A stretch of 64,000 nt of DNA, from NCBI GenBank assembly GCA_019055375.1, contig JAHQIW010000807.1:248001-312000 (forward strand), read 5' to 3'. The notes under the pieces were generated by a model. It made no database searches. It was not told where the DNA came from and saw only the letters and a program-made list of their open reading frames with translations. The DNA is from Parelaphostrongylus tenuis. Taxonomy: Eukaryota > Nematoda > Chromadorea > Rhabditida > Metastrongylidae. Below are positions 1-64,000 of this stretch, in pieces (position 1 is the first letter of the stretch; each line of letters opens with the position of its first letter). The position numbers were made by a program, and so were the translations under genes.

Positions 1-832
1 GAATTTGTACTATGTTTGAGGATTTTCAAGAATCGCAAAAAGTGAGGACTGTGCTTAATCAAAGGAGGCATTGCTGCTATGAGAAAAATGTAGGGAGCGA
101 TGAAAAAAATCAAAATAGGTGGTTTTTTGATCACAACTACTACATCCTACCACGCACTCAGTTGAACCTATGAACTGGCATTCCGATGTTGTTAAGACAG
201 GATAGAGCAATTCGACCGATGTTGAGGCTGCTTGGAGAAATCATAGCGCAACATCAAACTTTCTTACTCACCACCTTGACTCAATATTTATATAAACGCT
301 TAGCCGTTTAGCCAGTTGATAAAATTGAAATTATGATGCATTAACTGACTTAAGCCTAAAAATAGCTCCTAAAAATATAACTTAAATTCCAACTGTGTAC
401 ATCAAATATTTGGAAGCAATGCTGTCCTTGGTGATGACTTGTAAATGACTGTGGTAAGGCAAAGTTGATCAGGCGTTTGTGTAATGGGAAGAGTTAGTCA
501 TCGATGAATGAGAATAGAAGAGTTAAGACGAAAGCCATTTTTGCAGCGCCTTCTGCAAAAGAAACAGAAATATTGGTAACTTACGTCAGATGGGAAGATT
601 TTCGATTGCAAAATGATATTCTACACATATCACTAAGCTTGAAATTTCATCATCCCTTTGCGCTTGTATCGAAGTGGAATCAATGGGAAATGTACTCAAG
701 CGAGTGGAACTTGTGTAAATGAGTTAGCTGACTATGCAATCCAAGCAAATGGGAACCATATGAAAATAACTGTCTAACTGCCTACACAAAACGCTATGAA
801 ATTGCCTGGTAAGCATGTTTCCTTTGTTCCAG

Positions 833-914
833 GTCATCGAAGGTTCCAATATAGCTTTTGAAGTGCAAATGAATTCCGTACCGAATACACTCTATCTCTT
901 CATGGGAGATGGAG
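833..914 (+). CDS. bbs-7 / osm-12: BBS7 exon 1 of the window (propeller blade)
   Basis: This exon follows a TTGTTCCAG acceptor and ends phase 1 before GTATCC. It reads VIEGSNIAFEVQMNSVPNTL at its start, matching the VLQGSDVMYAVEV...PTVLAL stretch of vertebrate BBS7. It starts in phase 0, so a further exon must lie upstream. No convincing preceding exon was found in bases 1-832. Confidence 0.9.
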
Positions 915-3900
915 GTATCCATGGCGTTACTTTTGTTAATAAGTTATTATTTTGGTTTTTTCCATTGATTCTTCTTGTAGGCTATTCTAAACAGTTGGTG
1001 CTTTATGGAACGCGAAACGGTAAACTTGGACTCATTGATATCAAAGCAAAAGAAGCAGAAATTAAGTGGGAAATTGCTACACCACGCTAAGCGGTTTGTT
1101 TAACTCTTAAATTTTTTTTCAAAAGCCTATTTCGCACTTCTTGAGCAGCTCTCAGTTAAACGCTCCTGTGATCATAAACTATGTTTTCTTTTCTTTTTCA
1201 TTCTGATATCATATTGGATGAGGACTTACAGTAAGTTGTAAATTTCGAGGCCCTTTTTTCCCAGAATACTTGGATCTCAATAGTTGATGAAAAAAGGACA
1301 TTTGTAGGTGATTTTCTGAGCGCCGGTCAATTCTACCTTTACTTCTCTGAAAGTACACCTAGAATTCTTGGCTCAGCAACTGTTAAACGCAAAAATATGA
1401 CACTTTAATTTCAGGATTCATTTTATTTGACCGCCTATTGCGGGGTATGATGGTAGAATGAACCCAATTATGAAAGTGGTGTATACAAACATTTGCGTCA
1501 ACTGGATTTAAACCCAGATCTCACCCTCAGGGGCGCACGTTGGCGTCGGTAGCGCAACGGTTTCAACACGCGCCCCGGATAGGGTGAGATCTGGGTTTGA
1601 ATCCCAGTTGACACAAATGTTTCTTGCACACCACTTTACATTATTGAGTTTGACTCCCGTTTATTTTCATTTCCAATTCTAGTCTTTTTCCTCCTCAATA
1701 CCAGTTTATTGACGATTATGAGCCAGCACATTAACATCACCGTGAAGACGTAAAAGTAATTTTGAAGTGTTCAGAATCAACATACTTTTTTCAGCAATTA
1801 CTTCCATCACTTGCTATCCATTCAGTGGACTTGATCATCCTGACATTCTAATTGGAAAGGATGATGGTGTGTTGGAAATCTACACAGTCGACACCGAAGA
1901 TAACTGCGCTCTCTACGGAACATATGTAAGACGGATAACCCTCACCATTTTTTTCCATTCCTTGGTTTCTTCTAGGCTGCTTAGTAAGCTAAGCGATCTC
2001 CTCAAAGTAAAGGTCTTAGCACTGAGCAATCCGCTTGAGGTTTTGTAGCGGAAATCATTTGGTGAGGAAGTATCCTGTAGTCAAAAACCTTCTGCAAACA
2101 CATAAGCGTACATATCAGCAGAATTACCTAATCATACTCCTGGATGAACTCAAAATTCTCGTGATTAACAAAAGTCATAATAACTGTCGTCTTATAGCTG
2201 ACGTTCAGGTGCAATCTTCTAGGAATTCGTAGACGTGTCCTGTGTCATTTATACAAGGAATCTTGCACTCGCGACTCTATCTGGCATAAGGCTGTGATGC
2301 CTAAAAATGAGACTTCTACAATTGAAGATTAATAATGCATATTATACTTGCGATTAGATCCGAATAAGGTGCATCAAGTAAAAAATCAGAGGAAAAGTGG
2401 GCTACAGAATCCAGCATAGTTTTCCTATGCCCACCGGTTTTTCTAATAGTTTCTAAATCTTTTTTTTCCAGCACTGTGACGAATCGATCACGAGCGTTGG
2501 CTGCGGGCGTGTATGTTCAGAAGAAGAGGATGAGATTGTTGTTTGTACTTATACAGGCTAGTGGAATTCTCGTCTTATTCTTATTATCTTATTATTCCTC
2601 TTCATTGCACATGTAGATTTGATGCTAAGTGATAATTACTGTCTAAGGATGCTGAACCAGTTTTTTGATGAAAACGCTTCAGAAGTTTCGCATCCTTCGT
2701 ATGATGGGTTACGAGAATTTTTTTATGAACTTATTTACAAAGTAATCTGCCTCTGGATAAATGGTATGTTTCTTGAAAGCCTATACGACAAATGAAAAGA
2801 GAATGAATAAGATTTTTTGTCGTTTTGCAAGCTCGTTCATTCTGTTCATAAGTTTGTTAAGAACTCAAATGTGAACTAGAATTGTAGAGTCAATAAAGAC
2901 TTTAGCCGAACAGATAATTTAACTTGTTTGTAGGCTGTTTACTCATGGAAATAGGCAGCGCAAAGAGTAGAAGATTTCTGTCTTGACTTCGCATTGAATT
3001 CCCGATTGATTCGCCTGTATTCTGAAACTGTCTTCCAGATGATAATGAGGCCAGAAACAAAGGGACGGTGATTTGCACAGAGTCAAATGTTCCTCTTCTC
3101 GTGTTTCTTTTGACGACGGTCCTTATTGCTTATGTTGTTACTTGTTGAGCTTGAAACAAAGCATATTGAAAAACGACTATCGATGCTTTTCTCTTATCCG
3201 CAACCGTAATAAAAATAAACCTATTTTCTGCTCTTTTTAGACATTTCAGTAGTCATTCGATAGCTTAAATCTCGAGAATTTGAAAGGGTGCATTTTATTT
3301 TTTGAATATCCATTATACTGCGCTGTAACTAGTAAAAATAACATTTCATTCACACTCAAGCTTTTTTCGCTGGGCAGGACTTTCCTCTAAGAATTCAACA
3401 ATTTTTCGATAGCACAAATTTCCAAGCATTTAGTAGCGTTTTGGTTTTCTAAAGAGAAAAAACTTTCTATTGCGCTGCAACACTGAAATTAATATTGCAT
3501 TTCTCATGCGGTGTGCACACCTTGTATCGGTATGCACAAAGATTTCGCACCGTTGACATCAAGCCACCGCATTTTAATAACCACTCAGTAGCTTAAGTTC
3601 AAGAAATTCAGCGGACGTTTGCTTTATGAAACGAAATTTTTTAGCGCGCTGTAGCAGTGAGAATAAAATTGTGTTGCGCCTTTGAGTCCTCTTCGCTGGA
3701 CTCAGCTTTTCTCCAGACTTTCAATAGCCAATCGAGAACACAAACTGTCAGCGATTTCAATATTATGCTTGATTTTTAGGAACAAATCACAGCTAAGAGA
3801 ATATTGGGTTTCGCACTCGGCGCTTATCGCACACCACACGTGAATTGCGCTGCAGATCGACATGACGCCGAGTGCGGAACCTAATACACTCTTAGCTGTA

Positions 3901-6900
3901 ATAACGCGCTTTAAAAGTTCTTTCAAAAATTGAGTGCATTAGTGAAACCTCTGACATTTGGGCTATCGAATAGTCATAAAAGTCTGAGAGAAGAGCTGCG
4001 TTCAGCAAAAGAGCTTGGGTTTTAAATTAAACTTCATTTTTACTATTACAGCACAATATAAAAACCTTTAGAAAGTAGAATAGATCTTTCAAATTCTCGC
4101 AATATGGGCCCGGATAGGGAAAGAGTACCGACCATCATCCAAGCTACATGACTAGGAAACAGTTCGTTACAACGTCCTCGAATAGTCAGCCGATAATTTG
4201 TGAGATTCGTTTGCGTCACATACATCATTGTTGTGTCTGAAAAATCTGGTTCTCAGAGTAGAAATTGTTCTGTCCACAAACGGTGAGAGGAGCAAATGGT
4301 GAGGGCAGGGTGTCTTGACACGAATGTCTCCGAAATCCACACTCGCTCAATATTCAGTTCGACCCCCTATAGACAAAGAAAATAGATTCTTGTTGTGGCC
4401 TAATTCGTATTTTGGCCCGATCACTTTCGCCGATTGCAGTTGTAAGGCAATGAAAAATTTGAAAGAAATGCTGAATTCAGCAGGAGGCGTGAAAACCAGA
4501 TTCCTGATAAGGCAAGTGTATGAGGTGCAAAAAACCTCACCACGGGGCATCACGCAGTCAACAATATCCACACTAGGGACTTGTTTAGCATAAAGGTTAC
4601 AGATGTTCCACAACAATAACTGAATGCACCGTTGGGTTGATTTCATCTGAGCGCTTACAACACCTTTCTATTTCTCTACACTTGCCTCAGAATATAAGAA
4701 CGCCCACACTGATATGTCCATAGGCCACATCAAGTCGTTAATTAGTGAACCACTGAAAAGAATAGCTCAAATTGTACCATATTACTGTTGTGGCTGCTTT
4801 TGGTGCTTTACTTACCTTTCTTCGTATCCGTCTCTCAAAGTTGACACTTGAAAACGAATGACTATCATATCCATGTGCACGGAACTTTTATAAAGCTGAA
4901 CGTTTGCAGTGATAGAAACGCGGAAATAGTAGAAAACAGCGATTCGTGTAACTCCAATCGTATTTATTATCTATATTGATTTCCTGTCTTTGCGTACTCA
5001 TGATATGGAAATAATTGGGCAGATAATCAAGTTCCAGATGTTATATTATGTAGTGGTGGTGTATTCGCAGAGTAGTTACTGATGGAGTGTATCAGGAAAT
5101 AAGGTGATGAACAAGAAGATGTGCCAAACTCTTATCTAACAGTCGCTTCAAAGCAATCAACAGGGAATCATTAGCTTGGTTATTTCCAAAACTGCAAGAG
5201 GAATCCCGTTGATCAGTATTCTAACGACATTCATAAGACGAAATTCTCAAGCAGCAGCCGAAGCAGCACATGAAGTAAGACCTTTGTAGAGGATGGATGC
5301 GAGAATTCGAATCAAACGCAAGAGGAGCTAAGGATCAGCATAGTAAATTGTGGCGACTGTTAGTGTCGAATGAATGCAAATAAAATTCATTGTAATAATG
5401 GAATTAAATTTCTAAAAATGCTGACCCTTTCGTAGACTAATACCAATCAAATGATAACCATTTTAGGATGGCTGTTCTCCTTAGCACCTTCGAAATCCGG
5501 TGTGGCATCGATGAACACTAAAGCGGCCGATGTGAATGTGAAGGTACAACAGTTAAGGTGAATAGTTGCTTAGTTTCATGTTGTATTCAACTTCAACCCA
5601 CGGAATGCCGTCATTAGATCGGTCGATGTTACAGGCATATTGATCATGCATACACTGGAAGACCTTGCTTAAACAGAGAAATTTGTGAAATATAACCAAA
5701 AACCAGTCTATGTTCGAAACAAAGATTGTATAGATAACTTAGTGCAATTATGTAGAAAGATAGAGAAACAAGTAGAGAATTCCTTTCATAAGAATAGCGG
5801 TTCTGAATAATTCTTCAAGATACTCATAAGATACTCATTAGCTATAAATCTCTTTATTTGCCGCTTTTAGCAATGGTAAGTCTTCACTAATATACTCCTG
5901 TTATTAGGCAGCTGTATCGCCTTTACAAGGTCATCAGTAACACGATGCCTTTCGATTCAGCTCATCCCTCACAAGGGATATACCTCCTGCTTATAAAGGA
6001 AGTGACGCCAAATCATTCAAACCACCGTATGTTGAGTGTCAACATCCCGCGACACTGTGGAGTACCCAATATTGTTGAGTAATATGCAGAACTTTTTTGT
6101 CTGACGTCCAAAATTTTACAAATGATTCAGCAATATTAAACACATCTTCGAGTTACTGCTCGCTTTTTCTTTGAATTTAAATCGATTGTGCGCTTTTTTA
6201 TAACGAAAATACGAAAAAAGTTGTACATAAATCCTTACAAGAGTCTCCTTTTGAAAAAAGCGATCTTATATTATAACATCGATTTTGTTTTCCGCACATT
6301 TTTTTCACGATTCACAATTTAGAATTCTTATGCCTAGTTTATCTCACAACTTGACGTCATATAATTTGATCTTCGAGACTGTTTGACGATTTCCTCATCT
6401 TCGTCATAATTGCCGTAGAATGATGTTTGGTTTGTTGTCTTCTAGAACTCTGGGATAACCGTGCTAAATCACAATAGCATTGATTGGAGGGAGCTGTCAT
6501 GTCCCAGAATGGTCCGTTTCGGGGTCCGACTCCGGGGGGATAAGAAAACTGGTTGACGTGCACGGTGCCAAGTCAGGGGTTCGACCGTCTGCGTAATGAA
6601 CGGAATCATCTTCTTATATCGCATTCTAAAGAATATTATTATGCCACGTTTGATCGTTGAGATAAGTCACACGATGAACTTCTTCTTTTTTTCCAGATTT
6701 AAGTGAGAATGAGACTCATTGAAGTTTCACGAGAGTACAAACAACCACTCTGTCTCACTTTCATCGATCTGAAGAAAGCCTTTGATTCAGTGGAAACAGA
6801 AGCGGTTGTAGAGGCTCTGGATAACCAGGGCGTTCCTATTCGGTGCATAATGATCCTTCGTGAGCTTTATAAAGATTTTACGACCAAAATATCTCCATTC

Positions 6901-9900
6901 TTCAACAATATCACCATTTACGTGAGAAGAGGGGTTCGACAAGGCGATACAATTTCGCCAAAACTATTCACTGCCACACTACAAAACGTCATGCGAACAT
7001 TAGAATGGGACGAAATGGGAGTGAAAATTGACGGTCGACAATTAAACCATCTTCGCTTTGCTGACGATATCGTTTTCATAACACCAAACATCGGCCAAGC
7101 GGAACGAATGTTGACCGATTTCGATAACGCCTATGGAAAGATTGGTCTTCAACTGAATCTAACAAAAACAATGTTCATGAGGAACGGATGGATTTTGAAT
7201 GCCCCATTCACGTTCAACGGAACGACAATCTCCGAATGCTCCAGTTACGTCTATGTAGGTCGTGAAATCAACATGATGAACGACCTAGCTCCAGAGTTGA
7301 GCAGGAGACAACGAGCGGCTTGGAGACCGTTTAAGAGCATCGAAGATGTAGTGAAGAGGACAAAGAACATCCGACTTCGTGCCTACTTTTTCGACTCGAC
7401 AATTATCCCTGCCCTGACGTATGCAGCAGAAACCTGGTCGCTACGTAAGCAGGATGAAAGATCACTTGCCGTTATCGAACGCGCAGTCGAAAGGTCGATG
7501 CTAGGAGTATCCCGTATCTCGCAAATAAGAGAAAGGATCCGAAGTTCCGACCTACGTTAACGATCGAAAATCAGAGACGCCGTTCTACACGCCAGGATAT
7601 CGAAAATAAGGTGGGCCGGACACGTGATGCGCTTCAACGACAACCGATGGACGGAGCCGTTACCGACTGGATTCCTCGGGACATCAAGAGCTCTACATGA
7701 AGACCACTGACCCGTTGGTCCGATTTCTCCACGAAAGCGATAGAAGAAAGGTATGATGCTCAGCGAATCCTTATAGCGAGGGAGACCCCCTGAGCTACTC
7801 TTGCACGCGATAGGGAAAAATGGAAGAGTTGCTAGTACTCCGCTCGAGTCACTCGACGATCAACGGGACGACAGGTGATACAGGTGACAGGTGAAGTGAG
7901 AATGTTTCTAAAATATCTCTGCTACATTGCTATGGTAAAATTCGACACCTAGGAATCGTCATCACCATAGTTATTCCCGGCATGTTGGTCTACTTCATTT
8001 TCGATAAACAGTTGACTCTTTTTGCAATGAAATCTAGCTTCATTTCTTAGAAGTTAAGTGCGCAGACCTAACTTTGACACACAAATTAATGACGAATGGT
8101 CGCAGAAACACAAGTAGTTCATCATGGCCTCTCAGACGAGATCTACGTCTCTCGATCATATCAAAGTTTTTTTGCTCCCCTGGCAGCAACGAGTACAAGT
8201 GAAACTCCTCCATTCGACAACTTGCTTAATCATGCTCTATAATCGTAATTTCTCTTTTTCAAGGAGCTGAGATCAAGGAAACTGGAAGCAAAACTGAATG
8301 AAGAAACGCTCTCGTTACGGCGAAATGACGAAGAGAGGCGGTAATCAGGTGGCCTACATACCGGTCTTCGAAGTAAGGCATGAAGTCTAGTGCTTATTTT
8401 TCCATTTTGTAAGCCCTTCCAATAAATAATTAGTCTACTGTAAAAGTCATATTAGTTTTCGGCGACAATAAAGAAGCAGGAGGTTTCAGAAGGTTGCAAA
8501 TGCTTCAGAATCATAACCTAGCCTTCCCCTTTTAGTTTTCGTGACGCAACACAAATGGATAGCTCACAAAGTATTGAGGCAGTTTCTCGAAAATCTTTGC
8601 GAATAAAGGCTTTCAAGCAACGTAGATCTTAAAATTTTCTTAATTTATAGCCAGATTCTCTAACACAGAGGTTGAGAGCAGAGAGAATAGGTTCGAAAGC
8701 TTTTTAAATCTTATCTAGTTTATCTGGCAGGCAAATCGCGTAACAGTTACGATTTTGTTAGTCAAATCATCACCCTCAGGCTGTGACAAATTTCATCCAT
8801 AGTCGATTTCCAGCTTTTTGTCGCAAATACCATTCAGATTCTTGATTCCTTCGAGCTCTCACCCGAGCACAACGCCTATTCACTGATCATCGAGTTGGCG
8901 ATACAAATCGACTTTATTATTGTTCAGGTGATGGGATTTGTCAATTTTGTAATTGAAAAACGCAAGAGGAATCATCGGATTCTACTTGTAAATAAGTTTA
9001 ATTACTCCGAGGACAAAACCAGCACTTCATCTTTGGCGCTTGACTTCGTAGAGAGATAAATTCAACTTTACAGAGCAAAATGCCAGCTCAACTCGTTGAG
9101 GTGGAGCGCAACGCTTCTGTCGTATGCCAGCAGGCCCAGAGCGAATATGTGAGCTATACTCTTTTTATAACAATCACAGGTAGTGTTTAGTTATATTAAG
9201 AGAAGAAACACTGCGGGCTTGCACAATAGGTTTCGTCCCAATGAGTTCTTAACATAATAATACGAGATTAGAGAGCTCGTCGCACAAACGTAGCGATGTC
9301 GTTGGTCACGAAAATGATGGCGTGTGGAGCAGTGGTTGAAGATGTCCTGTAGTACAGCCTGGAGCGGTTAGTGTTTCGGTCCGCGTTTCGCAATCATCAA
9401 ACTCTTCCTCATCACTCAATATTGGGAAAGTTTATCAGACTTTATTTTGAGAATCAATATACTAATTCATAAAAAAGGATGAAGCTCTCGGCTTTGCTTA
9501 ATCCCTAAGGGACGCGCCATGCATTCGTCTTCATCTAATACAGTTTGAGGTAATTGGAAGCTCGCTTGCCGTTACCTTTACTCGCAGTGGCCTACCAGTG
9601 TATCAAGTCACTGCTGCTATCCCCAGAAAGTTCTGACAGCATTTTAGAGACCCCAAAGGGATGAAATGCTTGGTGCGCTTTGAGCGCGGGATCGAACCAT
9701 CGACCATCGATTTATTAATAAAGTGTGTTGCAGAGTACCTCTAATGATTGTGCCACACACGCTCTATTTAATCATATCTCACAATTACCGATAGGCAGCC
9801 GTAACTCATTTATGTAGACCAAATATGCACTTAATCAACTCTGCATTGTCTTTCAAATCCGAAGAGTAATTATCTTTCAAATCCGATGACAAATGTTCGT

Positions 9901-12900
9901 CATTTGTTGCAACTGGCAATCCCAAATAATCTTATTGGCAAGGGTCTCACCATAAATTCATTTCCAAACAAAGTTGAACGGCCAGCTCGTTTATATCTCC
10001 CTGAGTGTACGTATTGTTCCTTTGTTGTGAACCTTTCCATCACTCTACGTCATGTCTCTTATCCTTAAGAAAAATGATTGAATTGATTTCATAGGTCTTA
10101 TTCCAATGGTCAAAATTCAGAACGAGTTTCGATAAAGATAAAATAAAACGAAATTTGGAAGAAATTGTTGTTTTCGGAATACAACATGATCATATATCCC
10201 TGACACTTTACCAAAAATTAAGGCGACAGTATGGGAAAAATGGATGGTTTTATTTTTGAGCAGAAAAATACGTCAAGCTTATTATGGTTCCTTCAAGACT
10301 GCGTCAACTTTTGGTGGGTTTTTGGCAGCTGTGTTTAACAATTTGTCGTCCATAACATATCAGGACAGTAGTAAACATCGATAGTAGTCAGTGAACCATC
10401 AGTAAATTTATGCAGAAGCTAGGAAATATAATGGCGTGTTATAGTCTCCCTTTTGAACCTATGTATTTTTGCTACAGATTCGGTGAGCAATACAACGCAA
10501 GTTGAGGAGAGAATGTGAAATTTGTGAATGATTTATCTTTTGGCTAGGCCAGTGCAAGACGATAAATCCAAAGTCATTCAAACTCTATATTTATTCGGAT
10601 TCTTATCACATTACTTTTTCCGGTGCTTTTTATGCAGGGACCTTTCCGCTTAACAAAGATTTTTCGTCAAATTTTTAGATATCATTCGAAAGCTAAATTT
10701 GCGATGAACTCAAAAATTTACTTATCTCTTGAGAAGACCTTTTTACATTGGTGTACCAGTGGCGATAAAGTTGCGCTTTAGACGCAGAATATGTTATCGC
10801 GCGCATTTTGCACAGCAGATCTTTTCCCCCAAACTATTACTGACTAATCAATATCGTAAATTTTGGAAATTTCAAGAAGTATTTGCTTTGCACAAACGCC
10901 TATTTTGCAGCGCTAAAGCAGGGAAAATAACAACGTGTTTCGTATGCGTCGCGCGTTGTAGCGCTTATTTTTTATTTATATAGGAATTTATTTCTCCATT
11001 GCGAAGACATTTTTTGATTTTTTGTACTGGATATGTAAGAAACTTTTTTCTGTCGTTCTGTGTACTTGAGCTCCTTATTTTGTTTTTATATTTTCAAATA
11101 ACCCACGACCAAGCTTAAGGACAAAACAGCCTAAGTTCACACAATATGCATTGAACTTGTAGAAGAAATATAGGAGTAACAGAATCATATGTTTTACTCA
11201 TAATTAAAAAGTCCTATAATCAATGACAAGAATCACGCCCCACATGCGAATAGTTAGAGGAACTGCGCTGCTCAGTCGATCAAACGCGGATCAATGCACA
11301 GCCATTCACACACTTTAGCCAACAAGCAATGCACGGCCTATGTGAAACCCAATCTTATTTCCCCTGCTGCGGTGCACTAAGAGGATGTTTTCAGAAAGCA
11401 AGCTCAGTGTTTTAATCTCCGGGATTTGTCCTAATGAATGATTTTTTATAGTCGAAATATAGAGTTCTGTCCTGCGATTGATGCGCATGTGTGAAGCACA
11501 ATTTCATTTTCTTTGATACAGTGCGTGAAGAGCCTTTCAGAAGAACAATTATATTTTTGATGTTGCCGAGAATCAAGTCGTCGAATGTTTATTGATGATA
11601 TAAAGAGAATTTTGTCCTTGATAATTTGCGTTTCATGGAAAGCGCAATTTATTTCAACTGCTTCAGCGCTGTAGGAGTTTTTCAAATAAAAAAGTGGATT
11701 TTGTATGTTCTTCGGTTCAGGATTCCGAACGATTACTAATGGTCAAATGGAAAATTTTTCTCAACCGAAAAAGCACCTTTAAAAAACCCTTCGCGTTGAC
11801 AGAACTGATACCATTCCTGTTCCCTCAAAGCAATTGTTCCAGTGATATACAAGTTTAGAATCCATGGGCACTGCTTGCTTCGTATCGATGTCAGGCCAAT
11901 GTGAATCGTATCGAGTTGCGGGTGAAGATCGACGAGGGTACTTATGGTTCATTGGTGGTCTATATTTGTCCGAAATCACATCCGAAGACTGTACAGGTAA
12001 AGGCTGAAGATTTATTTTAAAGTACTCAGAAATCAGAACTTGTCGAAGACTGGCACGAAGTATTAAATATAGCAGTGTACAGTACATAAAATTCTCTTTT
12101 CATTATGTAGTTGACAATACGAACCAGTTGAACGCGTCAGTAATACTAATAAATCTGTTGCAAAGGAATAGAGTACAACTCTTTTAGTTAGCTTTACATA
12201 GGATGGAAAAGCAGTGGAAATGCTCAAAAAAAAGTTACTATGAGGACTAATTGTAAAAGCTCAATGTGCTTCAAGATCAGTATATCCTAACATTACCTCT
12301 TCCGGAATGTTTTCCAAAAATTTGGTAACATCTTCATTATGTGAACTAGGAAAGCCAATATTGTGTTCTGTGCATGGGGAAAACTCTGCGACTCATGTCT
12401 ACGCAATGTACGGCGTTGCACAGATGATATGAATCTTCCGCACTACTGCGATGGCTGATCGTCTGAAGCAACTGAAAACGTAGCTCAATTTGATCAAGAC
12501 TTCACAACGGTGAATAAATCTGATCTTGAGCGATTACCACTGCCAAAATCGCACTCTGGAAATCTAAGCTACAGCAAAATCTGAACAATGTGAAGTTTAC
12601 CAAAGTTTAACAAGGTGAATACGTATATGGTATTGGAACCGTGGCGCAGGTTAAAACTATTATGTCTTGCCCTTGTTTCGAATACGCTAAGGGGCTTCCA
12701 GTTGAGAGATTCTGGTCGGTCTCTACCAGTATAAAAATCATTACAAAGAAGAAATTAAGTACTTCGCATATACTGTGTATGTTAACATGCTTATATTATG
12801 CCTGAAAATCACTATGAGACAAATAGGCTAAATAAAAATGTACAAATGTACAAAAACTAACTACAATTTGTTCATTTCGTTTTCTAAGAGTCCTTCTGTT

Positions 12901-15900
12901 TAGATTCGTTCGTACGAAGTGAAACCATTATCGTCTCATACAAGAGTGCACACTTTCGATAATTCACGGCCACTAAACACACTAACGTTTCATGGTGATT
13001 AACATTTTCTGTCAATTTACTTACAGTTTTCCACTACCTTACCTATCCCCTCCCTCTCACATTTGTGAGTGATAGATTGTGATCATGAACATATCCCACA
13101 GAGCAATCTGACAATAGCGGGTCTAGGTAAATTTGATGAAAAATTGGATCGCTACTTGTTCTCAAAATACAACTTGTCATTACAACAAGTTATAAGTCAA
13201 GTTTAGATAACCTGACTGAGAGATCCGGATACCACCGGAATTTGCATAAGTCAAGCAAGTAATTAGTCGTGGTTGTAAGCGTCCTAGCCTACACTGTTTT
13301 CATTGTGAAAGAGTTATTAGTATTGACAGATTTATCCCGTAAAAGATGCACCAGTCTACGAATTTTTCTTCACTGTGCATATTCAATGTGAAATCTAATG
13401 ACATCCTTTGCAGAGTTTTTCGTTTGTTTTTAGGGAATTTCTCCATGGCAGAGGCTCATTCATGGTTGTCTTTGATAGTACCAGGATTACCGTCGGCGCC
13501 TCCACCAACAGATACGGCTACAATCAACTACCAATCCATCTCAAGTGCAGCCACACAACTGCAAGCAACGTACTCGTGAGTGTCCAGATATACTACTTGT
13601 CGTTCACACTCCAAGAAGTAACTGTATTATCCACAGTACTTGCGGTTATGTGTCTGGTTGATGCTAAAAAGTAATTGGTGGCTTTCTGACAGCTTCGGTG
13701 GTTCATATCGAGAAAAGAATGGGAGCAATACGGTACTGGTAGCGCGCACTCCCGGCATAGATCAAGCACGATACAACCGCCGGTTAGAGTAAAGTGTTTG
13801 ACATACTGCTCTACAATCTTAGATGGCAATTAAAATAACACCGATAAAAAGCAGTAAGTAAAAAGAATTCTTGTAGAATCAAGATACCCAATAGCAGTCA
13901 GTTTGGTTGGGTCCGATGCCACTATTTCTTACCAAACGAAGCCTATTTCATGGATAACCCCACAGCTTCAATAGCTTACATCGGAAAAAGAGTGGTAGCA
14001 AAACAGTGGCCTCAGTGGTATAATGGTGCATGGGCCTGGTATGAGGGAAGCGTGGGTTCAACTCCCGCCCTATGTCGAATGCTTTCCATAATGTACAATA
14101 TTCTGAAGTATAATCTGTCCCAGTTCATTACTCTAATAAAGAGACCAGCAAATGAAAAAGAACAAATTTTTCAGCAATCCAAGAAATTAATCTTCAAGTG
14201 AAATGGAAACTAGACATTTTATGGCAAATCTTATCTCGATATCCATCAGCCATTCAACTTTGCATATGTTGCTCTCCTGTGTGCTTATCTTCGAGAAAAA
14301 ATTTGAATAATCTTTGACGAGGTTCTAAGAACAAACTTTTACAGTAAAGGATCCATGTCCTTCCGATCAGACTCCGTGTCCACGATCGCTATTATTCGTG
14401 ACATTATTAGTGAAGAAACGACTAATCGACAAATCAGAGTTCAAATGTCTTGTGGTATGTTAGAACTCACGGCTCTATGAAATCCTATTGTGAGATATTT
14501 GAATATTGTCCTTAAACGAAGTGCTTCCAACTTATAAGTCAAATATTGCTTCTCTCGAAACCAAAGTGTTTATGCATTGTTACACTCGTGTGAACAAATA
14601 AGGCTTTGTTTTGTCAGCAATGTGCTGAGTTAAGTGATCAAGCAGAATTTCATCTTATTTAACCGCCTCTAGCGGTGGTATTACGCTATAAATATACCCA
14701 CTGATGTAGAATAATGTGCAAAACTTTCGCGTCAGCTGGGACTCGGACCCACATCTAACACTATTCGGGGCGCCGTGCTCGAACCGTTGCACTACCGGAG
14801 CTTGTTTTGGCACAACTCTTTCTGCCCTACAACGCATCTATCTGTCAGAAGCCAACCGTCAGCATCCTTCTACATCAATGGATATATTAATAACATCATA
14901 CCACTGCTATAAGCTGTTTGATAAAAAGAAATTCTGTTTGGTCATCCAATAGCGAATATCTGTCACTGTGACTGGGTATAGTGCCAATAGCGACTACTCG
15001 TGCCATACCTTTGACGGTTGGTTGATGAGAGAAAGATGCGCTGAAGAGTAGAAAGAGTGGTAACAAAACACACTTCGTTAGTGCAACGGTTCGAACTCGC
15101 GCCCCCGAATAGGATGAACTGTGGGTCCAAGTCCCACCTGATTCACATGTATTGCACATCACTCTACATCAATAAATATGCTCAGTATTGTACACGGTAT
15201 TATTAAGGAAAGTTTCTTGGCAGATTTGAATGATGAAAGTGTCGACCATTGTCTCAAGCTAATGCACCCACGTATGATGCATCTTCTTAATTTGGAGAAA
15301 AAGAAGATGTTGGCGTCTGCGCTAAAGGTGAGATCCAACTCTTTGTTTGTTCATATTTCCAATGGCCCAAAAGTAGTACAGTATTAGAGATATGGTTCAC
15401 TACACGGAAGACTGTGATTCACGGCCAACTAGGCCAATCAGGGTCGAGAAATCGGTATCAGACTTGTTCGTGAGGAATTATCTGCAAAACTGTAACATAG
15501 ATCTACAGTTTTTTGCCCACTCACAAATAGTTGCACCTAAAATTACTAAAATAAAGTAAAAATTTCTATGCCATATGTGCATAACTATCGCATTTTCTTA
15601 TTTTATACTTTGTGTTTGAAAAGCGTTGTTCCGCTTTCTGAGATTGTCAGACTGTATTATTGTTTTTTGACCATTCCAGAGCATCGAAAGCACTAGTTTG
15701 AAGAATCCTAGCTGGCGTTAGAGCCGTAATTAGTCGTAAAACTGCTTAAAAAAGAAATAAATAGAAAATCTTCAGTAAATTGACTAATTTCTCTGTGTCT
15801 AAATAGAAGCGATTACTCTTGAGAAACGGTAATTTGGGCTCTGGAAAAAGTTCAGCATTTTCATTGAGAAATACGAACGAGAATACTTCAACGCTGAATC

Positions 15901-18677
15901 GCTTTTTTGAAACAATGAAATTGCACGTTCAATCGTATCCGATCCACAATAGCGGGCGACTTCCTCTGGTAAAGTAAATATTAAGTTTAAAATGAAACCG
16001 AAATGAATATGGAAGCCCTCCTGATATCTTTCTATAATCGATAAACGATATTTACAAAAACATTTTCTTGGAGAAAAACCACTTTAATGTTTTGGTAAGC
16101 TTCTTCCTTTGTAATGGAGGATCAGTCCCGCGCAATGTCGCGACCAGCATCATAACCACTCGGCCACCCCCCCTACATGACTAATCATCCCATGTCAGCA
16201 CTTCTTGCATCCAATTCGTTTCCTCACAATCATCCTCTACAAAAGTCTCCGAACATTTCACGCGCTGATCTGGCTGTTGTTCGAGGATTTTGTCTTTTTC
16301 ATGGATGCCGTGGAATGGTGGTCAAATCGGTTCTCCTTATAATTTTGGAGATGAGCGAAATAAGAGGTTGACACAATACATAGATTGCAAGAGAGTGGCT
16401 AGTGGGAGAAAGTGCCGAACCAGATCGAAGGTAAGTCATGCGAAAGGTGGACACCCCATAATCAAGGACGACACTCAGCTTCCAGAAGGAAGGAGTTTCT
16501 GTTTATGGTGATCCCGCAACAGAGGAGAACGTGTTCGTGACTCTTGCCGACCTGATTTGCTTGCGGCTGAAAACGATTTTTGCATGCTCGTGGCATTCAC
16601 AAATGTCATACACAAAACACCGTACCGCCATTGGAGACGATGAGGAGAGAACACCAGGAGTAAAAAAAAAATGTGCTGTTGCCATGCTGACTCTTGAGCA
16701 CGCATACTCCAGACATACCAAAATCGAAGCGGAATCTCTCTGAAAGGACTCTTCTTACACATATCTTGCTCCATAAACTGTCTAAATGCGAAGCATTATC
16801 CTCTGATTCACAATGGCTGACACTGCTTGCAGTTAAAGTTTGGAGAAGTCTACCAATGTGTCTTAATAAAAACAAGCCGCCAAGGAATTCAATTTGTTAT
16901 ATAAAAACCGTCTATAGATGTGAATGACGAAGATGAGCCGAGTACAAACGTCATAGTGTGTGAAAACCCACTGATGGCCTTTCCAATAAAATTAGCTAGA
17001 TTTCGACAATACAATGCCAGGATTTTCGCAGAAAGCGCGCAAAATTAGACATTTTTGACAGGTCGTCGCAGTAAACTAAATGTTTGCTTTTATTATTATT
17101 ACGTTTCTGCTTTTATGTCAAAAAAGTTTTCTAGGAATACGAAATGGAACTTATAGTCATGTTCAGAAGTTGTTTCAGTTAAAACTATCATGACCATCTG
17201 TACTAATTTCGTTGCATGCTCATGTCGGACGTTTCGCCTCACATGTACAGAATTCATTTCATACGCCAACTTACTGGTGCGAAATGAAACCGAGTCGAAC
17301 GGCAAAACGATGATTTTGAGTAATGATTTCGTCGTACCTATACTAGATACTAATTACAAAACAAATGCCAATTTCGGTGACCATAGAAATCGCAATCCAG
17401 TGGCACGTTCCATTAAAAGACAAGCCACGCTGTGATTGGTTAGTCGTGAAATTGTTGAAAATTCCATCTTCTCTATATAAACTCTCTAATTGAAATGTAA
17501 AAAAGTGTGTCTCTATTTTTTTCAGGAACTGGAGGCGAACAGCGATGACATCTCGTTCCTATCTGAACATAACATGAAAATTCTTGCCGAACATGACACC
17601 ATTTTCCAAGATGCGGAACGTGATTCCCTTGAGGTTGACTGTTCTCAAATATCCTTTTTTTTTAATCTCAAATTCCTCTGCTAGATCCTTGAAAAAAGGC
17701 TTCATGAAGGAATTGTGGACAATGGATTATTATGATCAATTGCAGTAGAGCAAAACTTCAAGTGCTTCTCCATAGAAGGCTTTCAAATCCATTGCACAGT
17801 AAAAATTCATCTCTTCAAATTGGGCAAGCTTTCAGAAACCTATTAATTTGGTCTCGCAGCACAATTTGTGCATGGAACCTTAACTTTCAACGGATTTCCT
17901 TCTTTGAGGGATCCCAGAACACGATTAATCGTAAGGGCACGTGACGCGTCCCCAGATCGTGAATAGAGGAATTAAACGGCAACTAAAATAGATCCTGTGC
18001 CTCTCAGAGACGAAGGTGGATCCAAAGGATCAGCTCGCTGTTTCTGAGCACTCAAGCTGAGAATGAGTCGGCGCTTCCCATTGGGAAGCTCAGGTAAAAG
18101 TGATTCGTTTCAGCAATGACCACCGCCTTTATAGATACTAGTCGCAGCGTGGTAATCTAACTCTGATCCACAAGAGCCGGCGACTGCTCTTGATAACGAC
18201 CTGACGAAGCCTCTTTTAGACTTATCTTGGGACACCGGGGAAAAAAACTCAAACAAACAAATTTTCATATGCCGAGGTTCGCACAAATCGTGAAGATGGC
18301 CCATCCAAGTATCCAAATAATAGAATTTTTCTGGAGTCGTTCTTAGCTGCTAAAAAGATTTCTGAATAGTTGAACGTAGATGATGAAATTGATGGATTCA
18401 TGATGAAAATTTGCTGCAAAGAGTATTGGAATCCGGTTTACTTTCCATACTGAGAAAATATCGTGTGTTATAATGAATATAACTTGACTAATACTTTCAG
18501 GATAGTAACATTCTTGGTTTGTACGAAAAGTTGTTGTTGAGCAGAGCTCGATTGAATGGCCATAATGCCCGAGGAAAAGTGGATGCTCTACATGATCTGC
18601 TCCTAAATCGTTATACTTTAGAAGACGTCATAGCATTTTTCAAATCAGCAAATGATGAAGCATCTTTGCGATATTAG
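833..18677 (+). CDS. bbs-7 / osm-12: BBS7 (BBSome subunit), 16 exons, 5' end outside the window
   Basis: BBS7 is a subunit of the BBSome, the coat complex that moves membrane proteins in and out of cilia; in nematodes it acts in ciliated sensory neurons (family knowledge). Exons: 833-914, 981-1085, 1795-1925, 2472-2556, 5467-5543, 8264-8340, 8536-8608, 8814-8927, 9074-9148, 11859-11996, 12904-12994, 13434-13575, 14345-14454, 15224-15327, 17526-17633, 18501-18677. All junction phases agree and the total is 1689 nt (562 codons plus TAG). The product aligns in order with remembered vertebrate BBS7: end of the beta-propeller, coiled coil, GAE domain, platform and C-terminal helices. Vertebrate BBS7 is about 715 residues, so roughly the first 200 are absent. 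An AATAAA lies at 18782-18787. Two or three introns appear to begin with GC. The introns hold an RTE fragment, SINE-like copies and foldbacks. Confidence 0.94.
981..1085 (+). CDS. bbs-7 / osm-12: BBS7 exon 2 (propeller blade), GC donor
   Basis: The acceptor is CTTCTTGTAG. The reading contains QLVLYGTRNGKLGLIDI and IKWEI, matching LLFGTSDGKLALIQI...RKWEI of vertebrate BBS7. Continuing past 1085 meets an in-frame TAA at 1088-1090, and no GT donor lies before it. Ending after C1085 with a GC donor (GCTAAG) gives phase 1, exactly what the next exon needs. Confidence 0.88.
1086..1794 (+). other. BBS7 intron with GC-AG ends
   Basis: This intron starts GCTAAG and ends TTTTTTCAG. It contains the foldback SINE-like structure at 1474-1636. 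The GC donor is inferred from the frame and phase of the flanking exons. Confidence 0.75.
1474..1636. repeat. Foldback pair of tRNA-headed repeat family A
   Basis: Two inverted copies of a tRNA-like sequence face each other. The left arm (1474-1536) and right arm (1570-1636) are complementary over about 60-65 bp with few mismatches. The centre (1537-1569) holds a box A-like TCGGTAGCGCAACGG, and the right arm holds a box B-like GGGTTTGAATCCC. The transcript would form a long hairpin inside a BBS7 intron. The family tail with the small hairpin GACCGCCTATTGCGG lies just upstream (about 1428-1443). Confidence 0.8.
1795..1925 (+). CDS. bbs-7 / osm-12: BBS7 exon 3 (propeller blade)
   Basis: The acceptor is TTTTTCAG and the donor GTAAGA. 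The reading contains DILIGKDDGVLEIYTVD, matching DLLVGRDDGMVEVYSFD of vertebrate BBS7, the most conserved propeller strand. It starts with 2 nt completing a codon and ends in phase 0. Confidence 0.93.
2472..2556 (+). CDS. bbs-7 / osm-12: BBS7 exon 4 (propeller end), GC donor
   Basis: It follows TTTTTTTCCAG and reads CDESITSVGCGRVC...EDEIVVCTYTG, matching SESVTSIQGGCVG...YDEIVVSTYSGW. The donor appears to be GCTAGT after CAG. Ending at 2556 leaves phase 1, and the next exon supplies GA TGG to complete Gly-Trp, as in the vertebrate protein. Confidence 0.87.
3235..3700. repeat. Dispersed repeat family G, degenerate tandem-like units
   Basis: Units share the motifs CATTCGATAGCTTAAATCTC and GCGCTGTAACAGTG-like stretches at intervals of a few hundred bases. 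Related copies lie near 10660-10985, 20225-20720, 56345-56660 and 58070-58345. The family has no recognisable coding potential. Boundaries are approximate. Confidence 0.6.
3713..3995. repeat. Foldback element in a BBS7 intron
   Basis: The left arm (about 3713-3822) is the reverse complement of the right arm (about 3866-3995). The innermost 35 bp (3788-3822 against 3866-3900) match at nearly every position, with CGCACTCGGCG opposing CGCCGAGTGCG. The loop is about 43 bp. A right-arm-like sequence recurs alone at about 58190-58345, so this is a mobile or amplified repeat. Confidence 0.7.
5467..5543 (+). CDS. bbs-7 / osm-12: BBS7 exon 5
   Basis: The exon lies between acceptor CATTTTAG and donor GTACAA. 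It reads WLFSLAPSKSGVASM and continues to K, corresponding to the WVTGLTTEPIHKESG segment that links the propeller to the coiled coil. It completes a Gly codon from the previous exon and ends in phase 0. Confidence 0.83.
6703..7560 (+). pseudogene. RTE reverse transcriptase fragment, broken by a stop
   Basis: This is the longest open stretch of RTE copy 1. It is about 90% or more identical to the copy at 56698-57693 where they overlap (visual estimate). It lacks the N-terminal endonuclease and ends early at TAA, where the sister copy has CAA. It lies within a BBS7 intron and is not a BBS7 exon. Confidence 0.9.
6703..7882 (+). mobile_element. RTE-clade non-LTR retrotransposon, 5'-truncated copy 1
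   Basis: This is a LINE remnant of the RTE clade, whose reverse transcriptase copies element RNA into nicked DNA. The frame 6703-7560 (285 codons) begins inside the RT domain. It shows LTFIDLKKAFDSVE, the RGVRQGDTISPKLF motif, the catalytic FADDIVFI at about residues 123-130, and the thumb region. A CAA-to-TAA change at 7558-7560 stops the frame. The relic continues to about 7882 with small indels relative to the copy at 56.7 kb. The 3' end carries short GGTGATACAGGTGACAGGTG-like repeats. The endonuclease and the first part of RT are missing. Confidence 0.92.
8264..8340 (+). CDS. bbs-7 / osm-12: BBS7 exon 6 (coiled coil)
   Basis: The acceptor is CTTTTTCAAG and the donor GTAATC. It encodes ELRSRKLEAKLNEETLSLRR and further acidic and basic residues, a clear coiled-coil segment. 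It corresponds to the ISSLRNELEHLQYKVLQER helix of vertebrate BBS7, used for BBSome assembly with BBS2 and BBS9. It ends in phase 2. Confidence 0.85.
8536..8608 (+). CDS. bbs-7 / osm-12: BBS7 exon 7 (linker after the coiled coil), donor uncertain
   Basis: It follows CCCCTTTTAG, and its first base completes the Arg codon left by exon 6. It reads FRDATQMDSSQSIEAVSRKS then LRIK, comparable to the Ser-rich linker of vertebrate BBS7. Two junctions are possible. One is a GC donor (AAG/GCTTTC) joined to the strong acceptor at 8813. The other is a GT donor after 8621 joined to the weaker CCATAG acceptor at 8803. Both keep the frame. Confidence 0.65.
8814..8927 (+). CDS. bbs-7 / osm-12: BBS7 exon 8 (start of GAE domain)
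   Basis: The exon follows TTTCCAG and ends CAG/GTGATG, phase 0 at both ends. It contains ELSPEHNAYSLIIELAIQID, matching [20 protein letters not shown] of vertebrate BBS7. Confidence 0.9.
9074..9148 (+). CDS. bbs-7 / osm-12: BBS7 exon 9 (GAE domain)
   Basis: It follows TTTACAG and ends before GTGAGC. The reading SKMPAQLVEVERNASVV matches SDVPIDLLDVDKNSAVV of vertebrate BBS7. Both junctions are phase 0. Confidence 0.9.
9330..9410 (+). repeat. Degenerate tRNA-like head (family B-like)
   Basis: GTGTGGAGCAGTGGTTGAAG resembles the box A region of family B, followed by a degraded box B. It lies next to the opposite-strand family B copy at 9475-9775, so the two heads form another inverted arrangement inside a BBS7 intron. 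Confidence 0.4.
9475..9775 (-). repeat. tRNA-derived SINE-like repeat, family B
   Basis: Read on the minus strand, it has a tRNA-like head near 9690-9770 with a degraded box A and the box B-like GGTTCGATCCCGC. A body of about 200 bp follows, with a conserved end near AATGCATGGCGC and GCCGAGAGCTT. Related copies lie at 24868-25023, 35621-35925, 39546-39850 and 52262-52565, with a weak one near 19870-20140. RNA polymerase III transcription is inferred from the boxes. Confidence 0.7.
10660..10985. repeat. Dispersed repeat family G copy
   Basis: It carries degenerate versions of the ATTCGAAAGCTAAATTTG and TTTGCAGCGCTAAAGCAGGG motifs of family G. It lies in the 2.7-kb BBS7 intron between 9149 and 11858. 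The open frame at 10729-10983 inside it shows no domain and is probably incidental. Confidence 0.5.
11859..11996 (+). CDS. bbs-7 / osm-12: BBS7 exon 10 (GAE/platform)
   Basis: It follows AAGTTTAG and ends CAG/GTAAAG, phase 0 at both ends. It contains WALLASYRCQANVNRIELRV and SLVVYICPKSHPKTVQ, matching FLLATYRCQADTTRLELKI and LQAYVTPRIQPKTCQ of vertebrate BBS7. The minus-strand open frame covering this position is its antisense shadow. Confidence 0.95.
12904..12994 (+). CDS. bbs-7 / osm-12: BBS7 exon 11
   Basis: It follows TTCTGTTTAG and ends CATG/GTGATT, phase 1. The reading YEVKPLSSHTRVHTF...RPLNTLT matches [26 protein letters not shown] of vertebrate BBS7. Confidence 0.95.
13434..13575 (+). 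CDS. bbs-7 / osm-12: BBS7 exon 12 (platform domain)
   Basis: It follows TTTTTAG and ends in phase 2 before GTGAGT. The reading NFSMAEAHSWLSLIVPGLPS and TQLQATYS matches [20 protein letters not shown] and TQLESTYR of vertebrate BBS7. Confidence 0.95.
14000..14090 (+). repeat. tRNA-like sequence, family A-related
   Basis: A box A-like CAGTGGTATAATGGTGCATG and a box B-like GGGTTCAACTCCCG lie about 30 bp apart. The T-arm can pair, but no matching acceptor stem was found, so this is read as a tRNA-derived repeat head and not a working tRNA gene. It lies in a BBS7 intron. Confidence 0.5.
14345..14454 (+). CDS. bbs-7 / osm-12: BBS7 exon 13 (platform/helices)
   Basis: It follows TTTTACAG and ends in phase 1 before GTATGT. 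The reading FRSDSVSTIAIIRDIISEET matches [20 protein letters not shown] of vertebrate BBS7. Confidence 0.95.
14655..15178. repeat. Inverted pair of family A SINE-like copies
   Basis: A minus-strand copy (about 14655-14868) faces a plus-strand copy (about 15001-15178). Arms of about 165 bp (14698-14862 and 15010-15174) are complementary with scattered mismatches. The right copy has GTTAGTGCAACGGTTCG as a box A region and GGGTCCAAGTCCCAC as box B. The left copy keeps the tail hairpin of the family (near 14661-14677). The pair lies in the BBS7 intron 14455-15223 and would fold in the pre-mRNA. Confidence 0.75.
15224..15327 (+). CDS. bbs-7 / osm-12: BBS7 exon 14 (C-terminal helices)
   Basis: It follows TTTCTTGGCAG, completes an Asp codon and ends AAG/GTGAGA in phase 0. 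The reading DLNDESVDHCLKLMHPRM and further Leu- and Lys-rich residues matches EINEVSVKHTLKLIHPKL. Confidence 0.95.
15328..17525 (+). other. BBS7 intron with tRNA-Ser-like and unclassified repeats
   Basis: This intron holds a minus-strand tRNA-Ser/Leu-like head (16111-16175) and a segment (16200-16345) alignable to 62523-62672. It also holds a stop-poor stretch at about 16290-16930 that is open in several overlapping frames on both strands. None of those frames has a recognisable domain or matching splice phases. Confidence 0.5.
16111..16175 (-). repeat. tRNA-Ser/Leu-like repeat head, family D
   Basis: On the minus strand it reads GGTGGCCGAGTGGTTATGAT, the D-arm signature of class II (Ser/Leu) tRNAs. 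The same head recurs at 18983-19030 and 62040-62085. The rest of a tRNA fold is not convincing. Confidence 0.55.
17526..17633 (+). CDS. bbs-7 / osm-12: BBS7 exon 15
   Basis: It follows TTTTTTTCAG and contains ELEANSDDISFLSEHNMKIL, comparable to [20 protein letters not shown] of vertebrate BBS7. The donor after GAG at 17633 (GTTGAC) is weaker than usual. It gives phase 0 and a spacing to the next exon that fits the homologue. Confidence 0.85.
18501..18677 (+). CDS. bbs-7 / osm-12: BBS7 exon 16, C-terminus and stop
   Basis: It follows ATACTTTCAG and ends with TAG at 18675-18677. The readings NILGLYEKLLLSRARLNG and ALHDLLLNRYTLEDVIAFF match [20 protein letters not shown] and LLLEILDSYDQNALISFF. 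The tail is 8-10 residues longer than in vertebrates. Confidence 0.95.
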   Translation, partial: DSNILGLYEKLLLSRARLNGHNARGKVDALHDLLLNRYTLEDVIAFFKSANDEASLRY

Positions 18678-18781
18678 AGTGAGATATTAACTCAGGTGTA
18701 ATTCGATTTGTTGGTCAAAAATTGTTGGGCCACAACAAAGCCCATATACGGATTGTCATTTTGCAAGCTAAATTTGGTCAC

Positions 18782-18787
18782 AATAAA
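18782..18787 (+). promoter_or_regulatory. BBS7 polyadenylation signal
   Basis: A canonical AATAAA lies 105 nt past the stop codon, a plausible 3' UTR length for a nematode gene. The cleavage site was not determined. Confidence 0.6.
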
Positions 18788-18978
18788 GAATGTTTGATTT
18801 TGAGAAGGTAAAGCATTTCGTCTATATCGAAACAATCAAGATCGAATTTGCTCGCCTGCTAGAATACTGTGTGTCATTTTGCTTCATCTGAAGTAATTTT
18901 GGCTTCCATTTTAGGATTAGCCGTTCTAAATAAGTCGTAAAACTATTGTTAGTTTTTATCAGTATATTCTAAAGAGAA

Positions 18979-19200
18979 GAGGGGGCGGCGCGGCCGAGTG
19001 GTTGTGATGCTAGTCGTGGAGCGCGTGAAGCCGAGTTCACCTCCAACCCTCTCCGGCAGTCAACAGCAACGCCTCATGAAACGCCACAGCAAGACTATTC
19101 TTGAGATTGCGAGAAAATTTGCTCAACCAGTATTCTACATCGTTCAAGAATATGGCGAAAAACGAAATGAATGCTGGAAGTACTGGGATCCGCACAATGA
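18979..19200 (+). repeat. Family D repeat: tRNA-Ser/Leu-like head plus codon-like tail
   Basis: The head GGCGCGGCCGAGTGGTTGTG is tRNA-like. Downstream, 19055-19170 aligns with the reverse complement of about 61893-62010. In one shared frame the two read QQQRLMKRHSKTILEIA and QQQRFMERHNQAILEIA, then FAQPVFYIVQE and FAQSIFYDVQE. Many differences fall at third codon positions. The frame 18998-19309 runs through it. No protein family was recognised, so it may be a captured gene fragment or chance. Confidence 0.55.
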
Positions 19201-19869
19201 AGAGGAAGAAAATTGTGTTGATGAATTAAAACAAAGTAAAAAATATTCTTACGAAAGGTACTTGAGAAATGCTCTATTTGAGTTCTGCCCGAATAACATC
19301 AAGTCTTGATTAAACTCTGTTCTATTTGGATATGAATCAGATAAAAAAATGCACCAATTACTTCGACTAGTTGGTTTCTAGAACGGCAACTATACCAGTG
19401 TCCTCAGCTAACCATTTCTCAGAGTGTCAGTTAGATAAACACTCTCAATTGGCCATGGCTAACAAGAGGTATCCGCGAGATCAGTGCAGTGCTGCTTCTT
19501 GGTCAAAACATATGATAAAAGATCATGTAATTAATAAGTAAAGAGAAAGTGTCTTGCTGCTAACGAAGAAAATTATAAGGGAAAGGATAGTTACATATTA
19601 TTCATATTACAGTGGACCTCATTTCCTAGGTAAGCGTATACGAACTTCCTGCACCATGTGACATCAGCAGCCAATTACTTCACTTTTCTATACGTATGCG
19701 TGCAACAAAAGGTCAGTACAGTTAAGTCAATCTATTTTAAATCGTGTCCTTATGCTTGGTTACTGCTGACTCGCATTAAGACTTGGAACATTGGTAAAGA
19801 CAAGAGCTAGTGACTGAATTTAGTAGTACCAAGTCATTTACTATATTTTTCCTGAAGTTGAAGTATTAA

Positions 19870-20140
19870 ACGGTCGGCATTGATACCCGCGAAATACGCT
19901 GTCCATTTGACTCTATTGAGCATCGTTATAGTAGACTGAATGCATGTACCTTCCGCAACGAATTGTTAGCAGATATCAGCGTATCACGTCAGTGCTGCTA
20001 TCCTTCCAAACAAGTTTGGCACCCATTTGTTGACTCTGGAAGAATGAAAGGCTTTATGAGCCTGGGACGCAGTACGTATTCATCGATCACGTGTGTCATC
20101 TGCTATTCGTGAAAACTGTACCACGACTATAAAAGATGCA
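19870..20140 (-). repeat. Degenerate family B relic
   Basis: It keeps the order of family B landmarks on the minus strand: the TGAATGCATGTACC region, GTCAGTGCTGCTATCC, a body with AGTTTGGCACCC, then a head with a degraded box B. It is too diverged to give exact ends. Confidence 0.4.
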
Positions 20141-20224
20141 CTGTTGTTGAACGACGTTTACTCAGTTCGATACAAATGATGTGGTAGTGGTATTTGCTAA
20201 GATAATTTAATGGCTGGCCGTTGC

Positions 20225-20720
20225 TGGTAGTCATTCAAAAGCTTAAATCTCTGCAATCTCATCAATGTGTTTGGCCTTTGAAAAAGCCTTTTTATTAACT
20301 GATGACATATTTTGAGCCTTTCATTAGGTCTGCTATGGTTGTTATACAGTGTGAGACACGTATTTCGGCATTACAGCCCCGTCACTTGCACGGCTACTCT
20401 TTATTCCGTCAGTTCCGCGGGGAAACATTCTTTATATAAAGGAGTCGACGCCGATATATTCACACGCGCTTGTTATTACGCTATAGAAGTTGAAGCAACA
20501 TAAGCAAATCAATATTTCACACTCAGTTTACCTTATCTGTTCGGGTGAAGCTTCATATGGTTCTTTGCCAAATCCCTCCTGGTTATTCGATAGCCCTATT
20601 CTCGAGAATTTCGGTACTGTAATTGGTTTTTCGGCAGCTTAATATAGAAGACTATGAAAGCGGAAAGAGATGACGTTTCGCACTCAACTTTTTCAGTGCA
20701 TAAAAAATGCCGTCTTCTTT
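20225..20720. repeat. Family G and family E repeat fragments
   Basis: GTAGTCATTCAAAAGCTTAA (20230 onward) and GGTTATTCGATAGCCC (20581 onward) are family G motifs. Between them, about 20315-20450 resembles family E seen in the nested palindrome at 53.1-54.1 kb: a TATACAGTG run, then ACACGT, then a CCCGTCACTTGCAC block. Confidence 0.45.
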
Positions 20721-23707
20721 GCCCTTTCATTTTTGCCTCTACATATTCTATTTATCCTCGGAGCCGACAAAAAAGTGTAAGAAGATGAGCGTACATCTCA
20801 AAAACCACTTTGTCTTGATGATGAACTTAGAGGAAAGTAGTGATTATTGTACACGTGAGCTTAGTGTCCCTCTCAAAAAATTAGAGTTATGCTGGTGCAT
20901 AATCTTAGTAGCTTTCGCTCGCATCTCTGCACTCTTGATTTAACACAGAAAATAGTCGATATGAGTATCTGATGTACTTTTCAATAAGTTCTGAAAATTT
21001 GCATTTGCTATGTAAGCTGACTAATGAAAGGAAGCCTTTTTCATAGTCTAATGGCGCGTTTCCGTCAGTGAGAAACAAATGAAAAAACGACCCCTTTCGC
21101 TGGCCAAAAACTTTCCACTGCACATTTAGTAATTTTTCGAAAGTTTGAATTTCTCGCTACTGGGCTATGTGCTCCCTCTAATTATTACTTGACTGTAAGT
21201 CTAGAAAAAATGTGAGCGCGTAGAGGAAATCTTGTCGTATGAAGTCGTGCGATTTACCTGGAGTTTTCATTTGTAGCAAAAAACAATTCGTAATTGAACA
21301 AGAAAAATCGCACTTCACATGTGACTCTCCTAAGCGCCATCGATCGATCTCTCATGCTGGCGCCGACAGCCTTTCCTGTACTCCTCACCACAGCTTGTAC
21401 TAGCCAATAAACACATATCCGCGTATGTGAATCAATCATGCTTTCCCTGACTGCAGCAAACGTTCTTTTCAGAAGCTGTGTACTTGGTTGGAATCGCTAA
21501 ATTTTACCCTGTGGAATGATTAGTAATAGTCCAAATGAAGAGCTCTGCCTTGTGAAAAATATACGCGTGTGGAATATGAATGCTTTTTTTTCATTAAATT
21601 GCTATCAGAAAACTTTTTTTATGAAACGGTTATGGAGCGTAGTAACCAGATATTCAAGCTTTCAAATGTTAACTGATACGCCTATGAAATTTTTGCCCCG
21701 CGAGAGGGATCGTTTTATCATTTGTTCCTTCCCGCTAACAGAGAAGACCGATTAAAGGTGCGATTATAATTATTCTAAGAATCCTTTCGTCACAAAATAG
21801 CTATTTTCTCATGAATGTGCAATGAATTTATGATATTTAGGAAACTTTCAAAGCTTTATCCTGCTGACTTTACTCATTCTTGAATATTGAAAGTGTGCAG
21901 ATCTCAGAAATGCTTGTAATTCGATTTGCTTTCTCATTTACATCGTCCATCTACGGATGTCCTCGAAATTTGGGATAGTTGTGAAAGAGCTCCCACCTTT
22001 TAGAATAGTTGTGATAGAACGTTCCCACGTCGATCAGTATTAGTGAGCTACTCTCGTGCAGCGATGCTCTGCTTGCGTCGTACTTGAAAATGTAAATATA
22101 ATTCGAGGTATTTTCTATAGCATGAGAGACTACAGGTTCCCAATGTTTTCAAAATGTAGTCTCTAATTTCGGATTTGCTAAATAAGAAATCATAAATAAT
22201 ACTTACAAAAGTGCTGGTAAGACTTACACGAATTCAATTGACGCAAAGCATACTACACTTGGGTCATATGAGAGAATTTCGAACTTTCTGGAATTTCGTA
22301 TGAGTACGTGATGATTACCAGGCTCTACATTGACTTCAAGCTCATTGACAAAGCAAGGAAACTGTGGAGGTAGTACAAGGTTCATTTAAAGAATAGGACG
22401 TGACTTTATATTTTATAGCGGTGAAATGCATATGTGACGCATGTCATATATCATTTCTGACATCGTAATTCCTTGACGACCTTATTAATCTTTACAGTGG
22501 CGGAGAGCGGAGAGTTATGGACGGCAAAAGCCGGTCTCCATACGGCAGTTTTCACCGCATTTATAAGTGTACTGGATACTGAAATAAGCACATGAAGCAC
22601 TATTTGAATGTAATACACATGCGACCGGTTTTCAGAAGCTACAGGGGAGCAATAAAATGGTAATACAATAGAGCAATAACATAGCATGACTAACGAGATT
22701 ATGCCGAGAAGGTTATACACTTTTCTTTGATGTGATCTTTTATGGCTAATAATTGAACAAAACTTTAACGGAATAAGATTTTGGGGTCTTTATTTTCTAT
22801 AAAAGCTATTGAGTCATGTTTATTTATGCTTGGTAATTAGTTTTGCCTCAATTTATTACCTAATCATTTCTACTAAGAGAGTGTTGCACAATCTCGAATT
22901 GCATCTAGGTATCAATTATCTTTTGAGCAATCATGGATATTAATTCCTTTTCTATGGAGAGCCTTTACTGAGGTTCTCTACTGGTACCGGTACCACGACG
23001 ACGGCGTGTCACCTCAATAACAGATTCGTTACCCAGCTCGCCTTGACGAAATGCAAAGAACATTTCGGTGGCACTCTACAGTATAAAAACCACAGAAAAT
23101 GGCGACGGTTCTTTTTGAGTCGGCATCTCTGACATAGCGAAGGCCGACATGGTTACAATGTAATAGATTACCTTCGTTGAAACCGCGTTCTTTAAAAACC
23201 AAATGGAAAAATCTACATTTTGTGAAAGAAAAAATAGAAATCAACCCAGCTCTATGCCAGCTTTCGTTCTAATCCTATTGATAATAATAATGATCGAATA
23301 ACAGTAAGTAATACTAATAATAGCAATAAGAATATTGAATTGTAAGATACCGTGCCAATTCCACCAACAGATTCTCTTTTAAACAGTGGAAAATGATTTC
23401 ATAGATGATGATTTATTCTTTTTAATTTTCTTAGAATTCCTAGAGTTGTTATTTGAAAAAGAAATAAGGGCAGGTGCTAATCTGAAATACTGAGATAATC
23501 TCTTACAAAGCACAGCAAAGAAACCTAATTATACTGAGGGAATTGTGATGTAGTAACTAAAGGTGCTATGTTACATGCAATGTCTTTGGTGCGATCTCGA
23601 TATACGAGAAAGCCTTGTAAATTTGATTCCTGTTCCAACTCTTTGTTACCCCGGGAACTGAAAATTGGAGCCAGTTTTGCTCAGATGGTGAAAATACTCG
23701 TGATATA

Positions 23708-24010
23708 GTCTGTAAGAATGATTAGAGCCCTTTCAAGGTAGGTGCATCAATGGCATATGTGCGTATCGGCGGTATCACCCGCTTCATCAGCACCACACGC
23801 CCCACATAAACCTTACTTCATAGTAGTGATGGGGATAGGTTTGGTATAACAGCGAGGTTTCAAAACAGTCGACTGGTAGAACGTCTACATAATCGCTGCC
23901 AGCTGTAATTCATCGACTGATATGGCACTGATGAAGAGAGCGATACCACCGAAACGTGCGTATGCCACTGACGTACCAACCTTGAGAAGGCTCTAAACAT
24001 TCTCACATAC
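23708..24010. mobile_element. MITE-like element with long terminal inverted repeats
   Basis: The left terminus (about 23711-23800) and right terminus (about 23918-24008) are inverted copies. GATTAGAGCCCTTTCAAGG faces CCTTGAGAAGGCTCTAAAC, and GGCATATGTGCGTATCGGCG faces CGAAACGTGCGTATGCC. The ~115-bp middle is unique and non-coding. The size and lack of coding fit a non-autonomous DNA transposon. No target duplication was confirmed. Confidence 0.75.
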
Positions 24011-24867
24011 AACATTGATTCATCATAGATACATTCAAAAATAGTCTATTGGAATGACAACTACTTTATTTCGGCTCGCGACCACATGTTATTCATTGTG
24101 CAGGTCAAATATGCATCCAAATACTTATACTATAGTACCAACAGAGTCGAATGCATGATGCGAATCCCAGATTGATTATCGTCAGATGCCTTTCCCTTTT
24201 ATTTTTGATGACGTATGCCCAAAGGGAAATACCACGTCATTAGGATCTGCTGTGACTGCGCGATTGCAGCGATCATTCATAGGACTCAAAAAACAATTTT
24301 GAAACATATACGAATAGGAATGAATGTTATTCGCAAAGAGAGCAAAAGTCACCATCAAAAAACCACGCAACTTTACAGGAAGAATATTCTCATATGCACA
24401 TAATCAACTACAGAATTTGGCCTTCCTTCTTCGATGCTGCAATTTTCGATTGGTGATAGCGACAAGACAAAAACTTGAAGAGTATTTAGAGTATAAACCC
24501 CAGGATAATTTATCATCTATTTAAATATTTGGTCTTCGAAATAAAAGCATTCTTTGAGCGGTCGGCTTTTGCAACAGATATTCTGACGTTTTCTCGTCCT
24601 CAGAAGTTTCTGTTTCCTTTGCGCCAAATGCAGGCAGGGATCGAAAGCGATAAGTTGTTCTTTTGTAACATTGAAATAACTGGTTCTTGAATCAGCAGCG
24701 AACACAGATAGACGCGATTGACTGCAGTGGCCCAAATTTCCTATTCGTTTTGGAACGGTGTTGAGTGAAAACTTTAGGTGAGAGGTCGAAATTATATGTT
24801 GGCACCCAGGACATAGGTAAGTGCCCTGTCGGCAAGTCTTCAAAAAATTGATGAGTGAAGATTAAAA

Positions 24868-25023
24868 AAGCTGGCACTGACTTGGTTTAGCGGCAGGCCA
24901 TCGCGAGTCACTGCAAAGGCCAGATATGCATTCAATCACATCAGACGAAGTCAAAAATTGAAGACGAATGCATGGCGCATTCCTCACGGGTTGATCAATG
25001 CCGATAGCTTATTACTTTATCCT
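24868..25023 (+). repeat. Family B SINE-like copy, head missing
   Basis: It contains the 3' half of family B: a GCGGCAGGCCATCGCGAGTC block, GATATGCATTCAATCAC, then GACGAATGCATGGCGC and the CCGATAGCTT end. The tRNA-like head is absent, consistent with 5' truncation during reverse transcription. Confidence 0.65.
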
Positions 25024-25339
25024 TTACTTACTTTGATTTTTGAAAGAATTAATATAACTTGAGAGTTTTAATAATTTCAGTACATTGATACTATATAACA
25101 ATTTAGTAAGATTGAATAGGTACAGCACTGACAAATCCAAATCCATTGCGCTCCCCTCAATTTCATCAATATCGCTCGCTCTCTTTAGTTACATCAGTTG
25201 CGTCTCGTTCAATTCTATTAACATACTTTGTAGATTAAGAAGCCTCAAGAAGCCGGTAACATTTCATTTATCATACGAAACCGGTTCGCCTAAGTTTGTT
25301 CCCATTTTGGAACCTTCTCATGCGAATTCCCTGATCGGA

Positions 25340-25450
25340 TGTGTGGATGGCGTCAATTCAGAAGAACTCCGCCCCGAAGCCGCTCCTCCCACCGACAGCA
25401 GCAGTTACTCCGCCTTCGTTCTCGTCGTTCGCAAATTCCAGTACTGTCTG
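25340..25450 (+). other. Candidate exon or GC-rich island, unrecognised
   Basis: A locally GC-rich stretch is open in more than one + frame and is bounded by an AATTCAG-type acceptor and a weak end. One reading is Pro/Ala/Ser-rich (APKPLLPPTAAVTPPS), like a linker. The frame 25085-25564 (159 codons) crosses it without a domain. No neighbouring exon was found to support it. Confidence 0.2.
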
Positions 25451-25691
25451 CCTTCGAGACGCCTTATCAATGTAGTGAAATCAATGTGCGCAGCAATTGC
25501 ACTGTTTCTGTATTCAATTCATTCTATTCTACCTTTTGTAGAAGGTAGGAACGTGCACTTTTAGTGCCTTTTCATCGATTTCTGCTTATAATTTCCAGAG
25601 TTCTTCAATAGATATTTGCTTAAATGTGTGTTGCTTCAAAAGAAAGCCGTTCCAAAAACATATTTATTGCGAGTGTTCTAGAAAACTTTAA

Positions 25692-25790
25692 CCGTCGGCC
25701 GCGATTCGCGGATTCGAACCCGCATTTCACCCTTTCCGGGCGCGTGCTAACAATTGCACTACCGGCGCTTGTGAAGATAATCCGACTACG
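25692..25790 (-). repeat. tRNA-headed repeat, family A
   Basis: On the minus strand: a CGCCGGTAGTGCAATTG box A region, GCGCCCGGAAAGGGTGAAA, then box B GGGTTCGAATCCGCG. The tail was not identified. Confidence 0.6.
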
Positions 25791-27825
25791 CTAAAAATTT
25801 ATCATCGTTGCCTCTCTTAGAGACAAGTGAACCTTACTGTAGTTCTTAAGAAGCATGATTTGGAGTTAGCCAGCCGAGTTGGAACTAGTCAAACCAGTTG
25901 ATTCACATTCACCGAGAATCACTGGTCTGGTATCATATTGTACAAGCGATAGAGAAACGCGCTCACACTCCTGATTCACTAACAGTTGGGAAAGCGCTTT
26001 ATCACTCCATTGCTTGTAGATCATCTCTATGTGGTTTACAGAACGTGCATTATGATGTTCATTACTCTTAGTTTCGGAATCAATAGTGTCTTACTAATTA
26101 TAAATGGTGAAATGTCAATGCAGGCCGCATTCTTTCGTCATACTGGCCAGCATTCCTTTCTGCGCTGACCTTATCAATAATAGACGAATTCGTATCCGGC
26201 GCCTTCTTTCATCCCAGGGGTGTTTTTAACTCGCATGAGCGAAATGACCATATGAGACTAGTCTTTCGCAAATATCTCATGGATATGTTCTAATAGTCTC
26301 CTATCTCTCTAGTGCAATTCAAGAATTAAGATAAAATGTTTTCACCGTAAAGTCTAGTGCAGTCATCTCTATTACGATATGCTGGTACTGAAGTCATTGA
26401 AGCTTGCTAATAAGAAAGTGCTTTGTGACATCAAATGAAAAGCCATCATCAAGGAAATTTCAATTCAAATTCAGTGAAGCACAGATGTTTTCACTGCAAA
26501 AAGCTTTTGAAGTCAAAGCTGAACATTGAATTCTACTCAATGACAGAATGCGTTAATGGCCAATCTATACTTTTTTTTTGTTTCAGTTCTCTTTTTGTTC
26601 TCGCTATTATTAGAAACCTTGGACAAGAAGCGATTTATAAATCAGTAAATTTAGCTGTATCAAAATTGTTAGCCAATCCTCATAATTTTGATCATTTTCT
26701 TTTCTATGGACTTATTTCATGGGTATTTTACAAGGAAACATTTTCCTAAAAGAAGAGAGAGTTGAATTAGAAGGAGAAGCAGGAAGCTTTTCAAGCAACT
26801 TTAATTGCCAATGAAAAGCTGCTATAATACTCTGACAGCTGCGAGATGTATTTGGATATGCATGGAATTTGGCTCCGTTTTGTTTGTAGTGGTTTTAAGG
26901 TATTCCAACTATTTCACTTGAGAGGTAAGATATGAAGGATTTCACCATTAACATCGCCGATATTGTTCATTAGTCTTAGCGAATTTTTTTTCTCGCAGGG
27001 CAGAACCACTGTTTCGGAAGGAACAGAAATATATTTAGAGATTTGTTCATTGGCCAATATGAATATATCCATGTGATTAGAAAACATCTGCGGCGCGATT
27101 TATCTCGGAGATTCTCATCCTTAGCTTCCATTTCTTCAGTTGACTCGCCATGAAAATATTGGGTTATTTATTCCCCAGTGAGTAAACGATAGCTCGGAAT
27201 CCAATTTCCTCCTTGTTATCGATTTATTATGTAAGCTAACTCTCCAAGATTTCTAGATATGTCATTGAGCGTCAAGCCAAAGCTTCTGATATTTTTTCTA
27301 TTAGTTTCATGAATCATTCTCATTTATCTTTCAAACGTAATTTCCTATGCAGTTCTCAATGAAGCGTTAGCCCTTTTTACAATGAATGCGGATGAATTTC
27401 ATCTCTCGAAAGATGTGCAATAGCGATATGGGTACACTTTTGTCATTCTTAAATATGAAACCAGCTAAATGATGGGAAAAGACTTCAGCAAGTTCGAAAG
27501 TTAGGGACGAGATGAGCCTAATGTCAATGCATGTACGAAGTTTTGAATAAAAAAAATTTGGTACTTTTGCCTTTCGACCACTATGTAATCACATTTGCAA
27601 CAGTACTTCACTGCATTTGCATAATTCACATCGGAGCTAAAATTGCATACTAATTTTGAAGGAAACTTACGGAGTTGTTTCATTGCATTGTCGAAAGGGA
27701 AGAGTCAATATAAACCTATGAAGTCAGCGAGAACTCTTTTTGTTCAGCCGTTTTTTTTTCTGCGGGTGTTATGTGTTATAAATATTTTCAGTGATATCGA
27801 GAGATGCTCAGAACTTTGACGTCAG

Positions 27826-27925
27826 ACTGTAATCAAGCTCGCATTTCACCCTTCCGGGCGCTTGCTAACCAATTGCACTACCACCGACACCTGTCTTGCC
27901 ACCAATCTTTCTACGCTGAATTGTG
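27826..27925 (-). repeat. tRNA-headed repeat, family A
   Basis: On the minus strand it shows GGTAGTGCAATTGGTTAGC then GCGCCCGGAAGGGTGAAATG, as in the copy at 25.7 kb, with box B degraded. The leader GGTGGCAAGACAGG matches the GTGGTAACAAAAC leader of other family A copies. Confidence 0.55.
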
Positions 27926-30900
27926 AAGCCATTATGACAGCGGATAAGGTAGCGATAGGTTGCCATTCATCAACACCTTCATTCTTTTGGGGGTGGCAAA
28001 TTGGTTCCGTACCTTCACAAGAGTTGCGTCCGCTCCACGACGACTGATGACTATCTGTAATGCGCAAATGGGTACATTACAGTGTAGCTATTATGAGATC
28101 CAGAGTGAAGAGACTCCATCAGCATTGAAGGACCTTCATGAAGAAGATTAAAGTTCCTCAGTCAGCATTCGACCTCATACGAGAATACAAAGACATTTTT
28201 ATGAGTGTGAGGAAATGAATCAAATAAAGGAAGTGCAGGAATTTATCCATTATTTCGCGTCAGATCATGTAAAGTAAAAAATCAATAGCCAAGTTTGATA
28301 CGACTACTTCGTCTAGTGCTTATTTTCGTCGTCCATTATTGTTCTGATAGAAAAAAACTGACTTTTCCGTGAAAAGAAATTAGTGGACAACTCATGCATT
28401 ACTGTGCTTGGATTCTTAGGCTGGAAGACAAGTTCATTTGCAAAAAAAAAATTAAATCACGGCTAATGTCCGAGCCTTGCCTGAGGAGGAGTTCATCATG
28501 TGATGTGCAAAGTGAATCCACGAGATAAACACTATGAAATTAGGCGCCCAACTAGAAACGTCTACAGCTAACGGACGAATTTCGCATCTTCAGAGAGAAC
28601 GTGCAAATCCTCTATCATCGCTTAGTTGTCAGCCACAAATTTGACCATATTAAATCTTTTTTAGGGAATTTGTATCGTTTATCGAATATTCCGCTCGTAA
28701 TGATATCGTAATAGAGTTTATAAGGTGGAAAACAAATGTATCTGTCTGAGTGGCTTTAATTTTGTCGTAATGCTAACGTCAATAACAAATTACGACTGAC
28801 GTCGTTAATTGAAACGTTTTGGAAAAATAGTTATTTCAAAGAGAAATTAGTTTTGATCGTCGGCTTCAGATGCGAAACAGTTTAACGTCTTTTAGTTGCC
28901 CAATCCGCAAAACGCAATCCAGTCCGAATATCATCAATCCTGTCTGGGACAGTTTTGTTACAGTATGAGTAAAATTGCTTAATCGTTTTTTTTTTTGAGC
29001 AGCTAACACATTCTTTCACATCGTCATTGTGATCTTTTAAACCAACATTCAACCTCGATATATTGCAGGGCACTTAATCTGCGTTACCCGGAATATGTTG
29101 TACTTCGTTCTCTTCCTTTTTTTTTATTTCCTTTATTTCCTTTTATTTCTTTCCTCTACTTTCAATAGCACTGTAAAAGAGATGTTTATATTATTTTCGT
29201 CTGATCAGAAAACTTTCTAAGAACTTTTTGCGGTTCAACGTCTGATTCCTTTCTCCCATTTCTTTTCCTCTACTTTTTCCCATTTTTTTTTCTTTCCCAA
29301 TCTATTGCTGTTTCCTTCTGTTCTTCAATCGAATCACACTTTGGCTAAGCTACGTAATTACTCTCCAGCTCAGTGAAATTCAGTTGCTTTTGTTCTGTTA
29401 CATTTCTTCACGTCTTTTTTACTAGATGGATTGAATAGCAATGATAAGTAATTTTTTGATCATTTCACAGGTAATGGTTGACAAACCTGCTGCTGCATTA
29501 GGCACTTCATTGGTAAAATTACCCTTACATCCGGATAGAACCTCGTCGTGGCATCCTCGATGATGTTATTGAGCCCCAAAGTACGATGCATAGCAACAGT
29601 TCACCACGCAATGGGATCTGTGTAGAAGGTATACGGCATCTCCATCTAGAACCAAGCTGTGAACCCTATTACGGCATATAAGCCAAAGCTACTCCGAAGG
29701 CAGTCGAGCTGCCAGTGTGTCCGCTGTTACCAAAAGCAATAAAGAAGAGCATCGTGCTAAAAGTGCGTTGCTCATTGTGTCCCTCGGGAGAAAAGAGCTC
29801 ACTGGGCAGTTCCGCTACCCGACGGAAATCAATGCGGCTAACTGATTCCCAGTAAAGTGACTCAGTAGTTAATGGAACAGGTGATAGAAGTGATATACGA
29901 GGTCACAAAGATCACTCGCTTACATTTAACAATACTATATTGCTATGTTGTTTTGTACATCCAATGCAAAATGCTGAAAAATATTGTTGAGAGCGTTTGA
30001 TGTCCTGTCTATAAATAGGTTCATAAATCTGGTGCTGTAATTTCACGCCCTGCAATTAAATGGCAGAACCAAATCAGGAAAGGGCTTTTGTCCTTTTAAT
30101 GGGCTTTGTAAAGGTTCGATGTCACACTAGATATAAAGGGAGCCGCATCTGGACACTTTCAAATTTTTTCTTCCATGACTAAATGTCACATATTCACTAT
30201 TAAAAGCATTTTTTTGTTAACCGACTCTTCTGTCAACTTAAACCGAAGATTTATCTTACTTCATTTTTTTATTAACACTAATGAAAAACTTCAATGAGAG
30301 CTTTTGCAGCGTTTCAAGACATTCTAAGCTGATCGAAGATAGCTTGATGTTACGGAATTTTTCTGATCAGTGCATTGAACTTGATATGCTTGCTATAATA
30401 GTTTGACCTCAAGCCATCCAAAAATGGGTCTAAAGCATCCAAGAATATCGTCTAAAGTAGTGCTCTCCAAGGCATACATTTTTGCTAGTTTCAATGAGTA
30501 AAATGCTGCAATATGTTAGAAGCGTTTTTATGAATAACAAGTTCTACACCTTGCATATCTCGAACGTTTCAATCACATTAGAAGGTATACCTAAGCTCTC
30601 TAGGGATGAGGAGAAGGAACCAGTGAACGCGAGAACGTCGGAATTTATTTGAAGCAGTTTTGAAGCTCACATAGTGGCATTATTAGTTTAGCATTCAGCT
30701 CGGAGGAGTCAATATGCATTCTTTATGATACCCAAATCTCACCCAGGGCACGCGTTGTTGAGACAAGAGGGTAAAGCGTTCGACGTTCATCAGTCCCTGA
30801 GGAATGTACCCCTCGGAGCTCCATTCGTAGAATTCTCGAGGTGACGGATTGCACAAATGATCTATACAAAACTTTCAAGAGCTTAATGGTATGTCAGTTA

Positions 30901-32704
30901 GTTTTGACCTCCTTGACGAAACTCGCACTAATTTCTTAACTCCCGATAGCTTGGATAACTGTGGTTGGCGATTTTGTGACAAAAATTCATTGAAGAAGGC
31001 CAGAAAAATGAAATTCATCTTTCTATAGTGGACATGCGGCCATAAATAATAGAGTATTGCTCTTAATAATTTGTGCTGAGCTTTCAGAAGGACATCAGTT
31101 TAATGAGTAGTGTGACCTGCGTCACTTTATTTATGTTCATTCTTTTTCACCCATCAGGCAGCGCAGTTAGCCATTTCCTTTTTTTTTCAAAATCAATACC
31201 TCTTTCTTGCTTTCCTCTCACTGAATAACCATTGTTCTTACAATTAACAATGTTATAGACTTTTAGTTCAATCAAAAATATCTAGAGCTTGTGATTTATG
31301 AAATCAAGAAATTCTTTAGAAATTATGGGTTGGAGGTGACATTGCACGTTTTTCTACGTACATGGTTGTTTTCCATTTTGAGATCTTCTCAAGCTGCTAT
31401 TGAATATTGCCATGAACGAACAATGAATTCTATGAAAAATGATTATTTTCAGATAACGATTCAATGAAAAGGCATTTAGATGCCCAGGCCAATAGGGCCT
31501 TGAAAATCAAGTTGAGGAGGGTTAGGTAGCCAAAAAGAAATAAATTAGCTATTAACGTATTCTGTGATATCTCAGAAAGAAATCACTCTTTTGGTTTTGC
31601 TTGTTTTACGGACTCTAGTCGCCTCCTGTATGACCTTCTCATTGGGCCACCGCATTATAGTCATCCGGATGATTTCTGGTAGGATTAGTGCACTACGAGA
31701 GCGCAACGTCTATAAGCAATTGAGCGTGAAATGCATGAATGGACAGCATTCGATAGCGTTCGGCTTGCCTAAAAGGTCCTCGAAAATGACCACGATCCAG
31801 CACAAAGAATCTGAACTACATTATCACTCTAGTAGAATGACTCGGAAAACAAAGTCGTAACATTGTTTTTTATCAAGCTGACTAACGGCTCTAAGGTTTT
31901 GATCATTCTGATCACATTGAAGCTCAGTCGAACAGCTGTAATTTTCATTTGTTCCTGTATCGTACTACATTGCTCGGTGGGCCCACTCTACATGTTTGAA
32001 AGATACGAAGACCACCCCATGGGGTGATGCCTTTTTTACCGTTTCTATGGTAAGGTAGCAGGGAGCAGTTGACTGTGCTTTTTTTACAGGCTTACTTAAC
32101 TTAAGCTGAGCTTTCGAAATAGAATAACAACTTCGTTAATTTAAATGGCTTCAACACAATATTAGCTATCACAATTCCCTGAGAGAATTTATAGGTTCTT
32201 GTGAAGAATTGCAAGCCAATGAGGTACACATGAGGCGTAAAGCATTCACACTTGATTAATATCTTAGGCAAGTGACATCCATTCGTCTCCATTAAACGCT
32301 GTAGAGGTGAAGCAAATGAATGTATTTTTGACGAGGGCAGCATGCCTAAAGGGCCCACCAACAAATTAAGTAAGTTTTCTTACCCTTTTAGGCAAGACCC
32401 AGTGGTTTTGCAAAAGAGGAGACGGCGTTAAACCAAGGACCACGTTAACTATGTAGGACACCTGTTACACATGAGCTCCAAACTTTCTTGAATTATATAT
32501 ACGTATATAATATTCACGACGAAATAAATTCCTTGGAAAGCTCACATTGACCTGAAAATAGTTCCTCCTCCATATTTACGTCAAGGAAAAGTATAATGGT
32601 TACTTTCAAAACAAATTTGACTTTGATCTCTGTGTAATTCGTTTTCGACATCTGGGCGCGATGTTAAATATAGCCACAAGACTGCCGAGATAAGCGAAAA
32701 TCGT

Positions 32705-32800
32705 ACAGCCAGCTGTGGCTTCGAACCTGCGATTGCCCTTTCTGAGATGGGTCACCAGTTTTTCCACTGCACCATTGACCCAGTCGCTCTGTCTTTCTTC
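32705..32800 (-). repeat. tRNA-like repeat head
   Basis: The minus strand shows GGGTCAATGGTGCAGTGGAA as a box A region and a box B-like GGTTCGAAGCCAC, about 55 bp apart. It is related in layout to families A and B, but its tail was not matched. Confidence 0.4.
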
Positions 32801-33862
32801 AGCAGTGTTTCAAATCAAAATGTAGCTGTCAGCAATCACCCGTCAAGAGGTTAATTTGAAAAGCAGAATCAACATAAATCTCAGCTACACCGAAGCATTA
32901 GTTTGGGTCACAATTGCAACCTTTTGTTGTGTCTTATTTATGTGCATGATAAGGTACGAAGTGATTAGAAGCTTCAAAAATAGTTGGAAATTTGCCAAGA
33001 ATGATATCTTATACTAGTCCACAACGTTTCCGGCCAATTATCCGCTTCAGTCCAAAGATTTTTTGTTATTAGGGATGGATGGATACTTTCATCTGATCAT
33101 TATGATGTGTTGGATTTCGCACTTTTCTAAGTTTCTGATAGTACAAAAATTAATCAGGTGCAGGTTCCCCAGATTTGGTTAAGGTTTAGATTGTGTGGGT
33201 TTACTTACACAGCATTTCGAATTCATCGAGCGATGTATCTAGTTTCAAATCATGTCCTAAACTAGCCGGCTAGTTCCCCACTAGATTGTTGTCCATCTGC
33301 TTACCCGATCTCTGCTCTTTATCGACATGGGTGATAGTTTCGGGTCCCGCAAAATCTATGGTGACAAGGGTTTGATCCCCAAATTCAAAGCTGTCAGTGC
33401 AATGGTCATTCATCCATTCACGAAACTATGCTCATATCACGATCACAAAGAAAAACTAATATACGAGTAATTGAAAACATCAATTAGGCCTTGAATTTGG
33501 GCTTATCCTTACGGAGATTCACTTGTTATTCACTGCATCGACGCCGTCGCTCAACTGTTCTCTCAGCTATGCTTTCACCTTATCCGTGCTATCAGCAGTC
33601 ACTAATCAGCATGCCTCGGAGCACAAGAATAGGCAGCAAACAAAAGAACATTGCATTTCGACTTCAGCTTCAGCTAGACTCGGCTCAACGCCGATTGTTT
33701 TATACTGTACGATGTTTTAAACAGAGGATATGCAGTGAGTAAACGCTGAACATAATGTTCATAGTGTTGTGAGCAGTTACGGATACCTTAAGTTGATTTC
33801 TGCGCTTTATACTTATTCGCACTCCTCCATCTATCATCAACAACCGTCTTTTAACACAAGAA

Positions 33863-34153
33863 CACTCCCGGATGAGAGGATCTCACTTGAACGGTGCTCC
33901 TCGAAGGAGGATCCAATTTGAACGAAACGAAGGCGAAGACCACAACGAAACGAACGACTGTGGAGCATCGGCTCCGATAAGTCGGCTATGGAGAAGGCGA
34001 AAGGCGGCAAAACGTCAGCCAAATATAGAAATTTCATGCTTTCGCCCAATAAACAAAGAATCTGTGATGCCCAAATTAAAGGAAAGTGGGCTTTCATATC
34101 CTGGTAGTCTTGATAGTACAATTAGAATGATTCGTTCAAGAATAAATAGATGA
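33863..34153 (+). other. Candidate terminal exon, unrecognised protein
   Basis: A basic, hydrophilic reading starts near 33863 after ACACAAG. It includes RRRIQFERNEGEDHNETND and SRLWRRRKAAKRQPN and ends in TGA at 34151-34153, overlapping an AATAAA. It could be a cytoplasmic-tail exon of an unrecognised gene. No preceding exon was found, and the opposite strand is also open. Confidence 0.2.
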
Positions 34154-35620
34154 TATAAGTTTGTCTCTAACGTGGCGTTTTCGGTCTGCATCGAAACCAT
34201 TTTTACAAATTCCAAAGGAGGCCGAAATTTTTTTTTTCGTGAATAGTAGCGCTAGTTTGTGGTTAGCAGATTTTGTTGCCTAGGTTTTGACTTGATGTTC
34301 TAATATGTTTCAAGAACGAGGGACTTACCCGCTCAAATAGCTCTTATCCATGATTTGTGCGCAGTTAGACTCGATCTGCATTTGATTAGTACATTGCGAA
34401 GTAGCAGACGCATCCTCACAAAGAACTAAAGTGAAGCATTTTACCAAATTATAATCACGACTCGTTCGCCTACCCATTATGGATCGCACGAAGGTTTGCT
34501 TCGTGTAACTAGATTTCCTCCGGATTGCGGTGATTCCTGAGAGTTATGCTTTTAGTTGAAATGCAAATTGTGAGTAAGGGTGCAATCGACCGTTTTGTCT
34601 TGAATGAGGTAATGACATGTGAAAAATGGACTTTTCAGTGCTGATATTCGAATTGGCTACACAGAGGTCCCTCTTCGTCACAGAAGACAGTGTGGGAATT
34701 CAGAACCACTGAACTTATCTAAGTGCTATCGCTTTATAACGACCTATTTTTCTTTATTTGCTCTTGTCGAAATTGTTTCCACGGCTTCTCTTGACCGAAC
34801 GAGGTTCTCTTATGGCTCAAACTTCAGCAAACACTTCTCACAAGCTTTTTATCTCAATAAACATTCGAATAAAGCAGCATGAAAAAATGAAGTATTACCA
34901 ATAGGTGATAGAAGAAACGAAGACCTGTGAACATTAAGGTCCTCATGTCTTATAGTAACTTAATCGCCTTTTTTGCTTTGCATTAATCGAGTCCGTACTG
35001 GTGAATCATTTTAGGCTTTAAATTTAATGATTAACAATTGAAAAATTTTCTGTCGTGTACGAAAAGACACCAGTAACGTTATGACATTCCTCTTTTTCTA
35101 GTGATAAAAATAGTCTTGATATTGAAAAGGATGAATTATGACAACACAAAATGTGATACTGAGTGTAAAGTGGAGTAGATTTTACCAAAAATATTGAGTG
35201 CCATTTCCATGTTTTGTTGAGACAGTTGTAGTTTATGGATTTAGTATATAAGTGTTAGTGGGGATTCATCCTTCGGACTAGTCCACTTCCGAACAAACAA
35301 ATCTATAGCCATGAAAATTTTCCATAAGGTTCAATGAAAGCCTCATTCATCCCAACAACCAAATGCTTTCAATGAGCCTTCTTTTAGATAACGATTCTAT
35401 AATGATATCTGTGCTTTGTAGCAGAACTCAACGTCTACTTGATCCAAGAAATCGGTGTAGCATGGAGTGCTACTAACGCGACTAACTTTTTTTATCGTGA
35501 GATTTGGTTGTATGTTTCATCTCCATTCAATATGAAGTGGCGTTACCTTGCGATTTTCTGCTCAGACATATATAAATGAAACCTCGTTAATATTTAGATT
35601 CATTAGACCATCGTTAAAGC

Positions 35621-35925
35621 GCATGTGGCGCTGTAGTTAAAGGTGCTCTGCGTCGCACACGAGGGCGATGGTTCAATCTCGCGCCTATGGCTCATCAAGC
35701 AATCCAGCCCTCTGTGAACGGCTAAATGATAGCGGACTGATCGCACACTTGTCTGCTAAGACAAGCCACATTGGTACAGCGGGAGGCCACCGCGAGTCAT
35801 TGTGAAGGCCACATGCATTCAATCGCCTCGAACGAAGGTAAAAATTGAAGGCGCTTGCATTCCGCAACCCTCAGGAAATCATCAGCGTCGAGAGCTTTGT
35901 CCTTTTCATCCTTTGAACATCGTTT
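35621..35925 (+). repeat. Family B SINE-like repeat, full length
   Basis: The head GCATGTGGCGCTGTAGTTAA and GATGGTTCAATCTCGCGC give box A and box B. The body includes GGGAGGCCACCGCGAGTCAT and the end carries GCGTCGAGAGCTTTGTCC. It aligns along its whole length with the copies at 39546-39850 (opposite strand) and 52262-52565. Confidence 0.75.
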
Positions 35926-37990
35926 TCCACAGTTTTATTAGAAGTGTCGTCAGAAAAATACAGGGCTTTTTTATAGCATACCGTATTGCGTTGTAATGAT
36001 TATCACTTTCTGCAACACATTGGTTGGATCTGGCGCCGTAGAACCTTCTAGATCTTCCATCTCTCCAGGGTTGATAAAACTATTCTACATTTGTTTAGGA
36101 AGACAAAAAATGATTCTGTACTTTGATAAATCGGCTTAAGTCATTGTAGAGGCTATATATGAGCTCTGTTACCTTTGTGATCTATCTGTAGTGAGCAGTG
36201 AAGACATTCAAAAGCACTGAATATTTCACACGTGCTACCGCTTTATAATGACTTATTTCTCTTATTTTTTTTTTGAATGACAGAAGAAATCATCATCATA
36301 ATCACTGAATTTTTCATGACGAATCCCTAAGAGTTGTTCAATGTCTAACTCTCTTTTTTCTCCTCTCTATCATTCTGTACAGAGTTAATAACCGTCAACT
36401 AGATGGCTCTTGTGATTCTTCAGATTCATCATCATAATCATTGCATTTTGTATTTCTCATAGTGCCCTTCTAAACGTAAAAAACCTTTCGTACTAATGGT
36501 AAATTTCCCGAGCTAAGGAAACTTGCCAAATGGGCGCTTTGAATACGTTTTGCACTATGGTGGTAATTAGTGAAGCCAGAAAACTGCAAACAATTTAGCT
36601 CTTGAGCTATAAAAGCCGGCCTCATTAAGCGCCTGCGGAAGTTTTTTCATTCACTGGAAAAGTTCACAATGTCATACTGTAAACCATTAATGCAAATAAC
36701 TCAAAAGTTGAAGAACTTACCACGGTGGTCCTTCGTAAGTTCGAAAATAACATTACAGGCTTATAGATTTCTAGAGCTTGTGTGGTAAATGAAATTAGCA
36801 GTCCAATAAGAAGAATTGCAGTTTGGGAAGAAACGAAAATGTCACATAGATAAGGAGAATTCTGGTTTATCATTAAGAAATCATTACAATGAGAAAAGTT
36901 GATTTAACGAAATGACGAGTCATTAGTTGGCTAGAAGAATCTAATATATAAAATAACACACTCCGTGGAGCAATCCCTTCGCATGTGCCATTTGTACGAT
37001 TCCTTAAGCTCTTTAGAAGTGACTGAATGTATGTTTGGTCAATACAAATGCTTTACAGAACTAAATCGATGTTTTGAACCAGTATTTATCACCGACAATC
37101 GACATCGCGAGAAGAAGAAACAAATGGAAAACATACTGGGGTTTGCACAATTCGTGAAGACGGACCGTACAAGTATACAAGTAGTAATATCCCGAAGAAT
37201 TATGATGTGCTAACCCTATGTATGAGATGCAAGGTGTTTCGTAAGGCGCTCTTGGCCACTGCACTGCAATTTGAACTATAGTGACGGAAATGTTTGGTGG
37301 CTTCTCTATTGAACACTGATCATACAAAGGTGAAGAGAAAGCTTCGCCTACTCAAACATTGCTTCCCCTCCAGTTGCATCGACAACATAAGACTTTTAGT
37401 TTCCAACTATCTATGAAGACACCGGAATCTAACTATTCAATTTTCATACGCTTCTCGGCTCTTCCACTGCCATTTGCGAATCTCGTGGTAACAGCAATGC
37501 ATATCGATTCTGCGTTATATGACACCATTTCGAAAGATGCGAGTTCGAGTCGACGAGAATAGAAACGAAAGAACCACACAATCGGAGGACTTCAAGTCTG
37601 TGATCGAAGTGGTATGGGGTGTCAGAATGCTATGCCGAGGTTACCACGTGTGAAAGTGGTACGAATGAGGTTCAATTGTTACTTCGAAGTCAACTATCAG
37701 CGCAAATATCGACTTCATCTTACCGTTGGGAAAAGCCTTGTGTAGTACAATGGTATTTTCATTACAAATTTTACACGAGTGCTTCATAGGAGGCTAAAAA
37801 TATTGAATCATTCATGAAGGTAGTGACTCGTAATGGTGACTTTTCTTTAAAATCAAAATCCATTATTTTGGACCAATCCAAAACCGATAGCACAAATTTC
37901 TGCAACTTGTCTGAAGGCGCCTTTCATCAATTTTACTTGCTTATAATCTATTTTTGTTTTTCATTTTTTTCTTTCCTCCATCTCCATTAG

Positions 37991-38148
37991 GGTCATAAAA
38001 GTTGCTATCAAGGAATCGCTTGCGTACTACCGTGGACTGGAGTATGGATTAAGGGCGAATGGGAATTCAACATAACTCAGCAGTCCCTTGGTCCGCTTGG
38101 CTCCTGTCGGTCGAAGCATAACGATCAGTACCTGCTTAGCAGTACCAC
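37991..38148 (+). CDS. Extracellular gene exon a (DUF7044-like start)
   Basis: It lies between CTCCATTAG and the strong donor GTGAGT. It contains CVLPWTGVWIKGEWEF, an N-glycosylation site (NIT), SLGPLGSC and NDQYLL. Cys and Trp spacing resembles the opening of DUF7044 proteins. An alternative acceptor (ATCAAG at 38012) would shorten the exon. It ends in phase 2. Confidence 0.7.
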
Positions 38149-41100
38149 GTGAGTGTAAACAGTACTATGAATGAGCGACTCAGTAAAGATTCCGTATAGA
38201 ATAATCCACAACATGGTTTTCTTTTTCTGGACCACAAAGTCCAGAAAGCGGCACAACAATGTAGACTGATTTGATAACATCCTGAAATAAAAAAATGGAT
38301 GTTGCTTCTAAACTTAATGATGATAAACTCATAAAAGTATGTCTTTTGCTTTCTTAGAGCACCGCTTTTGTTGTTTGCTGAGATCATTTATTTCAGAATT
38401 TTTTATTTTCGGAGAGGTCTCAACATAGTCGATTGGAAAGTATTGTTTGTTTGAATTGTTCGCTACCAGTAGAAGAAGAAAGTGTAGAATCTACTAAACT
38501 TTTCCAATCGTCAACCGCTTGTTATTCACACTGAATTGTTACTGGTTTTCATTTCAGAGTTCGCGGTGAGTGCTACCGATGTGTCATCGTGTTTCCTGTT
38601 CACTCCAACGTTTTACAATACAAAACCAGTAGGTGTTTTTCAAAATATAGAATTCTCCCATTATTACTAAAAATGGTCTATGCCATTTTGAAAAGCTCGT
38701 CACAGTAGATCAGTGGCACAAAGCTCTTAGGTTTCAAATCAAAATCAATTTTTACTTGATTGATGGCTTAGCCACTTCTGGGTAGCGATGAAAATAGTTA
38801 CTTGGACAAATGCTAAGCTGTATTCAAATCACTTTTGTGAAAGTGAAAATTTTTTATAAGCATCGAAGTGACTAGTGCTCTCCATCAGTCGGTGAACAGC
38901 CAACACAGCTATTAAAAAAAAAAAAATCGACCTGTAAATCAAGCTGTCGTTCATTGACTGGAGAACGATTTTGCCTTGTTGACTGCATAATTAGTGATTT
39001 TGTAGAAGTCAAATGCAAGCGATTAAACGAGCTGAATGAGGGTTTCATTCTCTCTGAACATTGATTCTCTACATCTCGATGGCCTTGGTATTGTAATCAC
39101 TTTTCATTGAGATTTCGGTTCAGATCGATAGGCTCTCTAATTATGAGAAAACTTCGATTAGTGTTGAGTGTGCACCCGAATTTTTAAATGTGTTTTGAAT
39201 GTGTTATATCCATAGTAGTGCTAAGCGAAAATTCAGCGAAACATTCTTCGGACTCTATAACAATTCAAAACGCGTTTGAGGCCTCCAGAGGCCCCATTGA
39301 GAGTGATCGCTGTCATATTTATCACGCTGAGTGCAGAATATGCTCTCTAGAGGATACAAGCAATTTTGCACTATCAATCTCACTACTCTACGGATATAGA
39401 AGTTATGGTAAAGGTCCTTGTGAATCATAAGTGTGCGGAAATGACCACCAGATATTATAAATCAGTAGTTCTTTTTGCTAAGCAGTTCCGAAGTGTTAAT
39501 AACAGCATTTACTGAATTTCAATGATATAATGCAATAATAAAAAGGACAAAGGATAAAGCTCTCGGCGTTGATCAATCCCTGAGGGATGCGCCATGCATC
39601 CATCTTCAATTTTGACTTCGTTTAAGGTGATTGAATGCATATCTGGGCCTTTACAATGACTCGCGGTGGCCTCCCGCTGAACCGAGTCAGTGCTGCTTGT
39701 CCTCCCAGATAAGTCTGAGACCTGTCTGGTACTAATTTACCGATCCTGGAGGGATGGATGACTTGGTGAGCTATGAGCGCGAAATCGAACCATCAATCTC
39801 GTCTGCGACGCAGGGCACCTCTAATCACAACGCCACATGCGCTCTTTCACAGTGCAATAATACAGTCTACTGATGTAGCACAAACTATACAATAATCGTA
39901 CAGTAGCTAAAACGTTTGGACAAATCGCCTTCTTCAGAGCCGTTTAGATGTTTACGGTCTACAATTCTTCACTGAAGAATAGCCGCTTGGAGTCAGTGTA
40001 AGAGTGAGGTTTTTTTTTCGAAGAAATCACATGAGAGCAGCACCCATCACTATGAGGTGATATAAAACTCAAGTCATATCTGTCCAAAAAAATCTCTCCC
40101 TCCAACTGACTTGCACCTAAACAAGTTCATGACTTCTGAAAAGCAGTCAAATCTGTGGTGATGATCAATCGGAAATCATTTTATTTGACCGCCTATTGCG
40201 GTGTTGTGATGTTACAATAAACCCAATGATGTAGAGTGGTGTGAAAAACGTTTGCGTCAGCCAGGACTCGAACCTAGATGTTACTCTTTCCGAGAGCATG
40301 TGCTAAACCGTTGCACCACCGACGCTCGTTTTGCCACTGCACTCCTTCTACGCTACAACGTGTTATCTGTCAACAGCCAACCGCCGACGTTGTGGCGGGG
40401 CAGTCATTATCGACATTGACCCCACTTTCTTTGGTAGTGCTTCATGGTGCTTCAGATGCCTTTTGTGAAGCGATAATATTTTCAGCTTCCAAATATCCGC
40501 ATAAACCGTCTTATACTCATATCCGGTACATGCCTAGTTCATTTCATAACTGCTTATATTTCGTAACTTGTCCTACGGTGTAGGAACAATTTAGCATCGG
40601 ACATTTGGTTTTGTAAATTCTATGAGATGACAAATGTGCTTTTGGTCCTTACGCTATTATTGCGCAATAAGAAGTCGGTAGCCTAATGTAACGTAAGAAA
40701 AACCGTCACAAGACTGAATATGACTAATTCGCATTTGCAGGCGTATTTCTGAAACGGCTGGTCATCAGGAAATAAACTTGAAACTTGCAACGGAAGCGAA
40801 GGGAAATGAGCTTGCGGGAAACGGTTTTGGTACTATAGTGATTCAATGAAAATCAGATTACCACAAAGAATGATTGCTTTGGAAATGTTATACCTAAAAC
40901 TTGGATATGATTATTGATTTTTTGCAAAGTGGCTCAGAAAACAGTTTGTTTCATCTATTCCTAGCTAGACTTTGATGAATTTCCATCGGATCACAAACGA
41001 TCTCTCAGTTAGTCAAAGTAAATGGTGACCAGTAATTTTACCTTCTCAGAAAGTTGAATAAACACAGAGACTTTTTCATTTTCATTAGTCATTTTCACTA

Positions 41101-44100
41101 GTAGACTTGAGCCATTTTCTGCATATAATCATCAATTTGCAAAATTTCCTACTTCGACGCAATTTGTACTAAATTTATAAAAGCTGTATATTACCAGATA
41201 TTGATAGGAGTACTTTTCAGTTTACCATTGCTATAGAATGGACCTCAGCATCTTGTCTCCATTTTCAAGAAAAAGATTCATTCACATTAGACGTGTTTCA
41301 TTCTTCAAGCGTAAAACTTTAGAAAATTCTAAAATATGGAAGAAAAAATTGAAAATTATAGAGTCAAATGGTAATCGAAATTGTAGACTAGGAGGTTTCC
41401 ATCATGTGATAAGGACGTTGTCGATTGCAGCTGCATAACAACTTGCCCTTTAGAGCTTCAAAATGCTTCTAGCGCCGTGAAAAGTAATTTACTGAAGCTC
41501 GAAAGTGATGATTTTACTCAAAGTTAATTCAACAGAAGGGCGTGATTTAACTGGATTTGATTCCGTGTTTACAAAATTCTTGTAAATTCCATAACTTTTC
41601 ACTGAGAAGTTTTGCTACAAATCTCCAGAGCAGCGATTCTTCTCTGCCCCATTGCTATCGTAAGTGAAGAGGAAATTGAGTTTATCTCATCCATCTCAGC
41701 AGCTATTCCTATAAATAGCATTGTAGTGTCTACGGAACGTTCAGTGTCGTGTCCGCAAACGTGATTGGCCAAACAGTAAGAATGTTGTCTTTGACCTCTT
41801 TGCTGTTTGAATAGATTGACTTCTTCAAAGTTTCCGTAGTTCAGCTTGATGTGAAGCTTTTACTCAAACCATTGGAGTTAATTTTCGGGAACGGACAGAA
41901 ATATTGTTGACTGCGATGCCAAGTAGTCACAGATTTCTTATTAGAAAGGTTTTTAGCAACTATGCTTTCTTCGTGTTTTTGTTAAATATAGGTTTTTAGC
42001 CTTGAAAAATCGGTGCATAGTTAATAGATGGAAGATATTTATGGAAACTTCACTGACCATTTGAAATAAAAACTGTAAAAGCTGTAGAGAAAACGCTAAA
42101 GCATAAGCCGCCTAAAAAACTAGTGAAAACTTTTCAAGAAGAAAATGTTGAGCATCGAATCTTCTATTCGAAATATCTCATCACTCTTTTCTTCTCTCTT
42201 GGGTTTTCGTCGCTGCAATTCTCAAAAACAGCTTAGACAGTTTACTGTTTAACACCTTGACGAACAGCCAGTCACGTTGTGACTGGATATTGCATTGAAT
42301 TTAGTATTCACTTCATATTCAGCAAATTTAAGGTCGCGGTGAATTGATTTCGCTAGGGTCATGGTTGTATCTTCCATCCACAAAGTGGGAAATGAACCTA
42401 AGAATGGTTTAAGGTACTGAAAACATGGTTCTAAATGACAGTGAGGCCCTAATGACCGGAGCGTGGATGTCGAAATCTATGCTCACAGCTCCCAAAGGTT
42501 TAACATAGCATGTGAATGGCTCAATGGAATGGTATAAATTTTTGAAAAAATTTCCAACTGTAACACGAAAATAGTCTTTTTGCATTTTTATTTTCATGTG
42601 TAATCAATGTAATGTAGTTCGTTTCAGCTCAATGTATCTTCGATTCGAGCATGACCATCGACCGATGTCGGCATCATTTCAGTGGCGATGCATCGATGCA
42701 CACACTTTTCAGAAGTAAGCCCGCGATTATTTAACTATTTTTTTATATTTCCCTTTGAACTAGAGACGTCAAAAACCATTGCTTGATAGGACGACCTATC
42801 GACAATTTTATGAGTACGACACTCCTCATTTGTGAATACTTCAAAGGCCGATGAAGATGAGTTATAGGTTTCTCATCAATACTCTTTTATTACTATGGAC
42901 GCTACATCTGTGTAGGGGTCCTATGATATTTAAATTAAGGTCACTTCTTTCTACGACTTGAACTTAATTTGTAATGGAAGTCAGTAATTCCAATTAGCGC
43001 TTTTAAAAATCACAAACCTTTTTCCGTAGCGCACAAATATCCCGCTTCGCCAAGATAGTATTGTAATATCCATGACTTTCCAATATAAATACAAGTCCAA
43101 ATTTTTGCTTTAGCGCTCATAATTCGGTCATAAAAATAAGCAAATGAACCTCATTTCGTCTAGCAGGACACGATGGTGTTCTCTAATGAGCTGCTTGTGT
43201 ATGCGACAGCTATTCTTTGGAACTCCAAAAATTAAAATTTCACCACTAATTTCTATTGAAATTAAACTTTTAATATTTTCAACTTGGATGGAATACTGCA
43301 TTAAAGGTACATATAAAATTGGTGCGATATTAATGCAAGGTTCCTTCTATAAATCTTGAAAATACTGAACTTTCGAGAAATTATCAGTAGTTTTCGTGCA
43401 CTCAGCTTCATCGTTCACGGATCTATGATGATCCAATACTTGTATCACTACTACGGCCTCCCAAAAATCTCTATATCATATCTGGTAAAAGCCTTCTGAA
43501 GCTTTCTGGGACAAAAAATCAAATCGATATATTCTGAAGCATTCTAGGCATAAAACATAGTGTATATCAAAAACTATCAGATAACTCAGGTGAAAAAAAA
43601 AGCTCCAGTATCTTCCGGTTAAAAAAAGAATTATTAGATAGCTCATCTATGGTCTCCATACTGACAAATTCTATACCATTTCTTGTTAACAATTTATTTT
43701 TCTTCAAGGAAAAAGTCAGAACATTATCATCTGAAATGTTTTTTTTTGCGACTATTTTTCAACACATGAGTGCTCCGACATTGACCTCGGCTCGTAAATC
43801 GTCGGTTTTCTGGCGCTTGAGATGCACGGCTAAAAAGAGTGATAATGGAGACGAAACGAGGAAAAAAGTGCTCTGTCTGCTCACTTACATTGTACATCCA
43901 TTAAGTCATCGTTTGAAATGCGAAACCGTCTCAAGAACGTAAGTAGCTCCGGCAGATGCATTAGCAGAGGGCCTTATTGATCAGCTCATGGGGGATGCAA
44001 TATCTAAGAAATGTACTACCTGTGGGATGCTGGTCGAAACAGAAATTCATGAAAACATACTGTCGCGCTGTTGGTATATTTAATACTATGGGTTCTGCTT

Positions 44101-47100
44101 ACATACTTAGCTAAGTAATTGGGAAGCCGAAAAAAGTACGGATCGATTCACTTAATCCGCTCTATTCACCACTGTGGTATTTATTTATGTATCTAGGTAA
44201 ATAAGGAGTAAGATGCTCAGAAACTGCAAATTATCAAAAAGAATTCAGTAACGTGATACAGAAGCAAACTGTGATATAGCGACGTGAAGAATTACAAAAT
44301 TCATCATTAACATCTTTCTAATGAATGCCCTCCTCACATCTCCAAGTTATTTTCTAACGAAAATACCCGTAAAGCGAATTATTGGGTCTGCTCATACGTT
44401 TTAGCATTATAGAAATAAACACAAATTTTTGAACCAGAGCTAATCAAAAATGACTAAGAACACTGTCCAAAGTATGCGCCATCAGCCTGAACACATTTCT
44501 GCCATCTCTCAGGCATTAAATCGGTAACGCTTTCCTCTGAATTTTCTAGGCTTTCTTTTGGCACCAAATTTGTCCATAGCTGTCGCATCATGGCCGCTCA
44601 ACGAAGCCTTTATCGCAAATTGCTGCTTTACTGTTACGATTTGAGACGCGATGAAGAGAGCGCCTTTGAGAAAGACATTATCCATGCAAAGGCACGATGA
44701 TTTGTGTTCAGGCTAACAGCGTTTCAGTTTTTTGCTGAGTTTCACAGTGAAGTCATAGGGCTGTGATACTGCAAGTACGGGCAAATTTGGTACAAAAAAA
44801 AAGCTGAGAAAATTTTGCACAAAGTGATATTGGTTTGCTGCCTGAGAAATGGCAAAAATGTGTTCAGGCTGATGAAGCATACTTTGAATAGTGTTGTTAA
44901 GCGATTTCAATTACTTTTGCTTCATAAATTTGGTGTTTGTTACTCTGATGCCAAGACTTATGAGAAGACTCAATATTCAGTGGCCTTGCTCTTTGAAATA
45001 AATAAAGAACTGTGTAATCCATAAAGTTGACCGTAGGCTAAATATACAATGAATGCGAGTTTTCCGTGCCACCACTGCATTGTTGCATCTGAGATAATTT
45101 CCCCTCTAGTGAGATGAGAAGATTCATTGATTGTCTCATGATTTCTTTTACATTTTAAGACTTCTCCCAATTTAGTTTTTATTCTTTGTGAAAATCAAAT
45201 AGCGAGCAATATAATCGCCATTATGGTTAATGATATGTAACCATGTGTTGAGAAACGACTGAATGTCTTCCTCCCAGAACGAATGAGGCTGTCGGTCAAA
45301 AAATTAGGTGAGGTCACTTTGCTGATTGTAGTCCCTGAATTTTTGCTTTCGCAGGTGTCGCTTTACGGTGCGGAAGAGATGACAATGCGATGAAACAATA
45401 TCAGGCTATAGGTGGATATGGTAACGTGGCTCAGCTTAGTTTCCCTAAAATGTGGCGAGTGGGCTTAGCAATGTGCTGCCTCATGCGTCTTTTTTTTTAG
45501 CACAGAAACTCTAAATCTCTTCAGGCGTTTCTTTCTCATTACCACGACCAATTTCCGAGGTTGCTCTCCGCACATCAGCGTTAACTGTCTGTTTGTTGTC
45601 AAGCAGTTCCTAAAATGACATGACTCGCCGATGCCAGGAAACCTAGTGCACAATCCTTCAAATATGGAATTTGGGTTTTCGCTGAGCTGCGAGTCTAAGT
45701 GTTAGTAACCTGACCTAGTATCTTCATATCCTACCACTATCTTAGTATTCTGTTCCCTGAATAAGGCTATTGAAACATTCTCCAACATATTATGGCCTTT
45801 CGGCAATATTCCGATTTGAAATGGAAGAAAAGCAATAAAACAATAGTACGAAGGAGATTATAGAACACATCAATATTCGAAAGTGTAGCTATCATGTTTC
45901 TTCCCAAATAAGATCATCTATGCAAAGGAGATGTGTTTCATTTGTCACGATGACCATTTCTGTAACCTTGATATAAAGGGTAAATACAGTGGTTCACTGT
46001 TAGATTGAAACCAGTTTGCACAAAAGCAGTGCCTTCTCAGTGCTCAACGTTACGGCGCCGGCGTCTTCTTCGAGATGATACGATTAGTTTCTTCACAATG
46101 AAAGTCGTAAGTTAATAGCAAAGATAAATGTGGACATTTTAGTTTGCTAAATAGCTAATCTACAATTCGATAACAGCACAGCGAAACAAGTTATTTGTCA
46201 AACAATGTAATCTTTTTGATTTTGAAACGTTCGCGCTGTTCGAATTATAATGTTTCACAAAATTCGATGCAAACGCAGAATTAAGGCCAATGAAAAAATT
46301 AGATACTTGTCATTACTGGTATTATAACATTTGTAAAAAAATTGTGAAATATATTTGTGTCTTACATCTAAAAAGCATATTGTATACTTAACCATTTGTC
46401 TTATGATAATTTAAATAATTTAAATAACAGATTTTAGTATATCTAAATGAATGTTGCGCTCAAAATCGCTCTGCTTCAAGAGATCAATCGTTCCGCTTCA
46501 TGAGTTTAAACGTGGGCAGAAGTTAGCGGAGGAAACTCAAAGTGAAGCAAGGCGTAGCACCAGAAATGAGCGCAAAAACGCGGAGCACACAGCTGCTGCA
46601 TGAGGTTTCATACCGCAGACGTAAGTTTCCATAGAGGATCGATGTAGACTCTCTAGAGATTATCTGCGGTGTTGTTGAGGCTAAGATGCATAATTTGACA
46701 GTTGCTCTTCTTCCGGAGCAAACTAAAGAGGAGAAAATCATGGTGAATGGATGCCGTATGGATTTAACGAGTGATAACTAGGTCGTCGTCACCATGTCCG
46801 TTCTGTGGTTTTTCATCACAAGAAAAACGGATAGTTCCTCCTCGATCGCATTATGGGATACTGTGAAAATTGGATCGTGTATGTCAGTCAACGCTGTTCA
46901 GTTTTGAAGATAAATTCGATAACAGCTCTTAAGCATTTTCCAAGGTTAAGTGATATCACAATTTATAATAGTGGTAAACCTTTTTACTAGATTTTGGACC
47001 GCTCAAACAAAAAGAGGATGGTCACGAAATGAATGAATTGCACGAAAAACGCAACGAATTTAATTAGGCAAGGCCAACAGAAGGGTTTTTGTCAAAATGT

Positions 47101-50100
47101 CTAGATTGCTATACTCTTGCCTTGATTAGTAAAGTTCAAAACATCAGACGAATAATTCCACTTGAGTGATGCTGTTAGAATCACTGTTCCTAAATAAACC
47201 TAATATCTATTATGGAAAAAAACAGACAGTGGCTGAAAGGCTTAACATTTTAATTTCACTTACAGCTTCAGTATAATTGTGTTTATTCTCAATTCGCGCT
47301 CCCCAGATCAATGCCGTTGATGATTGATTGTTGATAGTAGCAATGAAATCAGAACATGATTAAGAGAAAGGCACAGGGAAATCCTGTGTGTGAAACACAA
47401 GTGTTCTCATTCTGTTACATTGTTAAAAAAGTTTTTTTTTTTCAAAAAATAGTGAGTTAGCGCAGTAACCAAGAATTTGAGCTGTCTAGTGATTACTAAG
47501 AATGCAATGGGAAGTCGTTGTCCAGAGAAAGGGGTCCTTTTTTCATTTGTTCTTCGCCAATAAAAGAGAATTTTTTTTTCTGCTAGGTTTGAAACACAAA
47601 GCACTTTTCCTACACCACCCTAATTGGTTGGAAGAAAAGTTTTGAGAAAATGCTTGTATAAAATTTATTTATGCATCTATTACATCCGAACAAAGACAGA
47701 ACTAATAGTCAAAGTACTTCCCTTCAACTTCATGCACTTCGTGCCGCTTCTTCGGCAAAAGATCGATTCCGCGCGCATAAAATTCTGATTTCTTTTTGTT
47801 GAAGAAAGGAATGACCGAGTTGTTGAAGAAGGATTTTCTTCAATCGCTTCAAGCCAGCTTGAAGATAAACTTCTTTTGGACGACCTGAACGCGGCTAATC
47901 TTCCAAACTTTCTTCACCTTCGTCGAACTTTTGAACCAGCTGTGCACCGTACTTTTGCCAACTGTGTCTTCGCTCCAAATCAGATTGATGCGCACACTTG
48001 CCACCGTTGCATCTGAACCCAACAACCATTCGTGCATCATCAACAGTCTAATTTGCTCGCTTGTTAACTCAATCTTGAAATAAGTAGGTAACTGATATAC
48101 CAATCAACGCGGGAGAATCAAATGAGCCCCAAAAAAAAATTGCCGGCAACCAAAAAAAGTTACGAGCATTTTCTCACAACTTTTTTCCAACCCATTGGAT
48201 CTACAATATCCCCTAATTTTGAACCTTGCACCATCTACTGCTTTTACCATACAAGTCCATGAAAATTCGAAACCGTGTTATCAAGAACGTCATAGATGTT
48301 TTTCTAGGACGTTTGCAGCGAAACTGATTAATCAATTGAAGACTATGACAAGATCAATATTTTTCAAGGAGATGCGCCTCCAATTCAGTGTCCGATCGAA
48401 GCTCCACTCAACTTCACTTATCACACTAGTGGAGGATCTTGTAGCAGCCGAATATCTTCGATAACACGGTAAAAACTACCACAAAAACTTCAGTGACTTG
48501 TGCGTAACATTTACGAAACAGCTTGTTTAGGTGTTCGCAATGGGCTCGACTTTCGTTTCACTACCAAGCGTGTCCCGAAAATCCTACCAATGAGGCTTCA
48601 GGTATATAAGATTCTTTCAGATGTAGATAAAGTTCATTTTAATCGTTACGCTGTCTTATTTCCTGTCTTATTTCGAAACCAACTTACTGGAATTCTGGTC
48701 TTTGGGTTTTCTCCGTAATTATATGATTCTGAAAAATTATTTCTCGCCACAAATTCAAGAAACGATCCTCCAAATTTTTACAATTAGTGAGTAAGCTCGA
48801 GTCTTTTTTAGTCCAGCATGTCACTCAACCTAAAAACAAACGATTTTTACTTTTTGAGTGATGGATATAATCAAATGCAGCGTTTTTATTCAAAGATATG
48901 GACCGGTGTACTTCCATTAAAAAATGACGATAAACGATCTTATATGAAGTCACCATTATTCAAAGCACAAGAAAATCACTTAAGACAATGGAATGAGCCC
49001 ATTTCCTGCATTCACGAGAGTCTGCAATGAAAGTTTACGTGGTCACCTCCGGTGAAATGGCGCCCTGTCCATATTTGTGCACGAAGTAATGACATTTCCG
49101 GTGCCAGATTTCACGATGAAGTGGCTGAGTTTCAGCTTCATCTTATCCGCTATATGATTCTACTAGATAGAAGCAATGACGTTTTTATGATTATAAAGCA
49201 GATCAAGCGCATTTGTTGTGTAATATTTGGAAACATAGCCTCTTCAAACATTAACGGATTCTCAATCACGGAGTTTGCCCACGAATGATAGTTTTTTTTA
49301 TATGCACAGCTCCTGGGGAAATGAGAGATATTTAGAAGGCTAAAAAACCAGCATGATGACTAGTGCTTCAGTTCAAAACGTAAACTATTTCCAGTCATCA
49401 ATTAGTACTGAGTGATTCAATTCGTCTATTCATTCGAAAAAAGAAAATTCAATCCATGATGTTGATTAATCAGTGCAACAACTACTGGGAATATCTCTTC
49501 CCCTAAAATACGAATGAGAATGAAGGAAAGTTCTTTGAATAATTACCAAGTACGAGTTGCCGGAATTATCAATAGGTCCGTTCAGTTTACGCGGCTACAC
49601 GATCTGAATTTACTTTGACTGTTAGGCCTTTATGGCGATTACTGTGGCTTGAACTCAAGTCATCCATCATTCATATTTGTAAGTATTGTAAGTGCCGTGA
49701 ATGGCTACCAAGAATGCTGTCCGAGTTCAGCACATAGCCAGGTAGAGACCAACTGGAACCCACAAAGCGGTGGTCTATAGTGAACACAACTGGAATTGAA
49801 GAAATATTAGCTTTCGTCTCGACAGATCTGTTTCTAACCTCTATACTACACTATCTACTCACGTCTTATTCTGAGTACAAAAAGCGATTTTGGCGAAAAG
49901 AAGCGAAAAGAAATCCTTTTAGAAATGCACCTCCGTGATCTCAAAAAAATTGCAGGGAAGTGAACAGGACAGATTTCATATGCCGTTTGCCCATGTTACT
50001 TATATAGCAGAGAAGATATTTTGAAAGTAAATACCTCTTTTTGGATAGATTAGAACGGATAATGAACCGAGGTGAACTACAGTGTTCTCAGTTGAATTTA

Positions 50101-53100
50101 CACTTCTCGAACATTTTGAAGCCTTCACAAAAACGCAAGGTGACAACGTAACTGAGAGCCTTTGAGACTTCTGAGCTTCTGAAAGTGGATACTACACTTA
50201 AAATCTCTTCAAAGAAAAACTCGAAAATCGTCACAAAAAGTAGTTTTTCAGCGTAATAAGCTCCATTCAATGAACACAAACACTGCGAATATACATACCT
50301 GCTTCTCGTTTTGATTCTGCTACGTCGTCAATGGAATGTCTGAAACGTTGAAACTGCTGCTTTTATTTGAAATGTCATTTTCGCCACACCAAGTGCAAGT
50401 GAAGGAAAAGGAAGCCAAAAACAGTTACATAATCTTTCACGCTATTGCTTCAGGACAGGGTAATTCGAGTTTTATCCTGTCCAGACCTAGTGGTACGCGT
50501 CTTGAACGGCAGTGAAGGAATTAGAACTCCTCACAGAGCACGGCGAATTTTGATATGTTGCCCAGGGTCCTGTCAGATGAGCCGTCAGTTAATCTAGAAA
50601 TGATGGGGAGATATGGACTTTGTCGATAAAGGCGCAGACATTGAGGCAAAATCTCTCGCAAATCATAAAGCCTTGAAGATTTATAGGGAGACTTACTTAA
50701 GGTCTTGTAAATGGGAGATAGGAATGCTAAGGTTTTGCGTGCTCCTAATGTGAATTAAGCCACGACTGATACCGCATTCACTTCACAGATTTTCTAGAAA
50801 AAGAGCATTCGACTTACGGAATGGATATAACATAACTTCAGCCAACGGGGTCTGGATTTTGGCGTTGAGTAACAAGCCTGTTAGCAGTTTGTCGACAATT
50901 GAAATGATATAGAATACGATTCAATTGAGGTGATGATCTCACTGAGAACATTGTGAACTCAAACGGCATCTGTTATTGCACGGTGTCTTAGCATGCTCTT
51001 TTTTCAGCCGAGTTTTGACTACATCAGCTAAGCAGTGGGTGGCCTTACGAAAAGGTTTAACTTCCGGCTCAAACTTGCAATTCACTTAATTCTCTAAGAT
51101 GTTTGGAACTTGTTTCCCACTTTCTTTGTTAATGGAAATATTGTTATTTCTACATTCTTATCGTGTTTGCACCTTGAACTTTCCTTTTCAAAGCCTATAC
51201 GATCTTTTGAATGTCTTCGAATATGTACGACGTTTAACAGAGGATGGAGGAGTGGCTCTTAGAATATGATTGGTCATCTCGTTTGAGTGGCATTGGCGGG
51301 CATCAGTTAGATCGGAAGAGCCGTTCGCACTGAATTAGCTCAGCACCACTCAATTTGCTCCATTCGGGGACTACACTTGAGACGCTTGTAATAACATCTC
51401 CGAAGTGAGATCCAAGAGGAACCATCAGATTGGGGTTTATTTTAATAGAGTTTGATGATTTAGAGAAGTCTCTCAATCCTCGCAATTTACCCCGTCTTTT
51501 GGGCTTCTCAAATTTGAAATAAATCTACCACCATCTGGTAATTATTCCAATAAAAAAAATCTCACAAACGCAGTTACGGAACTGAGCTTCTCCTTCTCAC
51601 CATAAGTTCACTTCACCTCATTTTATTATTTCATCTTCTCGAAAGACAATGATATAAAAATGGCGATCCGAAACTTACAAATACTGATGCGTACCCTCCA
51701 TTTTCAAGTGATATAAGTCAACTCATCAAAACCGACTTGATTTTTTTCGCTGCCTACAGTTCATTGAGAAAATTTGAAATGCTCTACTGCCTTAGAATGC
51801 TCTGTTCGATGCGAAAATGACATAGGACGTTTTGAGTATTGCTTCATTAATCTGGTCAGGCTTTCTATGCCGTTTTATAGCCATTTAGGAGCTATGGAAA
51901 CAAACGCGGTAACGGATTTACATTGAGTGTGACATTACTTTCAGCCATTCATCAATTTCTTCCTCAGTGTCATTGATAGACGAAACATAGCAGTCCAACG
52001 TTAGATGAAAATTCCCTACAGACCTGAATTTTTAAACATTTCTTCAAGGTATTCTGTTCAAAATGGATTCAACCACTCTCGTAAGAACTTCTCCACTCCA
52101 GCGTTGTTCTGCTTCCATTTCTACCATTTTCAAAATGTGCTTAATACTGAGCATAATCGACTCAGAAATAGCAACAAGAACATCATGTGAAGAGTTTGAA
52201 CATCCAGAAGTATGTTTGAGACAAAAGACTTTTGATTTTTTTGAACACCATGTTTTCAACACGGAGCTCATGTCACGCAGTGGTTAGAGGTGCTCTACGT
52301 CGCACACTAATGTTCAAAAATGGTTCGATCTCGCGCTCATGCCTCACCAAACCATCCATCCCTCCGGGGTCGGTAAATTGGTACCAGACTGGTCTCAGAC
52401 TTGTCTGTAAGGATAAGCAGCGCTGACTCGGTTCAGTGGGAGGCCACCGCGAGTCATTGTAAAGGCCAGATATGCAATCAGTCACCTCAAACGAAGAAAA
52501 AAAAAATTGAAGACGAATACATGGTGCCATCCGGGGATTGGCCAACGCCGAGAGCTTTATCCTTTTATCTTATTTATGTTTTCAGTGTAATTTGTTTTTT
52601 ACTCTGAGTCTTTCAATATTTTCCCGTCTAATCAATCTCAAAGTCTTTTACATAAGTGCTTATCGCTTTTAGGACCATAAAACTGGGATTATAAGAGTAG
52701 AAACCTGCCGCTTTTAGGACCTTGAAACTGGGATTATAAGAGTAAAGTTTGTTAAGAGTTCATCACAGGAAAGCTATTATGTATAGAGAAAGCTGTATCA
52801 AATTTTGCTTCCAGTGTCTGAAATTGAATGCATTGCTTCATGGCACTCGCTCGGTCACATCTTCTTCGCTGCCCGAGTTGGAAACCGACGAGGGGAATCG
52901 TATCGATGTTTTGTGAGTTTTCACAGCCAAGCTTGACAATATTGCATCGTCTCGTTAAGCCATGGTGCTATTTTTCTGAAGCAGCATTTGAATTAGTACA
53001 TTTCTTACCGTATAAATATGCGCAGATTCATCTACGAACTGTTCTTCAGAATTATTTTTAGGGTGGAAAATTTAAGCTTTTAATGAGGTCTTTGATGGAC

Positions 53101-56100
53101 ACTCATACAGTGCAATACACGTGTCTCCGCCTTGCAGCCTCGTCAGTTGCACACTGCTCCTCGTCTGTGCCGAACCCTCTTGAGGGAGCCACCTTACATA
53201 GTAGTATCGTTTACAAAGACAATTCACCTCGTGTCAAATGAAAATTCACTTCACCCACGGTCAGCATATCACTGTGTGTCCAGTGACATCATCACCGGAC
53301 ATTGCAGTGAGAAACACTCGATTCCTCAAGGGTGATATTAATATTATATTACTGACAATCATTATTTGAGCCACGCATGTCAGTGGTCTGTCAATGAGGG
53401 CTGACTTATAGAGCCCGATACACGTGTTTTGATCTTGCGATCTCGTCAGTCGGGCAGTTGCCCTATCTCGTCTTTTGCTAATCTTGCTAATCAAATAATG
53501 ATTATCAGGCATATTGAAATTTGAGCTGTGGTCTTAAGAAAACACTCGAAATGAAAGATATGTTATATCAAACATACTAGCCACGAGCATTCGAGTGTAC
53601 AACACTCTGTGTTTGGTGAGTTCTTCACTGGACATAGATTGTAGAACGTACGTCGTCGCTAACTTATTGTGGGTACTGGGGCACCCACAGAGATTAGCAA
53701 AAGACGAGAAAGGGCAACTGCTCGACTGACGAGATCGCAAGATCGAAACACGTGTATCGGGCTCTATAAGTCAGCCCTCATTGACAGACCACTGACATGC
53801 GTGGCTCAAATAATGATTATCAGGCATATTGAAATTTGAGCTGTGGTCTTAAGAAAACACTCGAAATGAAAGATATGTTATATTAAATTACTCTTATATC
53901 CGACTTTTTGCAGTGATATGATGTCCCTGGAAGAAGCTAATTTACTTGAGAAGTGGTGTAACGTGCTCGTCGACGATACTGCTATGTAAGGGGGCTCTCC
54001 TGCAAGAGCGTTCGGCACGGACGAGAGGCACTGTAGAACTGATGATGCTGCAAGGCTGAGACACGTTTATTGCACTGTATAAGTTCCCATAAAAGACCTC
54101 ATGGAAGACTTGAAATATGCTGTCAGGACGTATAGATTTTGAGCGAGATCTCAAAGAACAGTCGAACTTATAGCTATTTTTAAGCTCTTTTTGACTTTAC
54201 CCATTTTGTGAACCGAGCAATAAAAAGACGTTCTAGAAAGTTTACTTAGCTCCGTTGCTACTAATTACTGGTTGTTAGATGAATACTGAATTTCAACGCT
54301 CTTTTTGATTTCCGCCTCGAAGAACGATTTGAAATATGTCCGTCCAGTCATGCGAAAATGATTGCAATCGGGAATGTGTCAACAGTTCACCGAACACGAT
54401 TTTATCGGAGCATCATGAAGGAGTTGGAAGATAAGCAAAGAACGGATAGCTTCATGCGAGGTGCTACAGTCATCTAAATATACTGAGTGGTACGCAAAAA
54501 CTCGATTCTCGTCAGGAATTAAACCCACTTTTCACTCATGCTGGGCGCGCGTGCTACGACAGTGTGATCCGTTATGTTATTAGCTGCTAGATGTCCGAGT
54601 TTTGAGGAAAAGCTTGAATTGGAAATTTTAGCCACAAAATTTTGTTATGTAGCCTGAATCTGAAGAGAAAGGCGGACGAAAATGATGTCATAATCCAACT
54701 TGCTCAACTTCTGGTCCCTCGTCAATAAACCATTGTAGTACAAATTTTTTGTGTTCAAATCAGTGCTGGTCGGTGATGTTAGTATTGTTGTTCTTCTCTA
54801 GTTTTCCCTCAATAATTCGCTCTTTTATTTTGTTCGGAGATTACATTCTGCATAGATACTTACTCTGCTCACTGCCGTACATCCTGTGAGAGATAGCACC
54901 TCATCTGATTGAACTGCATCTATTATTTGTCTAGTAGTTTACTTATAAACTTTTGATTGTCTTTTTGTTCTTATTTGATTTCTTCTTATAGTGTAGAGGC
55001 TTACTTTTTATATAAAAGAGCCATATCTTAGTGTAAAATTTGCAAGATTCATCAATTTCACACTAATGATTTTTCCTATAAATCTGGACTATAGCAGACA
55101 TGCGTTTGATGTCGAAGTTCAAGCTTGACTTTTGTAGTGGGTTTTCAAGTGAGTGACCCTCAAATACAGTCTTAGATGGTTTCATGTAGTAAACATACTC
55201 TCATCTGAATGCAGATAGCTATCAGCGCTCTGGTAATTACGACATCAGGGCGAAATGAAGTGGATAAACCATCTCAATAACTAGTTCTTTCTGCAGATCG
55301 TGGACCAAATAGGAACGACAGGTCGTATAGGGATATCAGCGGATGCGAGCTGTCAAGAACTTACACACATGGGAGCAGCAACGACCACACTCCACTATAA
55401 GCAAGGTACGATAGCTTCTAGAGATTCATTTGAAGTCAAAATCACATATTCTCTAATGAAGTCTATGAAGTTCACTTGGTAATGTGAAATTTTTGATGTT
55501 ATGCCAGATGAACAATCCTTTTTCGTGACTACATCCTGGAAAGTAGGTTTCTGATCCACAGTTAGAATCCACAGCGCTGCAGCTATTCTTTTAAGACATT
55601 GAATTTTTTGAATATCCTCTCAAAGTATAAGGAATTCAAAGGCTCCTGCCACTGATCAGTCCTATGCTCTGTGCATTCAACCTTATTATCGTGGAGGGGC
55701 TAAATGCATACCAAGCTTCATGAATTGCGATGATCATCCCGTGCATCATGTTAGTGCTCTTATCCTCCTAGGCAAGTCTGCTAGCATAACTTCAAACGAA
55801 TCTATGTTTGCTCTGGTCGCGGGCGTGAGACTGAACCAAGCAGCACACGTTTATTTCAGCACTTTTAGCCAGTGCGCAACACATATTCATACAGGTTCAC
55901 TAATGTTGTTAGCTATCTAGAAGCTCCTGCTGAAAGAAGTACTATGGAAATACTCTAAAGGGTCATGACTGCCGTAATAAAAGTGTTTTCAATACAACTG
56001 AAAATTTTGGTTTTTTCAGATCACAAAATTCATCCGCAGTGCGACTTCCCTGACTATATGCAAGCAGTTCTTGGGCCAGTGCGGCAGTCATGGGAATCGA

Positions 56101-59100
56101 TTGTAAACGGAAGGAGAAATGTTTTTCAGAATGGTTAGAGTTTTCCTTCATACATTATGCGCTATCAGTCAGTGTATTCGGAGATCCGATAGAATTTAGG
56201 CAAGAATTTCATATGGAGATTATTTTCCTGCTAACTCAATGCATTCTATTTTTATTTTTATCTTTGAAAACTAGCAAGATCCTTCATTAAGTCCTGAGGG
56301 ACGACGTGTACCAGCTCGGGTACACGATTGTTTGAAGGCCTTTTCCGCTGCAGAAAAGTCTTCTCTTAGGCATTTGGTAATCATTCAAATGTTCAAATCT
56401 CTACGACTCCAAAAAACTGTTCAACTTCAGAAACCTTTTTTCATTACGTTGTAACAGCAAAGATAAAATTATTTTTCACATTCCATCTACTTCATTTGCC
56501 CGAATGGGCCGCTACATGGCTTTCCACTAAAGTTTTAATATTCATCATATAGCCCAAATCTCGAGAATTTCCATGATGAAACTGATTTTTCAAAAGGTTT
56601 CCATATAACGCAGTAAAATCGAAAAGAAAATCATTTTTCACACCTAAAATGCTAACCCGCCGCTCGGACGTCGTAGGTGGTTTTTTGGTGATTATAGGTG
56701 AAGTTATCTCCATTCTACAACAATATCACCATTGACGTAAGAAGAGGGGTTCGACAAGGCGATACAATATCGCCAAAACTATTCACTGCCACCCTACAAA
56801 ACGTCATGCGAACATTAGAATGGGACGAAATGGGAGTGAAAATTGACGGTCGACAATTAAACCATCTTCGCTTTGCTGACGATATCGTTCTCATAACACC
56901 AAACATCAGCCAAGCGGAACGAATGTTGACTGATTTCGATAACGCCTGTGGAAAGATCGGTCTTCAACTGAATCTAACGAAAAGAATGTTCATGAGGAAC
57001 GGATGGGTTTCTAATGCCCCATTCACGCTCAACGGAACGACAAATTCCGAATGCTCCAGTTACATCTATCTAGGTCGTGAAATCAACATGATGAACGACC
57101 TAGCCCCAGAGTTGAGCAGGAGGAAACGAGCGGCTTGGGGAACGTTTAAGAGCATCGAAGATGTAGTGAAGAGGACAAAGAACATCCGACTCCGTGCCCA
57201 CCTTTTCGACTCGACAATTATCCCTGCCCTAACGTATGCAGCAGAAACCTGGTCGCTACGTAAGCAGGATGAAAGATCACTTGCCGTTATCGAACGCGCA
57301 GTCGAAAGGTCGATGCTAGGAGTATCTCGTATTTCGCAAATGAGACAAAGGATCCGAACTTCCGACCTACGTCAACGATCGAAAATCAGAGACGCCGTTC
57401 TACACGCCAGGATATCGAAAATAAGGTGGGCCGGACACGTGATGCACTTCAACGACAACCGATGGACGAGAGCCGTTACCGACTGGATTCCTCGGGACGT
57501 CAAGCGCTCTAAAGGAAGACCACTGACCCGTTGGTCCGATTTCTTCACGAAAGCGATGGAAGAAAGATATGATGCTCAGCGAATTCCTAGAGCAAGGAGG
57601 ACCCACTGGGCTACTCTTGCACGCTATAGGGAAAAATGGAAGAGTTGCTGGTACCCGCTCGAGTCACTCGACGATCAACGGGACGACAGGTGATACAGGT
57701 GATAGGTGAAGTTCATAACTCCGAGGTGTCTTGTCGTTGAACGAAAAGTAAAATATCACGAATGAACCTTCCACGGAGTTTCTTTGATCCAAAAAGTGGC
57801 CACTCCTCTTGATTTCCTTCATTTTTCAGTGGTAATACCACATCTTTGTACAAAAATAAACTTTCAACCTCTATTGTGTATTTGTATCGCCTATCTTGCA
57901 AGAGCGTAGCTTGAAAACACATCCTCTACAATTAACATCTTTAATAAAGTTTAATTTATGTGGAGGTATTTCTGATAAGTAACTCGAGTGAGTGAGTGTA
58001 GAAAGAGCGCGCGTTCATCATTGCGCATAATGCATTACTTCTCCTATCAGCATCCATATTCGAAAAAACGTATTTTTCGCTCCTTTTAGACATTTTAATA
58101 GTTATTCGATAACTTAGAACTCGAAAAATTGAAAGGTGTACTTCATTATTAAAAGGTCTCTGTACTACACTGTAACAGGGAAAAGAGTAGACACAGCGCC
58201 GAGTGCGAAACTCAATGATCTTTCAGCCGTAACAACACCTTAGAACGTCCTTTAAAAAAAAACAAGCTCTCATCGAGATTGCTGAGATTTGTGCTATCGA
58301 ATGGTTATTGAAAACCTGAATGGAAACATCGGTCCAGCGAGAGATGCTTGAGTGTGAAAGAAAAATTGTTACTTAATGTTAAGCGGTACAAATATTCTAG
58401 CCACTCTCATTCGCTGAACAGGCAATTTTCACAGAAGCATTTGTAGTGCGAAAGGGTAAATCTTTGCCTACAACTATAAGTCGTCAGTTTTTTAAAACAC
58501 CCTTTCATAACCCTGTGGCATCCAAAAAAAAGGTTTATTTCTCACTCACATTTCGCTTTCATTTTTACCACGAGTATAATTTGCTAGAAGCACAAAAAGC
58601 AGGTCAGCTTGTGCAGAATTTTCCATTGTGTCAAGATCACAGCGTTTTTATTTGAAGTTTCTGCCGATGCGGTGAAAAACCTCCTCAATAAAATAACAAT
58701 AGTTGCCTCAGTTTTAACGCATAATGGGGTAGATCACTGTCGACTTAAGCGATGGATCAGACGATTATCTTATTAACAAGTCGTTGCTGTGACTTGCCTT
58801 CACACTTTGTTCGGTTATGAACCTTTTCGGCGACTTTGCTCACCGGCCAACTCACGAGGCGGGGAAGCAGGGCAGGGACGGAACGACCGATTGCGTTTGA
58901 AATATTGATATTCAATTTGGGATTTTCCGCCACATCGTCAGCACCTTTAGATAAAAACGTAGAGTCTGATGCTACGGAAAACTGTCTGCACGCTGATATG
59001 CTTTTCGTGCATCCAGCGATTTATACGCATGGCAAAAATGAAGGAGAAAGGCGAATGAGAAATGAAATTTGATTCTGGATGCTACAGCGACATATAATGG

Positions 59101-62100
59101 TGATCTGAAAAACTGGCAAAGCACAGTTCTAGCTAGAGATTTGAACTTTCTAATGATTACTGATATTTCTAAGAAGTGATCCTGACCAGCGAATGAGATC
59201 GACCTAAAATTTGTCGCCGTTCAATACACATGTACTGGAAATTTTACTTCATCCTCACAGCATAATACAGAAACCATTTCAAATTAAACGTACCATTCAA
59301 ATTCTCGATATTCATGATGTCGAATAATTGCTGAAGCCTCGAAAAGGAATAAAGAATACTTTGTCTTTTATGGGTGTGGACAGGGAAAAGTACGGAGAAT
59401 ACTTCTCTGGAAACTCATATTTCTGACCAATAGTTTGCATAATGCCGATGTTCTAAGCCCTTTATTCAAACATGGCTGTCCCTCACCGCTTAGAATTCTT
59501 CCACTGTCCATAAATAATCAATCTTTTCTCGCTTATCTCAACTTTTAATAATTGGAAATAAACGAATGATTGATATAAACTTAGTTATAGTGAGAGTTGT
59601 CGATGAACTACTATCGAATACAGGATGCATTATCAGTTTGTTGCAAATTACTCATTGTTTTCAATTTTTTTTGACTGTGATGGCTCTTGAGTTTCGTAAG
59701 AAACTATAGCAGATCAAAATTGGAGTCGTTTTTACTGTGATATCCTCCATACATTTCAATACAGTTGATTAATTGTCAAATTCAGCATAATTCTGTAATA
59801 AAGTAACGTTTTTCTCTATTCAAGACGATTTATCTAAACCAGAATCATATAAGCGAAAGGAAAAAACCTTTTTCTATGAAAGTGATACAAGAATTCCAAA
59901 AATGTTTTTTCAAAACGGCGAGAAAACCTTAATCGAGTAGCGGAAATCCCGTATTTTACTCTGCGCGCATCGATTTTTATAACCGCCTCTCAGGGGTTTA
60001 TCAGCTCTATTAATACTCGTCTTTAATTTATTCGATTTTTTATCTTGCTAAACATTTCTCTGAAAATTGGACGTGCCCGGGAAAAAACCCGATATCATGT
60101 ACATATGACATTCTTGACTATAACGGGATTGGTGAAATTAACAAATACTATTCTCGCTTTTTTGAAAGCAGTAAAAGTTTTGAAGGGCCATTAAAACAGC
60201 GAAAACGGATAATGAGGATCACGAACATTAGTCATGCTAGCGTCAGCTTATGATTGTAGTTTCAAGGGATTTTATCACGTAAAAATATGACTCCGCTGTT
60301 TTTCGCTGTAATAATAGTAAAAATAAAGATATGAAAATTCCCTTTATTTGATTGAGAGTGCGCCAAAAGGCTATTTATTTATATGTATTTTATATACAAA
60401 GTATTCTATTTGATGGGTTTTATATGACTTTGGAGATGGCGGCTCTAGATACATAGCGTTCTCAGCGTACTTTCAAACAGAAAAAAAGAATTTTTATTCC
60501 TTTGTTTCCAATATCTCTGCAACAAAAAGAACGACGGAGTTATATTTCCACACGTAATATTTGTTTCTTATGGAAATATTTCGGAAGTTTTCAACAGCAA
60601 CTTTCCACAAATTTTTGCGAAGGTCACCATTCTCCACCTAATATTACTTTACGAAATACAGAGTTTAGAAGAATTCTACATAAATTAGGAAAAAAAGGGC
60701 AACTCAACGGTTAAAATTTCTCGGCGTTGCCTAATATGCAATTGTCATATGGTTTTCCGAAAGACACCAACTATGACTGGGCATCATTTACTCATTTTTT
60801 TTTTTGATCAGCAGAGAGACCAGGTTGCTAACAGAAGGATTCATTTAATACAATAGTATCAACGCTGGCGTTTTGGCAGTTTCGCTTTCTTTAAGAGCTG
60901 GGAATGCGAATTTGCGCATTGCACTTAGTCAGATATTTTCATAACATCAGGAAAGAAAAAATTGATATATTTTTTTTTGCAGCTGAATTGGCAAGAAATT
61001 TGGTTTCTCCAAATCATTTCATGAACGCGGAGAACAGCAAAAAGTGTTTTAGAGAATATGTACTGGCATTTTAGCGGTGTTCCTTTCGTCCGAAGACTTC
61101 ACACCGCTTTCTGAATTCTTTCTTCTCCGATGAAAGCATGAAAAAGAAGATCTGTTTACTTCTATCTGTATCCTAATGCATCAGTTCTTCCACTTACGTA
61201 AATCGAAAGCCTGGCTAATCAGTCGCCGTTTCGAAGAAAAAAAAAAGACATCAGGGCGCCGAAAAAGTTTTAATGTATTGCTTTCGATAGGCGATAGATT
61301 AGCTTGTGATATCCGATGATGCGTAAGTGGAAGGTGCATGACACCTTCAGAGAGACGTGCGGCGATCTGAATTCAATGAAGTGAAGTCGTTAGACGTTAC
61401 TGGCAAAACTCATGTCTTCTAAATCAATACAGGCAGATTTTCGTCAGTTCGTATATCGACCTCGTAAGATGAGAACTGTGGTCTATTCAAAGAGTAGTTC
61501 CAAACTAGAAACATAGAAATTTAAGGTAAACAACGAGCTATCATTACACAACGCGATAAATTCTTAAGCAAAAAAAATCCAGAGGAATGACCAAAAATAG
61601 AAGCTCCATCAATCTCCTAAGGGAAAATGAATATATGAAGGAACAGTAGATTTACAATCTACCGATTTGCTACGATACTCGCTTATAGTTGAAAAAGGCC
61701 CAATAATTAACAACAAAGTCGCAGGAGACAAATATTGAAACCAAGGAAGTAGCAGTCTCTCTAATCCGTCCACAATGAGCAAAATTTTCAAAAGAGCGAG
61801 TTTTGTAAAACACATTTCAGACACCTTATTGATCCGTCATCCCACTGTGTTTTTTTAACTGCGCGGATCTTAGTTTTCCTACCATTCAATTCGTTTTTTG
61901 ACTTCTTCTTGAACGTCGTAGAATATTGATTGAGCGAATCTCTTCGCAATCTCGAGGATAGCCTGGTTGTGACGTTCCATAAAGCGTTGTTGTTGACTGC
62001 CGGAGAGGATTGGGGGTGGGGTTCGGCTCCACGCGCGCCACAACGCGCATCACAACCACTCGGCCACGGCGCCCCGGTTATATGAAAGAGTGAATTTAGG

Positions 62101-63466
62101 TCCATGTTTGATTGAAGAGCTAAGGTGTAAACATTGTAAAGATTAGTACATCTCAATGAAAGACTGTGAAATCACGTCTAGTAATGATCTTGTATAATTC
62201 ACTTAGTAAATGCTGAGTTATTTGACCACGCACCAAACTAGGCGACAATCCGACCTATGATTCAGTGCATATGTTGCGCAAAGACTGGTCTTTTCCGCTG
62301 AAGCGTGATTAGATTAGAGAATCAGGATTTCGTTTAGCAGAACGCCATGGATTTGTCCGAAAAATCGGAGGTGTTTCTCGCTTCCACACTTTTGCTGGAA
62401 AATTTGGTAATGAAGATTTCCAATCCACTAAAAGCTCTAGTTTTCAATAGAGCAGAACTGTAGAAATTTATTTCATTTTATTTGAAGTTACTCCTCTTTA
62501 CATTTACAATGCGGCCTTCAGTATTTCTTGCATTCTATTCGTTTCTTCTCAATCATTCCACTGAGATCTTCAAACTTTTCACAAGTGGCTTCAAATGCTT
62601 CAAGGAGATTGTTGTCTTCTTTATGAGTGTCGTTGAATGGTGGTAGAATCGATTTTCATTTGAGGCTTGTATAGCTATACTAGAGCGTTTCTGCGTGGTT
62701 TTGAGGGAGTGAGTCAGAAGCAGACAAGTTTGAAATCAGTCTCGTAACCCAGAGAGAGAAGTTTAGTGAGCCCAGTAGGATCAATCCAGCACCATGCTTG
62801 TGATAAACTATATTAATACCACTGTTCTACTCGCGCCTGACAAACTGTGTTCATTAATTTGTGACGTTCTAACACGTTTGTGACGATTGAGGATCCATCG
62901 CCGAAATCCATCCCTTGGAAACGACACCGTGAATATCTGAAAACGCCCTTGCAAGGTTACGTCAGGAAACCAAGGTTACTATATGTTGTCCACACAACTA
63001 GTGACGGCGGATCATCTGAGTATCTAAGTAGGCGAGTATCTTACAACAACCAACTATCTACGTTGCACTTGTCTACTCTTGTAATTCCTGAATTACTCTA
63101 AGTTGTAGAAAAAGCAAGATATCCGTGAATGAGGGAAAAAATTGCCACAACGAATGTAAAAAATTAGAAGAAATTGTTCTTTAGATATTACTTTTATGAG
63201 ATGGAGAATGGCATCTGTAAAAGTCAAGTGTCATTTCTGACTACTGGAGCATTGTGGTTATGCATGAAACTACGGAAATGAGAAGAACACTGGAAAAGTG
63301 TGATCGATTGGATCTGGATTACTCGCTTGCAGGACACTGGATATCGTCATACAAAGGACGTAACGACTCAGTGTGGGCTTGCCTTGAGAGTCGTCGACTT
63401 GAACATCTCGTGGCCATTCGGGCACATGTTCGCCAAGGTTGCCAAATCGGCTATCAGTGCGTGCAG
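37991..63466 (+). CDS. Cysteine-rich extracellular protein, DUF7042-DUF7045-like, partial, at least 9 exons
   Basis: Exons: 37991-38148, 38558-38632, 42628-42714, 48369-48468, 48531-48601, 52815-52912, 55297-55405, 56020-56102, 63333-63466, continuing past the right edge. Successive junctions agree in phase except two (42714 to 48369; 56102 to 63333), where exons must be missing. Landmarks in order: W-x-G-x-W then GECYRCV and HSNVLQYK; IQCPIEAPLNFTY; FHYQACPENP; ECIASWHSLG then ESYRCF; ISADASC; QCDFPDYMQ; AHVRQGCQIGYQC. This order matches my memory of the ecdysozoan DUF7042/7043/7044/7045 secreted or surface proteins, whose function is unknown. The signal peptide and C-terminus were not seen. 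Exon identity is recognised by motif, not by database search. Confidence 0.75.
38558..38632 (+). CDS. Extracellular gene exon b (CYRCV motif)
   Basis: It follows ATTTCAG, completes the Thr codon from exon a, and reads GECYRCVIVFPVHSNVLQYK. The C-x-x-C and NVLQYK motif is the most diagnostic part of the family. It ends in phase 2 before GTGTTT. Confidence 0.75.
39546..39850 (-). repeat. Family B SINE-like repeat, full length
   Basis: The minus strand runs from a tRNA-like head (box A GCATGTGGCGTTGTGATTAG, box B GGTTCGATTTCGCGC) to the tail GCGCATCCCTCAGGGATTG, GCCGAGAGCTTTATCC and a short A/T-rich end. It lies in the 4-kb intron between exons b and c of the extracellular gene. Confidence 0.75.
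40178..40390 (-). repeat. Family A SINE-like repeat
   Basis: The minus strand has the box A-like GGTGGTGCAACGGTTTAGC, box B GGTTCGAGTCCTGG, and the family tail with CACCACTCTACATCATTGGG and the hairpin CCGCAATAGGCGG. It matches the 1.4-kb and 14.7-kb copies over about 200 bp. Confidence 0.75.
42628..42714 (+). CDS. Extracellular gene exon c
   Basis: It follows GTTTCAG and ends in phase 2 before GTAAGC. It reads SMYLRFEHDHRPMSASFQWR then CIDAHTFQ. The phase matches exon b. Homology is weaker than for its neighbours. Confidence 0.6.
44384..44985. mobile_element. Two mariner C-terminal ends in inverted array
   Basis: The minus strand at about 44384-44600 and the plus strand at about 44765-44985 are related. 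Both encode a mariner C-terminus: LMPERWQKCVQADGAYF on the left and LPEKWQKCVQADEAYFE on the right. Both end in related termini (CGTATGAGCAGACCCAATAA and CTTATGAGAAGACTCAATAT). The catalytic core is absent. The array lies in a long intron of the extracellular gene. Confidence 0.75.
45170..45680 (-). mobile_element. Decayed mariner transposase fragment
   Basis: Minus-strand pieces in the correct order for a mariner (Tc1/mariner cut-and-paste transposase): LLDNKQTVNADV near 45600, an HPPYSPD-like segment near 45390-45410, HLFRTVKRHLRKQKFRD, FFDRQPHSF, and FLNTWLHIINHNGDYIARY near 45200-45260. Frameshifts and stops interrupt it. Confidence 0.7.
47620..48200 (-). mobile_element. Internally deleted mariner element with inverted ends
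   Basis: The left end ATTGGTTGGAAGAAAAGTTT (47621 onward) and the right end, reverse-complemented AATGGGTTGGAAAAAAGTTG (to about 48196), are inverted repeats that continue through a GAGAAAATGC core. Minus-strand coding gives the N-terminal helix-turn-helix (about 48103-47880: EQIRLLMMHEWLLG, WSEDTVGKSTVHSWF) and a C-terminal piece (GIDLLPKKRHEVHEVEGKYF, 47709-47790). The DDD catalytic domain is deleted. It lies about 170 bp before exon d. Confidence 0.8.
48369..48468 (+). CDS. Extracellular gene exon d (CP-x-EAP-x-x-FTY motif)
   Basis: It follows TTTTTCAAG and ends in phase 2 before GTAAAA. It reads DAPPIQCPIEAPLNFTYHTS then GGSCSSRISSIT, matching the CPF-x-x-PF-x-FTY...G-x-C-x-x-P-x-S family signature as remembered. 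An N-glycosylation site (NFT) is present. The start phase does not match exon c, so an exon between them is missing. Confidence 0.78.
48531..48601 (+). CDS. Extracellular gene exon e (YQACP motif)
   Basis: It follows GCTTGTTTAG. Its first base completes the Arg codon from exon d and it reads CSQWARLSFHYQACPENPTN, matching the C-x-x-x-x-x-L-x-x-x-YQACP signature. It ends in phase 1 before GTATAT. The intron between d and e is only 62 bp. Confidence 0.8.
52262..52565 (+). repeat. Family B SINE-like repeat, full length
   Basis: The head is TCACGCAGTGGTTAGAGGTG with box B TGGTTCGATCTCGCGC. The body has GGGAGGCCACCGCGAGTCAT, an A-rich run, and the end GCCGAGAGCTTTATCC. It is the best-preserved + strand copy and lies in the intron before exon f. 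Confidence 0.78.
52664..52745. repeat. 45-bp tandem duplication
   Basis: CGCTTTTAGGACC begins at 52664 and again at 52709. AACTGGGATTATAAGAGTA follows in both. The second unit is slightly shorter. It sits 70 bp before exon f of the extracellular gene. Confidence 0.8.
52815..52912 (+). CDS. Extracellular gene exon f (SYRCF motif)
   Basis: It follows TTTGCTTCCAG, completes the codon from exon e, and ends in phase 0 before GTGAGT. It reads SEIECIASWHSLGHIFFAAR and GESYRCF, matching the E-x-x-C-x-x-x-W...Y-x-x-x-x-x...E-x-YRCF signature remembered for DUF7042-type domains. Confidence 0.8.
53081..54102. repeat. Nested palindrome with inner 78-bp direct repeats
   Basis: The outer arms 53081-53212 and 53969-54102 are diverged inverted copies (family E: GTGCAATACACGTGTCTC opposite GAGACACGTTTATTGCAC). 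The inner arms 53357-53484 and 53691-53818 are near-perfect inverted copies of 128 bp. A 78-bp sequence at 53491-53568 is repeated directly at 53806-53883 with no difference seen. The inner and outer arms also resemble each other (ACACGTGT...CTTGC...CTCGTCAGT). It is non-coding and lies in an intron of the extracellular gene. Confidence 0.85.
55297..55405 (+). CDS. Extracellular gene exon g
   Basis: It follows TTTCTGCAG, starts in phase 0 as exon f requires, and ends in phase 1 before GTACGA. It reads IVDQIGTTGRIGISADASCQ and ELTHMGAATTTLHYKQ. The S-x-DA-x-C-x-x-L pattern fits the segment following YRCF in the family. Confidence 0.78.
56020..56102 (+). CDS. Extracellular gene exon h (C-x-FP-x-Y motif)
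   Basis: It follows TTTTTTCAG and completes an Asp codon from exon g. It reads HKIHPQCDFPDYMQAVLGPV then RQSWESI, resembling the C-x-FP-x-x-(L/M)...W start of the next domain. The donor GTAAAC gives phase 0. Confidence 0.72.
56345..56660. repeat. Dispersed repeat family G copy
   Basis: GGTAATCATTCAAATGTTCA and CGTTGTAACAGCAAAGATAA match family G. A second unit starts near 56540 with CATATAGCCCAAATCTC. The RTE copy begins directly to its right. Confidence 0.55.
56697..57715 (+). mobile_element. RTE-clade retrotransposon, 5'-truncated copy 2
   Basis: The left boundary is at about 56697, and the 3' end carries the GGTGATACAGGTGATAGGTG-type repeat also seen in copy 1. The two copies are nearly the same across the overlap, and copy 1 reaches about 180 bp further 5'. 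It lies in an intron of the extracellular gene in sense orientation. The endonuclease and the first part of RT are missing. Confidence 0.92.
56698..57693 (+). CDS. RTE reverse transcriptase C-terminal two thirds, open frame
   Basis: The 331-codon frame begins in the RT palm: RRGVRQGDTISPKLFTATLQ, then FADDIVLI at about residues 59-66 (catalytic Asp pair), then the thumb and the RTE C-terminal region (KIRWAGHVMHF, DWIPRDVKRSKGRPLTRWSD, RTHWATLARYREKW, SLDDQRDDR at the end). The ATG is fortuitous because the true N-terminus is lost. The absence of stops suggests a recent insertion. It cannot retrotranspose on its own without an endonuclease. Confidence 0.9.
   Translation: MKLSPFYNNITIDVRRGVRQGDTISPKLFTATLQNVMRTLEWDEMGVKIDGRQLNHLRFADDIVLITPNISQAERMLTDFDNACGKIGLQLNLTKRMFMRNGWVSNAPFTLNGTTNSECSSYIYLGREINMMNDLAPELSRRKRAAWGTFKSIEDVVKRTKNIRLRAHLFDSTIIPALTYAAETWSLRKQDERSLAVIERAVERSMLGVSRISQMRQRIRTSDLRQRSKIRDAVLHARISKIRWAGHVMHFNDNRWTRAVTDWIPRDVKRSKGRPLTRWSDFFTKAMEERYDAQRIPRARRTHWATLARYREKWKSCWYPLESLDDQRDDR
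58070..58345. repeat. Family G copy with foldback-related right half
   Basis: It starts with CTCCTTTTAGACATTTTAAT and continues with AGCGCCGAGTGCGAAACTC, CAGCCGTAACAACACC and GTGCTATCGAATGG. These match the right arm of the 3.7-4.0 kb foldback, with no left arm. Confidence 0.6.
61890..62090 (-). repeat. Family D repeat: tRNA-Ser/Leu-like head plus codon-like tail
   Basis: The minus strand starts GGCGCCGTGGCCGAGTGGTT. After GGAGCCGAACCCC and CTCCGGCAGTCAACAAC it enters the tail shared with 19055-19170. The minus-strand frame 62156-61788 crosses it. It is the best-preserved head of the three family D copies. Confidence 0.6.
62341..62406 (+). other. Candidate exon of the extracellular gene
   Basis: It follows GTTTAGCAG and ends in phase 1 before GTAATG, the phase required by the exon at 63333. 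It would read RHGFVRKIGGVSRFHTFAGK then F. Its start phase does not match exon h (phase 0), so either another exon intervenes or the call is wrong. Confidence 0.25.
62523..62672. repeat. Unclassified dispersed repeat shared with 16.2 kb
   Basis: TTTCTTGCATTCTATTCGTT through GTCGTTGAATGGTGG can be aligned colinearly with 16200-16345, with many substitutions. No coding frame is conserved. Confidence 0.45.
63333..63466 (+). CDS. Extracellular gene exon i (GCQ-x-GY-x-C motif)
   Basis: It follows CTCGCTTGCAG and ends CAG/GTAAGA in phase 0. In the phase-1 reading it contains VWACLESRRLEHLVAIRAHV and RQGCQIGYQCVQ. AH-x-x-x-GCQ-x-GY-x-C is a remembered family signature. The phase-0 frame is also open, but it lacks this signature. 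Confidence 0.7.
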
Positions 63467-63699
63467 GTAAGAGTCACCTCCAGGTTACCTAAGGATATGA
63501 CAGGCACTGTTTGAACTGTTGAAATTCGAGAATAGCATTTCCAAACAAAAAAAGTTTGTCAAAAACTTCCTGATTCTCTTTGTGAAGTCTGCTTCAATTT
63601 AGTTTTCAGTATAATATGAATGAATTCTTTACTTACTGCTTTGAGCATTAGTTTGATGCTATAAATTAAGAGTGTTGAGCGAAATGCAAAGTCTTTCGT

Positions 63700-63815
63700 C
63701 ATCCAGGAGCTCAGCCACGTCTCGGCATACCGGGGTTCGAAATGTATAATCTACACAAATTTGCCACCACTGCCCCACTGGGACCACCACTTTGTTACCA
63801 CTCTTTTCTCGAAAT
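63700..63815 (-). repeat. tRNA-like repeat head, family A-related
   Basis: The minus strand has the family leader GAGTGGTAACAAAGTGGTGG and a box B-like TTCGAACCCCGG. A short sequence, GCGAAATGTATAATC, occurs at about 63737 and again at 63906. Confidence 0.4.
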
Positions 63816-64000
63816 GTCCTGTCGTAGCTGTCAACATCCAACATTTAACGAGTTTCATCTGGTAAGCACATATCGGTGTTAGACCCACCTACGCTGAGAG
63901 CAATGCGAAATGTATAATCCACATAAATTTTTTATTTATGTTTTTTTAGTAATGATATGGTGCTATTCTTAGATCTATACATGACATCATACCACTTTTA

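What the first reader, a model, noticed from the sequence alone, without database searches (positions are those of the whole stretch)
37991..63466. Uncharacterised multi-exon extracellular gene hidden in a repeat-rich stretch
Nine tiny exons spread over 25 kb spell out a cysteine-rich protein whose motifs (CYRCV...NVLQYK, CP-x-EAP-x-NFTY, YQACP, SYRCF, GCQ-x-GY-x-C) fall in the order I remember for the DUF7042-DUF7045 proteins of ecdysozoans. The family has no known role that I can name. No single open frame reveals it, since none exceeds about 55 codons.
Basis: partly seen in the sequence, partly recalled or inferred. Interest (0 to 1): 0.75.

Follow-up and report, generated by a model that had tools for sequence, protein, structure and literature searches.

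The report
Conserved worm DUF7042-family gene
The scattered exons are real and belong to an ordinary, conserved worm gene of unknown role; structure prediction on its relatives suggests small beta-barrels like those that carry fatty molecules, a first testable idea of what this unnamed family does.

Summary
Nine + strand exons between 38013 and 63466 join with GT-AG ends into one open frame. The protein matches Pfam DUF7042, DUF7044 and DUF7043 above cut-off and is 80% identical to Necator americanus RB195_017004 over 327 residues and 92% to an Angiostrongylus cantonensis fragment over 230. Corrections: the interval's first exon starts at 38013, not 37991; an exon at 25484-25544 probably holds the start; the C-terminal third lies beyond the window; DUF7045 stays below cut-off in 8 of 8 relatives scanned. 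The gene keeps 100 of 101 residues invariant in eight relatives, so a relic is unlikely. Structure prediction of the Necator orthologue and its C-terminal half gives a row of all-beta domains; domains 2, 3 and 4 best resemble lipocalin/FABP/avidin-type barrels, though Foldseek finds no match at E 0.001 or better. Domains 2 and 4 are related in sequence. Best reading: a secreted or tethered chain of calycin-like barrels that binds a ligand or partner. A new member of a known family; my paper searches returned no fold assignment.

The parts
25484..25544 (+). exon 1 (probable): start codon and hydrophobic, signal-peptide-like start, MCAAIALFLYSIHSILPFVEG
   Evidence: Haemonchus orthologue residues 1-21 match 25484-25546 at 57% (tblastn E 0.027); ATG and GAAG|gtagga read; splices in phase to 38013. 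Not proven by transcript data; intron of 12,468 bases.
38013..38148 (+). exon 2: start of domain 1 (DUF7044), with GVW motif
   Evidence: DUF7044 1.3e-14; P0001 78% over the exon
38558..38628 (+). exon 3: ...CYRCVIVFPVHSNVLQYK, domain 1
42628..42714 (+). exon 4: end of domain 1 (CIFDSSMTIDRCRHHFSGDASMHTLFR)
48369..48468 (+). exon 5: start of domain 2 (DUF7042), CPIEAPLNFTY
   Evidence: DUF7042 1.1e-30
48531..48601 (+). exon 6: domain 2, YQACPENP
52815..52912 (+). exon 7: domain 2, ECIASW...SYRCF
55297..55405 (+). exon 8: end of domain 2, GRIGISADASCQELTH
56020..56133 (+). exon 9: start of domain 3 (DUF7043 region)
   Evidence: assignment from orthologue P0001 residues 249-357
63333..63466 (+). 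exon 10: domain 3, GCQIGYQCVQ; the rest of the gene (end of domain 3, domain 4, C-terminal tail) lies beyond the window
   Evidence: in 63467-64000 the only match of later residues of relatives is one at E 5.8

Best explanation
This is an intact, conserved nematode gene of more than 38 kb (at least ten exons, introns 62 to 12,468 bases) for a cysteine-rich protein that has 509 to 530 residues in eight full-length relatives. Shown here: the exons, the open frame, the DUF7042/7044/7043 membership and the conservation. Predicted, on relatives: a row of four small all-beta domains, of which 2, 3 and 4 best match calycin-like (lipocalin/FABP/avidin type) barrels; domain 1 has a similar run of strands. 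Inferred: it is secreted, held at the cell or cuticle surface by a hydrophobic C-terminal tail (GPI signal or single helix), and works as a multi-barrel binding protein for a small hydrophobic ligand or a protein partner.
Confidence: 0.6

Rival explanations
1. The barrels are only a stable disulfide-braced scaffold: the protein is a structural or adhesive surface/cuticle component without any pocket ligand, its function lying in protein contacts of the conserved loops.
For: Cysteines are prominent among the invariant columns; several matched barrels (Tp0751, fHbp, TbpB) bind proteins rather than lipids (recalled).
Against: Nothing here tests it; VtrC with bile salt and FABP-type matches are comparably near.
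Confidence: 0.35
2. The locus is a decayed relic (pseudogene) of the family.
For: Large introns with transposon remains; exon 1 is only weakly matched; acceptor TATCAAG at 38012 is not the usual TTTCAG.
Against: No stop or frameshift in 981 coding bases; 100 of 101 invariant residues kept, the one change being K to R.
Confidence: 0.03
3. The exons are chance open stretches joined by pattern matching.
For: Each of exons 2-10 is short (71-136 bases).
Against: All nine are hit by P0001 at E 4e-9 or better; reversed relatives reach E 0.33 at best, outside the exons.
Confidence: 0.005

Closest known systems
Necator americanus RB195_017004 (P0001) and Haemonchus contortus A0A7I4Y299 (P0002), predicted proteins
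   Same: 80% identity over the 327 residues seen here; same domain order DUF7044-DUF7042-DUF7043
   Different: They are predicted at 516 and 513 residues; here the last third is outside the window
Pfam DUF7042 (PF23069), DUF7044 (PF23071), DUF7043 (PF23070)
   Same: All three above curated cut-offs
   Different: DUF7045 (PF23073) is below its cut-off in 8 of 8 relatives scanned
Calycin-like beta-barrels: Tp0751 (5jk2), VtrC (5kew), FABP, streptavidin, SAHS
   Same: Best structural matches of predicted domains 2-4; GxW near the start of domains 1 and 3 in part of the relatives
   Different: No PDB sequence match better than E 0.38; cysteine-rich; several domains in one chain

Membership tests
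DUF7042 | Pfam score above the curated cut-off of 27 bits | tested here: met
   106.5 bits, profile 2-122 of 123
DUF7044 | Pfam score above 27 bits | tested here: met
   54.6 bits, profile 5-89 of 94
DUF7043 | Pfam score above 27 bits | tested here: met
   38.7 bits in two stretches; the better stretch falls on domain 1, the domain 3 assignment comes from orthologue P0001 (51.8 bits, best stretch 249-357)
DUF7045 | Pfam score above 27 bits | tested here: not met
   no match in the window's partial protein, whose domain 4 is outside the window; in 8 relatives 0 at cut-off, 5 at 13.7 to 21.7 bits, 3 without a match
Secreted or surface protein | N-terminal signal peptide | tested here: inconclusive
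   hydrophobic exon at 25484-25544 aligned to the Haemonchus start; no signal-peptide program was run
GPI-anchored protein | C-terminal anchor signal | not testable with these tools
   C-terminus outside the window; P0001 ends in a predicted helix, 496-515, with one residue after it
Calycin superfamily (lipocalin/FABP/avidin) | closed 8-10 stranded up-and-down barrel | tested here: inconclusive
Lipocalins | GxW motif on the first strand | tested here: inconclusive
   GVW in the window's domain 1 and GHW in domain 3; 12 of 17 and 11 of 21 relatives with letters at these columns, of 22 aligned; a three-residue motif is weak

The most novel reading that the evidence does not exclude
DUF7044, DUF7042, DUF7043 and DUF7045 are not four unrelated domains but one calycin-like barrel repeated four times, arisen by doubling a two-barrel unit (A-B-A'-B'), which makes the family an ancient ecdysozoan surface protein of tandem lipocalin-like barrels and a candidate carrier or receptor of lipids or sterols.
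Probability: 0.4. Interest if true: 0.5.

Novelty: new member of a known kind. Interest (0 to 1): 0.33.

Why it matters
The gene itself is an orthologue of predicted proteins. What is worth having is the fold reading: a conserved family filed under domains of unknown function would become a chain of ligand-binding-type barrels, which can be tested by expression and ligand pull-down or by knockout of a Caenorhabditis orthologue.

Tried and rejected
A link with Drosophila Lost and found was considered from memory and dropped: the search listing and the passages that I saw of PMC8205486 describe CUB and LDLa domains only; no sequence comparison was made. The name 'CUB domain-containing' that UniRef gives to P0002 was not borne out: Pfam at E up to 1 lists no CUB there. 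Foldseek against viral models gave nothing at E 0.001 or better. PDB sequence searches gave nothing better than E 0.56 and 0.38. Domain names and Pfam accessions are in 0 papers of the library; wider word searches gave 0, 0, 1 unrelated and 0 papers, on bbs-7, was seen as a listing only. The first exon ends were wrong by one or two bases at several exons, and exon 1 was one base too long, which broke the frame; both were corrected. Other genes were sought by Pfam only in the + frames of 1-38012 and in six frames of 43500-48301; the + strand of 38013-43499 and 48302-64000 and the minus strand elsewhere were not scanned. No tool named the species.

Full report
Observation. The window is nematode DNA, by its nearest relatives. 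I joined the exons on the + strand by hand, corrected the ends, and ended with ten exons, 981 coding bases, 327 residues, 0 stops and GT-AG introns. Introns are 12468, 409, 3999, 5654, 62, 4213, 2384, 614 and 7199 bases. With Necator P0001 as query, tblastn finds the nine interval exons at E 4e-9 or better, exons 5 and 6 under one linked E-value; reversed copies of seven relatives give three matches at E up to 1, the best 0.33, none in an exon.

First exon. The Haemonchus orthologue's first 21 residues match 25484-25546 at 57% (E 0.027). The sequence there reads ATG...GTAGAAG|gtaggaac, phase 1, and joins the acceptor at 38012 to give VEG-IAC beside Haemonchus VEG-AAC. This exon is probable, not proven. 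Beyond 63466 the only match of later residues of the relatives on the + strand is one at E 5.8, so the last third of the gene is taken to lie outside.

Family. Pfam gives DUF7042 1.1e-30, DUF7044 1.3e-14, DUF7043 1.3e-9, all above cut-off (one search gave nearly the same for a 314-residue version). Three homologue searches returned 22, 17 and 11 proteins at their thresholds, 33 distinct ids in all, from strongylids, Heterorhabditis, Caenorhabditis, Auanema, Mesorhabditis, ascarids, Gnathostoma and filariae, five without a name. P0033 (unnamed, 686 residues, 23% identical over 347 aligned positions) carries the same three domains and looks arthropod to me (recall). The nearest is an Angiostrongylus cantonensis fragment, 92% over 230 residues, so the window is probably from an Angiostrongylus-like worm; that is inference.

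State of the gene. Over the region present, the eight full-length relatives of alignment A1 (8 of 33 found) share 101 invariant columns; the window keeps 100 (one K to R) and 17 of 17 cysteines. I take the gene to be functional.

Repeats. Domain profiles were made from 22 relatives, rows with too many gaps dropped, leaving 18, 20, 20 and 21. Among the six pairs, one (2 with 4) stands out: probability 88%, E 2.9e-6, but over 20 columns only; the other five are at 3.9% or less; 12 of 12 reversed controls are at 1.0% or less. HMMER agrees at E up to 1: the domain 2 profile finds 21 of 21 domain 4 sequences (best 6.7e-7) and the domain 4 profile 20 of 20 domain 2 sequences (best 4.3e-8). Domain 3 finds 8 of 18 domain 1 sequences (best 6.9e-4) and 5 of 21 domain 4 sequences (best 1.1e-3); domain 1 finds 12 of 20 domain 3 sequences (best 3.4e-3); the best reversed control of the run is 2.7e-3 (domain 2 profile on reversed domain 2). 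The Pfam DUF7043 model also matches domain 1 in the window's protein, and the DUF7045 model matches domain 2 weakly. An A-B-A'-B' history fits, but only the B pair is supported. GxW stands near the start of domain 1 in 12 of 17 relatives and of domain 3 in 11 of 21, those with letters at both columns.

Function. Shown: gene, family, conservation. Predicted: barrel-like domains. Inferred: secretion, tethering by the C-terminal tail, and binding of a hydrophobic ligand or a partner. I give the calycin-type binding protein as most likely and the scaffold as main rival.

Print. The four domain names and accessions are in 0 papers of the searched open-access library, which lacks most subscription journals and all preprints.

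Noticed in passing
1-18641 +: bbs-7 (osm-12) homologue in pieces: BBS7 propeller ~827-1087 and ~1791-1925, GAE ~11841-12002, platform ~13427-13579 and ~14337-14453, hairpin ~15232-15327 and ~18516-18641, upstream of and on the same strand as the DUF704x gene (the hairpin matches are below cut-off).
   Followed up: partly
6703-7560 and 56698-57693 +: Two LINE-like reverse transcriptase ORFs, by eye of near-identical sequence; RVT_1 1e-20 on the first, the second not scanned. The second lies in intron 9 of the target gene.
   Followed up: partly
40253-40325 -: tRNA-Pro (CGG)-like gene in intron 3; similar tRNA-like stretches by eye near 1540 and 25700 suggest a tRNA-derived short repeat.
   Followed up: no
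47930-48058 -: Weak Mos1-type HTH match (E 0.0018, below cut-off), perhaps a mariner remnant in intron 4; a 75% inverted repeat at 44422-44932 lies in the same intron.
   Followed up: partly
53346-53887: Inverted repeat of 139 bases (96%) with 206 bases between, with an 82-base direct repeat (99%) alongside: looks like a small non-autonomous transposon in intron 7.
   Followed up: no
39646-39793 and 52320-52467: 148-base inverted copies, 90% complementary, 12.5 kb apart in introns 3 and 6.
   Followed up: no
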